Shown here one piece after another: positions 1 to 64,000 of a stretch of DNA of 64,000 nucleotides (its first letter is position 1; every line of letters starts with the position of its first letter). The DNA lies in the NCBI GenBank assembly GCA_037176845.1, contig JAYKXP010000037.1, positions 124,001-188,000 on the forward strand. Direction: 5' to 3'. This DNA comes from Paramarasmius palmivorus. Taxonomy: Eukaryota; Basidiomycota; Agaricomycetes; Agaricales; Marasmiaceae. The translations under genes and the position numbers were made by a program. The notes beneath the pieces were generated by a model. The model made no database searches, was not told the DNA's origin, and was given only the letters and a program-made list of their open reading frames with translations.

Positions 1-1386
1 TGCAGATTTCAACACGGCATTGATGGTTTTCCTCGTGGCCTACATCATCTTTGAAACACCCTCGAATTACATGCTCAAAAAGTTTCGTCCAAGTCGCTGG
101 ATCGCGTTTCTGATGTTGGGATGGGGTGCAATGACACTTTGTTTGGGCACCGTGCATACATTTGCGCAGTTGACGGCTATTAGATTCCTGTTGGGGTGCT
201 TTGAGGTACGAGGGTGGTCATTTTCCAGGGTTGGTTCACTTTCTGATATTCTCTGGAGGCTGGTCTCTTTCCGGGGTTGGTTTACTTCCTAACGTTCTGG
301 TGCGATTCTCGCACTCTTATTCCGGGGTCAGTCACACTGAAACTCTGATTCTAGGTACAAACCCAACGAACGCGCTATACGCGTAGCACTCATTTTAGCT
401 TGTGCTACGCTTGCAGGAGCGTTTGGCGGTGCTATAGCCTATGGTGTCGGGAAAATGAATGGTGTACATGGTTTACAGGCCTGGCGATGGCTATTCCTCA
501 TCGAGGGTGCACCTTCTTGTGCATGCGCGTTCCTCGTATTCTTGTTTTTCCCGGACTATCCCGAAACCGCTCGATGGCTAAGTTCCGCGGAGAAGGACGT
601 CGCAGTGGGAAGGCTGAAGGGTGTCGGGTCTTTGGGACACGATAAGGTGTCATGGGCCGAGGCAAAGGAGACGCTGACGGACTGGAGGCTTTACGCGCAC
701 TACATGGTGTATGTGCTTCTCCCGTTTCCCCTTCAGTCTGCTGACGTTGCCTTGCTGCTTAGATACGTCTGCATTTCGGTCCCATTTTCAAGCATATCGC
801 TTTTCGCTCCAACGATTATCTCTGGGCTCGGCTACAAAGGTCTTGACGCCCAATTGTTCACTGTTCCGCCATACGCAGTCGCGTTTGTCATCACGGTCTT
901 TGTATCATGGCTTAGTGATAAGTATGAAGCGCGTTCTTTGGGATCGAGTGGATCGCTGTTCATTGCGGGGATTTGTTTCATCATTGAAGGCGCATTGGAG
1001 CCAACTGCATTCAGAGCACGTTACGGTGTTCTATGTGTTGCTGTATCATTCTCATTCGCAAGCATACCTCCCCTTCTGTCATGGCTGACGGGCAATTTGA
1101 GAGGTACAGCCGCCGCGACGCTTGCTGTGCCTATGAACGTGTCGTTTGGCGGTGTCGGACAGATCATTGGCGAGTTCCATTTCTGCTTTCCTCTGCTAGC
1201 CTGGGGCTCATGATTGGCGTAGGCGTGTACATTTACAAATCAACGGAATCGCCTGGGTATCCGACGGGCCATTTTACAAACGCGGGGTTCGCGTTGTTTG
1301 GGTCAATGGTGGCTATAGGGTTGAGGGTAATGTATCAAAGATGGAACGCAAGGCTCGGTGTCGAAGAGAGACGGTGGAGATTATAA
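1..1386 (+). CDS. MFS permease, allantoate/nicotinate type (5' partial)
   Basis: This is the C-terminal three quarters of a 12-TM Major Facilitator permease of the anion:cation symporter (Dal5/Tna1-like) group, a plasma-membrane importer of small organic anions. The window opens on an intron acceptor (tgcag, 1-5). Recognisable stretches are VAYIIFETPSNYMLKKFRPSRW, the GLFPGLVYFLTFWYKPNER loop (exon 259-299 joined to 355), AWRWLFLIEG, FFPDYPETARWLS and the C-terminal VYIYKSTESPGYPTGHFTN. Exon 1 ends at 205 (CFE). The last intron (1170-1222) appears to use a GC donor. The stop is at 1386. A near-duplicate of the small exon sits in the intron before it. The family is clear; the substrate is not predictable. 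Confidence 0.85.
210..301 (+). repeat. 46-bp tandem duplication of an exon
   Basis: Positions 210-255 and 256-301 are two diverged copies of one segment (gag-g/c-tggtc ... gttctgg / attctctgg). The second copy supplies the exon at 259-299 coding for GLFPGLVYFLTFW. The first would read GGHFPGLVHFLIFS but lies inside the preceding intron and has no acceptor of its own. Confidence 0.75.
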
Positions 1387-1541
1387 CGTGTCGTTTACCG
1401 CGGATGGAATACCATCGGATCGTCGACACATACATTGCTAAGATATGTTGGCCATGTACAATGCTAAAAGGATAATATATACCAATACAAATACGTATAA
1501 GAAAAACTTTCTAACTTCGTGAATCATACAAAAGCGCACAT

Positions 1542-4272
1542 TCAAGGCTTGGCTTCAGAATTGAACGCTTTCGCTTGAATGTTATACATCTTAAAGTACT
1601 CCCCTTTCTTGATCATCAACTCTGCATGAGTTCCGGATTCGACCAACTTCCCGTCTTTCATACAGCTGTGTGATAATTAGGATGAAGTTATGTTACGTGG
1701 TATTCGCAACTTACATTATCTGATCTGCGTGTTTGGTGAGAGGCCCAAATCGATGCGTGACAAATAGCATAGTTTTTCCAGATCTAGCCGCTCGCAGATT
1801 GTTAAAGAGCTCCATTTCACCCTCAGGGTCTAGCGCAGAGCTAGGCTGTTCAATATCAGTACCTATTAATGTAGGGAATGATATAGAGCGAGGCTCACTT
1901 CGTCTACTGCAACAAATTTGATCCTGTTCGAATTGAATCTCATGAACGTTCTCGCTCTGTAGTTTCGCGTCAACAAAGTACAGAGAAAATTTAGGTTGAC
2001 ACCTACGCAACGAGACGCTGGCGCTCTCCACCTACATAGCCTCTGTCAGCATCTTTTAGGGTATGAGTTGAATGGACACACCTGACACTTCAGCGGCTTT
2101 CTTGAGCTTCTTCGCTTCCTTGGCGAGCGGACTGTCGCCACCCTCGTCGACCAGAGCGGTATACTGAACAGTCGTTGGCTCAAGAACTGTATCGAGCCCA
2201 GATTCCAGTTTCTGGATAATGCCAGCAGCGCCCCCCTGACGTGCTGACTGCATTATCATTTTCCGATTCTTCACCGCTTCAGGGTAACCCAGTCCTATAT
2301 TCTCTGCGATGGAGAGTGGGAACAAGTGGTGCTCCTGAGTCAGTGTAGCGGTAGCCTGTCGCAAGTCGGCAGTCTTGTAATGCTTGATATCCTCTCCATC
2401 AATGAGAACTTGGCCTAAAGAGGCATCGTACATCCTAGTGAGGATATTCACGAAAGTAGACTTTCCTAAAACAGTATGTTCAGCAGGCCCTCTCAAAATT
2501 GGGAAACAGAAGATACCAGAGCCGTTTGCACCAACAACGACCACGAGTTGACCGGGGGCGATGCTGAATGAAACGTTATCTAAGGCCTTTTTGTCGGATT
2601 TACTTCCAGGGTACGAGAAAGAGACATCTCTAAACCATACATTTGTCAATAATCCTGCGATAACAACGGAAGACCCTCACCTCAGTTCGAATGACATGCC
2701 TTTCAGGGGCTTCTTCTCGTTTGGGTAGGGGAGATCTCCATCTTCAATAACTTTTGACAGCTTCTGCGTATCGTATAGCTGCTGCAGGTCGCTGATATGT
2801 CGACGCAAATGATCCAACTCCCAATAAATATAATAGAAACAGTGTCGGAGCAACGTGGTGGATTGCTGAAGGCTGGCTATCGTCGTCAGGCTCATCTGGG
2901 ATGGCCGCAGTAATACCAGTATAGCGAAGTACATCTATATCGTGATCAATGATTGCAACGAATGCAAGTGCTAGCGCTCACCACAGGAAAGTCACCAGAC
3001 ACTTCTGTCAATGCATCCACGGCAAATGAACCCTTATGATCTCGGTATTGATTCTCGGGGTGATCCACTGAGGTATTTCCCAAAGCAATGCGCGCTTTAC
3101 GAAACTCTGTAGCTGCCGGTCAACGCAGTAATATAATGACGGAACGATGGCACAAACCACTCGAAATGTACTGGACCAAGTTCCCACTGATAACATCATG
3201 TCGATATTTCTTCTCAGTAAGCGCTTGAAGAGCACGCATTCGGAGGTAGTTCTGATTGGTGGCCTCCACAACACGAGCTAAATAAATTGCCTATCAGCCT
3301 GGGAATGCCTAAGCGAAAATAGTACGCACGGCGAGCCCAAATGTTATTCTGAAAGAATAGAGTCATGATCGGCCGAATCATACAAAGCAGTGCGAAGATC
3401 GCCCCATGGTTTCCTGAACAAGCAATGCTGAAGATGAACCCAACTTGACCGATGAGGGACACCAGCCAAGCAAACGACTCCAACAGCGCCTCAAATGTCG
3501 ACCACGCTGCATCCGATGTGATATGTTCTTGGCTCATATTATCTGTACACGAAGCCATGGTTATGTTTTCCCCGAGACTCATCATGGTGCTCGACATACC
3601 TTGTAGCATAGGGAGATCCATGTTTAACCTAGCTATAGAACAATGAGATCAGGGGATCAAGGCAAGTAACAAGAGGAAGGTGTACCGTTGATGAGGACAT
3701 CATCGTAATGGTGTTTAACAACAGCTTGAAGGCAGGGTCGAATATTGCGACTGCAAGACTGATGTCAAAGGACATCTAGGAGAACTAAGCAATTCAAGGC
3801 ACATACCACCAACGACTCAACGCTGAAGATGCCGCCACACAAAAGGTCCTTAGTGCCAAAGCGTAGGCAAATGTCCTTGTATCGATGGAATGGCTGGTAA
3901 TGCCCGCCTCGATCTACAAGATGATAAGTCACTGAACAGCCGATATCGATCCCAAATACCACGTACCACTTGTAAGATCCGTGTTTCCAACGTCAAGAAG
4001 AAGAGGTTCTGGGTATTCTCCCATAATTTGACTATGATGAGGAGACTGAAAAGCATGGGCTCTAAAGCGACCACTTCACGGACCAGTCGTCCAGCTGTCT
4101 TGCTAGACTTGAGCCACGCGTTCGCCACCTCAGATAGTTGCTTTCCGCTGAGAAATTCTCGGAGGAGAGGACGCCTCTCCAGCAAGATGCGATAAACACC
4201 AAGATGGTGCGCCTCGACGTTGGGTGGAATTGTATCAGGTGGCACTGTTCTCGATTTCGTTGGTTGGCCCAT
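1542..4272 (-). CDS. Half-size ABC transporter (TMD-NBD), paralogue 1
   Basis: Membrane exporter-type ABC protein with N-terminal transmembrane domain and C-terminal ATPase domain, about 14 exons. Exon 1 is 3967-4272 (MGQPTKSRTV). Membrane segments follow in exons down to about 2690. The ATPase domain has Walker A GANGSGKST, split by intron 2466-2516. It also has a Q-loop (TLTQEHHLFPLSIAENIG), Walker B FVAVDE, D-loop SALDPEGE and H-loop LFVTHRFGPLTKHAD. The signature motif reads YVGGERQRL instead of LSGGxxQRL. Intron 1846-1898 separates VDE from PSSALD and is absent from the paralogue at 15901. The C-terminus is FKMYNIQAKAFNSEAKP, stop at 1542. The frame stays open through every splice followed, so the gene looks intact. 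Whether it dimerises with its paralogue and what it exports are unknown. Confidence 0.85.
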
Positions 4273-6279
4273 CGGTGATTACAATGACAGGGATGTTATC
4301 GAAGAGAAGGTGTTATTGTCGCGAGAGCTGAACAGCGACCTTTATACCTCTGTCTCCGAGTCGTTGTCAAGTACAAGGGATGTTCCGTACGATAACAAAG
4401 GTGGCTATGTCATGAAACACGACCTTTCGAGGGTAGTACGACTGGGAAGGTGAGGCTAAAATCGGGGCCTTAAGGTTGACTCCGGTTCCTCAATAAAATG
4501 CAATGATGGGTCCAAGCGTATGCGTTCACTTTATGTATTAAAGTATCCCCGGTTCGTATACCTCGTGTGTGCCAGAGCCAGGAGACGGACCTCAAAGCCT
4601 GACAGACGGAGCAATGATGGTCATCCTAGATTCATCTGCATAAGCTGGTAAAATTCAGAATTCAATCAGTGACAATCCCAAATGATGAAAGGGGCTCCAA
4701 ACATCGACTGATTGCTCCGACGTCGGAGAAATGACATCCACGTATTTTTCAGTGCGAATTACGGACGGGTGGCGTACGCATGTCTTCGTTCGAGGGCAAA
4801 CAGCAATTAGTAGACAGCGCACTGCAAAGAACTTATTCAAAAGACTATGTCAGCAAGAAACCCAAAGTGATAATACCTAAAACAACACACCTATGAAACG
4901 TCCACTTGAACTTTCCCCTTGCTGCTAGTACGCGTTCAGTCGCGTGCCCCTATTCTAGTGCTGATTTCATTCTTCGAGAAATTGAGCTTAACCAAGCATA
5001 AGTGCTGAGTTGAATTCTTCCGCAGAGTGTGGGTACAATGCCGCTGTAACGTGTTCTACAACCAGCGTTACAATCAACAAGTAGTTCACCGCTTCATCGA
5101 GTATCCTACGTAGGCATACCTTCCGACATTGCTTCTCGCAACCTTGACGACCAAATCATTGAAAGTAGGCCTTCAGGAACTTAGAATATTCCTCCAATAT
5201 TTCAGTAACGATGACCCAAGATCTACAAAAAAAATACTTACCTAGAATGAGATTCTTCAGAGAAGAGACCCCTAGTGAGTCCGGGGATCATGTTTCCGGG
5301 GCATTTCGAAGTGACATGGTGAAAACGTTGCGAAGACGAGGCGAAGGGAATAGCTAGCAGAGGACAAAATTAGAGCGTGAGATTTTGCCTATCCTTGCTA
5401 TGTCACGGTCACATCATTGACGTCACGTCACGTTTTCATCTTTTCTTGCGCCCACAACCACCCACATCCCTCTTGTAATATCAAGGGATCGTCAAGTCGA
5501 ACGAGCTAATCTGCTATCAGAAACACTCCATACAAGTACATTGATCAAGTTTGTTTCAGTCTCTGCATTACGGTGACGATTCGAAACAGTTGAGCACCAG
5601 CGGCCTCCTTAGCAATCTGGATCCTGAGTACTAATTCTACCCGGAACAGGTGTCATATATAATATAAGTAACTACTCTAGTAGAGCTACTCAGAAGAGTG
5701 AGAATCACTAATCAGAATCTCTATTGATGACTAACCCTACAGCTTGTACAAACGAGGTGCACCATCTACAATGCACATATGCATAAGTAGAGTGAAGCAG
5801 CTTCCTTTGCAATTGTTCCTGGTTCGAGCAATTCTTTCTTTTGAGTTCGGACCTTAGGTAAGTTCATCCTTGTGCTTTTCCCGAGGAAGCTCCTGGAAAA
5901 TCTCGTCCTAATCGGACTGGCAGACCTATAGGGAGCCTCCGAATCGGTTACTGGTCAAGCTAAATCGACTTTGCTTCTCTTCTCACAGAACGGATAGAGA
6001 TACTTGTATCCGGGCTCGACTCAATTGAATTGGTACGATTGGACCAGATCTTTATCAACGCGGTCATCCCATCTGATGTACTTGCCCCACACACAGCATT
6101 TTGCGCGAAGCCGACCCTACGTATACGATGCCGGTGTAATCAAGCGATGACTAGCTCTACGGAAGCTCGGTTATTCACCAGCAGTCACTACTCGGAGGTG
6201 ATCCGACCAGTCACATATAATATACGGTTCTTTGGACTGACCAAAGTATACTCCTCTGCCTGTAGCAGTCTTATCATTC
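4273..6279. other. Gene-free stretch between ABC and P450 genes
   Basis: About 2 kb separating divergent genes, so it should hold both promoters. Short open frames here have no family resemblance and no convincing splice pattern. No tRNA or repeat seen. Confidence 0.5.
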
Positions 6280-8258
6280 ATGATAGAACATCTCGACTAC
6301 TACGTTGCAGCCGTAGCGATAACGCTCGCCGCACTACTCTATAGCACTCGACGACGTTCAAATTCCCCTCTCCCGCCGGGACCTCCTGGTCATTGGTTGA
6401 TCGGCAACGTCCTCCAGTTTCCGGCGCATCTCCCGTGGTTACAATTTGCTTCGTGGTCGAAGCAATATGGTATTTGAATATCAAATTATCTCCAAAGGCA
6501 CCGCTGATACGCCTGGCGACTCACAGGGAGCATCATCCGGCTCAAGTTGGTCAACCAGAATTTTATTGTTCTCAACAGCAGCAAGGCAGTGCTTGATCTT
6601 TTCGAAACGCGCTCCACCATCTATTCTGACCGACCCCGATCCTACCTCGCCGATGATATAATCGGACACGATACAGTCGTATTTAGAACTGGCTATGAAC
6701 ATCCTCGTTTCAAAACCTACAGGCGAATGCTACATTCCGGTCTCAGCCCTCGAGCAGTTCATGATTATCAGTCACTTCAAATTCAAGAGAAGAACACGTT
6801 TTTGCTCGGCCTACTCAATACACCCGAGAATTTCCGGGCTCATATTCGAAGGTACGGATAGAACAGTGTATTTATCTGCTATGTCTTCTGATGGCCTACC
6901 GCAGGAACGCTGGTGCCGTCATCATGAAGGTAGCCTACGGATACGAGGTTACTACGGATGATGACTTCTTCGTGAAACTCGTCGAACAGTCATTCCGGGT
7001 CATCGAGGATACATTTTCTAGCCCTTACATGATAGACTTCTTCCCGATACGTCGGTATTTCTTCTCGTTTTCGTTAACAACCCCCTGACAACTCATTGCA
7101 GTCCGATACGTGCCATCTTGGGTTCCCCTCTTCCACCACTGGCAGGCGGCGAAGCTTGTGAAGGAACACGAAGTCGAACACATTCCGTTCGCCTGGACAA
7201 AGAAGTCCATTGTCAGTTATTACATTGGCCGAAGACGCTCGATTACTGACGCCAGAGACGTAGGACTCGGGCAACTATATCGATTCTTTCGCCTCCCGAT
7301 TCTTGCATCCCGAAAGCGGACCGGCACCAAACGAAGAAGAAGAGGACACCCTCAAGATGGTCTGCCAGGCACTGTATATCGGAGGTGCTGATACAGTATG
7401 TACTCACGACCATGCCTTGTTTCTCGAGTCTCATATCCCGTCAAGACTGTTGCCGCTTTGACTTCATTCTTTTATCTCATGGAGACCCATCCTGAAATTC
7501 AACGACGCGCTCAGGCCGAAGTCGACTCGGTTACCGGAGGGAACAGGTTGCCAACCCCTGACGACGAGAAGAGCATGCCCTTTATTACTGCAATGATCAA
7601 GGAAATTATCCGCTGGGCACCCGTCGGTGAGTAACACCGCTATCTCCGTTGTGTGTGCACTCACGAGTGCGTACCCGTAGCGCCTCTCGGTAAGTAACAC
7701 CACGTGTCTCCGCTTCATGTGCACTAATAAATGATCTTTAATAGGTTTGCCTCACAGGTCCATGCAAGATGACATCTACGATGGTTACCTGATCCCGAAA
7801 GGTACTACTATCATGGCTAACATTTGGTAAGCTCATCTACTCTAGACTCGTATCGGTCCTTCGTGACTGACGCTGATACCTGTAGGGCCATTACTCACGA
7901 TTCAGAAGTTTATCCTGACCCAAACATCTTCGATCCTAACCGTCACTTGGGAGACAAGCCTCAGACTGATCCTTACAAATTTGTGTTCGGATTTGGACGT
8001 CGTATCTGCCCGGGTGCCCATCTTGCTCAACGATCCTTGTTCTTAAATATCTCAAACGTTCTGGCGACTTACAACCTAGAGATGGAACGCGATAAAGCTG
8101 GGATGCCCATCAAACCCCAGGCCGAGTTCTCTAGTGGTGTCACTTCGTACGTTTTTCCCTTTATGAAGGAACCCGTCCCTGATTTTCCACACAAGCCACT
8201 TGAAACCATTCCCTTGCAAGATGGTCGTTCGGGCTCCTCATCTGCTTCCCACTCCTGA
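6280..8258 (+). CDS. Cytochrome P450, tandem copy 1
   Basis: Microsomal haem monooxygenase of the large basidiomycete group often labelled O-methylsterigmatocystin oxidoreductase-like. Exons are 6280-6469, 6527-6851, 6905-7050, 7102-7211, 7264-7395, 7446-7626, 7681-7689, 7745-7826 and 7886-8258. They total 1548 nt, giving 515 residues in an unbroken frame. An N-terminal anchor (YYVAAVAITLAALLY) is followed by the Pro hinge PLPPGPPG. The I-helix is GGADTT (297-302), K-helix ExxR is EIIR (354-357) and the haem loop is FGFGRRICPG with Cys433. Exon 7 is only 9 nt (APL), needed to make RWAPVAPLGLPHRS. The start is fixed by the anchor. The substrate is unknown. It is a head-to-tail duplicate of the gene at 9060. 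Confidence 0.95.
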
Positions 8259-9059
8259 GAGCATGCAATAGCGTGATACGATACAAACCACTTTGTTCAT
8301 TTGTTTCTGTATAGTATACGGATTATTCTATTGAGGAAACCACAGACACTCTAGGGTTCCCGAGGAATCACGCCCAAAATGCGATTTGGGTTCCATTCTA
8401 GGCTGGGTCACCGGCGCGCGCTCTGTGAATCCTTGAGCGTCTGTAAACGTCCGACCATGGATTACACTTTGTTCTGGGAAACTGGGACCTGAAGACTTCA
8501 GTTTGTCGTTTGTGCCTTCAACTTAGCTTTCACGGTACTTGAGATGTACTACTTGGTTTTACATATGTCAAGGATGAGATCTGAGAACTGGACCATATGC
8601 TTCATCCATGAAACATCCGGCGGAGAGGTGCCGATGAACATGAAGATTCAAGACGCCACGCGCTGCCAGAGTGGTGTCAAAGGCCGTGGCCGGTCATCTC
8701 CCTGGCCGAGAAACTAGGTTACTACTACTCAATAGAACAATCCCTTTCGACGAAGATCAGTATCTCAGTCTACAATCTCGAAAATTGGACCGATGGCTCA
8801 CGGGCGGTTACTGGAAGCGCCGGGAATTAGGTTCCCGGCAACTCCCAGCACCTGCCAGTGCGTGTGAAAAATAATTTCTGACACTTTTGACATCTCACAG
8901 GCACTTTGACACCTCTTACTTATGATCCCCATTACGCAACATTTTACTATGCTGACTCGGAATGCTGTGGTCGCTATTCGGAGGCGCTCCGGTTCTTTGC
9001 ACCTAGTACTTATACCAGAGTATATTACTCTGCTGGTAGCAATCTCAGGCTCACCATAC
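8259..9059. other. Spacer between the tandem P450 genes
   Basis: 800 bp holding the terminator of copy 1 and promoter of copy 2. A plus-strand frame runs upstream of 9060 without a stop, but it has no homology to copy 1, so it is read as untranslated leader. Nothing else is seen. Confidence 0.5.
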
Positions 9060-11077
9060 ATGATACAGCTTCTCAGTGACCACTACTACATTACAGCGGT
9101 AGCGATCTCGGTCGCTGCACTACTCTATGGCACTTGTCGACGTTCCAGCATCCCTCTTCTACCGGGACCTCCTGGACGTTGGTTGATTGGCAACATTCTC
9201 CAGTTTCCAGCCCATCTCCCATGGTTACAATTTGCTTCATGGTCAAGGCAATACGGTGAGTCAGTAACAAATAGTAACAGAGACGCTGCTCTTACACCTC
9301 TCACAGGGAGCATCATCCGGCTCAAGTTGGTCAACCAGAATTTCATCGTTCTCAACAGTAGCAAGGCAGTGCTTGATCTCTTTGAAACGCGCTCCAACAT
9401 CTATTCTGACCGGCCTCAACTATACCTTGCCAACAATATAATGGGACTCGATACAGTCGTCTTCAATACTAGCTACGAGCACCCGCGTTTCAAGACCTAT
9501 AGACGAATGCTGCATTCTGGACTCAGCCCTCGAGCAGTTCGTGACTACCAGTCCCTCCAGATTCAAGAGAAGAATACGTTCTTGCTCGGCCTGCTCAACG
9601 CGCCTGAGAGCTTCCGGGCTCATATTCGCAGGTGCAGATTGAATACATTCATTTGCTGTGTCCTCTGATGGCCTACCGCAGGAACGCTGGTGCCGTCATC
9701 ATGAAGGTAGCCTATGGATATGAGGTTACTACGGATGATGATTTCTTCGTGAAGCTTGCAGAGCGATCATTCCAAATCACCGAGGAAATATTCTCAAGCC
9801 CGTACATGATAGACTTCTTCCCAATACGTCAATATCTCTTGATTAAGTCGATCCAGATAACCACTAACGAATCGCCGCAGTCCGACACGTGCCGCCTTGG
9901 TTTCCTCTTTTCTCTCATTGGCAAGCGGCGAAGCTTGTGATAGAGAACAAGGTCGAACACATTCCATTTGCCTGGACAAAGAAGTCCATTGTCAGTGATC
10001 ATATCATTCAACATAACTCGGCTGCTAACGCCACACAGGACTCAGGTAACTATATCGATTCCTTTGCCTCTCGATTCTTGCAACCTGAAACCGGACCGGC
10101 ACCAAACGAAGAAGAAGAGGACACCCTCAAGATGGTCTGCCAGGCACTGTACATCGGAGGTGCTGATACGGTACGTATTTCGAGCGACCATCCCCTCGTT
10201 TCTCTTGTCTCATCTGCTTTCAAGACTGTTGCCGTTTTGTCCTCGTTTTTCTATCTGATGGAAACACATCCTGAGATTCAACGACGTGCTCAGGCTGAAG
10301 TCGACTCTGTTACTGGAGGCAATCGGCTCCCAATCCCCGATGACGAGAAGAGCATGCCCTTCGTCACTGCAATGATCAAGGATATTTTGCGGTGGGCACC
10401 CGTCGGTAAGTAACGCTACCGCTGCACCTCCCTTGTGCATGCACTAACGAGTGTGCATCCATAGCACCTCTCGGTAAGTAACACTACCTCCGTTGCGTTA
10501 TGTGCACTAACCGGTTAACAGGTATATTGCACAGGTCCATGCAGGATGACATCTACGACGGTTACCTAATTCCTAAAGGCAGCACCATCGCGGCTAACAT
10601 CTGGTAAGCCTATCTATCCTAGGCTCCCTCATCATAATCGATGCGACTTGCTGTAGGGCTATTACCCACGACCCCGACCTCTATCCTAACCCAGACGTCT
10701 TCGATCCTGAGCGTCACCTGGGAGACAACCCACAGACAGACCCTTACAAATTCGTGTTCGGATTCGGACGTCGTATCTGCCCAGGAGCTCATTTCGCTCA
10801 ACGGTCTTTATTCTTGAATATTTCAAACGTTTTGGCCGTCTTTAACCTCGAGATGGAGTGCGATAAAGCTGGAAAGCCCGTCAAGCCTCAGGCCAAGTTT
10901 ACTAATGGTGCTACGTCGTACGTTTCCTGCTTTACCACATTGACCAAAAGAGCTGTCGCTGACTTTTCCGTACTAGCCACTTGGAAATATTCCCATGCAA
11001 GATTATCGTTCGGGCTCCCCATCTTCTCCCCGCTCTTGAGAATATGGAATAAAAATAATATCCACTCTTTCGTGTGA
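9060..11077 (+). CDS. Cytochrome P450, tandem copy 2 (altered ExxR, shifted tail)
   Basis: Paralogue of the P450 at 6280 with all intron positions conserved. Exons are 9060-9255, 9307-9631, 9682-9827, 9881-9990, 10039-10170, 10225-10405, 10465-10473, 10522-10603 and 10657-11077, giving 533 residues. Exons 2-8 have exactly the same lengths as in copy 1, including the 9-nt microexon (10465-10473). The haem loop FGFGRRICPG (Cys435) and I-helix GGADTT are intact. The normally invariant K-helix ExxR reads DILR (356-359), an Asp for Glu change. A one-base insertion near 10968 moves the last ~35 codons into another frame relative to copy 1, after the catalytic core. Start chosen at MIQLLSDHYY because it aligns with copy 1; an in-frame ATG at 8922 is possible. 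Likely expressed, possibly with changed activity. Confidence 0.9.
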
Positions 11078-11162
11078 TATGCATACAATAAACTTCCTAA
11101 TTCATGGACTATAGAATATTACATTTCCAGGGCGCATAGAAACTACTCATACAACGATTGAT

Positions 11163-12238
11163 TTACTTCTTCTCCTTTATAGGGAATTCGTGTCCTGTCG
11201 TGGTCTTGTACTGATGACGAATTGCATCTGCGATCTTGTCGTCCTTCCACTGCTCAAAGTGAGACTCGTCATCCTGCGGGCCTTGCTTCAGAACGTGCTC
11301 TTGAACAAAGTCAATAGCTGAAGCGTGACTTGTGTCAGACAGGATGAGGAAGATTCATGGGTAAACTCGTACCTTTGTCGAGATGGTCTGGAAGGAGAAT
11401 GATCAGAAACACGTCTCGATTCTCATCAATTAACCATTAGAAACACACCTTCGTCCTTCTCCGCCTTCTTCAGCCCAAGAGAAGTGCTGATCTTGTCCGA
11501 CAGACCTTGCTCCTTTGGCGGTTCTTCTTTATGGAAAGAAGAACCAATCTTGTCAAGCAAGCTCTCCTCCTTTGGTGGAACGGGTTCTGGTTGGTGACCT
11601 AACCCAAGTTTATCGAGCAATCCTTCCTTCTTCGCCTCTTCGGTTCGCTTCTCTTCTCCATGAAAGGCGGTATGAATCTTGTCAGTGAGCCCTTCATGCT
11701 TGGCTTGAGGCGGTGGAGGCGGTGGAGTCTTCTCGCCGGTGAAGGCGTCGCCGAGCTTCTCGAATATATTCTTGTGTTCCGGCGGAGGAGGTGGGGGAGG
11801 TTGAGTTACTTCATGGCGATCACTACTCAAGGCATCGCTGATCTTATCGAACAAATGTTCGCGTTTGGGTTCGGGGGGAGGTGGAGTGGGCTGTTCGGCT
11901 GTCTTGTGCTCTCCACCGAACACGCTTGCGGCCTTATCAAAGAGGCTTTCGTGCTTGGGTTCAGGTGGGGGCGGAGGCTGAGCTACAGGCTCCGGTTCGC
12001 CTCCGATAGCGTGGCTGATTTTGTCGAACAGGTTATGATGCTTCGATACGGGTTCTGGAGGAGGTCGAGCGACCTCAGGAGGTGGAGGCGTGGACTTTTC
12101 CCCGCTGAAAGCACTCGATAGTCTGTCGATAAAGTGCTCGTGCTTGGGTTCTGAGGTAGATGGTGCTGACGCTACTGGTGGTGCACCGTCTTTGCCTTTA
12201 TCGTCGAGTTTAAGACCCTTCAGAATTTCCAAGTCCAT
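11163..12238 (-). CDS. Pro-rich repeat protein with FDKI repeats
   Basis: Unrecognised 319-residue protein. Exons are 11449-12238, an internal 15-nt microexon 11373-11387 (coding HLDK) and 11163-11317; the frame closes exactly. After MDLEILKGLKLDDK come about nine degenerate repeats of roughly 25 residues with the core H-x-x-L-F-D-K-I-S-x-A-x-x-G-E, separated by PPPPPEPK linkers. Lys, Glu and Pro dominate, and no signal peptide or membrane segment is visible. The C-terminus (AIDFVQEHVLKQGPQDDES, ending HEFPIKEKK) is a compact non-repetitive domain likely to be the conserved part. The repeats look like short amphipathic helices on Pro spacers, suggesting a cytosolic stress or scaffold protein; this is inference. 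Confidence 0.85.
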
Positions 12239-12550
12239 GGTGAACGAAGCCTACAGGAATGGGTATCACGATGATGATGGAGAAGATCAAACTTGGCGTT
12301 AGTACATGGTGACGCACGGACCAGCTTCAAGAGGCAGTCGGATCTGCCGGTGGCAGTGCAATACTTTTCCCCACTCAGTCTCTTATCCTGTTGAACTTCC
12401 TCAATGTCGACGATTCAACGTCCTCAAAGGAACCTGTCAGAGCTCAAGGCATGAGAATTGGCTCCAGATCTGGGTCAAGGCCAGGTAAGGCCCGAATTCT
12501 GTATGCGCGCGAGCCAGTTAACATCATTATTCGCAGGTAGCGTAGTGGTT

Positions 12551-13457
12551 CTAATAGCGGGGCTTTCCTACATTCTCCCTGTTGACCATTTCAGCCTCTA
12601 ATCTAAGAACGCGGCTCAAGTAACTCACGAAAAACTGTCCAGATAATTTCCGGGCGGACTGTACCGACACACGATGTAGTTGGAGGTCCGCAAGTCGAAT
12701 ATTTTACCCGCTTCACATATCGCTATTCCGCAAGCCACCTGACTAGTCGTTTTCCATACAACCTGGCATACCCGTCAGCGTTTTAGTCCGGTCCCAGAGT
12801 CAAGAACAATTGTGTCCCACTTACCTGGGTAAAATGGCCGGTGGAGGAGGAAAAGCCAGGTCTGTTATCTGAAGAACAATTTCTGAGGTGCGTCCTTCGA
12901 TTCTGGAACCGTGATGCAATGCCTTACAGTCGTAAAGTCCTAGAAAATCGAAAGTTATTCATTGGACGCGTCCGAAATATCCGAAATTTCGACTTACGGC
13001 CCTCGTCCATCCAGGCTTTCATGGCATCCGAAATCCCATACAAGACCATCGTCCCAGCAGCCAAATTCTCTCCATAAGTCTCTGCGTCACTTTTCATCGG
13101 AATCCATCAGTTAAACCGGCGTTGAACCTACAAGAGTCAACCAGCATACCTATGTCTAAACTGACACTGATTCGCCCAGTCCTGCGCACCGGGGTAGAGG
13201 TCATCACTCCAAGTCAAAGGATCTACTCCGTAACGCGCTCGCTGATCGTTATGCACTCGCAGTACCGCGTCTTTCCACATCTCCGAATCATACCTGTTGC
13301 GATCTCCGACGCGTTCCGGGGAAACTGGTATCTCGCCTTCGGTTTTTGATGGATCTGGATGTTGATACTCGGAGGTAGGGGTTATTGGACTACAGAGAAC
13401 AGAGAAGGTCGCCAAAGCCAGGACTGCGACAAAAGTCGTGAACTTGCGAGAATGCAT
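12551..13457 (-). CDS. Secreted CAP/PR-1 (SCP) domain protein, copy 1
   Basis: Secreted CAP-superfamily protein of 205 residues. Exons are 13150-13457, 12998-13089, 12928-12939, 12825-12868, 12629-12762 and 12551-12578, with the frame closing exactly. A signal peptide (MHSRKFTTFVAVLALATFSV) is followed by a short acidic linker. The CAP domain shows HNDQRARYG, YGENLAAG, GHFTQVVWK and NYIVCRYSPPGNY, so the conserved His/Glu pocket residues are present. Exon 3 is a 12-nt microexon, also found in copy 2. In fungi, Pry-type CAP proteins bind sterols and fatty acids outside the cell; that role is known for the family, not shown here. It ends SENVGKPRY. Confidence 0.93.
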
Positions 13458-13738
13458 GTTGGTTCGATGTCGTTATTAGGATGAATTAGTAGAAATAAAA
13501 TGAATGTGGCGAATAGAAGAAGGCTGTAAGGTAGATGCTGGTCGTAAGGAGAGAGCAAACCGGAGAAGGTTGCATTGGTAAGCACATCTGTGTCTCGTTT
13601 ACGTTGCTTGCCTTCCTGAACCCACTACTCTCGCACTACTCAAGGGATTATAGTTTTGTATTCATATTGGTGAGAATAATAGTAAATAAACACAGGATAG
13701 CCCGTAGAATTGCGTATGACCTTCGACCAACTCGACAT

Positions 13739-14696
13739 TCAGTCAAGGTTAGCTTGGAGGCGACGAGGCCTTCCGACGTTCTCGCTGCATGGTACAGAGT
13801 AAATCAGCGGAACAGTTCCCAAGCCAATCATCCAACACTCACGCATAGCGACCAGCAAAGTTACCCGGAGGAGTGTACCTGCAGACAATGTACTTGGAAG
13901 GCTGCTGGAAGATTGTGCCTCCCCGGCAGTTGGCAATGGCACATGCAACCTGCTTGCTACTCTTCCATACGACCTATAACAGAGATCGTTGGCCTTAGAG
14001 ATATCCACAAGAAAAACTACCCACCTGAGTGAAGTGGCCGGTACCCGTGGAGAATCCAGGGTGATTATCTACATTAGCAGTCAAAACTTCGTTCAAGGTT
14101 ATCCGGAAATTGAGAATACCCACAGTCATACTTGGCTAAAGCACACCAGAGTCAATACCGCGCTGCAAAGGTGAAAGATGAAAGTCACATACAAGCTTCG
14201 TCCATCCATGCCTTCAGGCCATTTGTGAATCCATAGGCATTTCCGGTACCGGCGGCCAAGTTCTCCCCGTATTTGCCACCACCGTTACTTTGAAAGTGCC
14301 CATTAGTGCCACGTAACAATAGGAGACCATGGGCCGTACGCACCTGTGTTGGAACTTGCACTGAGATGCATATCGTGCAGTATCTGAGTACAATGCGTCA
14401 CTCCAGGAGAGGCCCGCTGCGCCGTAACGAGCTCTGTATTCGTTGTGCTGTCTGACGACTTGCTGTTTCCAGTCCTCGAACATGGCACTGTCCGCTTCCA
14501 GATCTTCCATGATAAATTCGTCGTCCTCACCAAGAGAAAGAGGAGTGTTAACGATCTGGCCAGACTGGGGAAGGTCAGAGAAGGAGTAAACTTCGACCTC
14601 GGAAGATTCGCTGTCCAGGACCCATTGAGGCAAAGCAAGGGCTGGTGAAAGAACTGCAAGAGCTACGGCTGCGATGAAGGAGGTTTGGAAGCGCAT
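13739..14696 (-). CDS. Secreted CAP/PR-1 (SCP) domain protein, copy 2
   Basis: Paralogue just upstream of copy 1 on the same strand, 226 residues. Exons are 14344-14696, 14193-14287, 14124-14135, 14025-14068, 13843-13973 and 13739-13784. All intron positions and phases match copy 1, including the 12-nt microexon 14124-14135 that completes MDEASKYDYNHPGF. The signal peptide is MRFQTSFIAAVALAVLSPALA. The CAP signatures are HNEYRARYG, YGENLAAG, GHFTQVVWK and KYIVCRYTPPGNFAG. A TATA box lies about 75 bp upstream. Gene duplication is clear. Sterol or lipid binding in the cell wall or medium is the likely role by family. Confidence 0.94.
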
Positions 14697-14771
14697 GTCG
14701 AGTGTTGGAGGATGAGATACAAGCTGTTCTGAGGATCCCTTGTGGTGGAGAAGATAGCTGGAGAATTCGAG

Positions 14772-14779
14772 CTTTTATA
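14772..14779 (-). promoter_or_regulatory. TATA box of CAP copy 2
   Basis: Reads TATAAAAG on the minus strand, about 75 bp before the ATG at 14696, a normal spacing for a strong fungal promoter. Confidence 0.6.
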
Positions 14780-15648
14780 GTTCAGTGGCCCGTTCTTCCG
14801 CTTCCTTGGGTCATTGAAGGCGGTGAAATAGACCAAGGAGATCGGTACGCATTTTTCGTGCCTCCGAAAACAGACTAGCTTCCCTCTCGGATAACTTAAT
14901 CAGGACTGGAACGGTGGGCGCTGTACGACGAAAACACTATTATCTGTCAATCTTTCCTTTTCTTGACCCTGGCAAGGTACTCACCAGTTTGGCCCGCGAT
15001 CCTGGATCTGCTGTCGCTACTTTCGTGTGCCCATTCCTTTGTCGATGATATTCAGGTTGTTACCAATCCTCCGGCCAACATCAGGAAACGGTTGACAGTG
15101 AGCACACAACGAACTCACTGTGAGCCGGGGTCTTCTTGTCGGGCGTCCTGCGTCCCCAATACATCAGTTGAACCATCGGCCTCAAAATTGTTGCGAAACC
15201 AAGAAAACAAAGGAATATGGGCGCGCAACCAGGGCATTCTATCAAGACCTATCAGTGCGTCTCCTTGAGAGCCGAGAACCCCGCTACCTTTTGTTCTGAA
15301 CACTTCACTGGAAGTCGAAGTGTTGTAGTTCCATTGGAGATAGCAGTGCCTTCGCAGGACCTAGTGACACGAGATCAGCGCCAAAGCCTGAGAACCATAT
15401 TGCAGAAGAATGTAGGGGTATCTCGGAGCTGATCCCGTACTTCGAGCTCCAGATACGGAAGTTCGGAATCCGTCACAGTCATGGTGGTAGGAGAGAAAAA
15501 AATGTGGGCGCTTATGTACAGTGAAGTCGTACAAGCGCTCAGTACCAGTGTTAACCAATGTGCGGCGGTATATGTAACTACACAACGTCTGCACAATGCA
15601 AGTACGTTTCGTTCATCGCCTAGGTTACTGAGGACAACGGTGGGTCAG
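14780..15648. other. Gene-free stretch upstream of the CAP pair
   Basis: Short frames only; none has family motifs or a splice-consistent extension. It presumably contains the CAP copy 2 upstream region. Confidence 0.45.
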
Positions 15649-15654
15649 AAAAAA
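15649..15654 (-). terminator. Pol III T-run terminator of tRNA-Ser
   Basis: Six T residues on the minus strand, a few bases past the mature 3' end of the tRNA at 15661. Confidence 0.75.
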
Positions 15655-15660
15655 TTAAAC

Positions 15661-15760
15661 GTCACCTGTGCGATTCGAACACACGCGCTCAAAGAGCAAC
15701 CGCTGAATGCCTACTTGAGAAAGTAGCAGGCGATCCCGTTAACCACTCCGGCAAAGTGAC
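15661..15760 (-). tRNA. tRNA-Ser (GCT anticodon) with a ~19-nt intron
   Basis: The minus strand folds as a class II tRNA. The acceptor stem is GTCACTT with AGGTGAC, the D-stem CCG/CGG around GAGTGGTTAA, and the anticodon stem ATCGC/GCGGT. The long variable arm is GCTC-TTT-GAGC, and the T arm is GTGTG-TTCGAAT-CGCAC. The anticodon loop begins CTGCTA, giving anticodon GCT (Ser, AGY codons). It is interrupted after position 37 by about 19 nt that can pair back (CTACTT/AAGTAG), as tRNA introns do. No CCA is encoded, as expected for a eukaryotic nuclear gene. A Pol III terminator follows. Confidence 0.88.
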
Positions 15761-15900
15761 TTGTTGAAAGGGCTTCACAATTCCAACCCATACGTTGACA
15801 CTATATACGGTTTCTGCAATTTTGTGAAGCTTTCAACCAGATGGTCCCATCTGATATCAGACATGACTAGGACTAGTGAACGGACATGGTTCAAGATTAC

Positions 15901-18592
15901 TCATGGTGCCTCCACCTGTGCATCATTCACCGCTGCTTCGAATGCCTTTGCCTGAATGTTGAACATCTTGCAGTACTCTCCCTTCAGCTCCATAAGCGTG
16001 GCATGACTCCCTGACTCTACGATCCTCCCTTCTTTCATACATCTAATGATCCTTTAGCCTGAGAGTACGTTCCCGCAAATGATGGAAGAAGTAAAGCTTA
16101 CACTATCCTGTCTGCATGCTGTGTTAAAGGACCAAATCGATGCGTGATGAAAAGCATCGTTCGACCCTTTCTAGCAGCTCGAAGGTTGTTGAAAAGCTCT
16201 AGTTCACCTTCGGGGTCTAACGCAGACGTAGGCTCATCTACTGCGAGAAACTTGATCTTGTCAGAGTTCAAGCGCATGAATGTTCTCGCCCTATAGCAGT
16301 GTAAACTATGGTTCCATAACAGACATGAGTACATTCCACTTACGCAACCAAGCGTTGACGTTCACCACCTGCATGGCCTTCATGAGTACTGCAACACAGA
16401 ATACAGGTGACGGTACTTCAACTCACCAGAAACACCGGAAGTCTTCTTTAGTCTCTTCAACTTTGTTGCAAGCGGTGTATTGCTCCCCTCGTTGACCAAT
16501 GCTCCGTACTGTATGAGTCTCGGTTCCAGAACTGTATCATAGCCCGACGGCAGCTTCTTGATCAGCTTTTCAGCTCCACCTGTCCTAGCAGCCTCCACAA
16601 CCATATCAGTATTATCCACATGCTCTACATGTCCGAGACCAATGTTCTCCCCAATGGAAAGTGGATATAGATGATGATCCTGCGTAAGCGTCCCCATGGC
16701 TTGTCGAAGATCCGGTAGCCGATAGTCTTTGATATCTTCACCATCAACGCGAACCTCGCCAGATGTGGCATCATATAATCTCGTCAGGATGTTGACGAAC
16801 GTAGACTTGCCTGGATCATGATGTCAGCTCACTGCTCCTAGACGGAGACTGAAGTACTAAAGCCTTACCGGAGCCATTGGCGCCAACCACAACGATCATC
16901 TCGCCGGCCTCGATTCGTAGAGATACATCGTCCAACGCTTTATTGTTGCTCCCAGGGTATGAGAACGAGACATTCCTACGACGCCGATTGAGTCTCGAGC
17001 GATCAACGTATTTCAAAACTCTGTACCGTAGCTCAAAAGCTATACCCTTGTCGGATTCCTTCCCGTTAGGATAAGCTAATCTCCCGTCTTTAATTGATTT
17101 TGCCATCGCCTGAAGATCATAGATTTGCTGAACCTGACTGGCGTCTCGTTCCAGCATATCAAGCGCGAATTGCATGGACACAAAGGTGATTTGAAGAAGC
17201 GAAGATGATTGTTGGACCGTAGCGATGGATGCGAGGCTGAGATTTGTTGGGTTCAACGCGGCGATGGCGGCGTAATAGATCTACTTATGTCAGAGAAAGT
17301 AGGAACGAGTCTTAGATAATGACATACCACTGGGATATCACCGGACAGTTCAGTCATTATATGAGTAATCATTGAACTTCCCGAGTGGTACTGTGTTTCA
17401 GCTGAGGTGATTGGAGTATCTCCTAGAGCTTTTCGTGCTTGTCGGTACCCTGAGGGAGAGTTAATGACAGTAATTCAAGTCGCAAAACAAGACGCTACCA
17501 TTGATGAGATAGTCAATGATGTTACCACTGATGATGTCCCGTTTGTATTTCTGATCCACGAGACCCTTTAGAGCATGCATGCGAAGAAAGGAAGCGTTGA
17601 TGGCTTCCACGACTCGTGCTATGAAGAAATCAAATTAGAAATTGTCTTATTGATGAGCTGAATATCCCAACGTACGCCTTGTGAATACTATCTGCCGTCC
17701 CAACAATAAAAGCGCTGGCCTGAGAAGGCACAAGGCTGCAAAAACGTAACCATAGTTGCCCGTACGAACCGCAATGAAGATGAGCCCCAAATGACCAAGC
17801 ACCTGTGCCACACTGCTGAGAAAGTACAATGTATGGTGGAACATCTCCTCAGCCGCTTTAGAAGACAAGTGGTCAAAGCTCAGGTTTGCTGTATGAGCTA
17901 AGGTGAGATGAGACATAATCTATGAGTGTTCCACCCACCTTGCATCATCGGCAGGTCCATGCGAAGCCTGGCTAGAGGGTGTTCAATGAAAATGCGATAG
18001 TCCTGTAGGCAACAGTGCTCACAGGTCACGATGATATCGTCGTAAAAATGTACAATGCGTGAGTGAACCAATGAGTTGATAGTTAGACTATAACACGTTC
18101 GTTAGCGTAGATCCAACCAAAGAACAATTCCACGCACCTCCGGTTGACTATGAAAGAAGAAAGGATGACAAAGGTGACCCGAGCTACGATGGCTTGAACT
18201 ATTGCGGACGTATCTACGTTTCGTGTGGTGAGCCCTCTCTCGATCTATCAACCGGTCAGCAGACATTACAAGGCAAGTCGAAAACTCCTCACGATCTGTA
18301 GTATCCGATTCTCTAGCCCTGCCAAAACAGCACTCTGGATTCCGTGCCAAATTTGTGAACCAATCAAGAGGACGATGGGAGCCGGTGCAAGGGGGAGTAC
18401 ATCGCGAAGAAATCTCCAGATGATCCTAGCTGTCCTGAGCCATTTATCCCTGATAAATATCAAGGTGTCGAGTTTGAAGTTGAGGGGGTCGAATTTTTCC
18501 TTCTCGAGGTAGATGCGATAGACTCCAAGATGAACCGTCTCTAAGCCATCGCATTCTTCTGATGAGGTCTCTTTCATGGGTTTACTGTCCAT
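15901..18592 (-). CDS. Half-size ABC transporter (TMD-NBD), paralogue 2
   Basis: Second exporter-type ABC protein, clearly paralogous to the gene at 1542, about 13 exons. It starts MDSKPMKETSSEEC at 18592; an in-frame ATG at 18643 is possible. The shared N-terminal HLGVYRI motif and the cytoplasmic-loop motif RVVEAxNxxxLRMxAL align between the two. The ATPase domain has Walker A GANGSGKS, split by an intron at the same place, then Walker B FLAVDEPTSALDPEGE and H-loop LFITHRFGPLTQHADRIV. The signature motif is again non-canonical (HAGGERQRL). Splice reconstruction stays in frame; two in-frame short introns are inferred from the paralogue at NVSFSYPGS and RLRMDLP. The C-terminus is KMFNIQAKAFEAAVNDAQ. 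Probably an intact membrane transporter of unknown substrate. Confidence 0.85.
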
Positions 18593-19003
18593 CAAGATTG
18601 TATTGGGGGATAGATACATGCTGGGCACTGAATTTATACTCACCAGTCACCTGGGGGTCACCGCAGCCTACAACAATACCGGGTCAACTGTTCCAGAGCT
18701 TCCCGCAGTTTGATGATTATCATGCCGATGTGATACTTTTACATGATTTCTGAATGCTTTCGGGAGCGAGGAGATCAAGAGAAGTAAAAACGTCGAGTAC
18801 CCGTTGAGTGGTCGTGGTAAAAAGAGTAATCGCGGCGCCTCCGAGCTTGTTTCCACCTCAGGCTCCTGCAAAGAAGTATGTAGGTCTCACTCGTAATCTC
18901 TAGGACCATTGTGATACTAACATATCAATTGCTGGGCTTATGTAGACGTCTCGCGATGGTATAACATTAAGAGATGGTGCATACGCGCCGCTCCTTGCGC
19001 ACC

Positions 19004-19811
19004 CTAAGGACCACCTCCGCCCTTTGGTCTCGCAGCTCTTTCCTTCTCCTTCCGCAGCTTCTCGATGTAGATGAATGTGACAAAGATCTCGTCGGCCATA
19101 TGTTCCCCTGCAGGGAAGATCTCCAGATACGCAGGTACCGATTTTCCAAACATACGAATACACTTGCGGTGGAACTTCGCAACAGGCGTTTTTGCAGCAT
19201 CCTTCATGAAAAGCTTCATCGATGACATTCAGTTTACCGAAAACTGCACACGCCAATTGCTAGGTACTCACCTCGGAACGAACCAGCCCGAGATTCCACT
19301 TGTACTCTTTTCCATCCTTCGCTTTGAAAACTCTGTGCCGCCCATACGGTCCCCATCCTTCCTTCCTAAAGAACTCCTTCGTCTGAATCTCACTGCCGTT
19401 CCCAAATCGAAACTTGGAACTCGCGAAAAACTTCCAGTCAATTTGCGCAAGGTACTCGAATCCACTCGACAGACTAGCCAACGCTGAAGACCCCGGCTCG
19501 TTAACCAACGTCTCAGCATCTGCGTTATCTTCCTCCCAATCCGTCTTCTTCTCCAAATCAATGCTACTCGTGTCATCTTGCATCTCTATCAAATTGTCCT
19601 GCTCTGCTTCATCTTCCGCCCCAGCCAACTTGTCTGCAGGTACATCGACAATAACGCTTGCAGCTGCAGAGGGGAGGACTTTGGTAATAGTTGATGTACG
19701 GTTGGACATCTTGAAAGGAGTGTCGACTTTGTAGACTACGTGACCGTTGTCGTCGTAGTAGGTGTTGTTGGTCATGGCACTGATCCCCCATTTCGTTTGG
19801 TAGAGTCTCAT
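19004..19811 (-). CDS. DUF6593-type protein
   Basis: 249-residue protein of the basidiomycete DUF6593 family (function unknown), in two exons, 19272-19811 and 19004-19213, separated by a 58-nt intron in phase 0. It opens with the beta-rich pattern NTTYYDDNGHVVYKVDTPFK followed by RTSTITKV, then an acidic insert of about 60 residues. The conserved block follows: AQIDWKFFASSKFRF, FRKEGWGPYGRHRVFKA, DGKEYKWNLG. The C-terminal block EIFVTFIYIEKLRKEKERAARPK ends in GGGGP. No signal peptide or membrane helix is seen. The start at 19811 keeps the N-terminal strand typical of the family. A CATAAAAG element lies about 45 bp upstream. Confidence 0.88.
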
Positions 19812-20245
19812 ATTGGGCGCGAGGAATGTTGATAGACGAGGGTTGCTTGCGAACCTTTTATGTATCCTAGAATGGCTCCACAGATCCGCAGTGTGTCTGT
19901 CAAGGTTTGTGGCGTGAACTCTGTGTTCAAGACAAGGAAGGTCGTGGGTAGATATGAATTGACCTCCTAAACAACCCCGCGATGGTTAAAGCTCTAGTCC
20001 GGATCTGCATTAGATTGTACGGATAGTCATACAATAATATGGGTAGGTTACATATATACTGGCTATTTCGGAAGGAAATGTACTTCGGCTGTCGCATCTA
20101 CTCCCTTCTCGTCCTACCAATTCTGTTATTGCTCTGCTGCGTATGAGCCGCTGATCTCATAGGCAAGTGTTTCCTACCCGCTATATCTCTTGGCGACATG
20201 TGAGACGAATACGGTGGAGGCTACAAATAGGGCATCACTGAATAG

Positions 20246-20942
20246 TCAATAATCTTCAAGGCACGATGCACGAGGTGCACATACAGAATTAGCCTGAGCC
20301 TGCGAAGGCACAGACGATGCAGGAGGCTCGGACTGAGTAGCTAGTCTTTGTTTAGCCTCTGCCTCAGCTGCTTGCACTTTGAATTAACTTTAGTGAGAAG
20401 GCTTTCTTGATGCTTTACACCGATTGACTCACTGCGTAGAATACGCTGCTGGCGGCTCTCGATGTATGAATCTGGTCAAAAAATTGTTTGTGAAGTCATA
20501 AGTATGAATGATGAACACCGACGTACCTGGGGTAACGGAGCTATTATTGGTCAATGTACCGATTCCAACATTGCGAGTGAAGAAGGTACGTCCGTTTGCC
20601 TGAGGAGCGCCCGTGTTACTTGGTGGTAAAGCTAAATCAGACGAGGGTAAGTAGATATGACTGGAACCGATGAATTGAAGCTCACCTCCCGGCATCAAGA
20701 GGTCACTATCGTTATGTGTGACAACAAAATCAGCAGTGTTATGGGTACGAAAGTGTTTGACGGTAGTATTGGTGGTGCTTGTGCCGTTTTCTGTGATACA
20801 ATCAGAGGTTACAGCAAGACATATCACAGGAAGGCCACTCACTATCATGTACACGGCTATAATTGAAGGTCTCCCCGTAACGAGCATCGTTGTGAGTTAC
20901 AGCAGTGTCAGGAGCAACCTGCTCGTCGTCTCTTGGGCTCAT
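20246..20942 (-). CDS. Asn/Gly-motif family member H (divergent)
   Basis: Five-exon gene of the cluster family, 159 residues. Exons are 20843-20942, 20686-20790, 20527-20631, 20433-20471 and 20246-20376, all introns phase 1, frame closing exactly. Exon 1 reads MSPRDDEQVAPDTAV then THNDARYGETFNYSRVHD. Exon 2 carries NTADFVVTHNDSDLLMPGG and exon 3 RNVGIGTLTNNSSVTPG. Exon 4 is the invariant 39-nt module (SYIESRQQRILR). Exon 5 begins MQAAEAEAKQ, a helical-looking tail that ends CLEDY. The motifs are degenerate compared with the copies at 27217 or 36390, so without the intron pattern it would not be recognised. Function unknown. Confidence 0.78.
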
Positions 20943-22650
20943 GATAGTTTGTAAATCCGGGGGGAGTAGAAGTAGGAGGTTCTATGATGATCTATACATT
21001 GTATATATCCTCTGGGAAACAATCTGCATTTGGACAAAAGAACGAGATTAGACCTTGTGCTCTATCAGGACCCACAAAGTAAGCGCTTACCAACACCGCT
21101 CAACTAGCCTCGTTGCCTATCAATTCACTTCGAACAGAAGAAACCATCCGTTTGGCACCGAGGACATCGAGAATTATGTCAAATGCTGTTGAAATCCCTT
21201 CTCTAAAATCGTCGACTTCAGGGGAATAAGCTTGCGTAGGCATCGGGTCCGTGGTTATGACTCTGCAGTAAACGCCGAGTCGGTCCTTCTCAAGTCATGT
21301 CGACTGATGAATGGGCTAGTTGTCTGATGTGTGAGAACGATGGAGTCGTGAAGACATTGTATGCAGTGCAGCCAGCGCCAGAAGAACGTCAGAAAAGGAG
21401 AGATTAAAGATGTTGAAATGCTGTTCACGTCGACTCACGAAATCTTCTCGAACAGCCTTTGATGTCCTTCTTCGGATTTCAGCTTCAGAATAACTACCTG
21501 AACCGCATCAGATTCGAATAGATGATAGCGATATCGTTGTGGATTATATGATCGTGGATTGGCGATGGTGAACGTTGAAAATTTGGCGGTCCCAGGCGGT
21601 CCCTGGACCAGTTCGCGGAGCATGCCGAAAGATTACGGCGTCCATCCATCCTTTTCAACCCCCATCATTGACTGGATTCGGCTGAAAGGCAACATGCTCG
21701 TAGCACATAGGTCCCAATAGATGTGCGCTCAGGTGTGTAAATTGTACAGGATACAACACGAGCGGCTACTTAAATACGTTACCACATATAGCTACATGAC
21801 CTCACCACTGGCAGTCGCGCGATGCCGCCCGCGCAACACGATTGCCACACTCGCCGATTTCCTGGACTCCCTGTATTGTGTTCAACGCTACGGTTGCTGG
21901 TACCGCAGCTATTATCTAGTTACTTCGTAAGCCTACTAACAGTCCGTAATTATGGTACGTACAGTGCTGCCTAAGTATCTGCGTTTCAAAGGTTGATTCA
22001 TCGACCAGACGGAGCATACACGGGATCGTTCCAGTACAATCAAACGATTCAGATTGTATTTCTGCGCATCCTTGATGCTCCACAAACCAGTCTTGAAGGA
22101 ATCTGATGTTGGACACTTGACAATTTTCCAGAACTGGCTGATCCTTCACGTAGCCGCATGTCATTTAGGTGATGCCTCATCATCGGCTGACATATCTGGC
22201 TAGAAAGTGTTCATAGCGCGATTCATCATTGATTTCTGAACAAGATCAGATCTCTGCGATGCGCTCAGCGGTTTTTTTAAAACACGATATTGAAGATCGG
22301 TGTTGCTCGAGCCCGAAGTGTAAGTGATCTGTTTTCTTCCAATAGTAAGCAGTGTCACTAGCGGCTTGTCAGTCTTTACAGTCAGCGATTGAATTCAAAC
22401 CCACGCTACTTTTTCCGTGGGGCGAGGCTTGTACATTTATGTCCAAACTGTAAACCTTATTCAAAGGGCTCTATCTACTGCTTGCTCAAGTATAAAATAG
22501 TTTGTCATCACATCGTGAGTCACACCAATTCTCTCCGGAAATTCCGTGGTCAACTGCTTGGTAGGCAGTACACCGACTCACCATTCCTAGACAACTTCCT
22601 ATCCTTTCCCATCATCTCACAGACACACTCACCCGACATATATCTTGGCA
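20943..22650. other. Mostly gene-free stretch; possible HET-like fragment
   Basis: No intact gene. A minus-strand frame at 21916-22164 (LQDWFVEHQGCAEI ... MLRLVDE) vaguely resembles the start of a HET domain (W-x-x-x-H-x-C ... P-x-R-L-V-D) but has no supporting continuation. The rest shows nothing. Confidence 0.3.
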
Positions 22651-23396
22651 ATGAGTACATTCGTTACAGTCGAACATGGTGACGGTAATACCACTTTGAA
22701 TGGCGTAGTCATTGTCGAGGTCCCTGCCACCCAAGCTCGAAACTCCACACCAAGACGACATGCTACCCATCCTCAATCTACGCTGAGCTTGCCAGTCTCC
22801 TTTCCCGAAGCGGAGCTCATATACTATACCACTCAAGACGGGACTAGGAATTTGGTTGTCAATGGCTCGGTCCTTTCGGGTAGGTGTCAATTTAACCATA
22901 TACTCTTTGATTCAGACGTCTTGCCCTTAGACAGATCTATCAGCCCTGCCGGCCAGCGGGTGGTTCTGCCGCTGTCACAACGCAGGGAAAGCTCCAATAT
23001 TCTCATCCAAAATTTGTTCAGAAAGCCGTCAATGTTCGTTACAGTGCAGACAGGGAACAAGAACAAGACGTGGAATGGATGCTACGACGACACGTCTATC
23101 AGTTTGCGTCCATCCACGATCCGATTCTTCTTCATAGCCAAAGACGAAGGCCAAAGAAACAATGTCTTCAATGGAGTTAACTTGAATCGGCTGCAGAGTC
23201 ACGATGGTAAGTTTCGATAGTTCCAGCTACCTAGTCGCGTGCGAACTAATGACACTGTTTAGTGGAGGTGATAGCATCTACTAATAGACGTGTCTGGACT
23301 AAGACTTGCACTCGTGACGGTCAGACCTTCGTTTGGAAGAACCTTGGTACTGGAGGACGGATGTTTGGGGCCCGAGGGCGGTCTTCTACAATCTGA
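22651..23396 (+). CDS. Five-repeat Asn/Gly-motif protein (family relative I)
   Basis: Unrecognised protein of 229 residues. Exon 1 is 22651-23206 and exon 2 is 23263-23396 (phase 1 intron, frame closes). A 36-nt in-frame segment, 22880-22915, has GT...AG ends and might be a tiny intron. The chain is five degenerate repeats of about 40 residues, each an aromatic strand followed by a G-x-x-N-x-x-x-N-G turn. They read VTVEHGDGNTTLNG, YTTQDGTRNLVVNG, VTVQTGNKNKTWNG, IAKDEGQRNNVFNG and KTCTRDGQTFVWKN. No signal peptide. The repeat resembles the single-motif exons of the neighbouring gene family and of the gene at 48893, so it is taken as a relative. Confidence 0.75.
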
Positions 23397-23899
23397 GCGA
23401 TAATTCAAGGACATAAAAGCCTTCCGGGATCCGTTGAGTAGGGGGGAGAAGTCTTTAATTGGGAGACAAAGGCGCAGGAGACGGCAGGTATATCCTTCAC
23501 TCGGAGGTGCTTACATGCATGCCGAGTCATGCATCATGTTTCAACGAACCAAAGCAAACTGCTGCAGTTACGACTAGGTATATGGCCTAGCTGGACAGGC
23601 ACAAGGATTATACGGACTTGGCACTCGATGGACCATGACGCAGGTACAAAGCTCACTAGCGTAAATACTATAGCTCTGGATGTAACCACTCTCCGTACAT
23701 ACGGCATTTATCACAAATCCTTCCGAACCTTCCTGCAGTCTCTTCCTCCTTCCGCCGGCTCCTTTGTTTTTGTACCACTCCCAATCATTCCCAAGATACG
23801 ATCTGTTCCGAATAGACCACCAGCGGGAATCCTAGGCGCCGGAGAAGTGGAGTCGAGTATCGTAACACTGCGTCAAGGTCGGGAAGGTTGCAATAACCC

Positions 23900-25150
23900 A
23901 TCATCGAATCTGACAATTTTCGAGCTCAAAACGTTGAAACGAAAGAGCTGGTGAAACCAGTGCCCAGTTTAAATTGAAGTCCTCGAGGAGAGGCGCATTC
24001 TTTAACAAGTCCAATAACTGTGAACAATTGAGGGCTTGCGAGAAACACGATAGCTTACCGCAATTGGCCATATCAATCTCATAAACGCACAAATCGACAG
24101 TTAGGAAGACGAAGTAAATGCTTGCCACCGTATGCGAGCGTCCTGAGGCATCAGTAAGTACCCGTCCCCTGGCATTTCGGCACGGAGCTGGTATGCCGTT
24201 GACATTTTGCCCAAAATGCCGAATGCCGCATGCTAGGCCTTGTTCGCCGATATGCCGATCACTATGGTCAACACATAGGTGCGGATCATGTAGAGCTGTA
24301 GCAGGGCATAGAATATGACCAATGGCTATCAAGTGAGATACCAAAGGCGCATAAAATCAAGAAACGGCAAACCAAAGGCGATATTTCCGAAATACTCACC
24401 AGGCGTTACTGATACGCCGCCCGCCTTCAGATGTCCACGATTCGACGGAGAACTGCGAAGCGGCAGAGGTGCCTCGTTTGAAGAACCGATCATCGTAGGT
24501 TTTCAAAACCCGGAACACTACCAAGTCGACTAGTGGATCCGTTTCCTTCCGCACGAAATGTATCCCGAAGACCGCTGAAATCGAGGGAAGGAGTCGACGA
24601 GCTGCGAGAATACCTCTGGCGTAGTGAAGAGGATTCCTTGAAAGTCTAATCTATCAACATGGGAGAACCTCCACACAAGCAGAGAGGATGTGCAAAGTTT
24701 CAGAGAGCAGGCCTTCACCTCAACGAACAGCGTCCACAAAACTGCTGCAGCATGATATTGTTGCGTGAATCAAGAGATATACACTCGATATTCGTCAGGT
24801 ATAGGGTACTGGAAGGCGATGTACAGCAACCCTGGAATGGCCGAGGAGAGCAGTGAGATGCGAGAATCATAGAGCGGAAATCTTCTAAAGCCCATGCCAA
24901 ACAGGTCCAAACATTTTCAAATGCAGACGTACGCGCGTCGCCGGAAATGGTGTCCACCAACCCCTCGAGCCTTTCGCTGGTCTTGGGAATATGGAATCGG
25001 AAATGAAGGAAGAGGTGCTGCATTAATACCGCTAAACACGAACATGAGGCTAGAGAGCAGGAAGTGAGCATTTGCTTCTCCGTTGGCAGTCCGTACAGTG
25101 ATCCTGCATGGGTAATAGTCAGCTCGATTACTTCGTGTCATGGGGAAAGG
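23900..25150 (-). pseudogene. F-box/LRR-like remnant
   Basis: Several minus-strand fragments in different frames carry the leucine-rich rhythm of agaricomycete F-box-like proteins: LHFRFHIPKTSERLEGLVDTI near 24980, LDFQGILFTTPEVFSQLVDSF near 24650, and LLDLLKNAPLLEDFNLNW near 23990. No start, N-terminal F-box or consistent splice set connects them, and stops lie between. It reads best as a decayed gene. The assignment rests on pattern memory only. Confidence 0.4.
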
Positions 25151-27169
25151 GTATCACCTTGCTGACTTGTAGGGCCTTTAGCTTCGGTACCTAGCCTCCA
25201 GTTACCCCCGTCTAGGTCTCGGGCACCACTCCACAGTGGAACAGGCCTTCCGGGAATACCATTGCTCACTCATACAGGTACACTTGAAATTTGAAGGCTC
25301 CCCACATACCCGTCGCTGAATTGCCAACGGCGATGAAGAGAGACATCCACGGCGATACAGTAGAAAGTGCTATCGAAGCTGAGAGCTTGATCAGGGATGT
25401 TGGGCTAGGCTATACAATAGCAGCTTACCTTGGACTGGTCCCTGTGTTAAACAACAGGACGGTGTTGCAGCCTTGGTCGTACTTGGTTCCGTAGACTGCC
25501 AGAGTAAGAATGGGGTATCATGATACATAGAACCAGGCCCTGCCTCGTTCCGTACAGATTCCGCACAGCGCCCATTTGAATGGCCGACACCTCACTTTTA
25601 CCAGGATCACCGCTCAAATTGACGCCCAGCTAACAGCCCGAATGGTCAATGCTGTATAGTATGTCTATTGAGTACATGGCTGGCGCTTGATTGCTGAATT
25701 CGTGCGGGTAGCTGGGAACGAGCGCATCATGATGTCCATAGTGCTGAGAGTTGTGACCTTCCGCACGCGTCGTGCGAGGTCAGAAAGACTATTGTTAACA
25801 GAAGGTGAAATGGGGAGATTGGGAAAGGCTTCGGGGAACAGAGGCTTGCGTGTGTACTGTCAAAGGGCGCATGGCCGTTAGAACACAGACACAACAGTCG
25901 GTAGCATGCGGGTCACTTGCCTCACCCCATCGGTGCAAAAGCTGTCATACAAACGGCACGGCTCTACGTTTGGACAGATAGTTGTTGAGAAAGTTTGTTA
26001 TCGATCAGCAGTCCGGTACTATTGACTCGGTGAACGGGCTTTAGGACTGTACGAGGCAATGGATGAGATCCGCGGCTCGAGACTCAGAGAATGACGTGTC
26101 TGCAAAATCGCTCCTCTGTATCCATGCTCAACGTATCCGGGGTACACTGAGACTTCAAGGGAATCAAATTAAGCACGAGCTTGCAATTGACGGATGCCAC
26201 ACACCATCATTCGTTTTCAACGTTTCAACACTCCAAGACTCCCCCTATGCCCTATGCTCTAACTTCAGGCGCCACAAGATTGCTGCGTGTACCACCAACA
26301 TTGATCTTCGTGTTTTCTATAATGGTTCTCTTCTATTTTGATCTTCATTAGGGCCGTGGCACTGGAGGGACTGACAGCAGACGACAACTGTATATGAATG
26401 CTTGCGTGGGGTGTGCACATCTCGATTGTGAAATGAACCAGGGATATGGACTAGATCATGGGTCTTATCGGTATCGAATCATAAAGCATGGTGGCGGAAG
26501 CTATGGAGATAGAGTTAGCAAACAAAACAGCGACAGGAGTCTAAATATGCACCCTTGAGCTGCTCATGCATCTGTGGCTAGAAGGTATTGGTCACATTGA
26601 CGATGTGACGAGATGGATTCGATCCAGACGAGGAAAGGTTTCGACGAGACGAAAGGGGGAATGGGGGTAGAAAGGACGAGAAAGACGAGGACTGAAAGGG
26701 GAGTGAAGAAGGCGTGAGGCTGGAGGCTGGAGGCTGGGATGCCGCAAGCGGAACCTTTTCAGACAAAAATTTGTGGACCGTGTAGATCTACAAATTTAAA
26801 GCACATGCACCACCTGCTCGACGCCCACTTTCAGTGAACTCCTCCCAGGCTGAGGCGCTGAGGCTCTGGTATCGCTGGTCCAGGTCGGATTGTGGGGAGA
26901 AAGTTTCCGAGAAAAGGAGATTCACGTGGTCTTTCCGAGATTCGGTAAGACCATCACGGACGATCATCTCAGAAAATAACTATAACTCTTTACTCTCAGC
27001 GTTATAGCTATACAAGTTAAACAATCAATCTCGTTGATCCAAGGGTAAGCAGCATCTTTCCTACTATGGGAAAAGGCTCATCAGATATGTGAACATGCTG
27101 TTTTTTCTCTCTTTTTTGAATAATAATAATAATAGCCCCATTCCATGCCCTCCGGACGCTCGTTTTTCA
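25151..27169. other. Gene-poor stretch upstream of family member A
   Basis: No supported gene. A short AAT repeat lies at 27119-27133. A purine-rich strip around 26640-26750 gives a Ser-rich minus-strand frame that is only compositional. Confidence 0.45.
27119..27133. repeat. (AAT)5 microsatellite
   Basis: Five AAT units directly after a T-rich run, about 85 bp before the start of family member A. Confidence 0.8.
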
Positions 27170-27176
27170 TATAAAG
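27170..27176 (+). promoter_or_regulatory. TATA box of family member A
   Basis: TATAAAG, about 45 bp upstream of the ATG at 27217. Confidence 0.5.
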
Positions 27177-27216
27177 TGCTTCCTGCGGTTGATGCCAGAC
27201 CATCACTCTAGTCTTC

Positions 27217-28380
27217 ATGACCCACATAAGGAGTACGCACCGACGACATAGTCAATCCCGAGGCGTCCCCGGTACACAAGCAGTGGAGTATGTCAACGAA
27301 GGAGACTTTGGAGAGCAGAATATCGGTGTAACATACTATTCCTGTAGGATACTTTAACCTCATCTTTACCAGCGCTGACCTCTCTACTATAGCTGAATAC
27401 ACCGTCAAAACAGCTACCATACCGGAAGCACCTAGTGCGAGTCTAAGGAATCACATCAATTTGACGAATACAGGTAATTATACAGCTACTAACGTTGATA
27501 CAAGCTTTGTGGTCAAAGGAGGTGAGCTTCTCTACACGTGAAAGATGACATACATTCACTAAAATGTCCCTAGCCACCGTCAAGAGCGTTGGTTTCAGGA
27601 CTGACCGGCTTGTGAGCACCATAAATAAGGGAGATGGTAATATTACAAACCACCAGTCAATTTTGCCAGGTTCGCATTACCTTCTCTGATACATCACTAC
27701 CAGTATGACGAGTATCGGTTAATGCAGCGGGCTACAATGACGAGCAGCGCTTGGCGATCATGGAACGTAAATAATCTCGACACACACTCCCCTATTAGCT
27801 ACTAAAATCTCCGCCTTTGTTTAGTCCAAGCGTATCGGGACAAGGTGCTGGGGAGATGGCATCCTAGTCCAATCGAAGTAGATGCAGGGCGGCGGAGATC
27901 TGTGGAGAAGAATATGAGCTCTCAAGAACTGTGGAACCAGGTCGACTATGATCAGAGCCAGAGCCAGGTTCCTCTGGCTCACCTCCACGAAGCACCTGGC
28001 TCTCCTTTCCATTCAACGCTAGAACTTAGCTCACACTCGCTGACCGTTCCTCCCGACCCCCCTCCTTGCCTGGATACCAGCCCAGAGCCTTCCAGTCAGA
28101 CCATACCGGCGCCCGAAAATGTTAGTGCATATAGTCGGCCGCCTTGCTTGGAAGAGACAGAAAGCTCTGGATCACATTCGCCAATGATAGGCCGCCAACC
28201 TAGTGCTTCAGGAGTAATGTCATTCGCTAAAGAAATATTTAGTGGTGTGTCTTTTTTTAGCCGACATGTTTGACTATTTATCCCATTCCCTGCGCAGAAG
28301 AACGGATGAAATGGCTACTGTGGTCCTCCATAATCATCGCTTCAATTCTAGTTTTCTCTCGCCGACCTCCCGGTTTATGA
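27217..28380 (+). CDS. Asn/Gly-motif family member A, tail-anchored
   Basis: Best-preserved member, 297 residues. Exons are 27217-27343, 27393-27521, 27574-27669, 27728-27766, 27825-28244 and 28298-28380, all phase 1, closing exactly. Exon 1 has a basic leader (MTHIRSTHRRHSQSRG) then VNEGDFGEQNIGVTYYS. Exon 2 has TNTGNYTATNVDTSF and exon 3 STINKGDGNITNHQSILPG. Exon 4 is the 39-nt module AGYNDEQRLAIME. Exon 5 starts LQAYRDKVLG and runs into about 130 residues of Ser/Pro/Glu-rich low complexity. Exon 6 codes EERMKWLLWSSIIIASILVF-SRRPPGL, a hydrophobic C-terminal helix flanked by basic residues. Without the last splice the protein would end FSRHV at 28273. No signal peptide, so the repeat domain would face the cytosol. 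Function unknown. Confidence 0.85.
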
Positions 28381-31293
28381 TCTCTACGTGATTTGTCATT
28401 TAAATATCCCTTCAAATGGAAGCTCGTTGAAAAGGATATCTCCGATCCGCAGTTCGACGTGGTAACGATAATCTGGCTTCTTACCTATCTGAACGCTGCG
28501 GTGGCTCGCCAAGATTTCACGGCGTCGAAAATTCATGGCGATCAGGCCTTGGGGTTGCTTTGGTTGCCTTAGAAAACCAGCGATGGTGGGCGTTCATTCG
28601 CCCCTACTCAAGCGAATACTCAAATCAATAGCTACCGACGATGCTCCGATTTGATGAATTTCATATCTAGTCCAGGAAGACGCAAAGAAGTCGCCGCATC
28701 GGAGAAGAACGCTCCAGATCAGTACGCGAACCAATGTGATCGAGGTCGCAATGGAATTAGTAAACAGTCCAAGTACAAGTACGTCGGTGCGTATTCTCGA
28801 TTGTATCCAGATTTCTCCACGGAACGTTGCTGCCCGTGCCCGAGCACCAGTCACTTATATGTACGAGAGCGGCAGAACGTTTTCCGTGGCGTGAGGCGTA
28901 TAAGCGAACGAGTGGAAGCGAGAAGGGACGAGATGAACCATCAGAAATCTTTAGAGCGAACTACTTGATACCAATCCTGGTCGTTTTCTCCGGCAGGGAG
29001 TGCAAATGGCATACGAACGGGCTTTACCTTGTAAGGATCTTTCTTACATACAAGTCCACCGAGGTATTGGTGCCAAAGAAACTGTAATGTTACCGCCCGT
29101 TGTTGGCATCTCCCGCTGTTCCGCTGCAGCTCGTTCGTCAGGCCTCGAGTGGGAGGCGTTTATGCCGTTTATGCGGGTCCTATTGCTTAATTTCCAGGGT
29201 GAGGAAGGTGTGGCAGAGTGAGAGGTCAAAAACTTTGGCAATAACTTAGATTGGAACTTAGCGCCTAAACATTTCCTGCACAAATGTACCGGTAGTATAT
29301 TCTACCAATTTTGGTGACTGTCAAGAATATTTTTCCTGCCCCGAGTATTAGATATTAGATATTGCGAGTAGGAACCAAGAAAAGTCAGCGTGAATATTTA
29401 TATACCAGGACATTTTAATTTTTTACCGAACAGGCCCTTACCGTCATCAGTACGACCCCTGCGCCGGTCCACAGCAGGTTTTCTAACTAATATCTAATCA
29501 TCATAGATCATGCTTACCGTGTCATCCTTTGACCTCCAGCTGAGTATCCTGACCATCATCATCGTGACCCAGAGATTCACTTACCTTAGACCGAATGGAT
29601 TCAGAGCTGATCGTCAGGGTATCGTCAGTCTGGATTCTCGAGATTAGCGCTGAAGATAGTTGGCGCTGGTTCCTGTCACCTTCGTCACTGTGGGAATGTG
29701 AATTTTTTCCCATATTAATCGCTCCCGTGGGAACCTCTACGTCAGTCTGCATGGTTGCGCATCGCCGTTTGTCGAGTTTCTGCTTTCTTTTTTGATTCAC
29801 TTCACCTCACATGCAACAACACCGACTTCGTAGTTCTACCGGCCACCCATATTTCTATCACCTTTACCAACTCTTTACAAGCATGTGAAAGGTCAACCTG
29901 AAGACAAGCCGCGCAGGGAGTTCTAAACGCTCGAGGTTCAAATCAAATGGATTATTGGCCGGTATATCCTCTCATTTGCCAAAGAAGTCCATCGTCGACG
30001 TTTTCGGGTTCTTCCTATTCATAAGCCGCTGCCATTCCATGTTCAATGTTCGTCGTCGCGCCGTCAGGCCTCAGGTATTGGCGAATAACCTTATTTCTCA
30101 AATTCAATGGCTGAAAACCATTCTTCAAGAACAATCTAACAAACTTCGTACCAAGGGCTCGTGCCCGCCAACGGTCCCCGTTGGCCCACATTCCGCATGT
30201 GAGGTTGTGGATCAGTGCGAATCAGTGGTCTTCTATCCCGCTCGGAAGGCGGCAAGGAGCGGGATAGAAGTCCTCATCAATACCACTACGGCAAGGTACT
30301 TTCGGACGTGAAGTAGTGGAAAACACCAAGGAAGTTGCATGGGAACAAACCCTCGACCGCCGTTTGTTCTCAGTGATGGGAAGACAAGGTATTGGATCTG
30401 GATGTGGGATACGGAGAGTTTATTTTATTATACATGGTGCGTTCTATATTTCATGATCTCCTTTGACACGTGTTATGTCCAGGACTACGATACTCTGCCA
30501 TTCTTGCCGTTATAGTCTATCCTGCCATTCCTTCGTAATGACAATCAATCTTTCCAACCTGTTATCCTCAATCATCATTTCGGGCGAGTAGGAACACGCG
30601 CTCCTCAAAATTCCGCAAGAGCCTTTTAGAAAGTCTCTCCGAGCTTCACGAAAGTGCAGCATAGATACTATGTCGAGCTCCCTCCTGGGCGCGTTGCTAC
30701 GTCAATTATGGTAGAATAGTCTGCGAAGGAATCAGTTGTCGAGACTGGGCTGCTCTTCAGAGACCGGTGGCTGGTCAGGACGAAGTATGATGTCAGCAGT
30801 TGTTCCCCAAGCCCCGTTTACAAGATCAGTTACCACCATAACTCTTGTTCCGATTGCCAACGACAGTGTTTTTGGTACTAGGTCTGGCTTGGTTTCTCCG
30901 CCTCGGTGCGTTCAATCATGCTTCGCACCGTTCCGTCTCGAGTCGAAGCTGGCCAGAGAACAGTACTTCCTTGTCTCTGGCTACCAACTTTATAAGTCTA
31001 TGTCCTTCCTTTGCTTTGAACATGGGTCATATAGATAGATATATTTCCGTAATTCGTTTCGGGTTTTTGCATTCTGATGTATGTATCCCCACCGAACAGT
31101 TTGCTTCTAAATGGTAGCTAGAATCGCACATTACATTCCTTGTGTATTTTGATCACAGACAAGCAAGGTGTTCGCCGCGGCACGCGGCACTTCCCAAGTG
31201 TTTCATCTTTGTAGTAATGGCAGATCCAATTGAGCTTGTAATGAAGTCTGGGGTTAAGATGCTATGTACTTACCTTCCAAGTGCCTTCAGGCT
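28381..31293. other. Long gene-poor stretch
   Basis: No gene supported. A minus-strand frame at 29522-29800 (MNQKRKQKLDKRRC ... HSDEGDRNQRQLSS) is followed by a good donor (gtaagtgaa) and could be a first exon distantly like this family's exon 1, but no partner exons were found. Plus-strand frames at 28651 and 29955 have no motifs. Confidence 0.4.
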
Positions 31294-32609
31294 TCAGTCA
31301 GTTTGCATGTCCTCGATGGCAGACTTGCCGTCAGTATAATCTTCAAGAGACGATCGAGACCCTGAATGATTACCCGATGAATGAGCGTGATATGGGGGTT
31401 GAAAATCGGTGGGATTGGAAACATTCCGTCTTTCATCTCGAACCCGGAGACCAGGCTCGTAGCTTGGTCGCCGATTGGGGTAGCTAGATCCATCGTCAGA
31501 GGGGTAGCTTAGGCGATCAGCAAGATCAGGATGATGACCCCGGTTGTAGTTGGGATGATAGCCGGGAGGATAGTCGTCACCGTAGTAGCCATGACGATGA
31601 TCAGGATAATAGTGGGGTCGCTGGTCAGGATAATAAACTGGGCGACCCTCGGGGTAATAGGAAGGTCGCTGTTCAGAATGATAAGCAGGATAGGCATATC
31701 TATCTGGGTTATAGCCAGCTTGCCTGCCACGGTGATAATGGAAACGAGGGTCATGGTTGCTGGACGGCTCGCTTGGACGGTAATTGGAATGATGATTCGA
31801 TTGTGGGCGTGGATAAGGGTCAAATGTGTTCGGGCCATGGCTTTCTTGATGTAAATCACCCATTCTACCCGTTACCGTCCACTGTTCACCATTACGACCA
31901 TTGACTTCATGGGAGGTTGCATACGGATTGTGCACGGAAGAGACAGGATCAAGCCTTTGCAGCCCTCTCGATTTCTGCTCTCGTAGGGATTCGACTTTTG
32001 ACATTGGTAAGGCTTTGCGATTGGGCGGCAGACAATACTCAGTTACTCACGTTCTATTATTTCTCTCCGCTGCTTCATGTTATAGTCCGCTGTTTGGGAG
32101 ATAGAAGATCAGAAACTATTCGGTCAAAGGGTGATTGTCCCACTGTACCAGGTAATATAGACCTGTTATTCGTTATGTTCCCGTTTCCCTTATTGACAGT
32201 ACTGACCGAACGTCTACCACTAGGTGCTCTGCTCGTTACGGTAGCTATAGATTCTATGTGAGATTCGGAGATGTCCAAGGTATACGGTCCATTTAGACGC
32301 ACGTACCTCCATCCATGGCAAAGTCAGTGTCGATGTTGGTGGCATTGAGATCACCCGTGTTCTTATAGATAGTTCTTTCCTCGAGGTTTAACGGTTGGTT
32401 TAGAGGCGGCTCCTTAATTGTATAGTTAGCTGTAAATAGATTCAGTCTTGCTTGAGGACGAAGCTCAAGCCAAGTGACTTACGAGAATGCATCCTCACGT
32501 TATCGTTCTGTTCTCCAAAATCGCCTTCATTGCTGTGCTCGACAGTAGGAGGCAGTTGGCTTGGCTGTACTCCAGTCCTACGGGACCTTCCATGCTCTGC
32601 TGGAGACAT
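31294..32609 (-). CDS. Asn/Gly-motif family member F with Tyr/Pro/His-rich tail
   Basis: 361 residues. Exons are 32483-32609, 32307-32429, 32149-32244, 32051-32089 and 31294-31994, all phase 1 and closing exactly. Exon 1 is MSPAEHGRSRRTGVQP then SNEGDFGEQNDNVRMHS. Exon 2 has KNTGDLNATNIDTDFAMDGG and exon 3 STVNKGNGNITNNRSILPG. The 39-nt exon codes ADYNMKQRREIIE. The last exon (LESLREQKSRG) extends into about 200 residues dominated by Tyr, Pro, His, Asp and Arg with imperfect YYPDxRPxYYP-type repeats, unlike any other copy. That composition suggests a disordered, possibly phase-separating tail (inference). It lies in tandem with member G, on the same strand. Confidence 0.87.
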
Positions 32610-32682
32610 TCCTGAAAAGTGAGAGGAGGATCGGTGCGAAGAGCGCGTAGAAAAGTGTAGAAAGACATACCGAAGGGACGGG

Positions 32683-32689
32683 CCTTATA
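32683..32689 (-). promoter_or_regulatory. TATA-like box of family member F
   Basis: TATAAGG on the minus strand, about 75 bp before the ATG at 32609. Confidence 0.4.
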
Positions 32690-33013
32690 TGTTGCTCTAC
32701 CATGGCATCCAGCTGACTGGAACTCAAACTAGAATGGTTCAAATCTAGATACATCTGATCATGACAGGAGGATGTTTAACGCCGAAGCTGCTGTATGTGA
32801 CTCACACTTCGGACTTTGGATACAGCAAATCAGCCCATGAATTTGTTCATAGCTTCTCAAACAGAGGTCAATTCAAAGAATACATACTATTCTGGCCCGG
32901 CGCTGTAAGGTGATAGCGCAATGTTATCGAGACATGCTTGAAGTACGATAAAATGGAGGAGGTGAAGTGGGTGATCATGGTCGATTGTAAGTCCAGCGTG
33001 GGAAAGGAAAGCA

Positions 33014-33032
33014 TTTTTTTTTAAAAAAAAAA
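33014..33032. repeat. Poly(dT:dA) tract T9A10
   Basis: Nine T followed by ten A, a self-complementary homopolymer block between members F and G. Such tracts exclude nucleosomes in fungal promoters; here it would sit about 400 bp upstream of member F. Confidence 0.7.
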
Positions 33033-33112
33033 TACACAAGTAGTAAATTTACGTCACGACTTGTAAATTAGCGCTCGCAACCAATGTGGCGTTGACCGGT
33101 ACCACCTAGCGT

Positions 33113-33759
33113 TCAGAGCGGCGATGTTGGTTGACTTTCAGCTCGAGAAGCCTGATCTAGGCTCTTTTTGAGCGCTTGGACTGCACACAAAGAGTCAAAG
33201 CCAGGAAGTTGTCAAAGAGATAGTAAACTGTGTGAAGCTAACTTACGCTCCATCGCTCTCTTCATATGTTCGAACCCGTAATCCTCTGCATTAGGAAGTT
33301 GAGCAAACGACCGGTTTCTGAAGTGTTGGAAGACTTACTAGGGAGCACTGAGTGTGTGTTAGTTAGATTGGCCATCCCTGTTGTGATTGTGCTCATTGTC
33401 ATCCGCGTTTGTGGGCTTTTATCAAGCGGGTAAAGGACTACAAAAGTCAAAAGGATTCAGCTGGGAAGAACTTGGTCAAATCAATGGCATACCTCCATCG
33501 TGCACGAAATCTGTGTTGAAATTGGTGGTATTATAGTCGCCTGTATGGGTGATATCATGATGGGGAACTTGGCAATTCGAGGGGTTGGGATCGGTGTTGG
33601 AAGAAGCACTAGCACTAGATGCTGCTCAACAGTTAGAAGCTGCTCAAAGGATAGAGATAAATGATATTCACAAAAGTGTCTTACGCCGAGATTGACTTCC
33701 GCGAAGTTGCCGACATTTGTTATGCTGGAGTTCTTGCCCAGGTCAGAAGATTTGTTCAT
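33113..33759 (-). CDS. Asn/Gly-motif family member G (short)
   Basis: 140 residues. Exons are 33672-33759, 33493-33621, 33339-33437, 33247-33285 and 33113-33180, all phase 1 and closing exactly. Exon 1 is MNKSSDLGKNSS then TNVGNFAEVNLGVRHF. Exon 2 starts with a Ser/Asn run (SSSASASSNTDPNPSN) and carries THTGDYNTTNFNTDFVHDGG. Exon 3 has STITTGMANLTNTHSVLP, where the usual GDGN is GMAN. The 39-nt exon codes KDYGFEHMKRAME. The last exon is very short (LQALKKSLDQASRAE), ending in SPL. The exon 2 acceptor could be 3 nt upstream. A TATA box lies 40 bp before the start. Confidence 0.82.
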
Positions 33760-33798
33760 GATGATCTGAGAATCTAGAGTCGCTAGTACTAGAGGCCC

Positions 33799-33806
33799 TT
33801 TATATA
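33799..33806 (-). promoter_or_regulatory. TATA box of family member G
   Basis: TATATAAA on the minus strand, 40 bp upstream of the ATG at 33759. Confidence 0.6.
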
Positions 33807-36389
33807 GAGATATTCAGTACTATATTGCTGTTGAACAGAAGAGATTGACAGGTTAGATGTTGGCGCTAATATCATCACAAAAGGCATCCTGAACCAAGTC
33901 GAGGCTTTCAAGTTGGTCAGGATGTATAGGCCGCCCGAAAACAGAATTCCAAGAGATGTGTCGAGCGCGATGCGAGCGTTAGTTAGACGTCAGATCTTCA
34001 GACGCTGAACGTTGAACCCTGCCACCTTTCGGATTTCCATCAAACGGGGTAAATAAGAAAAAGTCCCAGCGCTAGTGCTGGCACCTTCTATTACTATTAG
34101 CTACGAACGGCTGACTTATTAAATAGCAGGGAAGAAGAAAACTTGATTGATTGGAGCAGTACTTGATTTGGTAATAGTATGACTCCGATATGAATCGCAC
34201 GGAGGAAGCCCATAAGAGTTCAATCAGCCTTTATTGAGGCTTTATCCAGAGCATTGGAGCGTTCTCCTGAATTTAACGAGTGATCAAGCTTTTCTTTTGG
34301 AAACTCGGTCTTGGAGCCATTGTTATCACTACTAGTCTTCATCCGAGTCGTCGCCGCATCGAATGCATCCCAAAGACTGATGCTTCAAGCACAGCAAAGA
34401 TAAGGTCGGAGACTGGGAAAAGCGACAAGTTCAAGACTAAATGGCACATCATTGGGTCTCTATTTCGGGACGGAATCCGTGAAATCCGACCGCCCAGAAA
34501 GGCAGGCTTCTATATGTACCTAAGGGGATCACATCGCTACTACTAACGGTAATATGAATGCCACTGGCCCTGAAAAAAGTGGGATCGAATGCTTACAGCA
34601 GACATACTTGTGATCGTTACTGTATTACTCTGAGACTAGACCTGCTGTATATGCTGTTATATGCTACTAGTGTAAGTAGTCTCCCTTAGACAGACATCAG
34701 CGCTCAACTGCTCGCTTGATAGTTATATGCATCATGATCCTGCTTCGATCGTTTTGGTCAAGGTTTCATGAAAAGGTAACGTGTAGTAGACGTGTAAACC
34801 TTGCATGAGAGTTGCTGTATGTATTCAAATCAAGCGCCTGTTTGAAGGCTGATTTGGTGGCAACAATGATGGCAGCCATCATGAATCGGCTATAGAGAAA
34901 CCGGTGAGACAGTGCTGTTTTCATAAGTTTGAGCAAGAACGACTTCTTATAGACAACAGCCCTTGCACTCACTCTACTCCGAGTAGTCAGATTCAAAGAT
35001 CACCAGAACGGCGGGACGAAAGCAAGTTGTCAATTTGCACTGCCAGTGCGCACATGCATCGTCGTCAGAGTTTCGCCGACCAAGTTGCCATTTTTGGCAG
35101 ATTTTGTTCCGAACAGCCCGAGTGTCTGACAGCAACCGCCTGCAGGCTTCAGACCTTTCGGAAGTGACTGGCTGAACCATAGCTAGTATTACTCAAAGCT
35201 AGAGTATCAGCGATAGCGCGAGCGTGCCGCCTTCACAGGCTCACCTTCAGGCTCACGGTTTATTCTACATGTGTGACGTTGGAGCGATTACAGGCACACG
35301 CACGTGTGCGTTGAGTTAAAACTTTCAAATTCCGGATGCAGTCTCCACGAGTACTCACGGAACCTCGTTCAGAATCGCAATGTCAATCTCTCTTCGGATT
35401 CCCCTTCTTCTACACCCATTCACACCATGTTATGAGTCATACCCTGAAACATATGCCTAAACAAGGTTGCCTTTGTAGAGTCGTCTTTTTCTTTTATCAA
35501 AGAGCGCGAAGCAAAGGTCGTCACGGTAGAGTGAGTTTGGCACTTGTCTTCGTTCTGTTTCTTAGATCCTGCTAACCAAATGAACTAGTTATCGACGCAT
35601 TGTGGATTTGTGCTGTTCATCAAGTATTATTGCGGAGGTCGAATGACAGTGTCAGATGCGGAGTGACTGTATGTCTGATGCACAGTTTGAGCTGAGTCGG
35701 TAGTTCAGGTACGTACCCTAGTACAGGATATTAGTGGTATCGTTATTCTAACATTTTGTCACAGAGCAAGAAGACAATGCATGTTTGGGTTTGGCACATT
35801 ACTGTACATCGAGGACCGCAAATAACACGAAATTGAAACACGACCCCCCTCTTGCATCGCCGAATTGTGAAACTTTTGGATGGCACAGGATGGCACTGCG
35901 GAGTCGACCTACTCAATGCATTGAGGTTTCAGTCCTTAGTCCTTAGGCCACGCCGATTGAGCCGCAATGAACCGACCTGTCCGACATCTGACTTTGGATC
36001 TGAAGGATTCCGGACTCCAAAATTCGCCAGAACCACGAGCCCAGAAGGATCCTTAGCGTGGAACTGTAACAGATAGTGCTCAACCGAAGCTATTACCACC
36101 TTTGTGATATATGAACAAAGAGAAGAACGCAGCTGGCCATGCATCGGCGATGAGAAGGCCATACAAAACTCGTCTTTGCAATCGGTCTCTTGCCCATTCT
36201 ACAATTCACCATTCTCTTGGTGCTGCTCCACCCCCTTGATTCAATCCGGCGTCTGGTATGTGGTTGCGGCGTTTTCCATTCATGCCGTCGTTCATCAGCA
36301 ATATGTCTATACAGCTTATTGTTGTTACGCTAGCCCTTCAAAAAGCCTGTGGACTTGACACCCTTCTTTTTCTACCCATTTTCTTTAGC
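33807..36389. other. Gene-free stretch between members G and B
   Basis: 2.6 kb with short frames only (for example 34280-34546 and 34904-35167); no motifs, no splice-consistent extension, no tRNA. Confidence 0.5.
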
Positions 36390-37406
36390 ATGATTCACGA
36401 GAGAACGCGTCGAAAACGTACCCCGACTACTTTGCCACAGGTTGAGCCCACAATTCGAACAGTAGAGCACGTCGCAGATGGAGATTTCGGCGAGATGAAT
36501 GTTGGTGTAACATATCACTCATGTATGTGACTGAATTGCATTCCTAGGCGAATACTCACTCCATTAATAGCACGATATACTATCGAGCCCCCCGAGCAGG
36601 ATGGAATTTATTCCAGTCTCAACGAACGCATAGCATTAACCAACACAGGAAACTACAACGCAGTAAACGTTGATACAAACTTCATCAGTGAAGGAGGTGT
36701 GCTCTCCACGTGCGTTGGCCTCAACTGTGTCTCACTCCTACTCCGTAGCGACCATGAAGGCCTTTACAGTGAGAAGTAGCCGCTTCGTCAGCACCTTGAA
36801 CAAAGGAGACGGGAATATTACAAACAGCGACTCGATACTGCCAGGTGAATACTGTCCACTTAAACCTCTGATTTTCAGTAACATGACCCCGTGTTAACAG
36901 CAGGGTACAACGAAAAACAGCGTGCCTCAGTCATAGAACGTGAGCTTATGTCTATATCCACTTCCACTTCATACTGACACTGTTCAATAGTCCAGGCATA
37001 CTACGAAAAACTGCTAGGCAGCCGGTGCGACCAAGCGTCTATGAATACGACCGGGCCTTTTGAAGTTGATCACCTAAAGCGTGGAAGTTCGCAATTTTCT
37101 GGGTGCGCTGGGCCTTCAGAAAAGGCGGATACACTCTCCTGCGAACATCGCTTTGCAGTTCCTTTTGACGAGGAAGGATGCGGAACGTCATCCAGTACTT
37201 CTGGTCCCATATCTGTTCATGCAACCGTGGACAGCTTCAAGCCTATCCCAGAAGGATACCAGTGTGGTAGGGCCGACGGTACAAGCAATGTTACGAGAGA
37301 CACTCACTCGAATTTTAGATCCAACTTCCCCACCTGCTCAAGGTCCGTCTCACAGAGACATGATTGGTCATTTACTCACCGAAGTAAACAGGAAACAAGT
37401 GTTTGA
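36390..37406 (+). CDS. Asn/Gly-motif family member B
   Basis: Five-exon gene: 36390-36522, 36571-36696, 36749-36844, 36901-36939, then a last exon to 37406; all introns phase 1. Exon 1 has a basic leader (MIHERTRRKRTPTTLPQ) then VADGDFGEMNVGVTYHS. Exon 2 has TNTGNYNAVNVDTNFISEGG and exon 3 STLNKGDGNITNSDSILPG. The 39-nt exon codes AGYNEKQRASVIE. The last exon starts LQAYYEKLLG and continues for about 140 Ser/Cys/Asp-rich residues, ending KQETSV. Just beyond, another frame (about 37391-37495) holds a hydrophobic stretch (SSLLVISLVRQPLASLIIFF) that could be an alternative spliced membrane tail like that of member A. The acceptor of the last exon precedes TCCAGGCATACTACG near 36990. Confidence 0.85.
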
Positions 37407-38275
37407 GGAAAATCATCTCCTCTTTGCTTGTCATATCACTTGTTCGGCAGCCTCTCGCGTCCCTCATTATATTCTTCTACTTCAAATACTTTTGAGCCAT
37501 AGTGTTTGCCATGTAATCCATTCGGATTCATCACCCAATGCCATGTCAAGAGTTTTCACAATACGCGATCTTCGTGATTGATTCATGATTCCACATATCA
37601 CCCGCTTGAGATACTCGCTCCACCAACTTCAAAGAACTGTTGTAGGAGACCTCTCCCTTGTCGAGCTTCTAACTGAGTCATGTGAACATCCAGTTCATTG
37701 ATATTGAGCGCAACAAATTGTCTCAAGGTGAAAAGTTGTACATCGCAGCCGCCGAGATCGTAGAGCGAGCGAGTGGCAACCACGAACTCTACAGGATTCT
37801 GATGTTCTGCGCGCACTGTGCAGGCTATGTCGAAAGCACACGTGAGGCTTGATGCCGGGAAAAGCCGGAGTCGCAGATTGGTACTTATGAACTACATCTC
37901 CATATGGCATCCATTCCAACCTCACACCACCAACAGCATCAAACTTGAACAACTCCTTCGATTTCAGGAAGCCACTGTCGCGATCTGGACGTTAGCGCCT
38001 GAGGGATCCGTGCCTAGCGTGGGTGCGTTCAAAATCTTGATACGTTCTGCCTATTGAATACTGATGAATTGGGCCCCAACAAGATTCAAATATGGTGACA
38101 TTGCTGTTGGGCTGGGCTAAGCTTCCGTGTACACTGTTATACTTGGACGGAAATAGTGTACAGGACAGGCCCAGACACCGCAAAGGCCTTTTGCCCCATG
38201 ATCAAAGGCTAGTGATTCATATAATAGTGCATTCTCTGCCTTTCAACTCATCGAGAATCAGTGTCGTCCTTCGCC
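37407..38275. other. Spacer between members B and E
   Basis: No supported gene apart from the possible alternative membrane tail of member B at 37391-37495. Confidence 0.45.
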
Positions 38276-39162
38276 ATGCATTCCAGAGAGACTGCTCACC
38301 GGGGAATGGAATCTACCTCTCCAGCGCCCACTAATGGTGGTCGCAAGCGCAAGTCTCACACACACCACCAAGGCTTTCTCGCGGTAACCAATGTTGGCGT
38401 ACAACAAGAACGTCACTGGGACGTCCAGTCCGTACAACGAGGACGTAAGTGGGAAATCCAGTCATTGGGCCTTCGCTGACATTGAAGTAGCTGATAATAA
38501 CGGGTATCTCAACCCCGAACATCAAGAAACCGATGAACCTCATTACCACGATGTCATTGACGAAGGCCTCTACAACACCACTAATATTCGAGGCATCATT
38601 CGCCACCAAGGGAGTATGTGTATATACCTCGAGGTTAGTTTCAACGACGTTAATGAAGCAGCAATTACAGGTGCCACAATTGAGCCCTTAGTCCCGCGCC
38701 CAGTCACAGCAACTACCGACAGCTACACAACCAAAACGACAAAGACTGCTGTTGGATCTTTGACTAACTACGAATGTGACTTACCTCGTAAGGTGTTCTG
38801 ATTGTCTCTTCAGGTTGATGTGAACACTGAGTACCGATGTCACATATTCATTAGCGGGATATGAGCAAAAGCGGCTCAAGGATACGATGGACCGTAAGTC
38901 AAATCTGGCTCCCTGTCTGGTTCGAGCTAAGCAATGATTGCGTCCAGTTCAAAAATACTACAACGAGCAGCTAGGGCAACAAATGCACATCCCTGGTTTA
39001 CTTCAGGCGAGGCAAAAGCCGTCCTCACAAGCGCCACCGAACGACCGTTCCGGTGTTCAGCATATGGAAGGGGGTACAGACGACGACATTGAAGTCGAAA
39101 AAGATGACGAAGGCTGGTATACTGCAAAGCGTGAGCACTTAAAAACAGCATCGCATCGATAA
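38276..39162 (+). CDS. Asn/Gly-motif family member E (divergent)
   Basis: 220 residues. Exons are 38276-38444, 38491-38613, 38671-38787, 38855-38893 and 38948-39162, all phase 1 and closing exactly. Exon 1 has a basic, His-rich leader then VTNVGVQQERHWDVQSV. Exon 2 carries VIDEGLYNTTNIRGIIRHQG and exon 3 TKTAVGSLTNYECDLP. The motifs have drifted, but the 39-nt exon (PGYEQKRLKDTMD) and the LQKYYNEQLG opening of the last exon are diagnostic. The tail ends in an acidic-basic segment (DDDIEVEKDDEGWYTAKREH). The exon 3 acceptor could be 9 nt upstream without frame change. The start could be the next in-frame ATG, 27 nt downstream. Confidence 0.8.
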
Positions 39163-39843
39163 CAGTTTGGAGCGAATCACAACGTACTGGTGCGGGATTA
39201 CCTAGCTTATCTGTAAAAACTCTATGCAAATGACATTTAACGCTCAAGAACTTTGCGAAAGGCATAAGATTATGATTATGATCCATCTCGTAACCCTTCA
39301 AAGCTTCAACATTTAACCCGACTTCTATTGACATCCTTACACGCACTCGGCACGCTTCAACAGCACTTTCCGCTAACCTCGGGGCCTCTTCCAATCACAA
39401 TAGAGGGCGTCTAAACAATGCCGGGAGGCCCGATTCAACACGTTCATCATTTCTCCAAGTCGTAAGAAACGCCACAACGTGCTGCTGGTGCACCTCTGGC
39501 GAGGAAGTTTCCAGTACCTGCACCCTGTGCACGATGAAGAAGATGAACGAGTGAAAGAGACGGAAGTAGAGGAGCAGGGCAGGGCAGGAGCAGGGGCAGG
39601 GGAAAGAGGAAAAGGAGACGGAGGAAGATAGGAAACGCCATGTGCCATGATATAGACTCGGTTCGACCCACAGAATTGGTAAGAGAATTACTTGAGCTGG
39701 CCCGTCGAAGATAGTTCGGGTTGGGACATAGAAAGGGCATAAATTGTCACTCGTCGTCTAACCTGCGACAGCCCCCCTCTTACCCCTCCACGCGCTGGCG
39801 ATACTAATCCTATCCTCATTAGAACAGGAAAACTTCTGATATC
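39163..39843. other. Spacer between members E and C
   Basis: No gene seen. A purine-rich strip at about 39545-39640 produces long but compositional frames on the minus strand. Confidence 0.45.
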
Positions 39844-40516
39844 ATGAGCGAGATCGACTCATTTCTCCAAGGCGATTTTGGAGAGCAGAGCTTCAGCGTA
39901 AGGTATCACTCTGGTATGGGCTATGTTCATAAGTATTGTAACTCGACTGATTCTTTAGGCAGCGGAGTACACCATCGTTTCCCCGAGCGAACCCTTAGCA
40001 AAGGCACCATTTACATGCACAATTACAGGTAGCTACAACGCTACAAATATTGATACGGATTTTGTTGGTGAAGGAGGTTGGAATGGTGTCACGCAAGCAT
40101 ATCACAAAGTTCACTCATAATCCTCGTACCCAGGGATGGTATCTATTACTCGATCAGGCGAGCGCGTCGTTCGAATCGTCAACAAGGGAAATGCCAACAT
40201 AATGAACAGTGGATCGATATTACCTGGTGAATAACCTTCTTTTCCCGCACATATTGTCCGTGACAAGACTGAGGGACTTTGTCGGGTATAGAGGGCTATA
40301 ATAAACAGCAACGTATGGCAGCCATTGATCGTAATGTCACCTTTTGGCGCCTGGACCGTTACCTCATCCTGATACCAACACGTTCTATATTATTTTTTTT
40401 TAGTTCAGGCATATCACCGCAAGGTTTTGGGAACGTATTCCAGTATGAAGGTTTCTGAGACGCGTACTCAACGTACTCAACAATGGGTATGTAGCGGACC
40501 GGCCCGTCGGCGCTAG
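39844..40516 (+). CDS. Asn/Gly-motif family member C (minimal)
   Basis: 142 residues. Exons are 39844-39913, 39963-40076, 40134-40226, 40292-40330 and 40404-40516, all phase 1 and closing exactly. Exon 1 is unusually short: MSEIDSFLQGDFGEQ followed by SFSVRYHS, with almost no leader. Exon 2 has ITGSYNATNIDTDFVGEGG. Exon 3 has RIVNKGNANIMNSGSILPG and the 39-nt exon codes EGYNKQQRMAAID. The last exon (LQAYHRKVLGTYSS) ends after about 37 residues with CSGPARRR. This is close to the bare core shared by the family, so it is a useful guide to the essential parts. Confidence 0.85.
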
Positions 40517-42880
40517 CGCTACAGTCCGATTTTCCGCCGTTCTACTTTCCACATGCTGCACGAATCTCAATAAGATCTGTACCAGGATCAACGCCAGCTT
40601 TGCCATCATCAATACCGGTCTTTCGATGGCGAGGACGCTTCGCTTGACGAGTCACTGCAGAATCGAGATTCTTCGGTAGGTTTCCATACACCGCTGCCAG
40701 GTATGTCCACGTGAACTCGAAAAACTCGCGATTGATCCACAATGTCGAGCAGACCACAACCAGGAATGGCCAAGTACCCAGCCACTCAACTGTGAGATAA
40801 TGGACACATCACTTGATGGTGATGGTGTGCCAAATCACGGTTATGTGACAGCGGTAGCGAGCCCTGAACCGGAGAATGCCTGCTTGCCCTCTGTATATTG
40901 ATACAAGACTGGCGGCGATGTGACTGGCGATATCACCGACACTGTCGCCTCTCAAGCAAAAACACTGAGCGCAACGTATTGTCAACGAAAAAATTCATAC
41001 ATGTCCGTGCGGAAGAACTGAAAATCGTCTGACTGATTCAACATTTCATTTGTTGTTACTTGTATGAAACACCACTGGTGTCAATATTTTGTGACACAAT
41101 ACCTGTATTCAACTACATACTTGATACTAGACATGTGAAAACGTGGGCGGCGCTTGAGCTTGAGCATTCTGAGACGAAGAAAGAACGATAAGTCATATGG
41201 AAGTGACAAGTTGGATTCATCGCATAGGTATTTTTGGACTGGATGCTACGAGCCTATGGCACTGGTACTCAAAGTACTCAAACTTGGGGATTGCATAGTA
41301 GAACTAGAAGACTCGACCAGATAAGCGTGGCGGTCACATGATTGTTCAAGGTACAAAATGCTTGGGCCGAACGGCCTCGGAATGGTCCGGGCGACCCAGT
41401 CTAACGTGGACGTCGACGGTGCCCAAGATTTTCGCTCGTTTTCCTTTGGGCTCAGAGTACCTCCATAATTCACATCCGAAGATTACAGCGCTTATTCGTT
41501 CAAGTAGGAAGGATTCTTCATACCCCAACGACTCACGGTGATACACGCACGAGGTGAACCATCGCCTAGCTACACACTTTTCTGCTTGTAATTGTTGGAT
41601 AGGAAGCTTGAGGTATGTAATTTATTTGTCTATGGTTCTTTCATAGTTGATCCTAGGTCCACTATTGATTTCAGCTCATCGTATATGTTCAATGTTGACA
41701 AGCCCGTTCGATTGCCGTTCGACATACTTCTCTTCACCGGCTCTACCACTGAGGTGCGCATTCGCCACCACTTTAGCCTGGATATAGGCTGGGAATTCCT
41801 TCAAGATGCGTGGATGTGGGGCGAGGAACTCTCAAGGCGTTAATACTAGCACACTGGTAAGTTACACATGATTGCCTGCTGGAAACCCTTGGTTGATCAC
41901 CTCAATAATTTGAAACTCGACGTAGATGCTTGCAAACACAGTAACCCTCATCTTGATCGTCGAATATCGTTCATCACTTTGTGAAGGCATGTAAACCCAA
42001 AGCTCCCGTAAGTTTACAATTGGACCCCTCAAGGCATTCTACGATAGAGCACCCAAGCACCGATATCATCGATCATATACTTACTTGGGGAGAATACCGG
42101 ATGGGTGAGGTATTACTCCGAGCGTTTCTTCGACATATTGACTAACGTGCCACATCAGAACAGCAAACATAATATTCCTTCCGATTTCGATGCTCCCATT
42201 CCAGGTGCTTTCCTGATTTTTCACATCCTGTTTGGGACACCCCGTTATCTTGTCAAGCTAGGACGTTGCGTGTTCAGTGTCAATTAAATAGTACGAATCC
42301 GGAAAGTACTATTAGGTGTGGACAGAGCGTACTCATTCGCGCGACATCGTTTAGTCGGCACATAACGACACGAGGCCTGACACGCTAGATACTCTGTCTT
42401 CTTGGTTCGCCTAACGACCGGTGCAGAATCGTTGGAATTGGGGAGCTTGATAACGAACTGGGAGACGCAGCTGTAAACCAAGGACAGCGAGACAGCAGAC
42501 AGAAGGTGCCTGCCGGGATAATTGCTGTGAGGTATGTATTCTCAGATTGATCAAGTGTCAAACCTAGTTGTCCTTATCGCTGTCCAAATAGCCTGATTCG
42601 GAGCTTCCCCTGTGGAGTCTGGAAACTGAAGACTGCGGCAATGATTCTTGAGCGCTTAAGCGCTTGCCAGACTGCCAGTGCACCTAAACCCCATCGCATT
42701 GCCATTTCTCTGGATCGGAGCCCACCGTCCGAACTCTTCGTAAAGTTTGCCCCTTCCCTCACTTCCCGGGTACATCAGGAGATTTCAGATGCGTCCTAAT
42801 CGGGTACCAAGACTTGGACGGCGCTAACCTCAACTACCTCCGTAGTCAGGTGTACCCAGTATGTTGTGGCGAAGCTGTTG
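40517..42880. other. Gene-poor stretch between members C and D
   Basis: Frames at 41592-41843 and 42105-42287 have no recognisable domain and no supporting splice partners. Nothing else seen. Confidence 0.45.
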
Positions 42881-42888
42881 TATAAAAT
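42881..42888 (+). promoter_or_regulatory. TATA box of family member D
   Basis: TATAAAAT, about 55 bp before the ATG at 42940. Confidence 0.55.
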
Positions 42889-42939
42889 CGATTCCTTGTT
42901 GTGCCTTTCCTATTGTCAGCACCATCTCACCTTACACGA

Positions 42940-43690
42940 ATGCGTCCGGCAAAGAGTGGTAGAAACCCACGCAGAGTCAGAGTACGACAAGCCGAAATCG
43001 TCGTTCCTAGCAACGTCGTGCACACCAATGAAGGCGACTTTGGGGAACAGAACGATGGCGTAATAGTTCACTCTGGTAAGGCACTTAGCTCAAGCTTTAG
43101 GCTTAGAACACTGATCTTCCTCCAGCCGCTTACAGTCTCAGCGAGCTAGAACATCCTGCCGGTGGAACATCCCTAAATCTCAGTGATAGAGTCCGCACCG
43201 AGTACAGAAACACTGGCGATTTCAACGCCACCAATATCAACACTGACCTTGTTCGGGATGGAGGTACTATATTCAAATTCTTTACACTATGTATACGTCG
43301 CTCACCTCGTCTCTGTAGCTAAGGTTAGGAGGAAAGCACATGGCGGTGAACGTGTAGTGAGCACTGCCAATAAGGGGGATGGTAACATAACAAACAATAG
43401 GTCTGTATTACCTGGTACGTTCTACTGCTCTGATCTTACTGAATACACCCTGATGTTTTGCCTCCAAATCAGAGGACTATAACTTGAAGCGGCACGAGCA
43501 GATCCTAAAGCGTAAGCCAATTGGTACTTATATTCAATATACACGCGCTGATTGAATCAATCGCCTTACAGTCCAATCTATGCGACAGAAGCAGAAAGGC
43601 CCGAAAAACGTGGTTTCCCAGTCGAAGGATAAGTCATGTGAAGATGATAACCAAGGTTATTCGACAGCCCCTGAAGATTCGGACGGTTAA
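42940..43690 (+). CDS. Asn/Gly-motif family member D
   Basis: 175 residues. Exons are 42940-43075, 43126-43263, 43319-43414, 43473-43511 and 43572-43690, all phase 1 and closing exactly. Exon 1 has a strongly basic leader (MRPAKSGRNPRRVRVRQ) then TNEGDFGEQNDGVIVHS. Exon 2 carries RNTGDFNATNINTDLVRDGG and exon 3 STANKGDGNITNNRSVLPG. The 39-nt exon codes EDYNLKRHEQILK, with Gln-Arg replaced by Arg-His. The last exon begins LQSMRQKQKGPKN and ends in an acidic Ser-rich tail. The motifs match members A, B and F closely. Confidence 0.87.
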
Positions 43691-44446
43691 CGCAGGAGAT
43701 TGGTACGGACTGATCAACATTCACGCGCACGATCGCTCTGAACGACTAACAGCACCTTCACAGGTGTGATAAAATACTGTTAGTTAGCCTATCAGCCCGT
43801 AGCTCTGTGTATGTACTATCATTCCAAATCTCAATATTTCTCGTTGCTCGGACTCGAGGCTTGATTACCGATCTGGGAAGCAGAGGATGATTAATGATTA
43901 CTCAACGTTCAACTCGCACTCCACATTCCTCTTGGTTCCCTTGCCTGCCCACAAGGACCTATAAGTTTGCGTTTCTCTCTTGGGAGTTCAACGCCGTACT
44001 CTTGTAGTAGCTATACAGTGTGATTGTCTGACCAAAGTCGCACATAAATCATGCATGAAATTCGTTTCTGCTCATGTCGCAGGCGTAGTCAATATGCCTA
44101 GTGCCAAATATACATTGATGATAGATATGACGATCCCCACCGGTCAGTGGTCACGTCTTGGAAACTTGCTCACTTATATTCTGAGTTGACTTCTTCATTT
44201 CTTCTTACTTTCTTCAACTTGCATATCGTTGTCGTCTGAACTTGCGAGTCCCCTAAAATCACAACGAAAAAAATGTATTAACATCAGTAATGCAACTTTT
44301 GTGAGCGACGAAAGCAATGAAAGAATGCAACGAAAAGAAAAGTAAAGACCCATATCGTAGTCCCCAGGTGAAAGAGTCCTTCTATCCAAGACGGAAGGGA
44401 ATGGGAAGTGATGAAGAACGGGACTGAACGTACCATTCCTCATCGC
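43691..44446. other. Spacer; possible extra 3' exon of the next gene
   Basis: On the minus strand a frame ending GLASSDDNDMQVEESKKK (near 44195-44250) follows an acceptor and could be spliced to the gene at 44447 through the donor gtaagc at its stop. Otherwise nothing is seen. Confidence 0.35.
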
Positions 44447-46039
44447 TTACCATCTCGTTCTCTTGGACTCGTCAACCATCATCGGCTCAGACATATCATC
44501 AAATCCTTTCAACCCGTCCAAACCCATCTCATCGTCTTCCGACTCTTCTTCGTCGTCCGATATTGACCACGAATGCCTAAGCGGTGATGACGGTCTAAAT
44601 CTCTTCACCTCAACCGAAGGTGGGAGAGGAGTATGAATCATGGGCCGGTCGGAGCATTCACGTCGTCGGAACATCATCCTCGCGACTAGCTGTGCCATAC
44701 TCGATATGACTCTCTTTGTCTTTCCCTTCTTGGGAGACGGTGAAGTCATATCTTCATCAGCCACTGCTAGACCCTGCCCATTTCCTTCGAGCCGTAACCT
44801 CAACATGGCAGAGATCTCTTTCACCCTTTCCTTCTCTCTCTTTCGTTCTTTCCGAGCCTCAGCTCTCGCAGCCATCCAACCACTCATTAACATCTTCTCC
44901 TCTCGTTCTCTGGCACTTCTCTCTAAGCTTTGAGCCTTCTTCCGTAACTGAATGAGTCGAGCGACATCTGGATCTGAGCAGCTCGCATAAGCAGCGGGAT
45001 CGAGATCAAAGTTATCGGGTGAAGGTGAACGAGGAGTTGGAACATCGTCAGGTTCCCCAAGTAATAGCAAACTCTGGCGCCTCCCTGGCGATATCGTGGG
45101 GTCACTGGGAACATCGATCATTTCGGTGTCAAACTCGGCGCCTGGCAGAGAAAAAGGTTTCGATGACGGGGAAGGTGGCGTGAGTAATGTGGCGGCATCG
45201 CAAACTTCGGTGTCCATCTCGAGATCAGGAAGGGTACGCCATGATGGTGAATCGGGAACATCAATAATATCCACATCTTTGGAATGTATTGACGGTGAGC
45301 TGGGATGCGGGAAGAAGGGAAGGAACGCGATGGGATCCTCCGGGGAGGTGGTGTCGCTATCGGGAGAGGATGGCGGTGACGACAGAGGACTGTGTAGGTA
45401 ACCCATGTCATAATCCTCGTCAGATTCCGGAGACTGTGGCATCCAGAGCTGATCTACTTCCTTGTTTGTCGTTATAGACCACTGATCATGCCGGGAGTCA
45501 GCTTGATCGTCTAGACCAGTGACTCCGACTCTCCCACCATGCCCTGACAGCAGTATACCGTCTGAAGTGACAACAGATAATTCATCCATAGCCGACTCCC
45601 ATTCTGGAGACAAAGGCGACAGGAGAGCCTGGTGGTCGTCCTCCGAAGGACACGAGTCTGTTTCCGCATCGTCACCGGGTGGCAGTGGTGAACTGGACTT
45701 TAAGACAGTGGCTGGCGGTGAAAGCGGTGTGAAAGGCGAGGAGATATACGATCTACTATCCGCAAGCTCTGCCACTTCGTCATGGTCTTCCTGGATGCAT
45801 TCTCCGATGGTAAGAGTGGGTAGCGGTACGCTTCGCTTCGAATTAGACGCGGAAGGTGGTGGTGAGGGGTATGAATGATAGGTATATCGGTTTCTCGCGG
45901 CTCCTTGGGACGAGATAGTATTATTACAATGGAATCCTGGGAGATCGAAAGCAGATGTTGAAGATGAAGCAAAATTGGATGAAATGAAGTCGAACTTGGA
46001 ATCGTAAGCAGGATTCGAAGAGTCCGTTGAGACCTCCAT
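44447..46039 (-). CDS. Ser/Pro-rich disordered protein, probably nuclear
   Basis: Unrecognised 530-residue protein in one long exon starting MEVSTDSSNPAYDS. The frame opens upstream at 46084, but those residues follow a TTTTTTCAG acceptor and are read as leader, implying a 5' UTR intron. Most of the chain is Ser, Pro and Asp with repeated SPLSP and DVPDSP-type patterns suggestive of proline-directed phosphorylation. A charged helix at roughly 380-440 (RARxEARKERKREKERVKEI) is a plausible coiled coil or nuclear localisation segment. A basic KKGKTKR patch and an acidic DDEEESEDDE stretch follow. The terminal TGG-TAA overlaps a good donor, so a further exon is possible. A regulator is likely but unproven. 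Confidence 0.75.
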   Translation of the reverse strand: MEVSTDSSNPAYDSKFDFISSNFASSSTSAFDLPGFHCNNTISSQGAARNRYTYHSYPSPPPSASNSKRSVPLPTLTIGECIQEDHDEVAELADSRSYISSPFTPLSPPATVLKSSSPLPPGDDAETDSCPSEDDHQALLSPLSPEWESAMDELSVVTSDGILLSGHGGRVGVTGLDDQADSRHDQWSITTNKEVDQLWMPQSPESDEDYDMGYLHSPLSSPPSSPDSDTTSPEDPIAFLPFFPHPSSPSIHSKDVDIIDVPDSPSWRTLPDLEMDTEVCDAATLLTPPSPSSKPFSLPGAEFDTEMIDVPSDPTISPGRRQSLLLLGEPDDVPTPRSPSPDNFDLDPAAYASCSDPDVARLIQLRKKAQSLERSAREREEKMLMSGWMAARAEARKERKREKERVKEISAMLRLRLEGNGQGLAVADEDMTSPSPKKGKTKRVISSMAQLVARMMFRRRECSDRPMIHTPLPPSVEVKRFRPSSPLRHSWSISDDEEESEDDEMGLDGLKGFDDMSEPMMVDESKRTRW

Positions 46040-46522
46040 ATTATGCCTACAAAGCACTGGTATTACGAACCTGAAAAAAGCCATCAGTTATTCCGCACAA
46101 AGAACAGAGAAAAAAAGTGGAAAGAATCGAGAAAAAGAAGCAGAAAAGAGGAAAACTCACCAACAACGACCTGAATTAACAAGATACAGAACAGTTCATG
46201 ATATATAGCAGCGAATCGTCCGCTGGCTTGCAAGCGGAGGTAATGATGGAGATGGTGGTGACAGAGCAAGTCCACTCCACCTCCCAGCGACGACATTCTG
46301 CTGGCACATGGCCGTCTTACTTAAGCATTGTCACGTCAACGGGCCGTCACACATGTCACTTATTGCACAAGGCCCCAACTACCGGTTGCCTCGTGGCTTC
46401 CGCTTTTGGGAATCTTGAACAGCTTTGTTTTTGAACTTGTTTTCTAGAACAATCTATTGACTCTGGACATGACTTTGTAGACTACACTAGTCTGCCTCGT
46501 GTTATTCTACCGTCCCGGTCTT

Positions 46523-48728
46523 TTAGTTCGTTTCTGCAGTGGAATACCCGATATCAATCCACCGCCTCATCCTCTCTCCGTATCTGACCGTACCCCACAG
46601 TAATCTGCGACGGATTATCAGTGGGAATTCGAAGCATTTTACTAAAAGGAAAAACTCACCCGAACCCAATCCACGCACCCAAGGCCGACACGACATTTGT
46701 TCCAAGAACACCAATGTGATTGATCATTGGTGCAATCCCTGAGACGGCAATGGCCATGAGGAATGCACGCAGTCCGCTTAAAACAGCTCGTGAGTGTCCG
46801 TCCGCTGACATTTATATTGCACGTATCAATACGTCCACTCACTTGTTTGCGGCCACGCTTTCGGCACTCTTAGAATGCATGATGTCCACGACATACGCGG
46901 AAGACGGACTAAGGACCATATCCACCTGGGGTAGCATGATAGACAGATTCAGCAAGTGCCTGGCCGACTGAACGTTGTGTGAACCTACCCCAAATCCATT
47001 GAACAGCAGACATAGCATGTTCAAACTCAATCCAACAGGTCCCGGGATGAATTCAGTCACTAGACCTACTCCCAGCACCGATAAGGGAACAAACGTTGCG
47101 GCGCCTAACAACGTAGCTCGCAAGCGGTCCTCAGGATACCATATTCCTCCACGTTGTTTCCTCATTCTTGTCACAATTTTATCAGACAGCCACCCTGCAA
47201 ATGGCGCCCCAACTGTAAAAACGAAGCGATATCAGATGAGATATTCAGATAGAACACCAGGAATACTTCATATTCACCAAAGTTTCCTATTCCAATAGGA
47301 ACGTAGAGTAAACCCAGAATTGCTTGATTCTCTATACCGTAACGTTTGCCCTGAACTTGATTTGAGAATCATGAAAAGTGAATACAAAGAACATCTCCAC
47401 TCACGAGGGTATATGGCAGTGGAACCAAGAGAACTACATATCAGGTTAATTCTTGAGATGAAAGGATCAGTAGGATCCTTTCCACATACCATAATCCGTG
47501 AACAGCACGAAGAAACCCGCCATTGACTGAAACACAAATAGAATCAGTCGAACTCATAGCCCCAAACCGAATTACAGCCACTCACTACTGCGACAATATT
47601 CGGACTGCGAAGGATCGTCAACGTGCGGAACGGATTCACCCATACGAGATATACATTATCCCTTCCCGATTCCGCCCTTCGCCTGTCGATGCCTCGCGTG
47701 CCAGGAATGCTAGTTTCAGGGAAGTACAGTGCCATGCAAATGAAACCCAACAGCCCTGCAATACCCAAACCGAGTTGCATGACACGCCATGACGCATAGT
47801 GCGCAGCGAAACCTACAATTTGCGTTTAATCAATAAGTATTGGCGGCTCGCTCTGGATTCAACAGCAGGGAACTAACCGCCAATGAGAGGTGCTAGCGCG
47901 GGACCGATCAAACATGCCTAGCGGCAAAACAAGGGAGTATTAGCAATGGAGTAGGAGTACGCACATAATGACGCCTGGACTCACAGCAAAGAATATCCCC
48001 ATCGCTGTACCCCTCTCTTCAAGTCTATATATGTCGCCGATGACACCTGCACCCACAGAGATACCGAAGGAGACTCCGAGAGTCTGGATAAATCGCCATA
48101 CCATGAGTTCGCCAATGCTCCTTGACCATGCAACACCAGCAGATCCGATACAAAGCAAAGGGAGACCAAAGAGGTATATGGGCCTACGTCCATCTGGTGG
48201 AGCCAAGGTCCGTGAATCACGAGGGTATAGACGAGAAGAATGCTTACAGAAACTGGCAAACGACGCTCCGATGAGACCTCCGAGGGATGCAGCAAGAACC
48301 GAAACGCTGACAGCAAGACTATAGATAGAGTCGTCAGCGGATTGTTCAGGTGGGTTTGGCGGATTATGAATACCTGACCACTTCGCCGGTCGTATTCAGG
48401 TCTTTTGCAATATCAGGTATAGATGGAAAGAAAGATCCTGATACGAATACTGTGAACGAGGCGGTTATCAACAAGACATTCCCGAAAAAGCGCTTGGGCA
48501 CGTACACGGAATCAACCCGACATAGGATACCAGTGTCACGATATACCCCTTTTCCTTCTTCGTGAATCGTTCGTAAATGGCATTATGAGCTTCAGCAGCG
48601 GCTAATCTCTCTGTGATTGAAGAAGTCGTGGACGCGCTTTCCAAGTCATTTTCTTCCGATTGAGATTGTAGAGCAGATTTGACGTTTGTAATGTCTTCTG
48701 CAAGGAGAGGTGTTCGTTCCGTGGGCAT
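46523..48728 (-). CDS. MFS drug:H+ antiporter, DHA1 type
   Basis: 12-TM Major Facilitator efflux pump of the DHA1 family (fungal Qdr/Aqr1-like), spread over about ten exons. The N-terminus MPTERTPLLAEDI is cytosolic and carries an acidic dileucine-like ERTPLL sorting signal. Membrane blocks include LAVSVSVLAASLGGLIGASF, the TM2-3 loop DGRRPIYLFGLPLLCIGSAG, and RFIQTLGVSFGISVGAGVIG (the antiporter motif C region). Others are ACLIGPALAPLIGGFAAHYA, FVLFTDYVVLVPLPYTLG and LCLLFNGFGVDMVLSPSSAY. The last exon joins in phase 2 and ends DIGYSTAETN at 46523. Splicing appears regular and the gene intact. Substrates (drugs, organic acids, polyamines) cannot be told apart here. Confidence 0.88.
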
Positions 48729-48892
48729 TCGATTCGATAGGCCAAGGGGTGAGACTCGTACAATGCCTGGTTCTCTCTTGCTTGTCCAATGGCGTAGAAA
48801 GAAGAACAAGTTGCGAAAGACTCGTTACCGGGTTGGATATGAGTCAACTCGAGATTGAATGGCGAGTCAATGGACGAGGGAAGGAACCACGG

Positions 48893-50209
48893 TCAAATTT
48901 TCGCGGGCGTGATGGCATCAGAATTGACAGAAATTCCGCTCCGGATCTTATCTCTGTTGAAAACGGCTGAACGTTGAACGTTGAGCGTTGATAAGGGACC
49001 CTCTGGTATAATAGGAAGTACATGTCCATAGAGATACAACAGGGAACGATCAGGAAATAAACTATAATGGATAATATTCGCATCGCCGTATGCCCGACGG
49101 TGGACATGATTTTGAACGTATGTGCTGATATCTGTATACCCGTGGATCATAGACTCTCTGACCAGACCTGTTGAGTTGCGTGAAATCAAAGCTCTCTAGG
49201 TGCAAGTATTAGAACCCAAGGAATAAGGCCTCATTAACACTACATAGAGCACGTACCGGGAATAGCAGAACCATTGCAGGTAGTATTGCCATTACCAACG
49301 TTATGAGTGATATATACCCTGTCGCCATCGCTAGACCTGAGTATATACTGGTACAGGCCAGAGAACCCTGGAGACGATTCAGGAAGAGGGGGGTATATAG
49401 TAGTGAATCAAAACTTACCCCACGGTTTTTGTCTTGGAGGCTCTACTGGAGTAGCATGGCTGTCTTCAACCTCGTCCGGATCATCCACCGAATAAACCAG
49501 GGTGTTATTCAACGTAACACAGAAAGTTCCTTCGTTCACCGTGACCGTGCGCTCATGAAGATAGTCTAACTCCTCTAAAACGGTTTCCTCGTCGCCCGGA
49601 CGCATGATACGGTAGTATTGGTATCGTGGATCCTCTTGGAGTCGCTCACGTAGATCATCAATTTGCCTCCTACGCACTTCTTCTGGACTCGCTCCTTCAT
49701 TGGTGTCTTGGAAGAAGCCATTAGTTATAATTGGGAGTTCCGAAATGTCTTCTGGGTCCTCGGATATCGGTGTTGAGCCCATGTCGCTCTCAAAAAAGTT
49801 AAATCGCTCTTCCGACTCATCCTCGGTTCCGAATTGCTCAGATTGAGCTGCATCCTCTAATGCAAGTAATCCTAGACCGTGCTCCAGAAGTTCAGGTTTG
49901 TCTTGCTCGCCCACCTCCAACTCCTGTTCATCTGATCCCCAAGAAGGCTCCTCTAAAGAACGCAAGAACGAGGAATTTGGAGGAGACCAAGCTAGCAGAT
50001 AATGGTTTTAGTGAATGCTCGTAAGCTGTTATGACAGATGCGGCCCTACCAAATGAGCTTCCCCATCGTAAATGCATGTCAAATATAGAATCCCAAAACT
50101 TCCATTTCTCCTCCTTCGATGGCAGGATCAATGGAAGATCCGAGCCCGACTGAGGAGTCTCAGGGAGACAGGTCGAAGCGCAGGACGGTGTTTCGTCTGT
50201 GTGTTGCAT
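48893..50209 (-). CDS. Multi-repeat Asn/Gly-motif protein J
   Basis: 372-residue relative of the cluster family. Exons are 50050-50209, 49419-49991, 49257-49367 and 48893-49167, all introns phase 1, closing exactly. The N-terminal 200 residues are acidic and probably disordered, starting MQHTDETPSCASTC. Three repeat units follow: RTVTVNEGTFCVTLNNTLVY in exon 2, RVYITHNVGNGNTTCNGSAI-PG in exon 3, and YVQNHVHRRAYGDANIIHYS-LFPD in exon 4. Compare NKGDGNITNNRSILPG of the core family. The 39-nt exon is missing. No signal peptide or membrane helix is evident. The exon 1 start is the last ATG upstream of a continuous frame; the frame is open further, to 50365. Confidence 0.75.
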
Positions 50210-52145
50210 GAAGATGGTGGTCGGGAAGACAGCAGATGGGGGTCCCACACAGAAGTGGACCCACTTATAAGGACAGTGTAGCAGTGTGGCGCACTGCTTC
50301 ATATGGAGCTTTGCTGCTGGTATTAACAGCGTCACCTGAGCTTGCATCGGGTTTCCTGTCAACAAATCTGATTAGCGCCGAGTAAATAAAACAGCATCGT
50401 CGTTTGCTCACCGACTGTTCTGGACAAAAGAATACAAGGCGGGCTCTCATGAACCGTTCAACAAAAGGGCAGTAACGATAACGATGACGGAGATTCTTCG
50501 CTATCAGCTGAGAGCTTTCGCACTGATAATAGTGATATCGGCCGCACTTTCTCCCAACAAGCTATGCGCACATAGCCTCAGGAACAGGTCGAGTCAAGTC
50601 CGCTTTCGTAGCGGGATTTCTGAGTCTAGGTGACTTCCGCGAAGAATTGGTCCTTGGTCCAAGTCTGGACGGAACTATAAATGAGCTGGGAACTAGACTT
50701 TTAAAAAAATAATCACTCACAATTCGAATCGCTGGCCTTTCATAGGATTGATATTCTTAGCGCTCACTGCCCATTTTGCTATCAGTTCGGAGTGTATAGC
50801 TGTTACGAATTGTAGCCTTCCTATAGCATTCCTATGATAATGCGCATGTGGTGACTCTGAGGATAACACGTCTAATACGACAGCTTAAGTGTCAAAGGAC
50901 GAAAAGGTGGCATTAGAAAGCTTACCAGGCAAATTGAAAAGCTCAGACCCAATTTCGACGTACATACCCTGAGTATGGCTGGACCCTGGATGATGGTGGG
51001 GGAGGCTGGAGCAAAGCTGTAGAGCGAAGACGCGACTCTTCACAGGTTCTCACGATTAACTCACAATGCTTTACCTTCAAAGTCTATGCACTCGCGCGTT
51101 CTTCCCCGACGCGCTCGATGCTGCAAGATTTCTTGACTCATGGCTGCTGTCTTACGGCCTCTCGAAGTTCAATTGAAGACCATCCCTGCATCACTGTTTT
51201 TTTCTGCGAATCGGGAAACATCTGAGAATGGTTGTGAGCACTTCATATTACTTTTTGTTGTCTCATTTTCTAGATTTTGACTGATGGATTGCGTAGTGAC
51301 ATGTTCCAAGGCATCTCTTTACCAATTCGTCGTCTTGAATGATTGCGGGAAACGGATCAAGTTTGCTGGACGGGGTTGTTCTGGAGGTTGGCTAGCGAGA
51401 AAAGTCTAGGGATATTAAAGGGATTTTCCTCGGAGGGAAAGGTGAGTCTTACAAGTCCTGCATTCATGCCATTCAAGCATTCTCATGGACATCATTACTA
51501 GGGCGCCTATACTTTTATGAAGTGGATGACGACTATCTGTTATCATCTCACCTCTGGCGACGGCCCTAGTTCGAATAAGAGACACTAGTCGGCTCCTCAT
51601 CGACTTCATTGATGCACCACACCAACATCACACCCGAAGGTGTGGGATGCTGCGGAATGCCAAAGAACTCTAGGCAAGTGGTGCTTCTTTTGCACGGAGA
51701 CGTCCCGCTGACCTTGGCAACCTTAGAGAATAACCCAAAGTTCAAAGAAGAAGGAAAAACTTGAAACGATGGCCAAACTGTTCATCCTGGATTCGACGAC
51801 AGAATCATAATGTCTGAACCATTTGTTTCAAAGATAGATTCCGTGTTCTTATCCACGGTCTTCCATAATCTTATCTATGATATCATACCACGCAGTGGAA
51901 TGTCATTGGCAGGAACACTCTTGCTTGACATCAACCAGGATCCATTAGCTGCAGCATACTCCCAGTCGCTTGTACTGGCCTTCCTGAATAGCTTCTTCGC
52001 GCCCAGCACAGCGTTCGTCGGTCTCGGTTCCTTTTATATAATCCGCAGCACAGCCGCATAATCTGATCACAGCGGTGAGGTGAAACGTACGTATATCTTT
52101 TAGCGTTTCTTATCCTCTCCTCTCCTCTCCTCTCACATTTCTCCC
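50210..52145. other. Gene-free stretch
   Basis: About 1.9 kb with no supported gene. It contains the promoter side of both flanking genes and a CT repeat next to the C2-protein start. Confidence 0.5.
52114..52135 (+). repeat. (CCTCT)n pyrimidine tract
   Basis: Four near-perfect CCTCT units ending 10 bp before the ATG at 52146. CT-rich blocks near transcription starts are common in fungal promoters. Confidence 0.75.
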
Positions 52146-53939
52146 ATGCCAGGCCGTCGAAATCCAATCAGCATGACCAGCATCGTCGAAAAGGTTGGAG
52201 AAGCGATACACCAGGCAAAGTCGAATGCACATGATTTAGCAACAGTAACCAAGTCCTTGGCTGAGGAAAAGGTGCTGAATGTTCCGTATGTTGACCTAAC
52301 TATTCAAGTGCGTTATGATATCCGTTCTCTGTCAACTGTTCATGCATGCTGAATTGTTTTACAGTTCATTGGCGCATCAGGTATCCCAAAGATGGACGTT
52401 GTCGGCTCAGCTGATCCCTATTTCGTCGCCAAACTCGACAATAGGATCTCCTTCGTGTCGGTGGTATCACAGTCTCAAACATTCTCGTTGTCTGATGTGA
52501 TTATTCCATAGATCCACGGTCAAAATCGATACCTTGACACCGGTATGGAATGAAATATGGCGCGTTAGGAACGTACCCAGTACAGCGGATCTCCACGTAC
52601 AGGTTTTGGATAAGGATGTTGGGGCACCACACGATGATTATATTGGCAAGTTCAAGTGCTCAGTTGCTCCTGGAGCGAAAGAGATTGAGATAGAAGGTCC
52701 GATATTCAGGAGGGATAGGGGAACATTCTGGCTAAAGGTGCGAGCCGCTAATTATACCACCACCAACGTCATAATGACTGAAGGGTTGGCAGATTGAGTC
52801 TAAACCATCAACCGAATCTAGAGAGTATACATTCCTCTTTGATGGCCCCATACGCTACTCGCGACACTTTTCCCCAACCGTTGGCCTCTTCACGAATCTC
52901 GAGGGTACTAATGCAAGACTGTACTCTACTTGGAAGATGTATCTGGTTGGAGTTCCGATATTCTTCAGAGAGGTGCATCAGCCATGGAACAAGAACTACA
53001 AAGCTGCCCAGAACATATTTCAAGGACCAGCATCAATAGCTGTGCGTTCCGGGATCCAGGCAAGTGAAACGGCTACTTAGATCTCAAGATCTCCATTAAT
53101 CAATTGATATAGGCTGGCCACCGAATGCTCTACGCCCGAAGTACCTGTATGTAAACCCTGGCCGTTTTGTGTCATTCCTTTCTGACACATTTTCCTACGT
53201 CAGCAAACGGCTTCGGTGTCATCGAAAACGACAAAGACTTTATGGCGCTTCTTCACACCGGTAGTCGCCGACCTCAAGGTTTAGCCGGTCAATCTTCCGG
53301 TCAAGACCCTGATGGCCAGACGACCAGCAATAAACGAGCCAGCCGCACTCCTGAGCAGTTTGCCAACCGCATAAAACCAGCAGTCTACACGTACATTATC
53401 TCATCTGAAGATGAGTCATTCCGCTTCTCGGAAACCGGAGCAGCATTCTTCGTCGATTTCGCTTCAAAACACGCGCTACATTCCAACTGCGCTGAGACGG
53501 TGCGATATTCAGGGGAGTTCCATCCGAGGCCAAAAGGAGGATGGGATGCGTTTTCGGATACGGTGCCCGATGACGAAGCACAATGGGAGCTAGTACTCGA
53601 CAACAACAGCGGCACGTATTCACCCGATAAGGCGATGCTACCTGCCTTACAACGCCTGTTTGAGCACAACTTTGGTGGATTCGCGATTGTAGCTCTCGAT
53701 CATGAGGACGAAGAGCTCGTCAAAAGCCGGTATGTTACCCAGACCATCGAATAGTTGATTCAACTGTTCTGAATTCTGTTTCTAGGGAGGCTTGTAGGGC
53801 CTACGCGCTTAGATGTAGAGGTGTCAAGGATGATGAGCTACAACCACATATTGGAGAAGGTGAAGTTACGTTGAGCTACCAAGCGTCAACAAAGATGCCA
53901 TATATTGGCCCGACGCCACAAGGACAACGGGAGATGTGA
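52146..53939 (+). CDS. C2-domain protein
   Basis: Multi-exon protein whose N-terminal half is a C2 domain, a Ca2+/phospholipid-binding beta sandwich. It has DLTIQFIGASGIPKMDVVGS, ADPYFVAKLDN, TLTPVWNEIW and LHVQVLDKDVGAPHDDYIGK, so the usual Asp ligands (DPY, D-K-D) are present. After it come a fungal block FLFDGPIRYSRHFSPTVGLF with a WKMYL strand, and a C-terminal region with YTYIISSEDESFRFSETGAA and QRLFEHNFGGFAIVAL. The end is YIGPTPQGQREM. The start is MPGRRNPISM at 52146 or the Met nine codons later; a CT tract precedes it. The Gly-Ser-Thr processing site of C2-bearing phosphatidylserine decarboxylases is not seen. Likely a membrane-associated protein of unknown activity. Confidence 0.85.
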
Positions 53940-55346
53940 GAAACTCTGCATGATTGATTTGGTGTTGTCCGTCCATACTATCTATTGGTTATGTATTCTG
54001 TTGAGTGTGTTGTATAGGTTTGTAAACATATCTGTACTCGGTATTTCCCGCAGTTCCACGGCTCCGACAACACAACGCCGATTCCGACTTTGCTTAACTC
54101 ACCGACGGGTGTATTTGGCCGCCACCGCCTGGGAGTGGCTAGCGAAATCACACTCCTACTAAAGGCTACTAGGTAACTGCCCATCGGGCTAGTCTGGAAA
54201 GTCGGACACATGTTTAGTCACTCCGACAGGAGTACAATCATTCGGTCTCTTTCGCGTTGTCTTGATGTGGCCCTTTGACCGACCTCATCCCGCTCCCTGG
54301 TCAGACTGGAACATCTTGGCAATTGACAGATGGCAGATTGACCGTGTCTCAACCGTCGGTAGCCGGTAAACTCATGGATACTAATAGGTACTTGGGGCCT
54401 TCATTTCTGGATCGACAAGAGCAACTCACTGATAGGCAGCTATTGACTCAACGACGCACACTTTGCTCAAGTGAGATTTCATCGCGTCGCTGACATGTGT
54501 CAATATGTACACACCTTTCCGTTTATCAAACATGGACCCATGAATATTGGACAGTAGTGGCATGACTACGCAGTTTGTCGGCAAAAGTGAAACAGACAAG
54601 TAGCTCGAGCGGACTACGGATCAAAAGTGAAAAGGAAAGAGTAATCTACAGGGACATCTAAGTCCTCACAGCCTCTTTCCAGATTTATCCTGTGATACAT
54701 GAGGCCGAAGCAGTGATGACGAGTAGAAAGAAGGATTGCGCAGAGCCGCATAGGCAGGTTTACTCCACCCAGGGTGTGGTATACTTAGGTTGGGGGTTCG
54801 TTAATCTATGTCCAATGTCAGTCAAGTGTTCGCTGACACTCATCGCAATAGGACATGTCAGGCTACATCCTGTGTACGTTCATGATGAATTGTGACTGCA
54901 ACACGAAAGATAGCCCAAAGGTGTTGTGTTAACTCCTTGCTTACTGATACCTTCTTCCACGCTGACTCGTCTCCCGCATGCTAGCTTGCAAAGTCTCAAT
55001 GAAATGAGGAAAGCCGGAATCCAGAATGAAACGCGAAAAACACATCGGTCTCTTACATTTTTGCCGCAAGTCCATCTGTCTGCTCAAAACTCTCACCTGC
55101 ATGCCCTTATGACACTTACGGGACGACTCAACCCCGGCAAAAATAAATTCAGAGCGCTGTGTCGGTGGTTACATGAGAATATATCATGCTTGGAAGAGGA
55201 CTTGCGTTGGCAGTGCGCGAGGACGCCCATGGCGCATGATTGATTAGGTGAGGTACGGGCTTATATTCAAATCATTTGCTTTTAAGCTGACCGCAGTGCG
55301 AGCTTTACCCAGGCTCCATTCCGAAGGACTGAACAACACCCCTAAA
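53940..55346. other. Gene-free stretch
   Basis: 1.4 kb with short frames lacking motifs. A possible upstream exon of the following gene (acceptor near 55296, reading RALPRLHSEGLNNTPKM) cannot be confirmed. Confidence 0.4.
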
Positions 55347-57530
55347 ATGGTCGGCCATGTGTATGTTTTCCTTGCTGAGAGTTTGTTCTATCCGACTCAC
55401 TGCCTACAGGAACATGATGGACGACGTCCTTATCTCTCAACGTAAGTCGCCGCCATATCGTTGATGCAAGTAGCATTTCTCATCGAATGAAAACTAGTCC
55501 CTGCTTCTATTCTCAGATCATCTCTACGGGCTATGATTTCTCAAGGCCTCGCAGCACAAGCAACTTTTGTGGAGCATGTCCGCCGCAGGCTCAAGGAGTC
55601 GCCCCCGCCATATATCCCCGCTGATGAACTTTTCAGCGGCGAGTCTCCTCGACATGCGGAATATCTAGTCCTGACACGGTGCCTCTTCTCAAGCAAACTT
55701 GCCTCGGAGTCTCTGCCTTAGTGAGTGTAAATTAGTCCTTTCTCAATCATTGATCGCTAATTAATCTCAGTTTTACTCACTTTCTACGTTCCGTGCCTCA
55801 GGCAAATGCAAACTGGAATCCTGACGACCCATTGGAACATTCCCTTCAGACAGCTTGCGGGGACATGGTTCAGGCTGTACAAGCGCTGAAGGAATCGCGT
55901 CCGGTATTGACGGACGAGCATCGGGAGGATTTGATTCAGCTTTACTCGGCCTTGGACGAATGTGAAACATATTGTGGAACTAAGCAGCTCTCGTACCCCT
56001 TCCATCGAGCTCGGAGACAGGTTGAAGATCTTTTATCACTCCAGTTCCCAGATTTCTCTCCTCGACCGACGTCAGGCCTGTGCAAGAATGTCACAAAGCC
56101 CACCGTCACGATTGATCCCAGACACTTTAACAGACTGGAGTATACAATGCTTGGTTCTGTGCGGGTTCCTCGACTTATCAACGGGTTATGGCAGCTCTCA
56201 TCGCCAGCCTGGGGCTCTGCCTCGAGTGAAAAGCAATGCGCCGCTCTCGGTCAACTGGTGGAAGCAGGGCTTGTAGCTGCTGATATGGCAGACCATTATG
56301 TGGGTATCGTGTCAGCCTATGACGAGTGGCGCATCATCTAATCTGCTCTCAGGGCGACGCAGAACTCATTTTTGGCTCTTTTCGTAATAATTTAACAATG
56401 GATATTCGAGAAAGCATTGTTGTCGCCACAAAATGGTGCGTCTTCCGCCCCCTCGGCAAGACAATAAACACGGAACTTGTCCGGGACGCTGTAATGGAAC
56501 GATGGAAACGTATTGGTGGCCGTATAGAATTGCTCCAGGTGCGTCAGCCATTTACCCTTTCAGGTTTTTAGCATTGCCTCACCACGCATATTGTCGATCC
56601 CTGCAGTTTCACTGGTACAATGTAAGTTTGTCACGGTCCCTTGACTAAAATCAGATTTGACATGCATCTACCAGTACGCAGACAAGGAGTACCTGAATGT
56701 CCTCCTCGAACTAGTGAAGTTTGCAGAAAACCAGCCACATATCGTGAAGGAAATAGGGCTGTGTAATTTTGACTCGAAGCACACAGAAGAAGCATGCTCG
56801 TTTCTTCTATCTAAGCTGGGAAGAGTAGGGATCGTGTCGAATCAGATACAGGTACGAACACCTTTTTCAGAAAAGACACGGGATTCTGAAACCACTAGCA
56901 ATTAGTTTTCTCTTATTGACTGTCGTCCTCTGGTACATATGACAGCTGTGTGCCAGAAGTATGACATCAAGCTTTTAACTTATGGGTCTTTCGTACGTCG
57001 CCCCCTTGGCGCTCATATATCAAGGACCATGACTAACTTAAGATTTTGCACTATGCAGTGCGGTGGCTTCTTAGCCGACAAATGGCTGGGGAGGCACGCA
57101 CCTGACATTTATTTTGAGACGCCACAATTGACACCTTCACAGCGGAAGGTACGCCTTGAACCTACGGGACCCTTTCTCGTCGTGGCTGATCTATGGAACT
57201 GACTACATTCAGTATTTCGATATGATCTCGACTTGGGGCAATTGGGAGGATTTCCAGGCCCTTCTCCGCTCTTTGAAACAGATCGCGGATAAATACGGTG
57301 TCGATACTAGCAATATTGCCACTCGTTGGGTGCTTGATCACCCTGAGGTCGGTGCCGTGATTGTCGGAACCCGTTTGGGAGTCTCTAGCAACGTTGACTC
57401 AAATCTACGCACCTTCTCCTTCAAGCTTGATGCAGAGGATTTGAGGCAATTGGAGATGCACCACTTGGGGAAGCGGGCAAAGGAAGTGTTTGAGAAGATC
57501 GGGGATTGTGGCCATGAATACCAAAAATGA
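55347..57530 (+). CDS. Aldo/keto reductase with N-terminal extension
   Basis: NADPH-dependent aldo/keto reductase fold preceded by about 150 residues of unassigned helical sequence. The start is MVGHV, spliced to NMMDDVLISQ, then LPASILRSSLRAMISQG; a further upstream exon is possible. The extension includes EHVRRRLKESPPPYIPADEL and DDPLEHSLQTACGDMVQA. The barrel starts at TMLGSVRVPRLINGLWQLSS. Catalytic residues fit the family: Asp and Tyr in ADMADHYGDAE, Lys in VVATKWC, His in LLQFHWYN. The cofactor end shows IADKYGVDTSNIATRWVL and GAVIVGTRLG. At least eight short introns; stop at 57530. The role of the extension is unknown. It may be a lineage-specific oxidoreductase. Confidence 0.82.
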
Positions 57531-57738
57531 TATACGTTCATGACCTGGTACATACATACTTAACATAGAGAAAATGATCATTTATCGGGAACCACTTTGA
57601 GTATTGGTCTAGTGATACCAAATCAACAACGGTAGTAACTACGACAGTGCCTCTACCTAAAACTACAACCTAATGGTATAAAGAACCAATAATCAATTGA
57701 GCTAGTCCAGTCGTGAATAATGCAATGCTGACTGAGCG

Positions 57739-60161
57739 TCAATATATCCACCCTCTCTCGCCGAAAGCCATCCCATCGTTATCCGCCTCTTCGTCATCTA
57801 TGTCCATACTAATATCCTTCTCCAGAAACCTGCTAACCTTATCGACACCACCATCAAGGTCCATCTGCGAGCTATACCCAAACTGAAATTGCGATTGTGA
57901 CTGGGTCTCTCTCCTAGAAGGCGTCTTTGAGGGAGATCGAGACAAAGGTTCAGGTTGCGACTGACTCGAATGACGAGCAGCAGCGCCACGCAGCGGACTC
58001 GATTTGAGTTTGGGCGACTCAAGGTCCAAACTGATGTCGCCATCTACACGTTGTTGAGTAGACGCTAGTTGAGGTGCAAATGCTTCCGCATCGAAAGTGA
58101 AGTCGGGTAGAGGCGAATTGGGCACAATCACGGGTTCTTTTGAAGAACCTTGCGATCTACCTTGACTACGATCAGTTAGATCAGGCATTCGCGTTACACC
58201 TGTTTGACCATCCGGATTTGCTAGTGGAGCATGTTCATCTTCGCCAGAGTCTGAATCCGCACTGATAGATGATAGTGATTTTGCTGGTGGATAGCTGTTT
58301 CCGGTAGTGAAATCAATGGCATTGGCGTAGTTAGTTATTTCAGATGGCTGTATTGATAGCTCGTCCCAGCCAGGCTGCCTTTGAGGAAGGCTGGTCGTTG
58401 TCGCGATGGTACGCTGAGTTTCTTGTTTACTGCCGCGGTTGTCGGTCTGTGATTGAGAGGCACCTAGCATGACGCTCTTCGTACTAGCTTCAGCGCTGGT
58501 GTCCTTGGCATTGCGAGAGGCTGCGCTATTGATATCCATCTCGACAGATTCCGATGCTTCACCACCCCGCTTAGGACTAGTTGTTGGACCTAGGCGAACC
58601 TCTAGACTTACACCTGACGAGCGTCTTGGTTTCGCTTTGCCTTTGGGCGTAGACTTCTTAGCGCTCAAGAGCTCTGTAAGCGTAGGAATGGCTTTCTGAT
58701 TCTTTTTGGGGGTCGTCGGTAACGGAGATAGAGGTGACGATGAAGGTGCTACCATTCGCGTAGGAGAACCCTTGCTCCGAGCACTCTGGTCGAGGCGAAG
58801 CAGCTTTGCAGGACGACTGTTTGCAGGGGACGTAGGACGAGCACGTTTGTGGTGTGAGCTCTTTCCACCTTCTTCGGCTTCTCTGGCTTCTGCCATCTGA
58901 GCCGCTATGACGGCTGCACGAGTCGGTGTTTTAGGGCTACCGAATGCAGGAAGCGATGAAGAGAGCCCTAAACCGGCAATGGAGGACTTAGTACCTGCGG
59001 CTGGGAATGGGGATCTCGATGAAATGGGCGACTTCTTGGCACGCGTCTGCGCGGCAACAAGTGGGGAAGTATCCATCCTGCTCGGGGACAGAGGCGAAGA
59101 AGAGACAGGTGGTTCGTTCGGCTCCTGCTCGATGTGAGGTATCGGCGACGGCTGACGTCGCTGTGCGGGTAGCCCTACAACGGGAGTTGAGTGTTCTATT
59201 TGCGATGAGGAGAATGATGGCGGGAGGAAGGTCTATCAATCACGAACTTGTCAGTGCGATCGACTTAGCAGCAAAAAAGAACACTGACCGTCTCTGGTAT
59301 CTCAGTAATCTTCCTACGACGAGGGGCATGTTCGGGGTCTGATTGGTCTTCATCAGGACTCGAGGAGGCGATAGGTTTCCGCACAGACCCTGATTGCTTT
59401 GCTTTGGGTTTCATTCGCGTAGACGACTTCTGAGCGGTGAAACCTAAGGGTGTTGGGTCGAGTGGATCGGTTCCACTAGGTGTTTTCTTGAGCATCTTCT
59501 TCTTTCCTTTGGCTGATTGTGAAGCAACGGTGCGGGCGTCTTCACAAACCTGGAGTTGTGTGCGCGGTAAGGCCTCCTCAACAACTTTCTGTTGCCAGTT
59601 TTCAACCTTTTCCTTCAACTTGGCTTTCTCTGCAGCTCTTCTCTCCGTAAGACTCGCATTCCTCGATACCGTGACCGTTTCCTCCGACTTGTCCACGTCT
59701 ACTCTTTTCCGCTTCTCTCCTTTCTCTCCCGACATCTGTATGTCATCTTCTGTATCGGATCGTGGTCCCGGTGTCCACAGAGCGTACTTTCCCTTTGTAG
59801 AAGGGGGTTTTAACATCCGAGATATCAGAGTCCACCTCCCGTTCGAAGGGTCGCCATCCACCGCGTCATAAACCTCACAAATTCGTCTTCGTAATTCCTC
59901 GACTGTTTCCCTCAGCTCACTACCGACTTGTACATCATCTTCCTCATCATATTCGTCGTCCGACCCGGGCCTCGACGAAGGAACAGTCTTGATCGTTGAC
60001 AGATATTTTTGTTTCCGGAGCAGGCTCTCTGCGAATGCGTACACTGCCTTGGGGTGTTCGGGTGTCGATTTGGTAGCTGTCTTGGAGGAGGTAACAGGAG
60101 AAACTTTCGCTTTTCCGTTGGCAGCCCTCTTTACAGAGGTTCGAGCGGTTTTGGGAGGCAT
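57739..60161 (-). CDS. Large disordered basic protein, probably nuclear
   Basis: Unrecognised 788-residue protein in two exons, 59289-60161 and 57739-59232, phase 0, frame closing. The start MPPKTARTSVKRAANGKAK is strongly basic. A more ordered N-terminal part (HPKAVYAFAESLLRKQKYLS, LRETVEELRRRICEVYDAVD, NGRWTLISRMLKPPS) may be a small helical domain. A coiled-coil-like stretch, RRAAEKAKLKEKVENWQQKV, follows. The rest is Ser/Pro/Lys-rich with several SPK and TPK sites and KRARP, pointing to a chromatin or cell-cycle-phosphorylated protein. It ends DNDGMAFGERGWIY. No catalytic motif was seen. Function is not assigned. Confidence 0.78.
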
Positions 60162-60564
60162 CTGCAGTTATAGTATGTGGTAGAGCGTCGGCAACATGGA
60201 AGCTAAGAACAGGCAATAGAAATGAACATGAGTCACGGGATGGCCTTCACAAGCGCTGGTGTACAAACAATGGCACACGCGTCGGTTCCGGTAACCTCGA
60301 ACCACTCAATTAGGTATGTATGTATGTACATGCAACAAAATATGCACAATATTAGATCTTGGTGTGAAATAGCGCCGCATTCAACTCCATCAATGCTAAA
60401 CTCTCGTTCCGGAAAGTCTCCTATGATGAATAATTGAGACTACCGTATGTAGGATTGCATTACGGCGAGCAGCTCACAAGAAGAGGCATTGTTTACTTCC
60501 ATTATCCGTGGTGGCGTCAGTTTGCCATTGAGTGGAATGGTCAGCATCGAGAGTTACAAGCCTA

Positions 60565-61300
60565 TCGACGGTGTATTGCGGCTCAATAGACCTTGCATGA
60601 TACCCAGCACAGTCTCATTGCAACGCGAGAAGAGATTATATGCTCATGTTCACTTCCTAAACTATCGTTAGGGCGCAGGCTTGTCGTGAATGACACACGA
60701 TAGTTTATGGTTTGCTCGCTGACTATTAGAAGGCGATGGCGCAAAGGTCGGGGGGTCGATTTGCAAGCCCAAAGACATGTATTTCGTCACTTCCGTGAAC
60801 CACTGAGTGCAAGAAGTCATATCAGCATTGGCATTCGAAAATATGGATTAGATGTATAGGGTGCCAGATTCAGCTCGGAATATGCAAGCTCATAGCTATG
60901 CGTCTTGATGCCTGCTTTCGCAAAGACCTGGTCCGGGATCTGAGAAGGGGCTTGGGCTAAGTCGTATGTACCCTCATCAAGATGGTTCCCCGTAATGAAC
61001 GGATCCGGAATCTTTGAAATCCGACCTTTCCGCAGTATCTCAGATGGCAGTTCGGAGAACAAGCCTTCCGGACCATCCAGAGTAGGCACCCAGGGGAACT
61101 ACTCTTCCGCGGTTAGCAGTGATGCACTAATTGCTTGTCAATGAATGAGCTGTGTAGGGGGTTAATGCTGTTGTTCCTCAAGCAAGCGAGAGGGGTACTC
61201 TCGCATCCTGGTATCGCAGCAACGAAGTTGTCCCGGTCATTCTGGCGATTGAACGTCGCCGTCGCGCTAGCGATACGGTATAACATTCCATTATCTGCGG
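60565..61300 (-). pseudogene. Decayed type-B carboxylesterase fragment
   Basis: Minus-strand remains of a second copy of the esterase at 61932. Colinear matches to that gene appear in order: ATATFNRQNDRDNFVAAIPG (near 61260), PTLDGPEGLFSELPSEILRK (61080), ELAYSELNLAPY (60880), VHGSDEIHVFGLANRPPTFA (60780), and the terminal NTPS region (60570). The nucleophile half is absent, stops interrupt the region between matches, and an inserted residue breaks IPFITGN into IPDPFITGN. A tandem duplicate that lost its 5' half. Confidence 0.75.
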
Positions 61301-61931
61301 AAGGTCGGGAACATGGTCAGTAATGACGGAGAAGAATTATGCGCGTATGAAACGTACGGCGGCCCTGACACCCTTTTCGAGTTCGTGGTACCATATGTCA
61401 CTGTGAATGACAGTCCCACCACTATAACGGCTAGACCTGAGCGTAGGGGCACTGTCCGCTTTTCAATGGAAATCTGTTAAATTACCTGAATTCAAAAGAT
61501 TAATATCAACACTCGCACGGAGAGATTTGGACTAACTCACAAATCACAACTTAATGACTTCGACAGAGAGACAGCGAACTCATGTATCCGAAGGTACAGG
61601 TTCGCGAAAGCAGTAAACGAGAGCAGGTTCTTGGGGGTAAGAGGGCGCGGGAGTGTTACAGTTTTTTACTCCACAGAAGCACCGACTGGGCATTGAAATA
61701 CTTTTCTATTTTTTCGGAAGGGTACGTCAAGCTATCAAGAATACAGTCTTAGTGCCGGAATAATACTGTTTTTGACTCTACATATTCGTATTGTTCATTG
61801 CGGAATGTATCCTAGCGATGATTAATGGAATTAGAACTTGGGAATGTATCAAAAAAACAAGTTGACTCACGGAAATAGGTGCTGTGCTACTTCCATTCAG
61901 CTGAAGAAGCACCTGGATCATAATGAGCTCA

Positions 61932-64000
61932 TCATCGGACAGTACATGGTATCAGGAAGCGACTCACTGGGTCGTCAACGGTGTATTGGGGCCAGAGAGG
62001 TCCTGTATATGAGAGTCAGCAAGATCCAGCTTTGAGTCAAGGAAAGACTCACGTTCACTTCCCAGACCGTCATTTGGATCTAGACTGGTTGCAAATGAAA
62101 CCCAGTAGTCTATGATCTGCTCGCTGACTTTTGCTGCTGAAGGAGATGGCACAAAAGTCGATGGAAGGTTTGCAAAGCCAAACACGTAGCTTTTGTCGCT
62201 ACCATGAGCAACTAAACATAAAACATTTCATTCTCGTCACAGGGAACAAATAGGGCTACTTACCTCCATATTCCGGTGCAGGGTTCAGCTCGGGATACGC
62301 GAACTCGTAGCCGTATGTCTTCACGCCTGCCTGCGCAAAAGCTCGAGCCCACGTTCTCCGGGTGAATTGAAATAGCAGGTCATTGTCTGCAGAGAAGGTA
62401 AGAATAGTACCGGATGTGAGCTAACTAGCCTCACATATAGCTGCTAATCTCTTATACTGGGTACCAAGCCCAAAGGTCTCGTTTCCTGTGTTATACGGAG
62501 AGCCTAGCGCTGGAATGTCGGGGTATAACTTCAGGATAGTATTCACTGCATCGTCTAAGTTGGGACTGGAGCTTCCCGGGAATACAGTAAAGTTTGCGAC
62601 CAGAATTTCACGCAGCTCGTCCTCGGTGGCGATCGTAGTGGGCGTGAACACGGTACCTGAACCGTAAACATGAGCATGGTCAATCAACTTAGCATGAAAA
62701 CCACACCTTCATCAAGGCAGTTGCCAGTAATGAATGGAATCTTCGAGTACCGCCCTTGCTTAAGCATCTTTGAAGGTAGATCGGGGAGTAGGCCATTCGG
62801 ACCATCTAGGGTTGGTACCCAAGGGAATAGCTCTCTTGTGGCATCTAGAGAGGCATCTATTGCTTGGATAAAATGTGTAGTGTTGATGTCGTCCCTCCTT
62901 AGGCAATCAAACGTATTGTTGTGGGCGACATCATTACATTCCGGTAGGGCCGCAACAAAGTTATCCCAATCACTTTGACGACGAGTTGCGTTGAATGTGA
63001 ACGTTGTTCCAGCGATACCAGATTCCAGAATCTTCAGCAGAGTCAGTGCTGCCGGATGGGACCCTGAGGTAAAGATACTTACAGTAGCTCTAACGTATTT
63101 CTCCAAGTGGGCGTTTAAGAACAACGTCGATATCGATATGGAGCCGGCACTAATACCGAACAATGTGACCTATATAGCGAACATATGGGCATGAATGTAA
63201 GCGGAAAAGATTCGATATAGAATACAATTACCTTGTCTTTGTCACCTCCAAATGCAGCTATATTGGTTTGAATCCATTCCAATGCCGCCAGCTGATCTTT
63301 CAAGCCGAGATTGAGCGCACCCTGATCAACTGCTTCTGCACCAGTCGGAAAACCCAATGGGCCAAGACGATAATTGAAGCTGGCGTAAATCACTGGAGTT
63401 CCCTGTGGATAGAGCGGGTCAAATCGAAATCGGAGGCGCAAGATATTTGGGGCTCACACGAGCAATACTTTGTACCACGATCGCACTTGCGTTGAGGTCA
63501 GGCGAGCTGTTCACTACAACAATTTCAGTGATTCTGTGCGGTGTAGATATGTGTAGCACGTACCAATGAACCCTCCTCCATAGATGTACGCCATAATCGG
63601 TAGTGAAGCGTTTGCATCTATACCTGCCGGTCTGAAAATGCTGATACTAAGGCAATCCTCGTCGACAGTTGACAGGCCAGGCTAAGAAACCCGCGTCAGC
63701 ACATTTGAGCGCAGCAAACAGGGAAACGGTCTCACTTGGAGGCATGACGCGCCGAATGTTGTTGCATTGAAGATGGAGACATTGAGTGCGGTCTTCAGAA
63801 CAGGAGGTTTTAGCCTCAAATTCCCTATGGGAGGCTCAGCGAAAGGTATGCCTGAGAATATCAATGAGCCATGATTTCAACTATTCCGCAAAGAAACTCA
63901 CCTCCAAAGAACTCCAATCCTTGGGAAGTAATATCCACTCCTACGACGGTAGTATTGCCAACTTTGACGGTGGCCGCACCAGCTAGAGATGCTAATGGGA
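61932..64000 (-). CDS. Secreted type-B carboxylesterase/lipase (5' partial)
   Basis: Alpha/beta-hydrolase that cleaves ester bonds, secreted. The initiator lies beyond 64000. The visible N-terminus PLASLAGAATVKVGNTTVVG looks like the end of a signal peptide and the mature start. Then follow GIPFAEPPIGNLRLKPP, the first Cys loop (GASCLQ), DEDCLSISIFRPAG, the oxyanion loop YGGGF, and VIYASFNYRLGPLGF. The nucleophile elbow is GISAGS (Ser in G-x-S-A-G, with Ile for the more common Glu). Next come ILESGIAGTTFTFN and FITGNCLDEG. The catalytic His is in VAHGSDKSYVFGFAN, and the end is RPLWPQYTVDDPV. About ten short introns, one (GTAAGT...CTGAAG) spliced out to give RATILESG. A degraded copy lies immediately downstream. 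Confidence 0.88.

Follow-up and report, generated by a model that had tools for sequence, protein, structure and literature searches.

An array of genes built from an exon-encoded Asn/Gly repeat unit in the mushroom Paramarasmius palmivorus

Eight genes of one design lie within 30 kb of the genome of Paramarasmius palmivorus, a mushroom living on palm and cacao, in company with two more distant relatives, which raises the question of what this family is and what its repeated motifs could do. The window analyzed here is a 64,000-nucleotide stretch of contig JAYKXP010000037.1. A first-pass annotation had placed the eight members (type A) and had read them as carriers of three Asn/Gly-rich motifs; all eight were found at these places, and each gene was rebuilt.

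Every type A gene contains motif exons 1 to 3 followed by an exon 4 of exactly 39 nt and closes in frame, as had been proposed, and all core introns, four in each gene and 32 in total, are GT-AG and in phase 1. Five of the genes are on the forward strand. The gene at 27217..28380 (297 aa) has exons 27217-27343, 27393-27521, 27574-27669, 27728-27766 (39 nt), 27825-28244, and 28298-28380; it had been located correctly, and a reading with a sixth exon is possible, which would move its end to 28380. If used, this last exon encodes a hydrophobic stretch that could serve as a candidate C-terminal membrane anchor. The gene at 36390..37406 comprises exons 36390-36522, 36571-36696, 36749-36844, 36901-36939 (39 nt), and 36991-37406, where the last acceptor, previously read by frame only, is an AG. 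The most diverged member, at 38276..39162 (exons 38276-38444, 38491-38613, 38671-38787, 38855-38893 [39 nt], and 38948-39162), was placed by exon architecture. The gene at 39844..40516 (exons 39844-39913, 39963-40076, 40134-40226, 40292-40330 [39 nt], and 40404-40516) has a tail that may continue across another intron, and the gene at 42940..43690 (175 aa) uses exons 42940-43075, 43126-43263, 43319-43414, 43473-43511 (39 nt), and 43572-43690.

The remaining three genes are on the reverse strand. The tail of the gene at 31294..32609 (exons 32483-32609, 32307-32429, 32149-32244, 32051-32089 [39 nt], and 31294-31994) is rich in Tyr, Pro, and His, and that of the gene at 33113..33759 (exons 33672-33759, 33493-33621, 33339-33437, 33247-33285 [39 nt], and 33113-33180) is very short. 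The strongly diverged gene first placed at 20246 has exons 20843-20942, 20686-20790, 20527-20631, 20433-20471 (39 nt), 20285-20376, and 20098-20220, so that it occupies 20098..20942. The places given for the members were right, but this gene extends farther, to 20098, and the relative placed at 48893 stops at 49062. The LQAY-like start described for the last exon is also accurate in part, with LQ in six genes but LE in the gene at 31294 and MQ in that at 20246. Two models could be compared with NCBI proteins: the rebuilt 42940 gene equals VNI00_009765 (P0001) over its whole length, letter for letter, and the rebuilt 20246 core equals the core of VNI00_009762 (P0002), again letter for letter. 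The model of the 42940 gene and that of the 20246 core were built independently, ahead of the comparison; the 20246 tail was fitted to P0002 and is not independent of it. We are highly confident that this family of exon-encoded repeat genes is real.

The three motif exons of type A are versions of one unit of about 20 residues, with a hydrophobic beginning, then N-x-G-[DN], a polar turn of a few residues, and N. Placed in a 13-residue frame, the 24 type A units have N at place 5 in 17 cases, G at place 7 in 21, and N at place 13 in 20. The spacing of about 40 residues first noticed between the turn motifs is borne out, the glycines of the three related units lying 33 to 44 residues apart. The mutual likeness of motif exons 1 to 3, compared in windows hand-anchored on Gly, exceeds that of permuted columns, and MAFFT aligned loose exon fragments of all three motifs onto one another. 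The unit itself is short, with a high content of Asn, Gly, and Thr.

The two genes that had been set apart as carriers of looser repeats are built from the same unit. The type B gene (22651..23396, forward strand, 217 aa; exons 22651-22879, 22916-23206, and 23263-23396) contains four or five Asn/Gly units. The type C gene (49062..50209, reverse strand; exon model provisional upstream of 49920) is acidic in its first part, carries one unit near 49490-49550 and another in exon 49257-49367, and finishes with exon 49062-49195. Its exon 49257-49367 is a match to type A motif exon 3, and the two share their end point and phase. The best profile comparison between types was that of A exon 3 with C (93%, E 2.9e-7); A exon 2 with B unit 1 gave 78% and C with B unit 1 gave 75%. 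Among all pairs of unit profiles, 13 of 21 beat all 40 column shuffles and 8 do not. Phase 1 after the unit also recurs, in both introns of the 22651 gene and in 2/2 introns in the part of the C gene examined. By the shared unit and the intron phase, types A, B, and C form one superfamily.

Short motifs rich in Asn, Gly, and Thr easily arise, and in the closest pair of genes the contrast between introns (56 to 70% alike, versus 57% for shuffled introns) and exons (64 to 74%) is modest, as would be expected if the pattern were a chance product of low-complexity noncoding DNA. This was examined with a profile model for each motif exon from which the member under test had been left out. Motifs 2 and 3 each recovered 6/8 members (E ≤ 9.7e-8 and E ≤ 1.3e-5, respectively), and motif 1 recovered 5/8 (E ≤ 0.0017), with the gene at 33113 reaching only 0.69. 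This recovery, the 32 phase-1 introns, and the two NCBI models with identical cores already refute chance, to which we give practically no weight. The genes at 20246 and 38276 were not recovered by these profiles, and their membership rests on exon architecture and, for 20246, also on the NCBI model. An all-frame scan of the window revealed no ninth member, the next best matches being the type C gene (0.0076) and a chance-like 0.011. Synonymous change is saturated in 17 of the 21 pairs among seven type A genes (38276 excluded), and dN/dS is 0.26 to 0.33 in the other four, values that show constraint on the type A cores.

Members of the superfamily recur elsewhere in the genome. Seven of the type A genes lie between B and C, and the gene at 20246 sits outside B. 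Elsewhere, B and C are convergent neighbors on contigs C55 and C117, a C remnant adjoins a B gene at a third place, on C320, and contig C182 carries decayed array copies. The idea that type A is confined to the window was abandoned because a protein search located exon 1 on C182. An exact 17-base type A pattern gave zero matches. A degenerate motif 2 pattern matched three places, all of them array genes (3/8), and a degenerate motif 3 pattern matched eight, namely 5/8 array genes and one place each on C1, C19, and C49, in frames without a family gene. Such a distribution could reflect a mobile or selfish family that spreads by segmental duplication, mostly decays, and has no specific host role, and P. 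palmivorus is the sole species in the protein searches. Around the lone C genes, C117 and C55 are 88 to 90% alike across some 3.3 kb, and on the upstream side of B, C320 and C55 are 89% alike across 1.8 kb; viewed over 10 kb, however, the flanking inverted copies of the C117 block look like a separate gene. Since core frames are open in all eight type A genes and dN/dS is well under 1 where measurable, we consider a purely selfish origin unlikely. Lineage-restricted tandem gene arrays with birth-and-death evolution exist as a class in fungi. The present array resembles them in its tandem and dispersed copies, strong divergence, and decayed copies, and differs in its exon-by-exon repeat module and in its interleaving with two other superfamily members.

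In agreement with the first-pass view that no named Pfam family has this pattern, no significant match was found in Pfam-A, NCBIfam, PHROGs, or PDB sequences, and the plasmid collection gave no match. Searches of the protein collection at E 0.001 and E 10 returned only four P. palmivorus proteins and no other species; the anticipated restriction to basidiomycetes thus holds, and is narrower than expected. These searches were word-seeded, demanding common words of 5 residues and a length similar to that of the query, so that relatives which are distant or lie in fused gene models could have escaped, and the absence elsewhere is provisional. Literature searches by motif, species, and locus name found no title about these genes. 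An EF-hand, suggested by a slight resemblance of motif exon 3 to a calcium loop, was rejected, there being no Pfam match.

CARDB and choice-of-anchor domains carry NTG turn motifs and occur mostly in secreted or surface proteins. Weak matches to them in single members (CARDB, E 0.038, and choice-of-anchor D, E 0.019, each in 1/7 members) and to antibody heavy chains in the PDB (E from 0.14 upward) are what one would look for if the three type A units folded jointly as one soluble Ig-like β-sandwich acting as a binding domain. All of these matches fall under curated cut-offs (14.7 bits versus 22.7 for CARDB), unrelated families score equally well, no secreted or surface setting was seen, and the same unit occurs in B and C in different numbers, which makes a joint fold of this kind improbable. 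The first-pass comparison with HET-s, PP, or RHIM-type amyloid motifs is so far a stylistic resemblance and is not supported. It would make the type A proteins partners of NLRs in regulated cell death, through units of the HET-s (HRAM), PP/RHIM, or agaricomycete NLR type. According to PMC4055769, HET-s contains a pair of 21-residue pseudo-repeats, with Gly conserved at position 17 and Asn at positions 1 and 18, and a 15-residue loop links the pair. Type A shares with this Podospora anserina β-solenoid prion-forming domain a unit of about 20 residues, a strongly conserved Gly, set Asn places, and a repeat interval of 30-odd to 40-odd residues. It differs in having three units rather than two and another order, N-x-G...N; no HET-s or RHIM family appears among the Pfam matches listed to E 10 for the eight type A cores (38276 included) and the B and C proteins given.

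The genome does hold possible partners: 85 NACHT matches are listed, with 86 scored among 222 candidates, and an NLR N-terminal motif has 69 matches (E up to 0.59). Amyloid-like motifs have been proposed for Agaricomycetes NLRs in PMC9815663. On our reading, the motif of the NLRs of this genome belongs to the NLR05/08/22/29/44 meta-family, which shares with the present family the fungal class and a short Asn/Gly-rich motif but occurs as one copy at the extreme N terminus of NACHT proteins. Among the 85 NACHT matches listed, however, none lies on C37 (the window contig), C35, C55, C117, C320, or C182, and NB-ARC had zero matches in the genome. A matrix of the NLR motif (18 distinct motifs, from 30 read of the 69 matches) does not match A, B, or C: none of 12 family proteins (38276 left out) reached P < 0.05 against shuffles, the lowest value being 0.050. 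A motif common to these NLRs and the family was accordingly rejected at the sensitivity of the matrix, and a shared register of B unit 1 with the NLR motif, seen by eye, received no support from shuffles. A Goodbye domain search detected nothing in controls. The two AlphaFold models, each from two aligned sequences, have mean pLDDT values of 39.7 and 30.4, which neither support nor exclude a stacked-strand fold. Taken as a whole, the amyloid-NLR explanation appears very unlikely.

The most likely description, judged from sequence, is a lineage-restricted family of assembly or binding repeats. The best explanation as a whole, which we hold tentatively, is an A/B/C superfamily founded on a single unit of about 20 residues that is encoded in exons and whose repeats would give assembly; the assembly mechanism is itself a possibility advanced with slightly more reserve. 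Each unit would form a strand-turn-strand (β-arch or hairpin), through the repeats the proteins would be able to self-assemble or to bind each other, and the action of each assembly would be set by its variable tails (possible membrane anchor, Tyr/Pro/His-rich, or short). Seven type A cores have highest 19-residue hydropathy means of 0.06 to 0.51, that is, no strong hydrophobic segment, and from hydropathy alone the superfamily proteins are probably intracellular. In the one B protein measured, Asn and Gln make up 36% of residues 1 to 66, a composition that would suit assembly. As counterpoints, no known assembly motif matched, the hydrophobic tail is read in one member only, the AlphaFold models are of low confidence, and the eight unit pairs noted above fail against at least one shuffle. 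Recognition or conflict functions would fit the birth-and-death pattern. A more specific proposal, a new exon-encoded β-arch assembly repeat that has no relation to known amyloid signaling motifs and works in the absence of NLR neighbors, in which the array between partners B and C would act in self/non-self or conflict signaling with output tails particular to each paralogue, is speculative and rather doubtful at present.

Matches among catalogued proteins were found for only 2/8 array genes, which suggests that genes with small exons are easily missed. What emerges is an orphan family, with no relative found in other species, in which one small exon module has been copied both within and between genes. 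Should the unit prove to assemble, the range of functional assemblies in fungi would extend beyond NLR-linked motifs; if it does not, the family is still a good case of growth by exon duplication in one lineage.

All eight type A genes of the window, named by coordinate (20246(-), 27217(+), 31294(-), 33113(-), 36390(+), 38276(+), 39844(+) and 42940(+)), were rebuilt from the DNA with the same exon order: motif exons 1, 2 and 3, a 39-nt exon 4, and at least one last exon. The 32 introns of these five-exon cores are all GT-AG and phase 1, with lengths of 46 to 73 nt in the final coordinates, which bears out the eight-gene family with three motif exons and a 39-nt exon proposed in the first-pass annotation. 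Protein searches with the reconstructed family matched VNI00_009765 and VNI00_009762 of P. palmivorus (Marasmiaceae), the NCBI models of the 42940 and 20246 genes. Our 42940 model and 20246 core, made before any NCBI sequence was viewed, agree with them letter for letter. The gene family is real. Sequence support for membership is uneven among the eight genes: leave-one-out profiles of exons 2 and 3 each recovered six of the eight members and that of exon 1 recovered five, and in this test 20246 and 38276 hold their membership by exon architecture. When the exon models were run over every reading frame of the window, these eight genes came out and no ninth; the next match of the exon 3 model was the type C gene at 49062-50209(-).

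Synonymous sites are saturated in 17 of the 21 usable type A pairs, and dN/dS is 0.26 to 0.33 in the remaining four, which indicates old copies whose cores are kept under constraint. The closest pair displays a modest contrast between exons (64 to 74% alike) and introns (56 to 70%, where shuffled introns average 57%).

The proposed absence of a named Pfam family held for everything searched: seven of the eight A cores, as an alignment, stayed below cut-offs throughout, as did the proteins of 38276, type C, P0003, P0004, the type B gene at 22651(+), and the type B gene of contig C35. For the same seven cores, NCBIfam and PHROGs gave only weak matches to one or two members. No PDB sequence matched significantly (best E, 0.14 for A and 0.038 for B), and word-seeded, length-limited protein searches found no homologues outside P. 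palmivorus. As far as these searches reach, the family is without a name.

Judged by sequence, type A motif exons 1 to 3 are variants of a single unit. Each motif exon pair exceeded permuted columns in mean score (z of 4.7, 3.5, and 4.2) in 20-residue windows anchored by hand, an anchoring that in itself favours a higher score. In MAFFT, loose fragments of the three motif exons were stacked on one another. The unit Gly is conserved in 21 of 24 units, with Asn two places ahead in 17 and six places past it in 20. Gly-to-Gly spacing is 33 to 44, in agreement with the turn-motif spacing of about 40 residues first noted. Types B and C are likewise built from this unit: 13 of 21 unit profile pairs outscored all 40 column-shuffled controls, and eight, including A exon 1 versus A exon 3, did not. 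The strongest between-type pair is A exon 3 versus C (93%, E of 2.9e-7); A exon 2 and C reached 78% and 75%, respectively, against B unit 1. The type C exon also ends where type A exon 3 does, in place and phase.

The family proved larger than the first-pass annotation had it. Further B copies lie on contigs C35, C55, C117, and C320, and further C copies on C55 and C117 (two each). B and C are adjacent, tail to tail, on C55 (near 63-65 kb) and on C117 (near 114-116 kb); the C320 B gene has a short C remnant beside it in the same arrangement. No C neighbour was found for the C35 B gene, and the sequence out to about 1.5 kb from either of the two lone C genes showed no B gene. The convergent orientation recurs in the window for B at 22651(+) and C at 49062-50209(-); the interval they bound contains seven of the eight A genes, and 20246 lies outside it, beyond B. 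Around the lone C gene of C117 (near 135 kb) and that of C55 (near 3 kb), about 3.3 kb of sequence is 88 to 90% alike, so duplication has continued into recent times. Two inverted copies of a gene, 76% alike over 1.8 kb, flank the B-C pair in C117:110-120 kb; this gene carries a P-loop-like stretch, VVTGQPGIG, and two of its frames matched nothing in Pfam.

Decayed partial copies of 42940 and 20246 stand head-to-head in C182:25001-33500 with upstream DNA included, the 42940 first exon adjoining a broken 20246 copy; the two genes are 22 kb apart in the window. The 1.6 kb preceding 42940 has, for the most part, a C182 counterpart (window positions 41333-43121; pieces 71 to 90% alike by raw comparison). 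Elsewhere in the window, a DUF6593 gene immediately adjoins the array (19263-19985(-), PF20236, E of 3.5e-13), and a direct repeat of about 2 kb (6240-8270 and 9014-11051) has copies 78.5% alike; frames of the latter copy match cytochrome P450, and the former looks alike.

An amyloid of the HET-s, PP, or RHIM kind had been suggested from motif style. In HET-s, a 15-residue loop links two 21-residue pseudo-repeats with conserved Gly and Asn (PMC4055769); type A units are similarly repeated and Gly/Asn-conserved, so the likeness in style is fair. The genome holds at least 85 NACHT matches, NB-ARC was not found in it, and its NLRs bear at their N-termini a motif rich in Asn and Gly (69 matches, of which 30 were read), similar in kind to the agaricomycete motifs of PMC9815663. 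This motif spans about 27 residues and is spread over many contigs. Beyond style, the tests made here took the suggestion no further: with a matrix from 18 distinct N-terminal motifs of P. palmivorus, none of 12 family proteins reached p < 0.05 versus shuffles, and no NACHT among the matches listed lies on a contig bearing A, B, or C genes.

AlphaFold gave mean pLDDT values of 39.7 and 30.4 (two models, two input sequences each), and in the low-pLDDT type A model the piece scored best is a helix that spans residues 123-144 (exons 4-5). 27217 has a hydrophobic C-terminal stretch if its last exon is used, the 31294 tail is rich in Tyr, Pro, and His, and the N-termini of P0003 and P0004 are rich in Gln, Tyr, and Pro. 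These termini and the possible post-repeat helix are compatible with what we consider the best reading, that the family may work as a repeat for assembly or binding whose tails vary from member to member.
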